Below, in pieces: positions 1 to 64,000 of a stretch of 64,000 nt of DNA. The position numbers and the translations under genes are program-made. Position 1 is the stretch's first letter. The number at the start of each line of letters is the position of its first letter. Under the pieces are notes generated by a model. That model was not told the DNA's origin. It saw nothing but the letters and a program-made list of their open reading frames with translations, and searched no databases. This stretch comes from Salvelinus alpinus (Eukaryota > Chordata > Actinopteri > Salmoniformes > Salmonidae), in contig NC_092093.1 of assembly GCF_045679555.1 (NCBI RefSeq), positions 68,083,240 to 68,147,239 of the forward strand, in the 5' to 3' direction.

Positions 1-1608
1 CACCTGTCAGTTTTAAATGATGTGGCATCAAATTGAGCTTCTAATATACAATGTTAGAACATCAACTGCCTCTTCTTAAGTTTTACTACTGGATCTTCAA
101 CCCCTCATTAACAAATCCATCAAATCAATGTGATTGTATTTGTGTACAGTCCTGACCAAAACCTGGAAAGAGCAAGCAGAGGGGACAGTGGCAAAGACAG
201 TGTAAATACTTCTATCATGACAAGCATCCTTCCTCCCTCCCAAAACAGCCTTATCACTGACCTCACATGACTGGGCTGGTGAAGGCTTTGTAATGGAACC
301 CCTGCTTTCACCTACCCAGATGCGTTAGATCAGGTAGGAAGGAAAGTGGGAGGCACATCACACAATGATGGAAATGTAGTTTACACAGCTCAGGCCACTG
401 TTCTTATCGTAGCTTTTATCAGTAGAAAAGGATGCAAAATTGCTAATTAGGCCATACCACTTGATTGTACCTGCAACAATAGAACACAGAATACACAGAT
501 CTGGGCTAGGCATACACATGCATTCCTGTGTTTAGTGATGGAAATGCCCTTAAGATTTGGGGCAGTTGAATGTGCGGTTTGATGTTGCAGTAGCAGTTGT
601 GGTGGTGCACCAATTTGTCAGCAAACTGTTTGTGTTGTGTTGTGTGTCTCAAATCTATGCCGTAGAAGAGGGAAGAGGACAAATACCACAGAAGGAGACA
701 CACCTCTATCTACGCATAGGACAGCGCACAATTGGCCCAGCGTCGTCCGGGTTTGACCGGTATTGTAAATAAGAATTTGTTCTTAACTGACTTGCCTAGT
801 TAAATAAAGGTTAAATAAAACAATTAAATAAATAAAAACTTCTAGGAATAATTATGTACAACCTGTAGGCCAGGTGGATGCATTATGTACTGTAGCCAAC
901 TCTTCTACCATTGTCATGCTGAATGAACAGAGAGAGGAGTCATAATACCATGTACTACTGTCTAATACCAATGTAATGATGGTTCTAACAATGATCAAGA
1001 TGCCTAAGTCCATCATCTAGGCCTACAGACAGCTACAGGCAGTTAGAGAGACAGGCCTAGGTAGTGTTGGAGCAGCACAGCACCATGTATAGCCATCTTT
1101 AGCAGCAGCTTACATGATATCATGATGCAAATATCTCAATTACTACACTATATAGAAGGTGCCAGGCATCATTTGCACATCAATGTCTGATAGGCCTTTT
1201 CAGGTCGCCAGCTATACATGGTCACTACTATTCTGGTTGCACCTGTTCCAAGCCAACTGGCACCTAGGCTAAGGGAGAAACTCACCACACAGCAGGTAAC
1301 AAAGGTAGGTGCGCTAATTCTCCTTGATTAGTGAATAATCATGATCACGGTGAAGTTTCCACTGTTAGCCAGTTAGAGAGAAAGACGGGTGTCGTATCGA
1401 ATGTCGTTTACTCTGTTTAACCAGACCAATGTTGGCTGACAAACACAATACGAGCTGTAGGCTACCTGCTATAACGTTAGTGTACCAGCATTGTTTCTCC
1501 ATTGAATAATATACTGTCAGGGAGCTAACTAGCGCACACAGCTAGATATATTATAATGCATTGGGTTGTTAGCTAGTAAGGTTAGCTAATAGCTAGTTAG
1601 CTACTTAC
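1..1608 (-). other. relch intron 1 (partial), no other gene
   Basis: By its position beyond the relch exon-1 donor this is intron sequence. Around 735-835 it contains the 3' end of a salmonid tRNA-derived SINE, ending in an AT-rich tail. Short GCTAGCTAGC-type repeats lie near 1530-1600. I see no conserved coding segment; the small open frames have neither family resemblance nor splice context. Confidence 0.6.
735..835 (+). repeat. 3' fragment of a salmonid SINE
   Basis: The stretch containing GTAAATAAGAATTTGTTC, CTTAACTGACTTGCC and TAGTTAAATAAAGG is the same unit that appears in reverse orientation at about 17066, 29157, 51440 and 53640. Here only the 3' half and its AT-rich tail remain. Confidence 0.75.
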
Positions 1609-2071
1609 TTAGCGGTCCCCCTGGTCCCAGTCCTTGGTCTTTACAAGCGGGCGGAGTGCCGGTTTGCCTCTCGAAGTTGCCCGGGTTGGAGAAATAATCA
1701 CGCAACCGCGGAAGCTCCCTCCCTGATTCCAACAGTTCGGTATGAAACTCAAGGGCCGTGAGGATGTAATGATCCCGTATTAGCTGAGCAGCGATCACAT
1801 CTACCGATACCCGGGTCTCTGCCAAGGCAACTGTCATAGCCGCAGCTGCGACGGATACCGAGATGCCTTCCACACTAGGGCTGGTCCGGGTGCTGGACAC
1901 TAAAAGGGCCGGGGGCTCGGCGTCCGCTTGCGGAGAGAATGGGTTGTTGGACGAGGGGCCTTGCGTTCCAACGCTAGAGCTCTTTTCGATGTGAACACCG
2001 TCCTCTGCTCTCTGATCTGCCTCATCTTCAGAATCACTCAGATTAAACGGGTTGACGTTACCCGCCGCCAT
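1609..2071 (-). CDS. relch: relch first coding exon, partial gene (RAB11-binding LisH/HEAT protein)
   Basis: This exon encodes the first 154 residues and one base of the next codon. It ends at a consensus donor (A|GTAAGT on the minus strand, intron from 1608 downward). The start is ATG at 2071, followed by an acidic MAAGNVNPFNLSDSEDEAD segment. A low-complexity Ser/Pro/Ala stretch leads to a LisH-type helix pair at about residues 90-133, including LLESGRELPRLRDYFSNPGN. That block is strongly conserved in vertebrate RELCH (KIAA1468). In mammals RELCH links RAB11 recycling endosomes to the trans-Golgi and promotes cholesterol transfer through OSBP; that is family knowledge. The coiled coil and HEAT repeats lie in later exons outside the window. 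It is head-to-head with pign, as I recall for human 18q21. The identification is firm; only the downstream structure is unseen. Confidence 0.93.
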
Positions 2072-3089
2072 TTTCCTACTATAAAGATTTGAGTAGCAAG
2101 CTAGCTAGCTAGCTTAGAATTGGACCCGTCTTCCTGGACGGATGGCTAGCTAGAAGGCTAGCTGGCTGAACCCTTCCTTCCTCGATCGACATGAAAAGGG
2201 GTGAATGCAGGGTAGAGTTTGGTTGAATGTAATTTCAACACCCGCCCTCTCCATGTAATAGCGGGATTGGATTGGATACGGGAGTTTTTAGGGAGAAACT
2301 GGGCAGGGCAGGAGCTTTGACAGCTGACAGCATCGGTTTGACAGCTAGCTAACCTTGCCGGAAAGTGATACTTTTCTCACCATCACTAAAATAAAGCATG
2401 GATGGATGGACGGACCATTGCTATATAGTTATAACCATGTTAATCCCTAATAGCGACTATGACCTATTTAATTTCTGTAGCCGACTGCGAAATCAAATGC
2501 CAGTAGTGGAACTACAATACCCACGAACCATTGCTGTAGCTCAGTTGGAACGTCATATTTACAACAAGGAAGTGGCGCTGTAACGTCCCAGTGTGGACTG
2601 ATTTATTTTATAAGCTGCTTAGAAAGACAGACAGCAGGTTTTTAAGCCCGTCGTGCCGGTAGATAAGCTTGACACACTGTACTAAAGGTTGTATAAGTGT
2701 GTTTCTTAATTTAGTTCACCTGAAACTAGGGTCTGACGATGGGTGAAGTTGGGTCGCTAGACAGCAAAAAGTGGCAGGTGTGTGTCTTGTGTGTGTTTGA
2801 ATGACTTAACTCTCATTCATTCAAGATTCAAAGTAACCAGTCTGCCACCGGTTTGAAACAAGAAAGTGTTCAAAGGTAAGATTTTTTATTTTGTTTAGCA
2901 CGTCTGATGTTGTTGACATGTGGGACACATTTGTGTTCTAGTGAGTGAATGCGATAGCTAGAGTATGAATGGACGGTAGCACCTTACAGACTCAGAAACA
3001 TATGGCCACAACAGATTATCTGATGTCTATATCTAATAACTATTTTCTGCTCTCTCTGTTCCTCTCCATCCATTCCTCCCTCTCTCTAG
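2072..3089. promoter_or_regulatory. Divergent relch/pign promoter and pign 5' leader
   Basis: About 1 kb separates the relch start codon (minus strand) from the first pign coding exon (plus strand). A consensus donor (CAAAG|GTAAGA) near 2875 and an acceptor (CTCTCTCTAG) ending at 3089 suggest a non-coding pign 5' exon of undetermined start, joined to the coding exon at 3090. Near 2100-2160 there are GCTAGC repeats. I see no convincing TATA box in either direction, which fits a housekeeping bidirectional promoter. The exact transcription starts are inference. Confidence 0.55.
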
Positions 3090-3124
3090 AACTTCTGGGG
3101 TCTCCCCAGCCCCCAGTCTTCATC

Positions 3125-6100
3125 ATGAGGATGATAATGTTCTTCCTGGTTGGACTTCTGGTCCATGTCATTTTCTTCATCTCCATCTTTGACATCTACT
3201 TCACATCGCCCCTGGTCCACGGCATGGCCCCCCAGGTGTCCCCCCTGCCTCCCCCTGCCTCCCGCCTGCTGCTGGTGGTTGCAGATGGACTCAGGGCAGA
3301 TAGCCTCTATAAGCCTGATGCCAATGGATCCACCAGGGCTCCTTACTTAAGGTAACTGAGCTCTCTCAGATTAACTGGCTGTATGGAAGTGTGTGTGGAC
3401 TCAGAGTGGTGTGTGTGTATGCATTTCTCACAGTGTGTGTGTGTGTTCTGAAGGAGTGTGATGGAGGAAACAGGGAGTTGGGGTGTGTCACACACTCGTG
3501 TTCCCACTGAGTCTCGACCTGGACACGTTGCTTTGATCGCTGGCTTCTACGAAGATGTCAGCGCTGTAGCTAAAGGTCAGTGTCTGTGTGTGTGTGCCGG
3601 CATGTGTGTGTGTGTTCGTGCGTGTTACTAATGGAAGTGGGCAATTCTACAGTAACAGAGTGACACTGAGACCCAGGTTTTTCACTTTAAAATGTATGTA
3701 TCTGCACTGTTCTTCAAGTAAATGTGTTTTTTTTCTGTGGAAATTGTTACAAGTAATTGTTCAATTTCGTCCTTGTGAACAGTTATGTTTTGTTTCACTT
3801 TGCATATATTGTTTTTTGATTTACATACCCTTTTAAAGTAAAACATCTGAGTCTGTTACTGTGGAATTTCCCTAGTGTTATATGCTGCGTTCATAATATT
3901 TTCTGTGTGTGTAGGCTGGAAGGAGAATCCAGTGGAGTTTGACTCCGTGTTCAATGAGAGCAGACACACCTGGTGTTGGGGCAGCCCTGACATCCTGCCC
4001 ATGTTTGCCAAAGGTTAACAAACACATGTACAATACACAACCTTTCAAATACAGGAGAAACACAGATACACCACCATGCACGTGTGTGGCTTATTGGATC
4101 AGAAATAAACTAATCCTCTCTTTCTTTCTCTCTCTCGACCACCCTCTCACTTTCTTTTTATCATTCTTACCATCATCTCCATCTACACCTCTTCCCCCCT
4201 CTCCTGCAGGTGCCAGTGGGGACCATGTGTACACCTACACCTACCCAGCAGAGAGAGAGGACTTTGCCTCCACCGACGCTTCCAGACTGGACACCTGGGT
4301 CTTTGATGAAGTCAAGGTACTTATGGTGATGAGAACAGGGTGTGTGTTAGGATGTGTGTGTTTGTCTCAGCATGAGGGTACAGACACTATCTATTTGCCT
4401 CTCTCCCCCACCTCCTCTCTCCCAGTCGTTCCTCCAGTCTGCCAGGGAGAACTCCAGTCTGATGTCCAGTCTACAGAAGGATCAGAATGTTTTCTTCCTC
4501 CATTTACTGGGCATTGACACCAATGGACACGCCCACAGACCAATGTCACAGTGAGATAGAAACCCTGTATAGACCAGAAATATCACTTTCTAGATATACA
4601 GGAATATACAGAATATACAGAAACCATGTACAAACAAGAGATACATTATTCTCTAATACCTTTTAAATGGACTGCAGATTTCTATTAGTGCATATAGCCA
4701 TGTACAAACGAGATACATTATTCTCTAATATCTTTTAAATGAAGGACTGCAGATTTAAATTAGTGCATATAGTGGGGTCTACGCAATGGATGGCAGGACA
4801 TTTAGACTACTAATGACCCTGTTTGATTTTGTCTCTTAAAAATCCCCTTTGTGTGCTTTGTGCGAAGGGAATATCTAGAGAACATACGTCTGGTTGACTC
4901 TGGGGTGAAAGAGCTGGTCTCCATGGTCGAGGACCTTTTTGACAACGATGGAAGAACAGCCTATGTGTTCACCTCTGACCACGGCATGACCAACTGGGGT
5001 AGGACTTCAGCTAGCTCAGAAAGGTGGTCACCATGATAGTGAAGTAGTAGATAATGTATTGCTCTGTGTCTCCAGGCTCCCATGGTGCAGGCCACCCCTC
5101 TGAGACCCTGACCCCATTGTTGGTGTGGGGAGCTGGGGTTCACACTGCTCAGAGAGTCACTGAACCCCAGAAGTACTCAGATGGATACCTACAAGGTACA
5201 ATAACTCAGTACTATTGGTCTGTTTGTGTCTGTCCTCCTACTCTCCTCTCCTCTTTCAACTCTTCTAGATGGGGGGGGAAAAGGGAGGTCAGAGATTGTA
5301 TAATTCTGTTGTAACACTTTACTCCAACCCTAAGTTGTTCTACCTGTATAAAACGGTCATAATGCTGACATAACACAATGTGTGATGTTGTGTCTGTTGG
5401 TGTTTCTCTGTCAGAATGGCAGCTGGAGGGCCTCCGCAGGGTTGATGTCAATCAGGTGAGACACCCATGTAGCCTCACAGCATCTGGCGCTGACTGATGA
5501 TGTCACAACCACGTATTTCCTCTGTGTGTTGAAGATAGTCCAAAAACAACAGTAATCTGTTCCCAGTCTAATGCTAGATGTGTGTTACAGGCAGACATAG
5601 CACCACTGATGTCATCTCTTATTGGAGTGCCTATCCCTCTCAACTCTGTGGTGAGTAACACCACATAACAGCGTGTCAGTATCTTTAGAATAACATAATG
5701 AAGAGACATATCAGCCGAAAAGCTGTTATACAGTAACCACTATCTGCACTGTGGTTACAGAGCTGCTCTGAGATGCAAAATAAAATATATGTGCAGACGA
5801 TAAGGTATCATCTCATGTCATATATACCTTCTCTATATTGAGTGTGTGTGTGATATAGGGAATTGTGTATATGGTGTGTTTATTATGTTGATTAAATGTG
5901 TTGTGTTGTGTAGGGTGTGTTACCACTGCAGTACCTGAACAACAGTGACCAGTTTAAAGCTGAGAGTATGTACTCTAACGCCATCCAGATACTGGAACAG
6001 TTCAAGGTGCAATATAACATGGAGGATAACAATAATGTTGTTATGATGATGATGTTATTCATTACATAACCACATGTATTTGTTCAAATATTCGCCTCTG

Positions 6101-9100
6101 TTTCCAGGTGAAGATGGCTGAGAAAAAGGAAACAACTTTATCCTTACTCTTCACTCCATACCAGTAAGTACCAACTGTAGAGATAGAACTACTACATATT
6201 ATGGTCATTCTCTAGTTCAACTCGTATAAAGAGAGTGACATGACCAGTTGTGTGTGTCCTCCGGTCTGTCTGTCTGTCCCTCAGGTTGCTGACAGAGTCA
6301 CGCCAGGCAGAGTTTATCAACAAGGCCAGGGTTCTGATCCAGCTAGAGGAATATGAAGAAGCTGTAAGTACACTGGGTATCAAACCCCAGTTATCTGTAC
6401 AACTGAAGACCGTGTTGGCCCACTGAGCTAAAGCCTATGTTTTTTCTTGGGTTACGGAATGTCCTCCCCCCCCCACTCTCTCAGATCTCTCTGTGCAGGT
6501 CTCTGATGGACCATGCGTTGGAGGGTCTGTCCTACTACCACACCTATGACCGGTTCTTTCTGGGCTGTAGTGTTGTGCTGGGCTTCACAGGCTGGACCTC
6601 CTATGTGGTTCTTGTTATACTGAAGACACACGCCAGTCTCAGGAGACCACCCACACCCACTGACCAGGTGATCAAACACACACACACACACAGTACATGG
6701 ATGCACACATGAAGGCAGGCACACACACCTCACCTCCTATATCATTCTGCCGATACTGAAGAGATGTGTTCACAACCCTGGGTGTGTGTTGAAGGTGTCT
6801 GGTAAAACCCTGTGTGTGTGTTGAAGGTTTCTGGTAAAACCCTGTGTGTGTGTTGAAGGTTTCTGGTAAAACCCTGTGTGTGTGTTGAAGGTTTCTGGTA
6901 AAACCCTGTGTGTGTGTTGAAGGTGTCTGGTAAAACCCTGTGTGTGTGTGTTGAAGGTTTCTGGTAAAACCATGTGTGTGTGTTGAAGGTTTCTGGTAAA
7001 ACCCTGTGTGTGTGTTGAAGGTGTCTGGTAAAACCCTGTGTGTGTGTTGAAGGTGTCTGGTAAAACCCTGTGTGTGTGTGTGTTGAAGGTTTCTGGTAAA
7101 ACCCTGTGTGTGTGTTGAAGGATCTGGTAAAACCCTGTGTGTGTGTTGAAGGTGTCTGGTAAAACCCTGTGTGTGTGTTGAAGGTGTCTGGTAAAACCCT
7201 GTGTGTGTGTTGAAGGTGTCTGGTAAAACCCTGTGTGTGTGTTGAAGGTGTCTGGTAAAACCCTGTGTGTGTGTTGAAGGTTTCTGGTAAAACCCTGTGT
7301 GTGTGTTGAAGGTGTCTGGTAAAACCCTGTGTGTGTGTTGAAGGTTTCTGGTAAAACCCTGTGTGTGTGTTGAAGGTGTCTGGTAAAACCCTGTGTGTGT
7401 GTTGAAGGTGTCTGGTAAAACCCTGTGTGTGTGTTGAAGGTTTCTGGTAAAACCCTGTGGTGGATGGGTGTGGGAGCAACGCTGCTGATTGGAATGTTCC
7501 TGATAATCCAGAGAAGTCCAGTAACCTACTACATCTACTGTCTACTGCCTGTCCCTGTCTGGTACTCTGTCCTCAAAGAGTGAGTACACACATACATACA
7601 TATATACACACACCCACACACACTCACAGTTTGAAGTGATTTGATGAGTTGAATGGATGAAAGGGAGGTATTTTACTTATTCTATGCCACTACATTTGTC
7701 ATGATCGCAAAGTGTTTATTTTGATGATATCAACCATACGTGTGTGCGTGTGTGTGTGTGTGTTTCAGGTTTGGAACTCTAACAGACCTGGTTCGTTCGT
7801 ACAGTTCGCTACCACTGGGTAAATGCTTTGGCTACTTTGCCCTGGTCACATTTGGGATTGAACTTCTGGTAAGCAATCATCATACGGTCACTATTTCACT
7901 AATGGCTCAATACAATATAATCTGCATTTCTACTTGGAAAAGGTTGCTACTGTGTCTGTCTCCCCCAGGTGGTGAGTTTCTTCCATCGGGCCATGTTGAC
8001 TGTAGGCCTGGCTGTTCTCTCTCTCTGGCCCCTCCTCTCTGGCCTCTACAGCAAGGCCAAGGTAAGACAAGGAGTGGCTTGTAGTTCTTTACTAGTCTGG
8101 TCTCTAGCTCCTTCCCCTTTGAGGTGCACAAATCTGAAAGGACTGGATGGCAATCAATATGGCAGGAGCACAAAGCACTTGTAAAATATGTGTTTAATTA
8201 ATTTTTCTCTCTCACTCGAAATATCTCTCCCTCTCACTCTAAATATATCTCCCTCTATCCTATCTCTCTTTGTCCTCTCTCTCTCTCTTTGTCCTGTCTC
8301 TCTCTCTCTCTTTGTCCTCTCTCTGTCTGTCTGTAGTTTAGGTCAGTGAGCTGGGTCCTGTGTTGTTTGTTTCTGGCCACATTTCCCATGATGCCAGTTG
8401 TTGGGAGAGAACCCAACATTCACATGGTGTAAGTAACCTCCCTACAACATTACAGCAATGCTTCTTAGCCCTCTTTAAAAAGAAAAATAGCGTTATATAT
8501 CTTTCTCTCTTTCTTTCCTCTCTCTGTAGTACCTGTGCAGGTGCACTCTCCCTGTTCATTTCCACCTTTTACCTCTGGTCGGCACGGAAACGGACTACAC
8601 TACACCTGACTGACCGCTACCTCTTAATCTTCCAGGTAAGAATGTGTGTGTGCGTGGGTGCACGTGCGTGTGTGTGTTAATCAGTATTGTTCCTATGTGT
8701 ATAGATGCTCCATGTAGCAGTGTGTGCCTATGTGCCCACCAGCACTCACTCCAGTCTGCAGCTGAAACAGGGTCTGCCTCTCCTCAACCAGATCATCAGT
8801 TGGACTACACTGGGTGGGCACCAACTCTCTCTCTCTCTCTTTATGATAAAAGTCCTTGAAATATCTGTATGATCATCAAAACCAGGCTTATAAAGATAAC
8901 TGGCATCTCTCTCTCCCAGGTTCCTCTCTGTTTGTTCCTTTGTTGAGTTCTACTCGTCTGTTCCATCGTCTGCTCAGTATCTTCCTCTCCCTCACAGCCA
9001 CCTACCTACTACTGAGTACTGGGTAAGAGATAGTCAGGCAATGCTCAACAAGTGTAAGCTTACACTGCAGTGATTAGCTGGTATCGTACCTGTACTAATT

Positions 9101-12100
9101 GTGTGTGTGTGTGTCAGGTCTGAGGCTCTGTTCCCCCCAGTCTTGTCCTGGCTGATGTTTGTGTGGATCAACATAGAACAGGAAGCCATGCTCTCTCAAG
9201 GTATCTCTGGGAGACAGGAGGTATAAACCTTTACGCCGTTACTGTTTTCTATTGATGAATGGTTTTACTTGCAATCTACTTTAGTTGAATGTTCCTAATG
9301 CATGGTGATCTGGATAAGAGTGACTGCTAAATGACTGGAGCCATGTAAATGTATACACCCTCTATGCACTGACACTGTGTCAAGGACCAGTCTCATGTTA
9401 ATCACCCCCGACTAATACAGCTACTTCCTGGTAAACAAGGTAACCACTGCTAGTCCCTTCACTTGGCACAATGCCATGGTTAATCCTCTGAGCATAGAAG
9501 ACAACCTTATTGGTGTAGAATGTCTGGTATAGCATTATACGATGCAGTGTTACACTGTATCAAGTCATTGTGGCTTTATTATGAAATACATTTGTGTCAT
9601 TGCTTTTCAGCTGTCCACGCTTGACTTCTCTGAAAACATTGACATCACCAAGATCAGACAACTAAAGCTGGATGACATCAGAAGATCCTACTTCTTTGTA
9701 TCCTTTTCCTTGGTGACGCTGCTGACTGTTAATGACCTATAGGCGGTGCTAGTTTAACCCTGGTGATAGTTGTCCCTATCTGATGTAGTTGCTGTCTGAG
9801 TTGGCTAAAGAAGAAGAACAGTGTTATCTGGTTACATTGGTTTTTAACCACAAACCCTAACATCAATCTTGACCTTATGCAAACAAATAGCATTTTGACC
9901 GTCTCTCTAAACTACTGGCTATTCTGTAAAACCACTGTCTGGTTCCTTGACATTAGGCTGTCAGGTTTTCTTCATAATTACAGCCTTCTTTGGTACTGGG
10001 AACATAGCATCCATTAACAGGTATTGTATGGTGGAGACTGGGGCTCTGGACCAATATGGGTTTATTTATGAGTGCATTAGGTTGGTTTTCACATTTACAT
10101 TATTTCACTATCTGACCTCTGAAACCCCTCTTGTCTTTCTCTGGGTTCGCTTTTTCTCGACTCTACTATGCCTCTTTGTTCTTGCCCCCCCTTCTCTCGC
10201 TCTCTCTACTCTCCTTCTCCCCCCTCTCTCTCGCTCTCTCCCCCCCTCCCTCCTACTCTCTCTCTGTAGTTTTGATCCAGCCTCAGTGTACTGCTTCCTC
10301 ACCGTCTTCAACCCCTTTATCATGGGAGGCCTGATGATGTGGAAGGTACCACACGACACCCCACACACAGACACACACGCACTACAATGTCATACCATAT
10401 GAAAGTACACTACTGTGGAGACTCCGGGATGTTGGCCTTCTAGGCAGAGTTGCAAAGAAAAAGCCATATCTCAGACTGGCCAATAAAAATAAAAGATTAA
10501 GATTGGCAAAAGAACACAGACACTGGACTGAGGAACTCTGCCTAGAAGGCCAGCATCCCGGAGTCGCCTCTTCACTGTTGACGTTGAGACTGGTATTTTG
10601 CGGGTACTATTTAATGAAGCTGCTAGTTGAGGACATGTGAGGCATCTGTTTCTCAAACTAGACACTCTAATGTACTTGTCGTCTTGCTCAGTTGTGCACC
10701 GAGGCCTCCCACTCCTCTTTCTATTCTGGTTAGACCAGTTTGCGCTGTTCTGTGAAGGGAGTAGTACACAGCGTTGTATGAGATCTTCAGTTTCTTGGCA
10801 ATTTCTCGCATGGAATCGCCTTAATTTCTCAGAACAAGAATAGACTGACGAGTTTCAGAAGAAAGTTATTTGTTTCTGGCCATTTTGAGCCTGTAATCGA
10901 ACCCACAAATGCTGATACTCCAGATACTCAACTTGTCTAAAGAAGGCCAGTTTTATTGCTTCTTTAAATCAGCACAACAGTTTTCAGCTGTGTGAACATA
11001 ATTACAAAAGGGTTTTCTAATGATCAATTAGCCTTTTAAAATGATAACCTTGGATTAGCTAACACAGTGCCATTGGAACACAGGGGTGATAGTTGCTGAA
11101 AATGGGCCTCTGTATGTCTATGTAGATATTCCATTAAAAATCTGCAGTTTCCAGCTACAATAGTCATTTACAACATTAGCAATGTCTACACTGTATTTCT
11201 GATCAATGTGATGTTATTTTAATGGATAAAAAATGTTTTTCTTTCAAAAACAAGGACCTTTAAGTGACCTCAAACTTTTGAACGGTAGTGTATGTTAAAA
11301 GGAAACAATGCTCTACTTATAATGGTGCCAACGAGATTGTGGTTAACCATGACTATTCTAACAACAGGTGTGGGTTACTTTCGTTCAGGTCTACATATCG
11401 GTCTGCATACACAATATGCCTCTATGGATTGTAGCATTGTCTTGTAGTCTCTCACTCAACACACTGAGTGACTTTGACAGAGCAAAAATACAGATATCGT
11501 CAACAAAACTGATCACAACTTTGCAAATAATCCACAATGTGTTGTAACCTCCCCACACTTTTACAATGGAGTCCAGTGCCTAAAAGAGTGAAGATGAGAC
11601 TGTTGTTGTTACAGGTGATAATCCCATTCATCATCGTTATGTGTACGTTTGAAACCATCCAGGTCTCTACACAACTTTCCTCCAGAAGGTAACAGTTAGC
11701 TTGGTTCCATCATGTGAAAATCAAGTACACATACAGACATACAGTATTTTGAGAAATTAGGGGTCATTTATTGAATTAAGAATTCATTTATTTATTGAAT
11801 TAAGAATTTATATTATTGAATTAATAATTTCTCTTTTGTTTCCAGTCTGTTCCTCATCGTCCTGGTGATATCTGACCTGATGGCTCTGGTAAGGAATGAG
11901 ACAGCTATTATCAGTATGGTAGCCTCTGGTAAGGAATGAGACAGCTATTATCAGTATGGTAGCATCTGGTAAGGAATGAGACAGCTATTATCAGTATGGT
12001 AGCATCTGGTAAGGAATGAGACAGCTATTATCAGAATGGTAGCCTCTGGTAAGGAATGAGACAGCTATTAGCAATATGGTAGCCTCTGGTAAGGAATGAG

Positions 12101-15100
12101 ACAGCTATTAGCAATATGGTAGCCTCTGGTAAGGAATGAGACAGCTATTAGCAATATGGTAGCCTCTGGTAAGGAATGAGACAGCTATTAGCAATATGGT
12201 AGCCTCTGGTAAGGAATGAGACAGCTATTAGCAATATGGTAGCCTCTGGTAAGGAATGAGACAGCTATTAGCAATACGGTAGCCTCTGGTAAGGAATGAG
12301 ACAGCTATTAGCAATATGGTAGCCTCTGGTAAGGAATGAGACAGCTATTAGCAATATGGTAGCCTCTGGTAAGGAATGAGACAGCTATTAGCAATATGGT
12401 AGCCTCTGGTAAGGAATGAGACAGCTATTATCAGAATGGTAGCCTCTGGTAAGGAATGAGACAGCTATTATCAGTATGGTAGCCTCTGGTAAGGAATGAG
12501 ACAGCTATTAGCAATATGGTAGCCTCTGGTAAGGAATGAGACAGCTATTATCAGTATGGTAGCCTCTGGTAAGGAATGAGACAGCTATTATCAGTATGGT
12601 AGCCTCTGGTAAGGAATGAGACAGCTATTATCAGTATGGTAGCCTCTGGTAAGGAATGAGACAGCTATTAGCAGTATGGTAGCATCTGGTAAGGAATGAG
12701 ACAGCTATTAGCATTATGGTAGCATCTGGTAAGGAAGGAACAGATATTAGCAATATGGTAGCCTCTGGTAAGGAATGAGACAGCTATTAGCAATATGGTA
12801 GCATCTGGTAAGGAATGAGACAGCTATTAGCAATATGGTAGCCTCTGGTAAGGAATGAGACAGCTATTATCAGTATGGTAGCCTCTGGTAAGGAATGAGA
12901 CAGCTATTAGCAATATGGTAGCCTCTGGTAAGGAATGAGACAGCTATTATCAGTATGGTAGCCTCTGGTAAGGAATGAGACAGCTATTAGCAATATGGTA
13001 GCCTCTGGTAAGGAATGAGACAGCTATTATCAGTATGGTAGCATCTGGTAAGGAATGAGACAGCTATTAGCAATATGGTAGCATCTGGTAAGGAATGAGA
13101 CAGCTATTAGCAATATGGTAGCCTCTGGTAAGGAATGAGACAGCTATTAGCAATATGGTAGCCTCTGGTAAGGAATGAGACAGCTATTATCAGTATGGTA
13201 GCCTCTGGTAAGGAATGAGACAGCTATTATCAGTATGGTAGCCTCTGGTAAGGAATGAGACAGCTATTATCAGTATGGTAGCATCTGGTAAGGAATGAGA
13301 CAGCTATTATCAGTATGGTAGCCTCTGGTAAGGAATGAGACAGCTATTAGCAATATGGTAGCCTCTGGTAAGGAATGAGACAGCTATTAGCAATATGGTA
13401 GCATCTGGTAAGGAATGAGACAGCTATTAGCAATATGGTAGCCTCTGGTAAGGAATGAGACAGCTATTAGCAATATGGTAGCCTCTGGTAAGGAATGAGA
13501 CAGCTATTATCAGTATGGTAGCCTCTGGTAAGGAATGAGACAGCTATTAGCAATATGGTAGCATCTGGTAAGGAATGAGACAGCTATTATCAGAATGGTA
13601 GCCTCTGGTAAGGAATGAGACAGCTATTATCAATGTGGTAGCCTCTGGTAAGGAATGAGACAGCTATTAGCAATATGGTAGCATCTGGTAAGGAATGAGA
13701 CAGCTATTATCAGAATGGTAGCCTCTGGTAAGGAATGAGACAGCTATTAGCAATATGGTAGCATCTGGTAAGGAATGAGACAGCTATTATCAGAATGGTA
13801 GCATCTGGTAAGGAATGAGACAGCTATTATCAGTATGGTAGCCTCTGGTAAGGAATGAGACAGCTATTAGCAATATGGTAGCATCTGGTAAGGAATGAGA
13901 CAGCTATTATCAGAATGGTAGCCTCTGGTAAGGAATGAGACAGCTATTATCAATGTGGTAGCCTCTGGTAAGGAATGAGACAGCTATTAGCAATATGGTA
14001 GCATCTGGTAAGGAATGAGACAGCTATTATCAGAATGGTAGCCTCTGGTAAGGAATGAGACAGCTATTAGCAATATGGTAGCATCTGGTAAGGAATGAGA
14101 CAGCTATTATCAGAATGGTAGCATCTGGTAAGGAATGAGACAGCTATTATCAGAATGGTAGCCTCTGGTAAGGAATGAGACAGCTATTAGCAATATGGTA
14201 GCATCTGGTAAGGAATGAGACAGCTATTATCAGTATGGTAGCATCTGGTAAGGAATGAGACAGCTATTATCAGTATGGTAGCATCTGGTAAGGAATGAGA
14301 CAGCTATTATCAGAATGGTAGCCTCTGGTAAGGAATGAGACAGCTATTAGCAATATGGTAGCATCTGGTAAGCAATATGGTAGCATCTGGTAAGGAAGGA
14401 ACAGATATTAGCAATATGGTAGCATCTGGTAAGGAATGAGACAGCTATTAGCAATATGGTAGCCTCTGGTAAGGAATGAGACAGCTATTGTCAGTATGGT
14501 AGCCTCTGATAAGGAATGAGACAGCTATTAGCAATATGGTAGCCTCTGGTAAGGAATGAGACAGCTATTATCAGTATGGTAGCCTCTGGTAAGGAATGAT
14601 ACAGCTATTATCAGTATGGTAGCCTCTGGTAAGGAATGAGACAGCTATTAGCAATATGGTAGCCTCTGGTAAGGAATGAGACAGCTATTGTCAGTATGGT
14701 AGCCTCTGATAAGGAATGAGACAGCTATTAGCAATATGGTAGCCTCTGGTAAGGAATGAGACAGCTATTAGCAATATGGTAGCCTCTGGTAAGGAATGAG
14801 ACAGCTATTATCAGTATGGTAGCCTCTGGTAAGGAATGAGACAGCTATTATCAATATGGTAGCATCTGGTAAGGAATGAGACAGCTATTATCAGTATGGT
14901 AGCCTCTGGTAAGGAATGAGACAGCTATTATCAATATGGTAGCATCTGGTAAGGAATGAGACAGCTATTATCAGTATGGTAGCCTCTGGTAAGGAATGAG
15001 ACAGCTATTATCAATATGGTAGCATCTGGTAAGCTGTGGAAATGTCACCATATTCTCCCACACTATTTCTATCACTACCTCGTTCTCCTCTCTCTCCATC

Positions 15101-17514
15101 CCTCTTTCCTCCGCTTTCTCCAGCATTTCTTCTTCCTAGTGCAGGACTATGGGAGCTGGCTGGACATTGGCACCAGGTAGGACCCAGCAGAGAGATAGGT
15201 TTTGCATGTCTTATGGCTCATTTATAAACTGGGTGGTTTGAGTCCTGAATGCAGATTGGATGAAAGCCGTGGTATATCAGACCATATACCATGGGTATGA
15301 CAAAACATTTATTTTTACTGCTCTAATTACATTGGTAACCAGTTTATAATAGCTATAAGGCACTGGGGGGTTTGTGGTATATAGCCAATATACCACGTCT
15401 AAAGGCTGTCTCCAGGAACTCCGTGTTGAGTCGTGCTTAAGAACAGCCCTTAGCCGTGGTATATTCACCAAATACAGTGCATTCGGAAAGTATTCAAACC
15501 CATTGAATTGTTTTTACATTTTGTTAAGTTACAGCCTTATTCTAAAATGTATTAAATCGTTATTTTCCCCCCTCAATCTACACACAATACACCATAATGA
15601 CAAAGCAAAAACAGGTTTTTAGATTTGTTTGTAAATGTATTAAAAATAAACAACTTTAATAAACAACTCACATTGACATAACCTTTCAGACCCTTTACTC
15701 AGTCCTTTGTTGAAGCACCTTTGGCAGCGATTACAGCCTCGAGTTTTCTTCGGTATGACTCTACAAGCTTGGCACACCTGTTTTTGGGGAGTTTCTCTCA
15801 TTCTTCTCTGCAGATCCTTTCAAGCTCTGTCAGATTGAATGGGGAGCATCTCTGCACAGCTTTTATCAGGTCTCTCTAGAGATGTTTGATTGGGTTCAAA
15901 TCCGGACTCTGGCTGGGCCACACAAGGACATTCAGAGACTTGTCCCGAAGCCACTTCTGCGTTGTCTTGGCTGTGTGCTTAGGGTCGTTGCCTTGTTGGA
16001 AGGTGAACCTTCAGCCCAGTCTGAGGTCCTGAGCGCTCTGGGGCAGGTTTTCATCAAGGTTCTTTCTATACTTTGGTCCGTTCATCTTTCCCTCGATCCT
16101 GACTAGTCTCCCAGTCCCTGCCGCTGAAAAACATCCCTACAGCATGATGCTGCCACCACCATGCTTCACCGTAGGGATGGTGCCAGGATTCCTCCAGACG
16201 TGACACTTGGCATTCAGGCCAAAGAGGTCAATCTTGGTTTCATCAGAGTCCTTTAGGTGCCTTTTGGCAAACTCGAAGCAGGCTGTCATGTGCCTTTTAC
16301 TGAAGAGTAGCTTCCCTCTGGCCACTCTACAATAAAGGCCTGATTGGTGGAGTGCTGCAGAGATGGTTGTCCTTCTGGAAGGTTCTCCCATCTCCACAGA
16401 GGAACTCTGGAGCAACCATCGGGTTCTTGGTCACCTCCCTGACCAAGGCCCTTCTCCCACGTTTGCTCAGTTTGGCCGGACGGCCAGCTCTAGGGAGTCT
16501 TGGTGATTTCAAACTTCTTGCATTTAAGAATGATGGAGGCCACTGTGTTGTTGGGGACCTTCAATGCTGCAGAAATGTGTTGGTACCCCTTCCCCAGTTC
16601 TGCGCCTCGACACAATGCTGTCTCAGAGCTCTACGGACAATTCCTTTGTTCTCATGGCTTGGTTTTTGCTCTGAATGCACGGTCAACTGCGGGACCTAAT
16701 ATAGACAGGTGTGTGCCTTTCCAAATCATGTCCAATCAATTGAATGTAGCACAGGTGGACTACAATCAAGTTGTAGAAACATCTCAAGGATGATCAATGG
16801 AAACAGGATGCACCTGAGCTGTAAATAAGGTATTTCTGAAAACCTGCTTTTGGTTTGTCATTATAGGGTATTGTGTGTAGATTGATGAGTATTTTTTAAA
16901 TTCATTCATTTTAGAAAAGGCTGTAACAATGTGGAAAAAGTCAAGGGGTCTGAATACTTTCCGAATGCACTGTACCACACCATCGGGCCTTATTGCTTAA
17001 ATTAGCCCATGCTGTCAGAGGAGGCTGGTGGGCGGAGATATAGAAGTACAGGATCAATGTAATTTTTAAATTTTACCTTTATTTAACTAGGCAAGTCAGT
17101 TAAGAACAAATTCTTATTTTCAATGACGGCCTAGGAACTGCCTTGTTCAGGGGCAGAACGACAGATTTGTACCTTGTCAGCTCGGGGATTCGATCTTGCA
17201 ACGTTTCGGTTACTAGTCCAACACTCTAACCACTAGGCTACGCTGCCGCCCCATAATGAATGGAAATGTGTTTGATACCTTTCCATTTATTCCATTTCAG
17301 CCATTACAACAAGCCTATATCTTGGCCCACCAGCAACCACACACACACACACACTTATATATATATATATATATATCTCTCTGTTTCCAGTATCAGCCAC
17401 TATGTGATTGTGATGTCCATGACCATCTTCCTGATGCTGCTCAGTCTGATGACCCACATTCTCACCTCCAGGAGAGTCTCTCTGTGTAGGACACGCAAGA
17501 TGCACTTCCCCTGA
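3125..17514 (+). CDS. pign: pign, GPI ethanolamine phosphate transferase 1, complete, 28 coding exons
   Basis: The protein adds ethanolamine phosphate to the first mannose of the GPI anchor precursor in the ER. Coding exons: 3125-3351, 3454-3575, 3915-4013, 4210-4316, 4426-4550, 4868-4998, 5076-5195, 5415-5455, 5591-5650, 5914-6006, 6108-6163, 6285-6363, 6485-6667, 7440-7579, 7769-7868, 7969-8061, 8337-8428, 8530-8635, 8705-8813, 8920-9022, 9118-9220, 9611-9697, 9965-10020, 10270-10345, 11615-11688, 11846-11888, 15124-15176, 17391-17514. They sum to 2802 nt, 933 codons plus stop, and every phase fits. There is an N-terminal signal anchor. The alkaline-phosphatase-type site has Asp54 (VADGLRAD), nucleophile Thr94 (PTESRPGH), Asp216/His220 (GIDTNGHAH), Asp264/His265 (TSDHGM) and His277 (GAGHPSE). 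The multi-pass PigN domain fills the C-terminal half. In-frame Met3 aligns with the human start, as I recall it, and would give 931 residues. Minisatellites copy splice sites beside exons 14 and 26. Confidence 0.95.
4624..4772. repeat. Two-copy direct repeat in pign intron 5
   Basis: Two imperfect copies of about 75 bp share ATACATTATTCTCTAATA, CTTTTAAATG and GCAGATTT blocks, beginning near 4624 and 4702. They lie within the intron between 4551 and 4867 and touch no splice signal. Confidence 0.8.
6770..7460 (+). repeat. 33-bp minisatellite copying the pign exon-14 acceptor (21 copies)
   Basis: Each unit reads roughly GTGTGTGTGTTGAAG followed by GTTTCTGGTAAAACCCT. I count 21 occurrences of GTTGAAGG. 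The last copy is the real splice junction: intron ends TTGAAG at 7439 and exon 14 begins GTT TCT GGT AAA ACC CTG at 7440. Most units are 33 bp; two or three have an extra GT, one lacks two bases (GGATCTGG), and T/G alternate at one position (GTTTCTGG or GTGTCTGG). Reading from an earlier copy reaches TGA in the same unit, so only the last acceptor is productive. Confidence 0.93.
10405..11291. mobile_element. Degraded Tc1-like transposon in pign intron 24
   Basis: The right end (11258-11291) carries the outward terminal repeat ending AACTTTTGAACGGTAGTGTA, known from salmonid Tc1 elements. The interior near 10430-10860 encodes minus-strand remnants of the paired-like transposase N-terminus ([14 protein letters not shown]). 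Part of the centre is lost, and the left end is ill-defined and rearranged (TACACTACTGTGGAGACTCC). It is inactive. Confidence 0.75.
11880..15032 (+). repeat. 40-bp minisatellite copying the pign exon-26 donor (about 78 copies)
   Basis: Exon 26 ends GCTCTG|GTAAGG at 11888. The array repeats a 40-bp unit in which GCCTCTG or GCATCTG is followed by GTAAGGAATGAGACAGC, TATTA, a variable tetramer (TCAG or GCAA), and TATGGTA. Each unit therefore copies the exon end and the donor. Copies differ at a few diagnostic sites. Units at about 12733 and 14394 share a GTAAGGAAGGAACAGATATT variant, and two (near 14509 and 14709) have GATAAGG and so lack the GT. The unit length is not a multiple of three, and use of the second donor reads into TGA. 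The array fills almost the whole intron up to exon 27 at 15124. Confidence 0.96.
15226..17010. mobile_element. Salmonid palindromic MITE interrupted by a Tc1 element
   Basis: The left part (15226-15474) begins TTATAAACTGGGTGG and contains AGCCGTGGTATATC and TATAGCCAATATACCAC palindromic blocks. The right part (16973-17010) resumes with ACCACACCATCGGGCC. The same family occurs at about 34495-34662 and 36837-37101. The Tc1 element at 15475-16972 sits in a TA inside it. Confidence 0.75.
15475..16972. mobile_element. Tc1-like DNA transposon in pign intron 27, decayed
   Basis: Inverted ends CAGTGCATTCGGAAAG and CTTTCCGAATGCACTG are flanked by TA duplications (15473-15474 and 16973-16974). A minus-strand transposase relic can be traced: [11 protein letters not shown] around 16220 and [11 protein letters not shown] at 16140-16170. 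It is broken by frameshifts and stops. The family is the same as the copy at 20886-23097, but the two are independent insertions. Confidence 0.88.
17015..17338. mobile_element. MITE with a SINE inserted (pign last intron)
   Basis: The ends are imperfect inverted repeats: GAGGCTGGTGGGCGGAGATA near 17017, and the complement of GGCTTGTTGTAATGG and GCTGGTGGGCCAAGATAT near 17300-17335. The interior is interrupted at about 17066-17253 by a minus-strand SINE with a tRNA-like head (TAGCCTAGTGGTTAGAG on the minus strand). Confidence 0.65.
17066..17253 (-). mobile_element. tRNA-derived SINE, near full length
   Basis: Read on the minus strand it starts with a tRNA-like A box (TAGCCTAGTGGTTAGAGTG), then a degenerate B box (GATCGAATCC), and ends in the AT-rich AGTTAAATAAAGG tail. 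Related copies lie at 29157-29350 and 53628-53805. Confidence 0.8.
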
Positions 17515-19364
17515 ACACTATCTATCTCTCACTGTGTGTGTGTGTGTTTAATCATGCCTATTTATTAACATTCACGATTAGATTTACCTGAAGTGCACAA
17601 TTATGCAAAGCAAGATGCCGTAGGACTAACTTTTGATGTGCACTGGAATTTTTTTATTGTAGAGGTCTACATTAAAACTGTGGCTTATCAAAGTCAAGGT
17701 AGCAAAAACATAACCACATGTAACATATGGAGTTATTCCCGTAAAAGTTCAATTAAACGCAGTCTCAAATAGCAGCCTTTCCCTTTTGAATAGCCGAGTA
17801 ACGGCACACATTTCAGCAAATTTAACGCCTGTTTCAAATAAACGCTGTTTACGAGGTTACCATGAATTGCCATTAATTGTTTACAAGGTTTAATGTTTGA
17901 TTTGTTAAATTTCACAAATTCAGTAAGGACTCAAAAAAATTATGGCAATCATATATTTTTATCACCAGTAATAAACTGGTAGCCATTGGCTGCGAAAAGC
18001 TGAGAACTGTTAGCTAACTGGCAACCACAAAAAGTCAACAACTTCGGGAGTTGGCGAAAGTAAGAACTGCTGAAAATACACAGTCAAAGAGGAGAATAAT
18101 TATATGTATTCTGGCAAGGATCTATGGGGGAGGAAATATAGCCATACTAAGACAAAAGAAACGTGACAATGTAAATGATAACACATTTGTGCAGGAAATT
18201 AAGAGATTGATTAAAATGCTGGAAGTGATTGCTGGAATTAAACCAATAACTATGCAAATGAGGAAAAGCTGTGAAATAGACACCTGGCTCAAATAGAAGC
18301 CTGTCTCTAATGATCCCCTTTCTGTTTTCAGTGATTCAAGCCTAGAAACTCCCAGGCTATTAATTAGACTTTTTTAACGGTACATAAAACTGATCAGATC
18401 AGAATTCTGAAGTCTGACAAATGTTTTGTTTTTTGAGGGGACGACAATGTCATAGAGGACCCGGTGTGCATTCATGACTACTCGTTTTCAGCCAACTTAC
18501 AAGCAAATACTTTACCATCTCGTGGTAAGAGTGGCTAAGTTACTAAGCGAGAGTCAGGGTAGAGAGGCACTTCAGAGGGAGAATCAGTGAATCCAATAGC
18601 GATATAAGTAGGGGAAATCTAAAGTAGATAGATTTCAGAGGCAACACTCCATAGGCGACAGAGGTCACAGGTGTCGAGGGGAACAGTCAACATGCCGGCG
18701 ATCAGAGGAAGGCTCCAGGCAGGTGGAAATTATCACATAACACCACAGTCCAAACTCAGATGTCAGTCAGCTAGCGCGCTAGCACTAAGCCAAGGTTACA
18801 AAAGGTACAAAACTCCGGTAGGCCAAAAAGTGGACAAAACGAATGAGGATGAAAATCAAACAAAGACAGACGAGGTACTAAACAATTAGAGTAGGCAGGG
18901 ATGATTTGAAGCAAGTCACATTCTGAATGTGCAGAATGTCCCATGTGTAATATGATAGCTAGTTTACATCACACTTACTCGTGAATGTTGGATTCTAGCT
19001 CACCACCGCCAACACTCGGTCTCTTAATGACGGTGGCAATTGTGCATTGTGGGTAGTTCCGAAGTTATCCGAAAATAAGTTAATACATATTTAAAAACCT
19101 CAAAACAGAACTATTTTGGAAGTTATAGTTAACCAGATCGTGACTACAACTAAGTTTTTGACTACACTGTGTTGTCACTTTGTTGAGTAAAAACTCCTGC
19201 TTTCTACCCTTTAAGTCTAGGTATAGGACAAGTTATACTTGAATATTTGAATGATCTATATATGATATTGACAACAGTATTTTCAACTACTGTTCACCAA
19301 AAACAAAAGCATTGTTATGTATAATTGAAATGAAGCCATTAAGTAATGGAACAAGAGTAATAAT
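17515..19364. other. pign 3' UTR and gene-free sequence
   Basis: The pign stop TGA is at 17512-17514. Possible polyadenylation signals are ATTAAA at 17671 and AATAAA at 17837. Beyond that I see AT-rich sequence with no recognisable gene. An open stretch at 18051-18296 has no ATG at its start and no family resemblance. Confidence 0.5.
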
Positions 19365-19503
19365 AATATGCCATTAGCAGACGGTTTTATCCAAAGCGAC
19401 TTAGTCATGCGAGCATACATTTTACATATGGGTGGTCCCAGGAATCAAACCCACTACCCTGGTGTTTAACGCCATGCTCTACCAACTGAGCTACAAAGGA
19501 CCA
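19365..19503 (-). mobile_element. tRNA-derived SINE (second family)
   Basis: On the minus strand the head reads TTTGTAGCTCAGTTGGTAGA and then GGGTTTGATTCCTGGG, matching tRNA A- and B-box promoters. The tail contains CTAAGTCGCTTTGGATAAAA and CTGCTAATGG. The head is too diverged and has no acceptor stem for a real tRNA. Confidence 0.8.
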
Positions 19504-20885
19504 TGCTCAAGAGTAGCCTAACTAACTTAATAGTTGATAAGGGATGTATTTGTGTGTTACTAATGTGTTATTGAGTCGTTTCCTACTTCGATGTGTGGTA
19601 AATAGTTTTATATTCTACGGGGTTATCTATCATATTAATATTGTATTACATCTATTTTTTTCAACTGATACTATATGATGTATTACCTGGTGGATATGGG
19701 TGGTGTATTAAAATGTTAATTTACTGCCAGTGCGTTGTCCTGTAGTGTTTCTACTGTACATTCATCCAGAGGCAAGACCTATTTTAACACCATCATCACC
19801 AATAGACATCTTTCAGTTAACTTCTGTTTCCTCCAAGAATGGTTGTACATGATCTTATCTTCTTTGGCACTACTACACTCAGCCAGTTTATTAGGTACAC
19901 CCATCTAGTACCGGATCGGACCCCCTTTGCCCCCAGAACAGCCGGAATTCTTTGGGGCATTCTACAAGGTGTCGGAAACGTTCCCACGAGGACGTTGGTC
20001 CATGCTGACGCAATGGCATCAGGCAGATTGTTTCTCCACTCAAATGTTAGGATCCCCAGTAGCCGACGCCAATGACGACAGCACGTCTTACTGGGGTCCG
20101 ACGTATAACGGAAAATACATTACAGACAAAAGACTACAATTTACATACTTTTAAAAACATGAACATATATTGTGTGCATCTATCAGTTCCACATACATGT
20201 CAGTACATACACACAACAAGTAGGTCACATTGGGGAGATGCGTTGTGCCATGAGGTGCTTTATTTATTTTTTGAAACCAGGTTTGCTGTTCACTTGCGCT
20301 ATATAAGACGTAAGGGAGTTCCATGCACTCATGGCTCTGTATAATAGTGTACATTGCCTTGAATTTGTTCTGGGGACTGTGAAAAGACCCCTGGTGGCAT
20401 GCCTGGTGGGGTAAGTGTACGTGTCAGTGCTGTGTGTAAGTTGACTACGCAAACAATTTGGAATTTCCAATACATTAATGTTTCTTATAAAACAAGAAGA
20501 GACACAGTCGCAGTCTTTCCTCAACTCTTAGCCAAGAAAGACTGGCATGCGTAGTATTAATATTAGCCCTCTGATTACAATGAACAGGAAGACGTGCCGC
20601 TCTGTTCTGGACGAGCTGCAGCTTAACTAGGTCTTTGCAGCACTTGGCCATATGACTGGACAATAATCACGATAAGATAAAACTAGAGCCTACATTACAA
20701 ATGGAGTTGAATTTGTCTTTCTGCCCATAATTTCATTTAAAGTACTCAAGTTTTTTTCCCATCATTCTTTATATCACTGATCTTGGCTTCATGATACAGT
20801 TTCTTTTCTTTTTTTGAGTTTAGGTCACATAATTTCTCAATTATGTGTAATGTGTAAGTCAGTATGTGTAAGTCAGCCAGACCTA

Positions 20886-23097
20886 CAGTGCCTTCGGAAA
20901 GTATTCAGACCCCTTGACCTTTTCCACTTTTTGTTACGTTACAGCCTTATTATAAAATCTATTAAATAAATACAAAATCCTCTGCAATCTACACACAATA
21001 CCCAATAAGCAAAAACAGATTTTTAGAAATGTTAGCAAATATATATAAAAATAAAACCATAAATATTCAGACCCTTTGCTATGAGACTCGAAATTGATCT
21101 CAGGTGCACCCTGTTTCCATTGGTCATCCTTTAGATGTTTCTACAACTTGATTGTGTCACGTTCTGACCTTAGTTCCTTTTTTATGTCTTTATTTTAGTT
21201 GGTCAGGGCGTGAGTTGGGGTGGGCATTCTATGTTTTGTTCTGTTATATTTCTATGTGTTTGGCCTAGTATGGTTCTCAATCAGAGGCAGGTGTCAGTCG
21301 TTGTCTCTGATTGGGAGCCATATTTAGGTAGCCTGTTTTCTATTGTGTTTTGTGGGTGGTTGTTTCCTGTGTTAGTACCATACGGGACTGTGTCGGTTGT
21401 TTGTTTGTACTTTTGATATTTTGTTCAGTGTTCTGTGGATTTATTAAATATCTCATTATGGACACTTACCACGCTGCACATTGGTCCGATCCTTGCTACT
21501 CCTCCTCAGACGAAGAGGAAATCCGTTACAGAACCACCCACCAAAAAAGGACCAAGCAGTGTGGTAACCAGGAGCAGAGGGTTCTGGACTCCTGGACATG
21601 GGACGAAAGAGGAGCTGGAGGCAGCTAGAGCGGAGCGGCGCCACTACGAGGAATTGGCGCGAGGTAACAGGCACGAGAGGCAGCCCCAGAATTTTTTTTT
21701 GGGGGGGGGCACACGGGTAGATTGGCGGACTCAGGTAGGAGACCTGAGCCAACTCCCCGTGCTTACCGTGGCGAGAGAGTGACTGGGCAGGCACCGTGTT
21801 ATGCGGGGAAGTGCACGATGTCCCCAGTGCGCACGCATAGCCCGGTGCGCTACATCACAGCTCCTCGAATCGGCCGGGCTAGAGTGGGCATTGAGCCAGG
21901 AGGGATGATGCCGGCTCAGCACATCTGGTCTCCAGTGCGTCTCCTCGGCCCAGGGTATACTGCACCAGCCCTACGCACGGTGTCTCCAGTTCGCCAGCAC
22001 AGCTCAGTGCGGCCTGTTCCAACTCCCCGCACTTGCCGGGCTACAGGGGGGATCCAGCCAGGGCGAGTGGTGCTAGCTCTGCGCTGGAGACCGCCAGTGC
22101 GCCTCCACGGTCCAGTGCATCCGGTGCCTCGGCCAAGGACAAGGCCTCCTGCATGTCTCCCCAGCCTGGTGAGTTCTGTGTCTGTGCTAAGCACTAACCC
22201 TCCTGCATGTCTCCCCAGCCTGGTGAGTCCTGTGCCTTCTCCCAGAGCCAGGCCTTCTGTGTGTCTCTCCAAGCCAGTGATAATCCATGGCACGAAGCCT
22301 CCAGTGATGATCCATGGCAAGAAGCCTCCAGTGATAATCCATGGCACGAAGCCTCCAGTGAGGATCCATGGCACGAAGCCTCCAGTGATGATCCATGGCC
22401 CGAAGCCTCTAGTGATGATCCATGGCACGAATGCCAAGTGCCACGTCTGGAGGAAATCTGGCACGATCCCTACAGTGAAGCATGGTGGTGGCAGCAGGGA
22501 CTGGGAGACTAGTAATGATTGAGGAAAAGATGAACAGAGCAAAGTACAGAGAGATCCTTGATGAAAACCTGCTCCAGAGTGCTCAGGACCTCAGACTGGG
22601 GCGAAGGTTCACCTTTCAACAGGACCACGACCCTAAGCACACAACTAAGACAGCACAGGAGTGCCTTCGGGACAAGTCTCTGAAAGTCCTTGAGTGGCCC
22701 AGCCAGAGCCTGGACTTGAACCTGACCGAACATCTCTGGAGAGACCTGAAAATAGCTGTGCAGCAATGCTCCCCATCCAACCTGACAGAGCTTGGGAGGA
22801 TCTGCAGAGAAGAATGGGAGAAACTCTCCAAATACAGGTGTGCCAAGCTTGTAGCATCATACCCAAGAACACTTGAGGCTGTAATCGCTGCCATAGGTGC
22901 TTCAACATAGTACTGAGTAAAGGGTCTGAATACTTATGTAAATGTTATATTTCAGTTTTTTTTTTTTATAAATACGCAAAACTATCTAAACTTGTTTTTG
23001 CTTTGTCATTATGGAGTATTGTGTAGATGAGGGGAAAAAAACGATTTAATCAATTTTAGAATAAAGCTGTAACCTAACATACTTTCCAAAGGCACTG
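20886..23097. mobile_element. Tc1-like transposon carrying a foreign internal segment
   Basis: Ends CAGTGCCTTCGGAAAG and the complement CTTTCCAAAGGCACTG are flanked by TA (20884-20885 and 23098-23099). The C-terminal half of the transposase reads on the plus strand from about 22430 to 22910, with QQDHDPKHTTKTAQE and LDLNLTEHLWRDL, where the catalytic-Glu motif is altered. At 21155-22430 the N-terminal half is replaced by an unrelated segment. Confidence 0.85.
21155..22430 (+). repeat. Unclassified insert with Pro/Val-rich frame and 27-bp repeats
   Basis: The segment begins TGTCACGTTCTGACC, a common start of dispersed salmonid repeats, right after the Tc1 left end. Its second half has an open frame (21722 onward) rich in SPVR, PVPTPR and PACLPSLV motifs. 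Near its end (22272-22430) it carries about six 27-bp units of GTGATGATCCATGGCACG plus AAGCCTCCA, giving an MIHGTKPPV peptide repeat. I cannot assign it to a family: a retroelement gag-like remnant and a non-coding repeat are both possible. Confidence 0.5.
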
Positions 23098-24346
23098 TAT
23101 TAGCCACTCCTTTTGCCCCATCTCTTTCAGCCATACAGTTTTTCAATTCCTCATCAATCCATGGAGAACAGTTCTAACAGTCAGTTTTTTAACAGGTGCA
23201 TGTTTATCAATAATTGGAAGAAGCAATTTCATAAATTCATGAAGTGCAGCGTCAGCATGCTCCTTATGAATCATATCAGACCAACAAATATTTTTAACAT
23301 CATACACATAAGAGTCACAGCAAAATCTTTTGTATGATCTCTTAGACACTATTTTAGGCCCAGCTTTTGGAATTTTGGCTTTCCTGTATATAGCCACTAT
23401 ATTGTGATCACTGCATCCAATGGGTACGGATACAGCTTTAAAACAAATTTCTACAGTATTAGTAAAAATGTGATCAATACATGTGGAGTATCTTGTTCCA
23501 GTAGTGTTTGTAACACCCTGGTAGGTTGATTAATATCCCAAACCAGATAGCAGGCACTGGTTACAGTGATAAGCTTCCCCTTAAACGGATGAAAACCAGT
23601 AAATATTCAGGTCCCCATGAAAGTAGACCTCTCTGTTTACATCACACACACTATCAAGCATTTCAAACATACTATCTAGATACTGACTGTTAGCACTTGG
23701 TGGCCTATAGCAACACCCCAAAATAAAAGGATTTAGATGTGCCATGTGAACCTGCAACCACAACACTTCAATAACACTTGACATAAGAGTGTTGGTGATC
23801 GCGTGCCCACTGGAGCCGCTTCTTCTTGTTTTTAGCTGATAGGAGTGGAACCCGGTGTGGTCGTCTGCTGCAATAGCCCATCTAAGACAAGGATCAACAA
23901 CTTGTGCGTTCCTAGAAGCCGTTCTGCACACCACTGTTGTACTGTGCCATTATTTGTCTGTTTGTGGCCCGCCTGTTAGCTTGCACGATTCTTGCCACTC
24001 TCCTTCAACCTCTCTCGTCAATAAGCTGTTTTCGCCCACAGGACAGCCGCTGACTGGATGTTTTTTGTTTGTTGTACCATCCTCTGTAAACCCTAGACAC
24101 TGTCATTTGTGAAAAGCCCAGGAGGGTGGCCATTTCTGAGATACTTGATCCGGCGCTTGGCACCGATGATCACATTACGCTCAAAGTCGCTTGGTCACTA
24201 ATTTCGCCCATTCTAACGTTCAATCAAACTGCAACTGAATGCCTCAATGCCTGCTTTATATAGCAAGCCACGTGACTCACTGTCTGTAGGAGCGATCCAA
24301 TTTTGTGTACGGGGTAGTGTACCTAACAAGATGGCCGGTGAGTGTA

Positions 24347-26513
24347 TATCAGCCCTTTCTGAGAACAATGATGGTGATGATTTTGTTTACTGGAAGAAAA
24401 GTCTTGGCTAATTTGGCACGTCTGAGAATATCTCTCAATTTTCACCACATCCTGTTTCAGTTATGTTGAACAGCCTTGTCTCTCACCACATGGATTACAC
24501 ACTCACTCTTCATACACATTCTATCTTATGAGGCTGAATAATGATGTATGGAGCTGCTCACAGCCTTTGTAAACCCTTTAAAAGGCCTATAGAAAGACTT
24601 TAGTATAGAGTCCTCCCAGAGAAAGACAGGAAGTTTTCTCTCTCTGTCAGTGTGGGTGCATAGAGCCGGTCAGAGGAAGTTGACAGTTCTGTGGCTGTGC
24701 TGCCATATGTGTAATCCCTTCTCGTGAATGTGGTGTTGTGTGCCTCTGACTCTGCAGACAGTATGTAAAAAGGACCTGTCAAACGCACTGTACGTTTTTA
24801 CAAAGAAAAGGGGTTGGTAAAGCAGCTCTGGTAAAAGTGCAGGGGTCACACTCTCTCACACACATACTGTATGCCCTGGCACTGTATGCCCTGTATGCCC
24901 TGGCACACAAAAACGTCCTGAAGTTTTTACCTGCTCCATCAGAAGGTAGGTCTAAAGAATTATTTGATATTGCTATATATTCTATTGTCATTTTCCAGAA
25001 CGTAAGACTTCTGTAATGACATGAGACTTACTTGATAGATTTTAAGGTTGTGAGGAGGATTGTGTTGCGCATTGGTTGTTTTCCTAATAGATTAATTTTC
25101 ATTATTTTGTCACTACCAGTAGATATGGACAGGTACAATCAGTCACTGTATTACAATATGTGCCCACTGTGACCGACAGTATGTATATAATGCAGTGCTG
25201 TAGTACCCGAGACCACATATTGAGTGTCTCAGTGTTGGATACATTTGTACTCAGTCTTGGACAGTGAGGACTGGTAATTTCATCCCGAGACCAGCCAAAA
25301 CCAGCAGAGTAAAAACTCATAATTATCAGCTTCCTTTCAGTCAGCGCATAAAACCGCTTCACCAGGCCAAATATATACACCTTTCTTGAAACATGAATAT
25401 CTTAACAGTCTTTATATCTATTATAGACATGTTTGCGCAGTGGCGAACCCATAAGGCCTTTAGTGTGTGACAGGTTGGTGATTCTGAAAGGACAGCAACC
25501 ATAATACCAGCGCACTCATGTAGGAGAGTGCACTTTTTGTAAAACACAAAGGGCCAGTGGTGTAGTGGAGGGTATACGCAGGTATACCCACTTTCTTTCA
25601 GTGGCCATTGCATATACTGACTTCTTAATCCCTACTGGTGCGTATCAAAGTAGTGTAGTGGAGGTATACGACTTATCAATTACGTAGTACAATAGATAAA
25701 TCATGCACAAAGTAGCCAACACAATCGCAAAGCCTGTGAAATATATTCACATGCATGTGCGCTGCACACATAGCCTAGTTACAGCAGAATATCATCTGCA
25801 GACAGCAACTGTGTGCAGCTCTCAGCTGGTTTTGCCATGGAGCAGCTCACAGAAGAACGACCTCGGTAGCCCGGTGGGTAGGAAAGACGTTTCAACGTAT
25901 GATATCTACCAGTAAATGTTAATGTTAACTAAGGCAACAATGGGTGTGTAAACCAGGTATTGAAAAGTTTAGTCCGAAGTGTTGGTTAGTAGGCTATTTG
26001 TGATGTGCAATTGTCATCATGCCTGTTTGTATCACGGGGCCTGGGTGGACACACCCTGACAGGCCCACCCAATCAGATTGATGTGGTTTAAGCATTGTTG
26101 TGGACTTAGACCATCAAATTTGTGTATTTTCTCTATAACAAAGTGTCATTTTGAGAGTGAAAATCTGAAAAATGTATCGGAAAATTCACAAAGAAATATA
26201 CAAAACATGAGATTTTTCCACACAGGGTACCTTTCCTTTGCTGGGTGGGCAGTTTGGGAACTTTTTGACAAAATTAGACTATACCACCTTCTCCAGGCAT
26301 CACTACATAGGGCCGATGGAAAGACAGCAGTCACACACAGCATGATGTTAAAGGATAAGCAGTCCATAAACTCTGACATAATAAGCCAGTAGGTTTCAAT
26401 CATAAAAATACAAAAACACAACCATCAAGCATTTCCCAATCGAAATGTGCAGCTACCATTTCCCATTGCAAAAAACATTTCACATTTAGTACAAAGTAAC
26501 CAGTGACGTAAAG
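24347..26513. other. Gene-free intergenic sequence
   Basis: No coding family is recognisable on either strand. The stretch contains fragments that look like dispersed repeats, for example GGTATACGCAGGTATACC near 25570 and a GCCTGGGTGGACACACC block near 26040, but no complete element could be delimited. Confidence 0.5.
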
Positions 26514-28151
26514 TTTAAAGTGGAACTGACAGCATTTTAACTACTTTGCAGATATGAAACAAACAGAATCATAATATCAGTCAAAAATATCAAATTCCCA
26601 GTTTATCCTACAAAACCAACTTTATAAAAGGTTTTAAAAATAGGTTGTATTTGAGTCAACGTTCCATGACGTACACTAAGGCATTGTTGGCAGAATAGAT
26701 GGATGCAGTTCAATACATGATTCATATAATTCACCAATACATTTCTTGGTACTCCAACAAATATTGCTATCAGGTTGTAAATCACAGCTGACCTGGTACA
26801 TTGTTTGCTGACTCCATTCGGGATGCAATGTTTCAGTTTCAATGATTCAATATTTTGGACAAAAACAGATGAATGTAACTAAGGCTGGGAATGTCAATAA
26901 AATCAAACTAGCAAGGACAATGATCACAAGTCAGTCATAACGTAGCTAATAGGCTAGCACATCTATTTATGTAGCTCTCTGTTCTCAAGCGAAAAACACA
27001 GAGCCTAACTGTAGCTAGATAGCTAGCTAGCTGCTAGGAGGATGTCATGTCATGCCATTGGAGGAGTGGGTGAGTGACTGATTTTTCCCCCTCATATAGT
27101 TTTTTACGGTGGCTATACACAGCTTTAGATGCAGGTGTCATTTGGTTAGCTAGCAAGAACTTGAACGATTGTTATCCAGTTAGCATATCTCTTGCGTTCG
27201 CAAATTCACTCTGGCTATCTACTCTGATTTCAGAGCACTCTCGTCTGAGTGTGCCAGAGAGCAGAATAACTGATGAATTTACGAATGTGCAACACCTGCT
27301 GAATATGACCGGTGTCAGTAAACGTAGGCAAAAAAATGTAATAGTTAGTCACGAACACTAGATAACATGCTCTGCTAAGGCGAGTAAAACGGTCAGAATA
27401 AGGTGTTCTTTCATTTGTGTCTGGAAGTAGTTGGCTAGCAAGCTAGACAACTTTAGCCAGTTAGCTTGGGTGCTTGGTTGGGACAAGAATGCATTGGCAG
27501 GCAAGCTGCAGAAGGACGAGGAGGCTACAATTCCACATCGTTTATCAGTGCAATTTTGACGGCCAACTAGCTGAAAAAGTTTGAGAGGGTTTATCTAATG
27601 TTCCTTTGTTAGATTTTAGCTCATCTTGTTCTGGTTAACATTAGTTGTTGTTGTCGTTGATGTGCATAACTGAGGGAGAGAGAGCACACCTTTTCATGGT
27701 TGTTTAATCTATAGAACTGTAAAGTTCCCAAATGTAAAGTAACATATTTGCAGAAATCCATTCAGGTGTATTTTGCGGCTTTTGGCGAATGCGTTCTAAG
27801 GATCTAAAGTCGCGCTGTTGTAACTGACTGTAAACACACAGTCCAGTTCAAAGTGAATGATGGCGGGCCTGTGTGGCAAATGGCTTATTTGTATAAAGGT
27901 CTACTGTAGCTCTGATTGGCTACAGCACACCGGCCGCTTCCCACTCTATATTGCTGTAGAATTTTCACAAATGCCTTACTATACATAATTCCCAAACATT
28001 CTAAGAATTTATGAAAATCTGAAAATGACTATATCTAAGTGGTCGCTTGTCAAATTTTTTTTTTTAAAGTATCATATTCTTCCAGGGAGTGTATATGAAC
28101 AGATTTGAATAAGATTTCATGTTGCTAAAATGCTGTCATTTCCACTTTAAA
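26514..28151. mobile_element. Probable non-autonomous DNA transposon with about 25-bp inverted ends
   Basis: The left end TTTAAAGTGGAACTGACAGC followed by ATTTTA is mirrored at the right end by TAAAATGCTGTCATTTCC followed by ACTTTAAA, with one mismatch. The enclosed 1.6 kb has no transposase, and contains GCTAGC runs near 27010. I could not define a target duplication with confidence. Confidence 0.6.
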
Positions 28152-29044
28152 TGAAACAATGTTTCACACACAAGTTATTTTCAAAGAGATGGCTAACAGC
28201 ACGCGCGCTGCAATAAAAAACACAGTTCCACTCACCAAATTATGATCATTTCAAATTTTACTTTCTAAGAATTTCTTGTTAAAAGTTATTCTTGAAAAGG
28301 AGAAAGCTAACAAATTAGCAACAACATCCTCTTTGATAACACCTGCTGCAGCAACTGCAAACTAGCCGACAACAAAAGTTATCTAGCTAGACCGTGGGGA
28401 AACTATTGCTTGCTTTTGGCCAGTGGCAGGTTGGCCTTCAAGAAGGCAGAAGATTCCAAATGTTTTTGTAAAAACGGTCAAACCCATTATGTTGCCCTAA
28501 TACAGTTGAATGGCAGATGGCTTTATCTACAGTAGCTTCTGATGGCCTAGCCAATAGCTGACGTAGGAAGCTAGATTTATCTCCCCTGAGACCAGCAAAC
28601 AAAAATCCAGATTTTTTTTTCTCGTCAGCATTAACCCTTTCCAACACAAACGGAAGAGAGTTAAATCAGAACATCATTGAAAATAATATAATTATAATAA
28701 TCATTATTTTAGAAATCTTCTCAGAAGGTGTAGAAGGCCCATTGTTCCCCACTGTGTTTGGGTTAGTAATAATTTGTAGAGTGACTCTATTTTCCCTCAG
28801 CATCACTATTCTGAATGTGTAAAGAATCCATATGTTGTTCTGAAATATGAACACAGAAATACGGGACATTTTGAACTCTTATTATGGTGGTGATTTGACA
28901 AAATTATAATCATGGTTCTGAATTTTTCTGGTCTCAGTCTTGCCTTGGTCTTGGACTCATTGTCCCCCTCCCAGTCTCGGTCTTGACTCTGACTTGATTT
29001 TCTCGGGTCTTGGTCTTGAATCGGTCTTGCTTTAGGTGGTCATG
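28152..29044. other. Gene-free intergenic sequence
   Basis: AT-rich sequence with no recognised gene. A Ser/Leu-type minus-strand open stretch (28438-28647) has no resemblance to a known protein and no splice context. Confidence 0.5.
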
Positions 29045-29052
29045 AACACAAC

Positions 29053-30850
29053 TAGAGGTCGACCGATTAATGGGAATGGCCGATTAATTAGGGCCGATTT
29101 CAAGTTTTCATAACAATCGGAAATAGGTATTTTTGGACACCGATTTGGCCAAATTTTTTATTTTATTTTTTACACCTTTATTTAACTAGGCAAGTCAGTT
29201 AAGAACACATTCTTAATTTCAATGACGGCCTAGGAACGGTGGGTTAACTGCCTTGTTCAGGGGCAGAACGACCGATTTTTACCTTGTCAGCTCGGGGATT
29301 CAATCTTGCAACCTTACGGTTAACTAGTCCAACGCTCTAACCACCTGCTTTATATTGCACTCCACGAGGAGCCTGCCTGTTACGCGAATGCAATAAGAAG
29401 CCAAGGTAAGTAGCTAGCTAGCATTAAACTTATCTTATAAAAAACAATCAATCAATCAATCAATCAATCATAATCACTAGTTAACTACACATGGTTGATG
29501 ATATTACTAGTTTATCTAGCGTGTCCTTTGTTGCATATAATCGATGCGGTGCGCATTCGCGACAATGGACTGTCGTTGCTCCAACGTGTACCTAACCATA
29601 AACATCAATGCCTTTCTTAAAATCAATACACAAGTATATATTTTTAAACCTGCATATTTAGTTAATATTGCCTGCTAATTTCTTTTAACTAGGGAAATTG
29701 TGTCACTTCTCTTGCAACAGAGTCAGGGTATATGCAGCAGTTTGGGCCGCCTGGCTCGTTGCGAACTGTGTGAAGACAATTTCTTCCTAACAAAGACAGC
29801 CAACTTCACCAAACGGGGGATGATTTAACAAAAGTGCATTTGCGAAAAAAGCACAATCGTTGCACGACTGTACCTAGCCATAAACATCAATGCCTTTCTT
29901 AAAATCAATACACAGAAGTATATATTTTGAAACCTGCATATTTAGCTAAAAGAAATCCAGGTTAGCAGGCAATATTAACCAGGTGAAATTGTGTCACTTC
30001 TCTTGCGTTCATTGCACGCAGAGTCAGCAGCCGGCTCATACGCATTCATTCAAACAGCACTGCGTTTTGCCAGCAGCTCTTCACAATGCTTCAAGCATTG
30101 AGCTGTTTATGACTTCAAGAATATCAACTCCCGAGATTAGGCTGGTGTAACCGATGTGAAATGGCTAGCTAGTTAGCGGGGTGCGCGCTAATAGCGTTTC
30201 AATCGGTGACGTCACTCTCTCTGAGACTTGGAGTAGTTGTTCCCCTTGCTATGCAAGGGCCGCGGTTTTTGTGGAGCGATGGATAACGATGCTTCAAGGG
30301 TGGCTGTTGTCGATGTGTTCCTGGTTCGAGCCCAGGTAGGGGCGAGGAGAGGGACGGAAGCTATACTGTTACACTGGCAATACTAAAGTGCCTATAAGAA
30401 CATCCAATAGTCAAAGGTATATGAAATACAAATGGTATAGAGAGAAATAGTCCTATAATTCCTATAATAACTGCAACCCAAAACTTCTTACCTGGGAATA
30501 TTGAAGACTCATGTTAAAAGGAACCACCAGCTTTCATATGTTCTCATGTTCTGAGCAAGGAACTTAAACTTTAGCTTTTTTACATGGCACATATTGCACT
30601 TTTACTTTCTTCTCCAACACTTTGTTTTTGCATTATTTAAACCAAATTGAACATGTTTCATTATTTATTTGAGGCTAAATTGATTTTATTGATGTATTAT
30701 ATTAAGTTCAAATAAGTGTTCATTCAGTATTGTTGTAATTGTCATTATTACAAATAAAATAAAAAAATCTGCCTATTAACTGGTATCAGCTTTTTTTGGT
30801 CCTCCAATAATCGGTATCGGCGTTGAAAAATCATAATCGGTCGACCTCTA
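29053..30850. mobile_element. hAT-like non-autonomous transposon, 8-bp target duplication
   Basis: The ends are inverted repeats: TAGAGGTCGACCGATTAAT at the left and ATAATCGGTCGACCTCTA at the right. Both sides carry the identical octamer AACACAAC (29045-29052 and 30851-30858), the duplication length of hAT elements. The interior holds a minus-strand SINE at 29157-29350 and two partly repeated blocks (ATAAACATCAATGCCTTTC at about 29598 and 29879). No transposase is seen. Confidence 0.88.
29157..29350 (-). mobile_element. tRNA-derived SINE inside the hAT-like element
   Basis: It belongs to the same family as the copy at 17066-17253: minus-strand tRNA-like head near 29340 (GGTTAGAGCGTTGG), degenerate B box, and AGTTAAATAAAGG tail at the low-coordinate end. 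Confidence 0.8.
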
Positions 30851-31024
30851 AACACAACACTGATATATAATGTCAATACCTACAATAATGATATTGTGTG
30901 GTTGGTTGTTTACCCTCCTAATTTGAATTGATAAGAGTGTCTGCTTTACTGCATTCTGTTCTCTCTCTCTCTTCTCTCCCATTCCCCAGCGAAGTTGGTG
31001 TCTCAGGTTTCCTCTAACTCTACC

Positions 31025-34000
31025 ATGTCCGATGAGCTGGAACCCCTGTCCATCCTCAAACGTCTTACCCTGGTGTCCATCTATAGCCTGGTCCTGGTCA
31101 TTGGGATCATCGGGTTGGCCCTGATGATCCACATCCTCCAATCGAACATGCGATCAGTCATCACCATCGCTATGCTCAACCTCACCCTGGCCCACTTCCT
31201 GTTCCTACTCACCGTACCCTTCAGGATCTACTACTATGCTGCTGGTTACTGGGGGTTGGGGAAGATGCTGTGTAAGGTGGTCAGTGCCATGATCCACGTA
31301 CACATGTACATGGCTTTTGTTTTCTACGTGGTTATCCTCGTCATACGACTGCTGGGGTTCCATAGCAAGAAGGATCGCTACGAGTTTTACAGGTAGTGAA
31401 GTTAACTACGTTCTACAAATAGTTAACTGTGTCCTACAGGTAGTTCATTTAACTGTGTTCTACAGGTAGTTAACCGTGTTCTACAGGTAGTCTACCTCAT
31501 TGTACAGGTAGTTAACCCTCTGTGTTCTACTGGTAGTTAATTTAACTGTGTTCTACAGGTAGTTAACCGTGTTCTACAGGTAGTCAACCTCATTGTACAG
31601 GTAGTTAACCCTCTGTGTTCTACAGGTAGTTAACCCTCTGTGTTCTACAGGTAGTTAACCCACTGTGTTCTACAGGTAGTCAACCTCATTGTACAGGTAG
31701 TTAACCGTGTTCTACAGGTAGTGAACCCTCCGTGTTCTACAGGTAGTGAACCCTCCGTGTTCTACAGGTAGTGAACCCTCCGTGTTCTACAGGTAGTGAA
31801 CCCTCCGTGTTCAACAGGTAGTGAACCCTCCGTGTTCTACAGGTAGTGAACCCTCCGTGTTCTACAGGTAGTGAACCCTCCGTGATCTACAGGTAGTGAA
31901 CCCTCCGTGTTCTACAGGTAGTGAACCCTCCGTGTTCTACAGGTAGTGAACCCTCCGTGTTCTACAGGTAGTTAACCCTCCGTGTTCTATAGGTAGTTAA
32001 CCCTCCGTGTTCTATAGGTAGTTAACTACCTCTAGAACACAGTTAAGTTAACTTAACTGTGGTCTACAGCTAGTTAATCATGTTCTACAGGTAGTTAACT
32101 TAACTGTGTTCTACAGGTAGTTAACCGTGGTCTACAGGTAGTTAACAGTGTGTGTTCTACAGGTAGTTAACTTAACTGTGTTCTACAGGTAGTTAACCGT
32201 GGTCTACAGGTAGTTAACAGTGTGTGTTCTACAGGTAGTTAACTTAACCGTGGTCTACAGGTAATTAACCGTGGTCTACAGGTAGTTAACCGTGGTCTAC
32301 AGGTAGTTAACCGTGGTCTACAGGTAGTTAACTTAACCGCGGTCTACAGGTAATTAACCGTGTTCTACAGGTAGTTAACCGTGGTCTACAGGTAGTTAAC
32401 TTAACCGTGGTCTACAGGTAGTTAACTTAACCGTGGTCTACAGGTAGTTAACTTAACCGTGGTCTACAGGTAGTTAACTTAACTGTGTTCTACAGGTAGT
32501 TAACCGTGGTCTACAGGTAGTTAACAGTGTGTGTTCTACAGGTAGTTAACTTAACCGTGGTCTACAGGTAATTAACCGTGGTCTACAGGTAATTAACCGT
32601 GGTCTACAGGTAGTTAACTTAACCGTGGTCTACAGGTAATTAACCGTGGTCTACAGGTAATTAACCGTGGTCTACAGGTAGTTAACTTAACCGTGGTCTA
32701 CAGGTAGTTAACTTAACCGTGGTCTACAGGTAATTAACCGTGGTCTACAGGTAATTAACCGTGGTCTACAGGTAATTAACCGTGGTCTACAGGTAATTAA
32801 CCGTGGTCTACAGGTAATTAACTTAACCGTGGTCTACAGGTAGTTAACTTAACCGTGGTCTACAGGTAGTTAACTTAACCGTGGTCTACAGGTAATTAAC
32901 CGTGGTCTACAGGTAGTTAACTTAACCGTGGTCTACAGGTAATTAACCGTTGTCTACAGGTAGTTAACTTAACAGTGGTCTACAGGTAATTAACCGTGGT
33001 CTACAGGTAATTAACCGTGGTCTACAGGTAATTAACCGTGGTCTACAGGTAGTTAACTTAACCGTGGTCTACAGGTAGTTAACTTAACCGTGGTCTACAG
33101 GTAGTTAACTTAACCGTGGTCTACAGGTAGTTAACTTAACCGTGGTCTACAGGTAATTAACCGTGGTCTACAGGTAGTTAACTTAACCGTGGTCTACAGG
33201 TAGTTAACTTAACCGTGGTCTACAGGTAATTAACCGTGGTCTACAGGTAATTAACCGTGGTCTACAGGTAATTAACCGTGGTCTACAGGTAATTAACTTA
33301 ACCGTGGTCTACAGGTAGTTAACTTAACCGTGGTCTACAGGTAGTTAACTTAACCGTGGTCTACAGGTAATTAACCGTGGTCTACAGGTAATTAACCGTG
33401 GTCTACAGGTAATTAACCGTGGTCTACAGGTAATTAACCGTGGTCTACAGGTAGTTAACTTAACCGTGGTCTACAGCTAATTAACCGTGGTCTACAGGTA
33501 ATTAACTTAACCGTCGTCTACAGGTAGTTAACTTAACCGTGGTCTACAGGTAGTTAACTTAACCGTGGTCTACAGGTAGTTAACCGTGGTCTACAGGTAG
33601 TTAACTTAACCGTGGTCTACAGGTAGTTAACTTAACCGTGGTCTACAGGTAATTAACCGTGGTCTACAGGTAATTAACCGTGGTCTACAGGTAGTTAACT
33701 TAACCGTGGTCTACAGGTAATTAACCGTGGTCTACAGGTAGTTAACTTAACCGTGGTCTACAGGTAGTTAACCGTGGTCTACAGGTAGTTAACTTAACCG
33801 TGGTCTACAGGTAGTTAACTTAACCGTGGTCTACAGGTAGTTAACTTAACCGTGGTCTACAGGTAATTAACCGTGGTCTACAGGTAATTAACCGTGGTCT
33901 ACAGGTAGTTAACTTAACCGTGGTCTACAGGTAATTAACCGTGGTCTACAGGTAGTTAACTTAACCGTGGTCTACAGGTAATTAACCGTGGTCTACAGGT

Positions 34001-35311
34001 AGTTAACTTAACCGTGGTCTACAGGTAATTCACCGTGTTCTACAGGTAGTTAACTTAACCGTGGTCTACAGGTAGTTAACTTAACCGTGGTCTACAGGTA
34101 ATTAACCGTGTTTTACAGGTAGTTAACTTAACCGTGGTCTACAGGTAGTTAACTTAACCGTGGTCTACAGGTAATTAACCGTGGTCTACAGGTAATTAAC
34201 CGTGGTCTACAGGTAGTTAACTTAACCGTGGTCTACAGGTAATTAACAGTGGTCTACAGGTAATTAACCGTGGTCTACAGGTAGTTAACTTAACCGTGGT
34301 CTACAGGTAATTAACCGTGGTCTACAGGTAGTTAACTTAACCGTGGTCTACAGGTAATTAACCGTGGTCTACAGGTAGTTAACTTAACCGTGGTCTACAG
34401 GTAGTTAACTTAACCGTGGTCTACAGGTAATTAACCGTGTTCTACAGGTAGTTAACTTAACCGTGTTCTCAGGTATTAACAGTGTGTTCCACAGGCCATA
34501 TAGCACAAATATTATATTGTATATTGGCCATATACCACAAACCCCTGAGATGCCTTATTGCTATTATAAACTGTTTACCAATGTAATTAGACCAGTAAAA
34601 ATAAATGCTTTGTCATCTGTCAGCCAATCAGCATTCAGGGCTTGAACCACCCAGTTTATAATGGTAGTTAACTGTGTTGTAGAGGTAGAGAGGTGTCTCT
34701 CAATGTGTGTCATGGCATGGGGGATGGGAAAGGCAAATATCTGTTTCTCACAAAATCACTAAGGGTCTCCTCTCTTCTCCAGGAAGTTGCATGCTTTTGG
34801 CGCCAGCGTGGCAGTGTGGGTGGTGATGTTTGCGGTCATTCCCCCCATCCTTTTTTTCAAATACGGCACGGACTTACAAGATAACACCACCAACAACAAG
34901 ACAAACAAAATGTCCACCAATGACTCCCACTGTTTCCAGTTCGGCAACCACCTGGAAGGACACATTGGTGTCAGGGTGCTGAACTACATCATGAGCTCTG
35001 TGATCATCATTGTGGCCTGTGTGCTGACAGCACTGCAGTGTCATGTCATGGTCCTTCTGATCAGGAAGTATGGGCGAGACTGCTTGTCTCACCAGGAGTT
35101 CTGGGCTCAGCTGAAGAGCCTGTGTTTTGCTTTGGTGCTGCTGGTGTGTTTTGTCCCCTATCACGTGTTCAGGATGTACTACCTGGGACACCTGTACCTG
35201 CAGAACACTAACGAGGTATTCCTCAGTCTCACGGCCCTCAGCTGTTTCGACATGCTTACCTTCCTACGGAGGGGACACTGCTATATGCGTAACAGAGCAC
35301 GGACTGTGTGA
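31025..35311 (+). CDS. gpr141: GPR141-like orphan class A GPCR, two coding exons
   Basis: Exons 31025-31392 and 34783-35311 join in phase (TAC AG|G AAG) to give 298 codons. Exon 1 has TM1-TM3 with RSVITIAMLNLTLAHFLFLL, LTVPFRIYY and CKVVSAMIHVHMYMAFVFYV. Exon 2 has TM4-TM7 with SHQEFWAQLK, CFVPYHVFRMYYL and LTALSCFDMLTF. These blocks align closely with mammalian GPR141 (about 305 residues). The TM3 DRY motif is IRL, and TM7 has CFDML in place of NPxxY, as I recall for GPR141. Sites for N-glycosylation are in the second extracellular loop (NDSH). Exon 1 stays open upstream of the ATG to the acceptor at 30989, and that stretch encodes a further NST glycosylation site, so a leader exon with an earlier start is possible. 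The intron is nearly all minisatellite. A GPR141 paralogue cannot be excluded. Confidence 0.85.
31385..34480 (+). repeat. Minisatellite copying the gpr141 exon-1 donor (roughly 130 copies)
   Basis: The exon ends TTTTACAG|GTAGTGAAGTTAAC at 31392. The array that follows repeats TTCTACAG|GTAGTTAAC and derivatives. In the larger downstream part, units of 21 bp (GTGGTCTACAGGTAATTAACC) and 26 bp (the same with GTTAACTTAACC) alternate irregularly. Nearly every unit retains ACAG|GTA(A/G)T, so it copies both an AG and a GT. The early part (31700-32000) uses a GTGAACCCTCCGTGTTC variant. One inverted copy lies at about 32020-32050. Confidence 0.96.
34495..34662. mobile_element. Salmonid palindromic MITE fragment at the end of the gpr141 array
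   Basis: It contains TATTGGCCATATACCACAAA, CCTTATTGCTATTATAAACT and CAGCCAATCAGCATTCAGGG, and ends CCACCCAGTTTATAAT. It matches the right half of the copy at 36837-37101 and lies between the minisatellite and exon 2. Confidence 0.75.
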
Positions 35312-36836
35312 CCTCTTCTCACACAAACTCAGAGCCAAAACCTTGCTGTAAGAGTGTTTCCCTTTTAAACAGTACTTTAGCGCCATCTGCTGCTTATTCA
35401 TATAGCTACACAAGATAGTCTATGTCTACTATAGACTTCATTATAATTTATTTATTATCATATTGGAATTTAAAATAACTTGTGCCAATGATGTTTCTCT
35501 CTATATGTCGATTTCAATGTTTGCTAAAAGTATTTGTAAGGGCGAGATCTGGCTACATATGGTCTAAATATTGTAATAAATAAATACATTGCTAAAATGT
35601 TACTGTTCTACTATTATTTTGTGAAACATTACCTCCTCTTCACTCTTTCCCCCGTCTCGACAGAATTGGCAATGCTGACACCACACACACACACACACAC
35701 ACACACACCTATATTCCTTTCCCTCTGAGTTTTATGGAGGCTAGTTACTGTTTAACGTCCCCACCCTACTTTCAGTTTGTTTAGTAAATCGATGTAATGA
35801 GAGCCTATGCCGGCGCCATCAAATGTGTCGCTCAATGAATTATAGGCCCATAGCTGTCCCTTCCAACCTTCCGTGTGTTGTTGCAGCTCCTCGCCCACGA
35901 CTCTCCCATTTCGTGCGGTGACACCGTGGGACAAGTGTCGCTTCAAAGCTGGTGGCTAGTTTACAGGTGGACTCACGTTCTGTTGAATTAATGTACATAG
36001 CTGACGGACAAAAAAAGGTAAGCGGTCTCCTTTGAAAATATAAAGAATGAACATGATGTTTGTAGCCTACATCGTATACAGTGACATTATCACAGCGATA
36101 ATAATTAACTTTGTTGAGTGTTCAAAAGTGAGACATCAGCTGCGTTCGTACCTTACCTTTTCGGTTCAGCTGTATTTGGGTCGTAGCGCTCCAACTAGAT
36201 ACATTGACTTGTCACGTGGTCCTGTGTTTGTCTAGTGGGGTGTTACCCCACCTGCACAGGATAGGACAGGACAGGTAGGCTAGATTATGGGAGTTACAGT
36301 ATGAGTGAGCTAGCTCTCAGGTAGCCTAGCCTATATCCCACAGACATAAAACAGAACCTTTCCATGAATTGCCTACTAAAAGAAATATAATTCATGTAGT
36401 TCATTCTGAGGAGGATAAACCTTTCCCCAAATAGAACAACTAAAGAGGGTGGTAGTTGGGCTACGCCATAGCTTACTTTACTTGTGTGAATTGTAAAACT
36501 GTGTGAAGTGAGAACTTCCTCATACAGTTCCATAAAACATTTGTTTGCGTATGGCTGTAGTCAAGCTCATTCTCAATGCATGTAGACCTACCTACCCATC
36601 AACTGTAGAGCTAGACCATGACTTCCTTATATTAGACCAATGTTTTTAAAGGATCATTTAATCAATTCAATGCCTTTGATATGAGACCATTGGACCTCAG
36701 TGAGAAGATGAAAGGATGACACCAGCTTGAAATAGTGAAAGTGTGATATTCAAGATATTCTGTTCAAAGTAATCCAAAAGTTGGAGTGCTGCAACTTTTG
36801 CTAATATCTAAATTGGATAATTAAGTAATAATGCAC
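35312..36836. other. gpr141 3' UTR and intergenic sequence
   Basis: A canonical AATAAA polyadenylation signal lies at 35575-35580, about 265 bp after the stop. A short CA microsatellite lies at 35683-35708. The rest shows no gene; a 64-codon minus-strand open stretch at 35752-35946 has no family resemblance. Confidence 0.55.
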
Positions 36837-37101
36837 GAGGGGGTGTGGTATATGGCCAATATACCACGGCTAATGGCTGTTCTTAAGCACGACGCAACAT
36901 GGGGTGCCTGGATACAGCCCTTAGCCATGGTATATTGGCCATATACCACACCCCCTCATTCCTTATTGATATTATAAACTGGTTACCAACGTAATTGGAG
37001 CAGTGTGGATAAATGTTTTGTCATACCCGTGGTATATGGTCTGATATACTACGGCTGTCAGCCAATCAGCATTCAGGACTCGAACCACCCAGTTTATAAT
37101 G
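36837..37101. mobile_element. Salmonid palindromic MITE, near complete
   Basis: GGGGGTGTGGTATATGGCCA near 36840 pairs with TGGCCATATACCACACCCCC near 36935, forming a large hairpin. The remainder runs to CCACCCAGTTTATAAT at 37101. It is related to the copies at 15226 and 34495. Confidence 0.8.
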
Positions 37102-37809
<708 letters not shown>

Positions 37810-37865
37810 CTCCTTTCTCTCTCTCTCTCGCTGTATGTATGCACTTGGTAGTGGATTAGTGAAAT

Positions 37866-38120
37866 AAATGTAGGATCTTAATTTGAGCCAGTTTGCAACA
37901 GCAGAAAAATTATCCTGCAGCAACAGGAAATTTGAATTAATGGACATTTTTTTGTAGGGGTTGATTATTTTTTTTGTCAGGGCAAATCAATTCTGAAATG
38001 TCAAAGTGGAATTACAAACTTTAGAAGCCGTTTTAAAAATCAAATATGCTATTTTGCATTTTCTGCTGTGCAAGAAAATTCTCAGTAATTAAATGTTGAT
38101 CAAATTAAGATCCTACATTT
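37866..38120. mobile_element. MITE with 20-bp inverted ends
   Basis: AAATGTAGGATCTTAATTTG at the left is the reverse complement of CAAATTAAGATCCTACATTT at the right. The 255-bp interior is non-coding and AT-rich. Confidence 0.88.
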
Positions 38121-38769
38121 GTATGTGCCATTAGGAGACATTTACCACAGTTAGATTAACTGCTCTTGGTATACTGTATATCCCCACACCCTCCTTCCTA
38201 CCGTCATGATTATTGCCCTAATCATAAACGGAATGATGCAGGCCATTCAATTATGTTAGATTCATTATATTACCTCAATCAGATTGCATTCAATCTCTAA
38301 CAGAGGTATTTAGTGCAGTGAAACTATGTGAATAGTGGGAGTAGAGGGTCAACCATGTCTTCTTTATGATCAGCAATACAAAATGATAGAGGGAAGTTGA
38401 TGGGAGTCAATGGGAGTCAATGGGTGGTATCAGTGATGTTTTTTGTAGATTAGATGCTGTTGTATTGCTCTGTCTTTGATTAGATTAGGCAGGCTATGGA
38501 GGCCACAGAATACTGGCCACAAACACACACACCTAATGACATCGTCACCACCCTGTCAAACTTGCCAATATGTCTCACAAACAGAGAATATCTATCTCTA
38601 CCCTATCTCTCCAACCCTGTGATAAGTGAGGGAAATAAGGACAGATAAAAGAAAGAGATAAGTAATGTGTAACTAGGTGAGATGCCTTCGTCAAGGCCCA
38701 CCCACTTTCGTTGTAGGTGACCAATCAAATGGCAGGGACCATAGGTTACTTTCTGCACTCCGAAAGGTG

Positions 38770-38900
38770 GAAGAACTGTATGTGACAGAAGAAGAAGAAG
38801 GTGAAGAAGAAGGTTAAGAAGAAGAAGAAAGTGAAGAAGAGGAAGAAGGTTAAGAAGAAGAAGAAGAAAGTGAAGAAGAAGAAGGTTAAGAAGAAGAAGA
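38770..38900. repeat. (GAA)n-rich purine tract upstream of hnf4
   Basis: A polypurine stretch of GAAGAAGAAG units with GTTAAG and GTGAAG interruptions begins about 270 bp before the hnf4 start codon and grades into GA-rich sequence up to 39030. It sits where the 5' UTR or proximal promoter should be. Confidence 0.9.
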
Positions 38901-39039
38901 AATAGACAGAAAGTGATAGTGAAAGAAATTGGAAGAAATAAACAGAGACAGAGAGAAAGACGGGAAGAGAAAAAGAGACAGAGGGAGAAGAGCCAGTAAA
39001 AGGAGAGAGAGACAGTGACAGAGGGAAAGAAAGCGAGGG

Positions 39040-55549
<16,510 letters not shown>

Positions 55550-56563
55550 GTGTACAGCACCCGGCCCCACCACCGAATAACCAAACAAACAAAACATACT
55601 GTTTGTCCACCATGAATGCAGCCAAAAAAATAGCAGAAAGCCTTTTCTATGGTCCAAATCGAATTTGAGATCTACACCTGTAACTTGTAAATGAAAAAAC
55701 TTGAATTTGGATCTCAAGTTTGCATTCTGCCCTATGTTTGTAAATGTGTAAAATGTTCAATGTTTCCTCCCCTATTCAGTGCCATAGGTTTTCACTCCAG
55801 TTCGGTAGTCTTGAAGTTGAATAATCTGTGTAAATTGTAGCATCTTTATAAATCATTAGATTATTCCTAAACTCAGAGCCTCTCTTATTGTGGTGTAATT
55901 GTGAGTGTATTTGAGCTTTCTGTAGGCTCATCGTTGAATATGGAGCAAGAGATTTGCTAATCAGCATGTACTTTATGTACAGTATGTGTAACTCAAAGTG
56001 CACTTATTAGTAGTGGACTGTGTCTGGAACACATAATTGTCTGTTAATATTAATGTTCACGTGTTGCTATGTTGCTTGTGGTGTGGTGCTTTACAAATAC
56101 ACAAACTGGAGTATACTGTATTTGTCAAAAATATAATTAACCGTACATTTAGTTCCTAATCAACTTTTCAGTGTCTTTCAGTCTTTTGAGATTACTGTTA
56201 TAATATGAAATTATATAAAAAAAATCAAATTTGGTGTAAATTCAATTGTTTGTATGTCAGAACTATTATATTGACCTTCTAAACTGTCAAATAGTGTATA
56301 CAAATTAGACAATGTAAGCTATATTTTGTAACTGTATATTCTGATAAAAACAGAACACTATTTTCAATGAATTGTAACCTAAGCTATACGCTGCATTTTC
56401 TACGCTCTTACATGAACATGGACAAGTTATGATAAAATGCACACACGGCTTGATCCATTGTGCCACAACGGGGAAAATAAGGGGAAAGGGCGCCCCCATA
56501 TGGTTTAAATAGAAATAACAATTCAGAATAACAATTACATTTATTCGCCAAGAGCATTTATAC
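55550..56563. other. hnf4 3' UTR and intergenic sequence
   Basis: Sequence after the hnf4 stop (TGA 55547-55549). It is AT-rich with no further coding exon. I did not identify a canonical AATAAA with confidence, so the transcript end is undefined. Confidence 0.55.
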
Positions 56564-56721
56564 CACAGGAGGCAGCTGAGGGGAGGACGGCTCATAATAA
56601 TGTCCGGAACGGAACAAATGGAAGACATGTGTTTGATGTATTTGATACCATTCCACCAATTCCGCTCCAGACATTACCACGAGCCTGTCCTCCCCAATTA
56701 AGGTGCCACCAACCTCCTGTG
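56564..56721. mobile_element. Short salmonid MITE with CACAGGAGG ends
   Basis: It starts CACAGGAGGCAGC and ends CCTCCTGTG. Internally GATACCATTCCACC mirrors a TTTGATGTATTTG block. It is related to the MITE at 17015-17338. Confidence 0.8.
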
Positions 56722-56934
56722 ATTTACACATATTCAGAATGTTACTTGACGATATGGTGCTGCTAGTGATAGACAACATTTAGAGACAGAATACAGAGGA
56801 ATTCACACAGTTTACATACATTATATACAAAATAGATAAAGTGAACATAGAACTGTAAGAGTATGAGTGAATTTATAGTATATTTTTACATATGCTCCAT
56901 AGCCTTTCACCTGACTGCTCCTATCACTGTTCTG

Positions 56935-59900
56935 TGGTGTGCATCCATGGCTGTATTGGTCTGGGTTATGAGGTGTGTGTTTATGGCTGTATTGGTCTGG
57001 GTTATGAGGTGTGTGTTTATGGCTGTATTGGTCTGGGTTATGAGGTGTGTGTTTTACTGGCTGTATTGGTCTGGGTTATGAGGTGTGCATCCATGGCAGT
57101 ATTGGTCTGGGTTATGAGGTGTGCATCCATGGCAGTATTGGTCTGGGTTATGAGGTGTGCATCCATGGCTGTATAGGTCTGGGTTATGAGGTGTGTGTTT
57201 ATGGCTGTATTGGTCTGGGTTATGAGGTGTGTGTTTATGGCTGTATTGGTCTGGGTTATGAGGTGTGCATCCATGGCTGTATTGGTCTGGGTTATGAGGT
57301 GTGTGTTTATGGCTGTATTGGTCTGGGATATGAGGTGTGTGTTTATGGCTGTATTGGTCTGGGTTATGAGGTGTGTGTTTATGGCTCTATTGGTCTGGGT
57401 TATGAGGTGTGTGTTTATGGCTGTATTGGTCTGGGTTATGAGGTGTGTGTTTATGGCTGTATTGGTCTGGGTTATGAGGTGTGCATCCATGGCTGTATTG
57501 GTCTGGGATATGAGGTGTGTGTTTATGGCTGTATTGGTCTGGGTTATGAGGTGTGTGTTTATGGCTGTATTGGTCTGGGTTATGAGGTGTGTGTTTATGG
57601 CTGTATTGGTCTGGGTTATGAGGTGTGTGTTTATGGCTGTATTGGTCTGGGATATGAGGTGTGCATCCATGGCTGTATTGGTCTGGAATATGAGGTGTGT
57701 GTTTATGGCTGTATTGGTCTGGGATATGAGGTGTGTGTTTATGGCTGTATTGGTCTGGGTTATGAGGTGTGCATCCATGGCTGTATTGGTCTGGGATATG
57801 AGGTGTGTGTTTATGGCTGTATTGGTCTGGGATATGAGGTGTGCATCCATGGCTGTATTGGTCTGGGATATGAGGTGTGTGTTTATGGCTGTATTGGTCT
57901 GGGTTATGAGGTGTGTGTTTATGGCTGTATTGGTCTGGGTTATGAGGTGTGTGTTTATGGCTGTATTGGTCTGGGATATGATGTGTGTGTTTATGGCTGT
58001 ATTGGTCTGGGTTATGATGTGTGCATCCATGGCTGTATTGGTCTGGGATATGAGGTGTGTGTTTATGGCTGTATTGGTCTGGGTTATGATGTGTGCATCC
58101 ATGGCTGTATTGGTCTGGGATATGAGGTGTGTGTTTATGGCTGTATTGGTCTGGGATATGAGGTGTGCATCCATGGCTGTATTGGTCTGGGTTATGAGGT
58201 GTGTGTTTATGGCTGTATTGGTCTGGGATATGAGGTGTGTGTTTATGGCTGTATTGGTCTGGGATATGATGTGTGTGTTTATGGCTGTATTGGTCTGGGT
58301 TATGATGTGTGCATCCATGGCTGTATTGGTCTGGGATATGAGGTGTGTGTTTATGGCTGTATTGGTCTGGGTTATGAGGTGTGCATCCATGGCTGTATTG
58401 GTCTGGGATATGAGGTGTGTGTTTATGGCTGTATTGGTCTGGGATATGAGGTGTGTGTTTATGGCTGTATTGGTCTGGGTTATGAGGTGTGCATCCATGG
58501 CTGTATAGGTCTGGGATATGAGGTGTGTGTTTATGGCTGAATTGGTCTGGGTTATGAGGTGTGTGTTTATGGCTGTATTGGTCTGGGATATGAGGTGTGT
58601 GTTTATGGCTCTATTGGTCTGGGATATGAGGTGTGCATCCATGGCTGTATAGGTCTGGGTTATGAGGTGTGTGTTTATGGCTGTATTGGTCTGGGTTATG
58701 AGGTGTGTGTTTATGGCTGTATTGGTCTGGGATATGAGGTGTGTGTTTATGGCTGTATTGGTCTGGGTTATGAGGTGTGTGTTTATGGCTGTATTGGTCT
58801 GGGTTATGAGGTGTGTGTTTATGGCTGTATTGGTCTGGGATATGAGGTGTGTGTTTATGGCTGTATTGGTCTGGGATATGAGGTGTGCATCCATGGCTGT
58901 ATTGGTCTGGGTTATGAGGTGTGTGTTTATGGCTGTATTGGTCTGGGTTATGAGGTGTGTGTTTATGGCTGTATTGGTCTGGGATATTAGGTGTGTGTTT
59001 ATGGCTGTATTGGTCTGGGATATGAGGTGTGTGTTTATGGCTGTATTGGTCTGGGATATGAGGTGTGTGTTTATGGCTGTATTGGTCTGGGATATTAGGT
59101 GTGTGTTTATGGCTGTATTGGTCTGGGTTATGATGTGTACATCCATGGCTGTATTGGTCTGGGTTATGAGGTGTGCATCCATGGCTGTATTGGTCTGGGA
59201 TATGAGGTGTGTGTTTATGGCTGTATTGGTCTGGGATATGATGTGTACATCCATGGCTGTATTGGTCTGGGTTATGAGGTGTGCATCCATGGCTGTATTG
59301 GTCTGGGATATGAGGTGTGTGTTTATGGCTGTATTGGTCTGGGTTATGAGGTGTGTGTTTATGGCTGTATTGGTCTGGGTTATGAGGTGTGTGTTTATGG
59401 CTGTATTGGTCTGGGATATTAGGTGTGTGTTTATGGCTGTATTGGTCTGGGATATGAGGTGTGTGTTTATGGCTGTATTGGTCTGGGATATGAGGTGTGT
59501 GTTTATGGCTGTATTGGTCTGGGATATTAGGTGTGTGTTTATGGCTGTATTGGTCTGGGTTATGAGGTGTGTTTATGGCTGTATTGGTCTGGGTTATGAG
59601 GTGTGTGTTTATGGCTGTATTGGTCTGGGTTATGAGGTGTGCATCCATGGCTGTATTGGTCTGGGATATGAGGTGTGTGTTTATGGCTGTATTGGTCTGG
59701 GTTATGAGGTGTGCATCCATGGCTGTATTGGTCTGGGTTATGAGGTGTGCGTTTATGGCTGTATTGGTCTGGGATATGAGGTGTGTGTTTATGGCTGTAT
59801 TGGTCTGGGTTATGAGGTGTGTGTTTATGGCTGTATTGGTCTGGGATATGAGGTGTGTGTTTATGGCTCTATTGGTCTGGGTTATGAGGTGTGTGTTTAT

Positions 59901-62900
59901 GGCTGTATTGGTCTGGGTTATGAGGTGTGTGTTTATGGCTGTATTGGTCTGGGTTATGAGGTGTGTGTTTATGGCTGTATTGGTCTGGGTTATGAGGTGT
60001 GCATCCATGGCTGTATTGGTCTGGGTTATGAGGTGTGTGTTTATGGCTGTATTGGTCTTGGATATGAGGTGTGTGTTTATGGCTGTATTGGTCTGGGATA
60101 TTAGGTGTGCATCCATGGCTGTATTGGTCTGGGTTATGAGGTGTGTGTTTATGGCTGTATTGGTCTGGGATATGAGGTGTGTGTTTATGGCTCTATTGGT
60201 CTGGGTTATGAGGTGTGCATCCATGGCTGTATTGGTCTGGGATATGAGGTGTGTGTTTATGGCTGTATTGGTCTGGGTTATGAGGTGTGTGTTTATGGCT
60301 GTATTGGTCTTGGATATGAGGTGTGTGTTTATGGCTGTATTGGTCTGGGATATGATGTGTACATCCATGGCTGTATTGGTCTGGGTTATGAGGTGTGCAT
60401 CCATGGCTGTATTGGTCTGGGATATGAGGTGTGTGTTTATGGCTGTATTGGTCTGGGTTATGAGGTGTGTGTTTATGGCTGTATTGGTCTGGGTTATGAG
60501 GTGTGTGTTTATGGCTGTATTGGTCTGGGATATTAGGTGTGTGTTTATGGCTGTATTGGTCTGGGATATGAGGTGTGTGTTTATGGCTGTATTGGTCTGG
60601 GATATGAGGTGTGTGTTTATGGCTGTATTGGTCTGGGATATTAGGTGTGTGTTTATGGCTGTATTGGTCTGGGTTATGAGGTGTGTGTTTATGGCTGTAT
60701 TGGTCTGGGTTATGAGGTGTGTGTTTATGGCTGTATTGGTCTGGGTTATGAGGTGTGCATCCATGGCTGTATTGGTCTGGGATATGAGGTGTGTGTTTAT
60801 GGCTGTATTGGTCTGGGTTATGAGGTGTGCATCCATGGCTGTATTGGTCTGGGTTATGAGGTGTGCGTTTATGGCTGTATTGGTCTGGGATATGAGGTGT
60901 GTGTTTATGGCTGTATTGGTCTGGGTTATGAGGTGTGTGTTTATGGCTGTATTGGTCTGGGATATGAGGTGTGTGTTTATGGCTCTATTGGTCTGGGTTA
61001 TGAGGTGTGTGTTTATGGCTGTATTGGTCTGGGTTATGAGGTGTGTGTTTATGGCTGTATTGGTCTGGGTTATGAGGTGTGTGTTTATGGCTGTATTGGT
61101 CTGGGTTATGAGGTGTGCATCCATGGCTGTATTGGTCTGGGTTATGAGGTGTGTGTTTATGGCTGTATTGGTCTTGGATATGAGGTGTGTGTTTATGGCT
61201 GTATTGGTCTGGGATATTAGGTGTGCATCCATGGCTGTATTGGTCTGGGTTATGAGGTGTGTGTTTATGGCTGTATTGGTCTGGGATATGAGGTGTGTGT
61301 TTATGGCTCTATTGGTCTGGGTTATGAGGTGTGCATCCATGGCTGTATTGGTCTGGGATATGAGGTGTGTGTTTATGGCTGTATTGGTCTGGGTTATGAG
61401 GTGTGTGTTTATGGCTGTATTGGTCTTGGATATGAGGTGTGTGTTTATGGCTGTATTGGTCTGGGTTATGAGGTGTGTGTTTATTGCTGTATTGGTCTGG
61501 GATATTAGGTGTGTGTTTATGGCTGTATTGGTCTGGGATATGAGGTGTGTGTTTATGGCTGTATTGGTCTGGGTTATGAGGTGTGTGTTTATGGCTGTAT
61601 TGGTCTGGGATATGAGGTGTGTGTTTATGGCTGTATTGGTCTGGGATATGAGGTGTGCATCCATGGCTGTATTGGTCTGGGTTATGAGGTGTGTGTTTAT
61701 GGCTGTATTGGTCTGGGATATTAGGTGTGTGTTTATGGCTGTATTGGTCTGGGATATGAGGTGTGTGTTTATGGCTGTATTGGTCTGGGTTATGAGGTGT
61801 GCATCCATGGCTGTATTGGTCTGGGATATGAGGTGTGTGTTTATGGCTGTATTGGTCTGGGTTATGAGGTGTGCATCCATGGCTGTATTGGTCTGGGTTA
61901 TGAGGTGTGTGTTTATGGCTGTATTGGTCTGGGTTATGAGGTGTGTGTTTATGGCTGTATTGGTCTGGGATATGAGGTGTGCATCCATGGCTGTATTGGT
62001 CTGGGTTATGAGGTGTGTGTTTATGGCTGTATTGGTCTGGGATATGAGGTGTGTGTTTATGGCTGTATTGGTCTGGGTTATGAGGTGTGCATCCATGGCT
62101 GTATTGGTCTGGGATATGAGGTGTGTGTTTATGGCTGTATTGGTCTGGGATATGAGGTGTGCATCCATGGCTGTATTGGTCTGGGATATGAGGTGTGTGT
62201 TTATGGCTGTATTGGTCTGGGTTATGAGGTGTGTGTTTATGGCTGTATTGGTCTGGGTTATGAGGTGTGCATCCATGGCTGTATTGGTCTGGGATATGAG
62301 GTGTGTGTTTATGGCTGTATTGGTCTGGGTTATGAGGTGTGTGTTTATGGCTGTATTGGTCTGGGTTATGAGGTGTGTGTTTATGGCTGTATTGGTCTGG
62401 GATATTAGGTGTGTGTTTATGGCTGTATTGGTCTGGGATATGAGGTGTGTGTTTATGGCTGTATTGGTCTGGGATATGAGGTGTGTGTTTATGGCTGTAT
62501 TGGTCTGGGATATTAGGTGTGTGTTTATGGCTGTATTGGTCTGGGTTATGAGGTGTGTTTATGGCTGTATTGGTCTGGGTTATGAGGTGTGTGTTTATGG
62601 CTGTATTGGTCTGGGTTATGAGGTGTGCATCCATGGCTGTATTGGTCTGGGATATGAGGTGTGTGTTTATGGCTGTATTGGTCTGGGTTATGAGGTGTGC
62701 ATCCATGGCTGTATTGGTCTGGGTTATGAGGTGTGCGTTTATGGCTGTATTGGTCTGGGATATGAGGTGTGTGTTTATGGCTGTATTGGTCTGGGTTATG
62801 AGGTGTGTGTTTATGGCTGTATTGGTCTGGGATATGAGGTGTGTGTTTATGGCTCTATTGGTCTGGGTTATGAGGTGTGTGTTTATGGCTGTATTGGTCT

Positions 62901-64000
62901 GGGTTATGAGGTGTGTGTTTATGGCTGTATTGGTCTGGGTTATGAGGTGTGTGTTTATGGCTGTATTGGTCTGGGTTATGAGGTGTGCATCCATGGCTGT
63001 ATTGGTCTGGGTTATGAGGTGTGTGTTTATGGCTGTATTGGTCTTGGATATGAGGTGTGTGTTTATGGCTGTATTGGTCTGGGATATTAGGTGTGCATCC
63101 ATGGCTGTATTGGTCTGGGTTATGAGGTGTGTGTTTATGGCTGTATTGGTCTGGGATATGAGGTGTGTGTTTATGGCTCTATTGGTCTGGGTTATGAGGT
63201 GTGCATCCATGGCTGTATTGGTCTGGGATATGAGGTGTGTGTTTATGGCTGTATTGGTCTGGGTTATGAGGTGTGTGTTTATGGCTGTATTGGTCTTGGA
63301 TATGAGGTGTGTGTTTATGGCTGTATTGGTCTGGGATATGATGTGTACATCCATGGCTGTATTGGTCTGGGTTATGAGGTGTGCATCCATGGCTGTATTG
63401 GTCTGGGATATGAGGTGTGTGTTTATGGCTGTATTGGTCTGGGTTATGAGGTGTGTGTTTATGGCTGTATTGGTCTGGGTTATGAGGTGTGTGTTTATGG
63501 CTGTATTGGTCTGGGATATTAGGTGTGTGTTTATGGCTGTATTGGTCTGGGATATGAGGTGTGTGTTTATGGCTGTATTGGTCTGGGATATGAGGTGTGT
63601 GTTTATGGCTGTATTGGTCTGGGATATTAGGTGTGTGTTTATGGCTGTATTGGTCTGGGTTATGAGGTGTGTGTTTATGGCTGTATTGGTCTGGGTTATG
63701 AGGTGTGTGTTTATGGCTGTATTGGTCTGGGTTATGAGGTGTGCATCCATGGCTGTATTGGTCTGGGATATGAGGTGTGTGTTTATGGCTGTATTGGTCT
63801 GGGTTATGAGGTGTGCATCCATGGCTGTATTGGTCTGGGTTATGAGGTGTGCGTTTATGGCTGTATTGGTCTGGGATATGAGGTGTGTGTTTATGGCTGT
63901 ATTGGTCTGGGTTATGAGGTGTGTGTTTATGGCTGTATTGGTCTGGGATATGAGGTGTGTGTTTATGGCTCTATTGGTCTGGGTTATGAGGTGTGTGTTT
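56935..64000. repeat. 36-bp minisatellite, about 196 units, continuing past the window
   Basis: The unit is GGCTGTATTGGTCTGGGTTA followed by TGAGGTGTGTGTTTAT. Main variants are GTGTGTTTAT or GTGCATCCAT at one end, and GGGTTATGAG or GGGATATGAG in the middle. Rarer variants are TATTAGG, GATGTGTAC, GGCTCTATTGG, GTGCGTTT and TCTTGG. Because 36 is a multiple of three, several frames on both strands stay open for hundreds of codons. No unique flank is seen at the right end. Confidence 0.97.

Follow-up and report, generated by a model that had tools for sequence, protein, structure and literature searches.

The question raised by this locus is whether splice junctions are places at which tandem repeats are preferentially born, or whether repeats that arise in introns for other reasons simply come to straddle a junction and are tolerated there. 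The window (the whole stretch of 64,000 nucleotides that was analysed, taken from a 2.37-Gb assembly; Table 1) holds three adjacent genes, and models built from splice signals and open frames gave products of 933 aa for PIGN, 298 aa for GPR141 and 453 aa for HNF4, all in frame and with no internal stop; exon numbers used here count coding exons only. A preliminary description of the window had placed a splice junction in the first or last unit of four tandem arrays, and this is borne out by the edges of the arrays as called by TRF together with the in-frame models. There are four intronic arrays of at least five copies in the TRF calls for the window and all four have the true junction inside the unit at their exon-side edge, namely the acceptor at 7439/7440 (pign exon 14) and the donors at 11888/11889 (pign exon 26), 31392/31393 (gpr141 exon 1) and 54782/54783 (hnf4 exon 9). 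The exon numbers given previously are those of the coding-exon count of the models, and the earlier copy numbers of 21, about 78 and 8 stand beside TRF values of 21.3, 79.2 and 8.1, and the "roughly 130" proposed for gpr141 beside 124 CAGGTA anchors. The statement that four out of four arrays start on a junction is correct for intronic arrays of at least five copies but does not extend to the six shorter intronic arrays in a hand-merged list (2.4-3.3 copies, period at least 10), none of which spans a junction; two of these six are rich in pyrimidines and stop 4-5 nt short of an acceptor.

Table 1. Features of the window, with positions counted from its first letter except where a contig is named; a slash marks the splice junction
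Feature	Position	Strand	Basis or remark
Window	C8:68083240-68147239		2.37-Gb assembly
pign exon 14 acceptor array, 32 bp x 21.3	6774..7459	+	TRF; last unit holds TTGAAG/GTTTCTGG
AACCCTG, intron-side direct repeat bounding pign exon 14 array	6774..6780	+	Border alignment, by eye
pign coding exon 14	7440..7579	+	In-frame model; first ~20 nt recur in array units
AACCCTG, exon-side direct repeat bounding pign exon 14 array	7451..7457	+	Border alignment, by eye
pign intron 22 start	9698-9706		Reads GTATCCTTT
pign coding exon 26, donor CTCTG/GTAAGG	11846..11888	+	In-frame model
pign exon 26 donor array, 40 bp x 79.2	11884..15033	+	TRF; first unit contains donor
TCTGGTAAG, 5' copy of 9-nt direct repeat, donor included	11885..11893	+	pign exon 26 array border
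TCTGGTAAG, 3' copy of 9-nt direct repeat	15025..15033	+	pign exon 26 array border
gpr141 coding exon 1, donor TTTTACAG/GTAGTG	31025..31392	+	In-frame model
gpr141 donor array, 21-26-bp units, 124 CAGGTA anchors	31384..34495	+	TRF; copy 1 is the native donor
hnf4 coding exon 9, donor AGATAG/GTAAAA	54663..54782	+	In-frame model
hnf4 exon 9 donor array, 65 bp x 8.1	54733..55260	+	TRF; begins inside exon 9
ACACACAC, exon copy of 8-nt direct repeat	54733..54740	+	hnf4 array border
ACACACAC, intron copy of 8-nt direct repeat	55253..55260	+	hnf4 array border
Older, diverged second copy of hnf4 donor region	55280..55299	+	Aligned with closer copy in C10 duplicate

The window contains a number of other features. 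Pyrimidine-rich short repeats at 8209-8332, 10200-10264 and 15078-15122 end 1-5 nt upstream of pign acceptors; these three stretches resemble repeated pyrimidine tracts and were excluded from the junction-spanning count. The start of pign intron 22 is a sequence that we take to resemble the U12-type donor consensus. Intron 7 of hnf4 is 7.9 kb long, with reverse-transcriptase-like and Tc1-like remnants recognised by eye in 43100-50300, and downstream of hnf4 a 36 bp x 196 array occupies 56947-64000 and runs past the window end.

Composition and genomic distribution of the arrays

In the acceptor array of pign exon 14 the sequence TTGAAG/G is present in all 21 anchors, and the AACCCTG pair that bounds the array is in register, as read by eye. 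The donor 9-mer CTGGTAAGG was found in 76 of the 80 scored copies of the exon 26 array, and a shared border word as long as the 9-nt TCTGGTAAG occurred in none of 400 random window pairs. The hnf4 unit consists of 50 nt of exon end and 15 nt of intron, and a border word as long as its 8-nt ACACACAC was shared in 3 of 400 random pairs. Within the gpr141 array, copies close to the junction seem more variable than those farther away (by eye, from the first 14 and last 10 units); no such gradient was seen by eye in the pign or hnf4 arrays, the comparison at pign exon 26 again covering the first 14 and last 10 units. To the eye, the stretch 32020-32060 within the gpr141 array resembles an inverted fragment of the array's unit.

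It might be supposed that a dispersed satellite or mobile element had landed at these junctions, and one window array (22120-22431) does sit in a stretch that is transposon-like by eye. Genome searches, in which very common words were skipped and only the best candidates scored, gave a different picture for the two units that were used as queries. All 37 matches listed for an 80-nt query from pign exon 26 fell at its own locus, the one candidate place, and the gpr141 query produced 46 matches at three candidates, 35 of them in its own array and the remaining 11 on C10. The array units, moreover, contain local exon sequence. A dispersed satellite family was rejected on the grounds that these searches did not place the pign exon 26 and gpr141 units at many unrelated loci, and a dispersed element of any kind seems to us so improbable that it need hardly be considered. 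An artefact of assembly or sequencing is scarcely more credible. There is a run of Ns inside the window, at 46401-46500 in hnf4 intron 7, and long arrays are difficult to assemble with the right number of copies, but different units occur in unrelated genes, paired arrays are present on C5/C33 and on C8/C10, and a similar trout case, irak3, is in print (PMC6763605).

The 11 gpr141-repeat matches on C10 (C10:16386850-16387682, 81-85% identity) are located between a pign relic and an hnf4 copy, and from this position they most likely represent the same array in a duplicate gpr141, which would predate the separation of the two copies. The C10 copy of pign appears to be a pseudogene, exon 13 not being found by blastn and exon 14 running, by eye, into a stop. 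The exon 14 array is absent from this relic, which has junction arrays of its own at exon 16 (79 bp x 6.6) and exon 20 (49 bp x 3.1). In the 200 bases around its donor that were read, the C10 duplicate of hnf4 lines up collinearly and has no array. It contains the donor region twice, 46 bp apart, as good a repeat being found in 1 of 300 random pieces. A diverged second copy of the donor region also lies 3' of the array in the window hnf4, and the hnf4 donor region has been duplicated twice, with differing periods.

Coding constraint and the choice of splice site

The place of the junction within each array has to be viewed in the light of the protein that depends on it. Swapping the junction to another copy moves the first stop in every instance (20/20 at pign exon 14, 77/77 at pign exon 26, 123/123 at gpr141 and 7/7 at hnf4); with other copies of the pign exon 26 array the first stop falls at 892 or 939, compared with 934 normally. 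On these reading frames, the full protein is predicted to be possible only from the exon-side copy. Because intron-side copies leave with the intron, and copies on the exon side of the junction would damage the protein, the junction comes to lie in the first or last unit; that position is forced by the coding constraint and is no evidence for seeding.

Donor strength was scored on a scale provided by the 33 other donors of these genes, which range from 4.04 to 11.88 with a median of 7.54. The native donors score 7.98 at pign exon 26, 7.62 at hnf4 and 5.58 at gpr141, with 6 of the 33 lower than the last. Most copies in the three window donor arrays that were scored retain donor-like values, and the native gpr141 donor is outscored by 113 of the 126 array copies, so that donor strength alone does not account for the use of the outer copy. 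It could be argued from the retention of these scores that the arrays are kept for a function, for example as backup splice sites or in the recruitment of splicing factors, and the occurrence of the gpr141 repeat on C8 and, in diverged form, on C10 suggests that it is probably old and retained. However, the first stop is displaced with every inner copy, arrays are also found in the pseudogene-like pign copy, the C10 copy of hnf4 is without one, and unit types and copy numbers vary; we regard retention for function as very improbable. The earlier suggestion that copies of a splice site are self-buffering fits the cases seen in a weak sense, in that the extra copies are intronic and can presumably be spliced out.

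Placement in the window and recurrence elsewhere

It had been argued that four out of four arrays on a junction is not what random placement predicts. With free placement over 37 introns the probability of four out of four is 0.00015, and that of at least four out of ten, short arrays included, is 0.0097. When arrays are confined to their own introns, P is 0.009 for the four long arrays (1.38 expected) and 0.17 when the six short ones are added (2.34 expected). The large gap between the two nulls is due to the shortness of the host introns once the arrays are subtracted (130, 138, 244 and 310 bp); given its intron, each long array has a chance of 0.13-0.46 of spanning a junction. The introns of the window total 22.5 kb without the arrays, of which there are ten. 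For the long arrays chance alone is unlikely under either null, a judgement that is post hoc, and the weight to be given to chance depends on which null is taken.

Six further junction arrays were found elsewhere in the genome, in a myosin gene, in two SLC6 genes, in one P450 gene and, at two separate junctions, in the pign relic, and among the ten distinct cases, window included, there are eight donors and two acceptors (pign exon 14 and the P450 case L037/L038). A sample of the SLC6 and P450 families was made up of the 30 best matches per family, of which 38 of 60 loci were kept; those discarded by hand were 10 loci taken as intronless (the whole family in a one-frame match) and 12 near-identical copies. 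The best P450 matches include many intronless-looking genes. In the 38 loci there are 25 arrays of at least five copies, 2 of which span a junction against 1.03 expected (P 0.28), and at a threshold of at least 2.5 copies the figures are 2 of 43 against 1.49 (P 0.45). The spanning cases are the SLC6 donor L066 (and its pair L067) and the P450 acceptor L037 (and L038), L037 being called by eye with its TRF edge 12 nt short of the end of the acceptor AG, a distance of 2 nt in the near copy L038. At L041-L043 the arrays are 414-696 bp away from the match edges.

Another set (set A) covered 20 regions, in which 22 stretches separating adjacent profile matches were treated as complete introns; it was drawn from 12 of 42 contiguous myosin pairs, the other 30 all being shorter, and 10 SLC6 pairs chosen by eye. 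Here 2 of 6 arrays of at least five copies span donors (myosin L073, whose array was joined by hand from two TRF rows, and SLC6 L089) against 0.71 expected (P 0.13), and free placement, counted as 2 of 4, gives P 0.016. For the pign relic, with overlapping TRF rows counted once and the 3.1-copy array of exon 20 outside the five-copy count, 1 of 6 arrays is at a junction against 0.35 expected (P 0.32). The lengths of intron free of arrays were set by hand on the basis of the TRF and match coordinates. When all the sets outside the window are pooled, a junction is spanned by 5 of 37 arrays, compared with 2.09 expected (P 0.045); removal of L037, called by eye, leaves 4 of 37 (P 0.141), and if only half of the SLC6/P450 flanks is intron values of 0.121 and 0.280 are obtained. 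With the window included, itself the discovery case, the count is 9 of 41 against 3.47 expected (P 0.0025).

Several non-spanning arrays (L024, L034/L035, L047, L060 and one after exon 12 of the C10 pign relic) begin no more than about 50 bp after the exon end, and arrays may crowd near exon ends in general. In the similar SLC6 loci L044 and L047, the same place after the donor holds a single unit copy in the former and a 28-bp x 21.6 array in the latter. The SLC6 donor region of L056 is present in two copies, at about 1739 and at 1813 in gene orientation, without an array of that unit. Two loci from a first pattern search, L002 and L004, had no arrays.

A genome-wide comparison was made by counting a donor word three times in tandem and the reversed pattern likewise, each divided by its single count. 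For CAGGTAAGT (gaps 10-40) the counts were 1046 triples and 15961 singles, and for the reversed pattern 1667 and 19624, a ratio of 0.77; for AGGTGAGT (gaps 12-42) the figures were 10312 to 90652 and 7067 to 104426, a ratio of 1.68. These are match counts, weighted by long arrays, with one reversed control each. The two donor words disagree, and the tandem-word test does not settle the hotspot question.

All these figures bear on the proposal that splice-junction DNA, that of donors above all, is a true hotspot of tandem amplification through a mutational bias of unknown cause. It is favoured by the window, in which all four long arrays are at junctions under odds that are low with introns fixed and lower still with free placement, by the pooled excess outside it, by the doubling of the hnf4 donor region on two occasions with different periods, by the two junctions affected in the pign relic, by the ratio for AGGTGAGT and by the preponderance of donors. 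Set against this are the small size of the set and the status of the window as discovery case, the P values that follow removal of the one by-eye case or the assumption of half-intron flanks, the SLC6/P450 sample taken alone at either copy threshold, and the ratio below one for CAGGTAAGT. The preliminary description had held that junctions seed amplification, and the recurrence in unrelated genes and at two relic junctions, together with the repeated duplication at hnf4, goes some way towards this, but an excess over other intron DNA is not established by the pooled count or by the two donor words. A hotspot, in our estimation, is a rather unlikely explanation.

Relation to mirages, origin and significance

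The arrays had also been thought to be perhaps an undescribed class of repeat, and here the available parts of the literature say otherwise. Tandem duplications of exon-intron boundaries, known as mirages, have been published from lancelets, in Adh3, the globins BflGb6 and BflGb9, troponin C and PGBD5 (PMC3087553, PMC3902484), and boundary repeats are on record in human and trout genes (PMC2812944, PMC6763605). Lancelet mirages involve either the 5' or the 3' boundary, with AG/GT signals in many copies, one real site and apparently normal splicing (PMC3087553, PMC3902484). The present arrays are like them in that the units span the authentic exon-intron boundary in 4/4 intronic arrays of at least five copies in the window, in that donor and acceptor boundaries are both affected and in that the copies carry splice signals. 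They are unlike them in scale, as the BflGb6 haplotypes are reported with 6 and 3 units, and the units of the lancelet genes with 10-160 bp, whereas here the copies number as many as 124 and the arrays extend to 3.1 kb. Splicing and length instability have been studied in lancelets, whereas the arrays described here are known from the sequence of one assembly.

In human segmental duplications, minisatellites with units of ~30 bp alter exon-intron boundaries, with 27 intron modifications described (PMC2812944); the focus of that report is on new introns and alternative splicing in recent paralogs, whereas here the exon-side site keeps the protein. The human 6-16/G1P3/IFI6 minisatellite is reported to have multiple splice donors (Turri 1995, cited in PMC3618361), two downstream repeat units reportedly acting as donors (PMC4526556), and the window arrays similarly supply many donor copies. 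In the irak3 gene of rainbow trout the opening 15-17 nt of exon 5 recur four times immediately before that exon (PMC6763605), which is the layout of pign exon 14 and in a salmonid, but the copies are few and the case is not generalised by its authors in the part of the report available. A model of intron gain invokes tandem duplication across an AG/GT (AGGT) sequence (PMC3443670, PMC4974935); it is related to the present cases but is not matched by them, since no new intron is apparent; at hnf4, the donor of intron 9 occurs in the C10 duplicate without the array. The window arrays are of the mirage kind, with copy numbers above those of the globin and irak3 cases. The kind is already known and its recurrence within this genome is the new point; the titles and openings of abstracts found, among which subscription papers are thinly covered, showed no genome-wide comparison of array edges with splice junctions for any fish.

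The reading that we prefer, and consider probable, is that these are mirage-type minisatellites, born by slippage, that straddle junctions and survive as their extra copies are spliced out. A short tandem duplication would happen to straddle an exon-intron junction, in three of the window arrays presumably by slippage between short direct repeats of which one lies at or within the exon and its partner in the intron, and the array would then grow by slippage or unequal exchange. The exon-side copy would be maintained by selection as the splice site in use, since a switch to any other copy displaces the first stop, and the intron-side copies would be spliced out and hence tolerated. Junction arrays would be frequent since the stretches examined are rich in minisatellites and a number of the introns would be short if their arrays were taken away, and a straddled junction would then be an unremarkable result. 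Border words elsewhere (5 nt at gpr141, L073, L089, L067 and relic exon 20, and 3 nt at relic exon 16) are all at chance, so that support for birth between direct repeats is confined to the three window arrays. Such birth as a general rule was dropped, border words outside those three being of at most 5 nt and at chance. No junction-specific mechanism is required for slippage-born arrays of this kind, but a mild preference of two- to threefold is allowed; the observations leaning towards a real excess are the window (4/4 against 1.38), set A (2/6 against 0.71) and AGGTGAGT.

A bolder proposition can be put forward tentatively, and we doubt it: that donors are a two- to threefold hotspot, and that a few percent of introns are mirage introns with tens to hundreds of decoy sites, some of them older than the separation of gene copies. 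If this were true, mirage introns would provide a lasting source from which new splice sites and introns could be gained. Junction-spanning minisatellites, described mostly gene by gene in the literature available, can readily be found in a large vertebrate genome, with up to 124 copies, which suggests that such introns call for care in annotation and in short-read mapping. They also make it possible to test whether boundary duplications feed intron gain, and how the spliceosome picks the outermost among dozens of near-identical sites, a site that in gpr141 is weaker than most of its copies.
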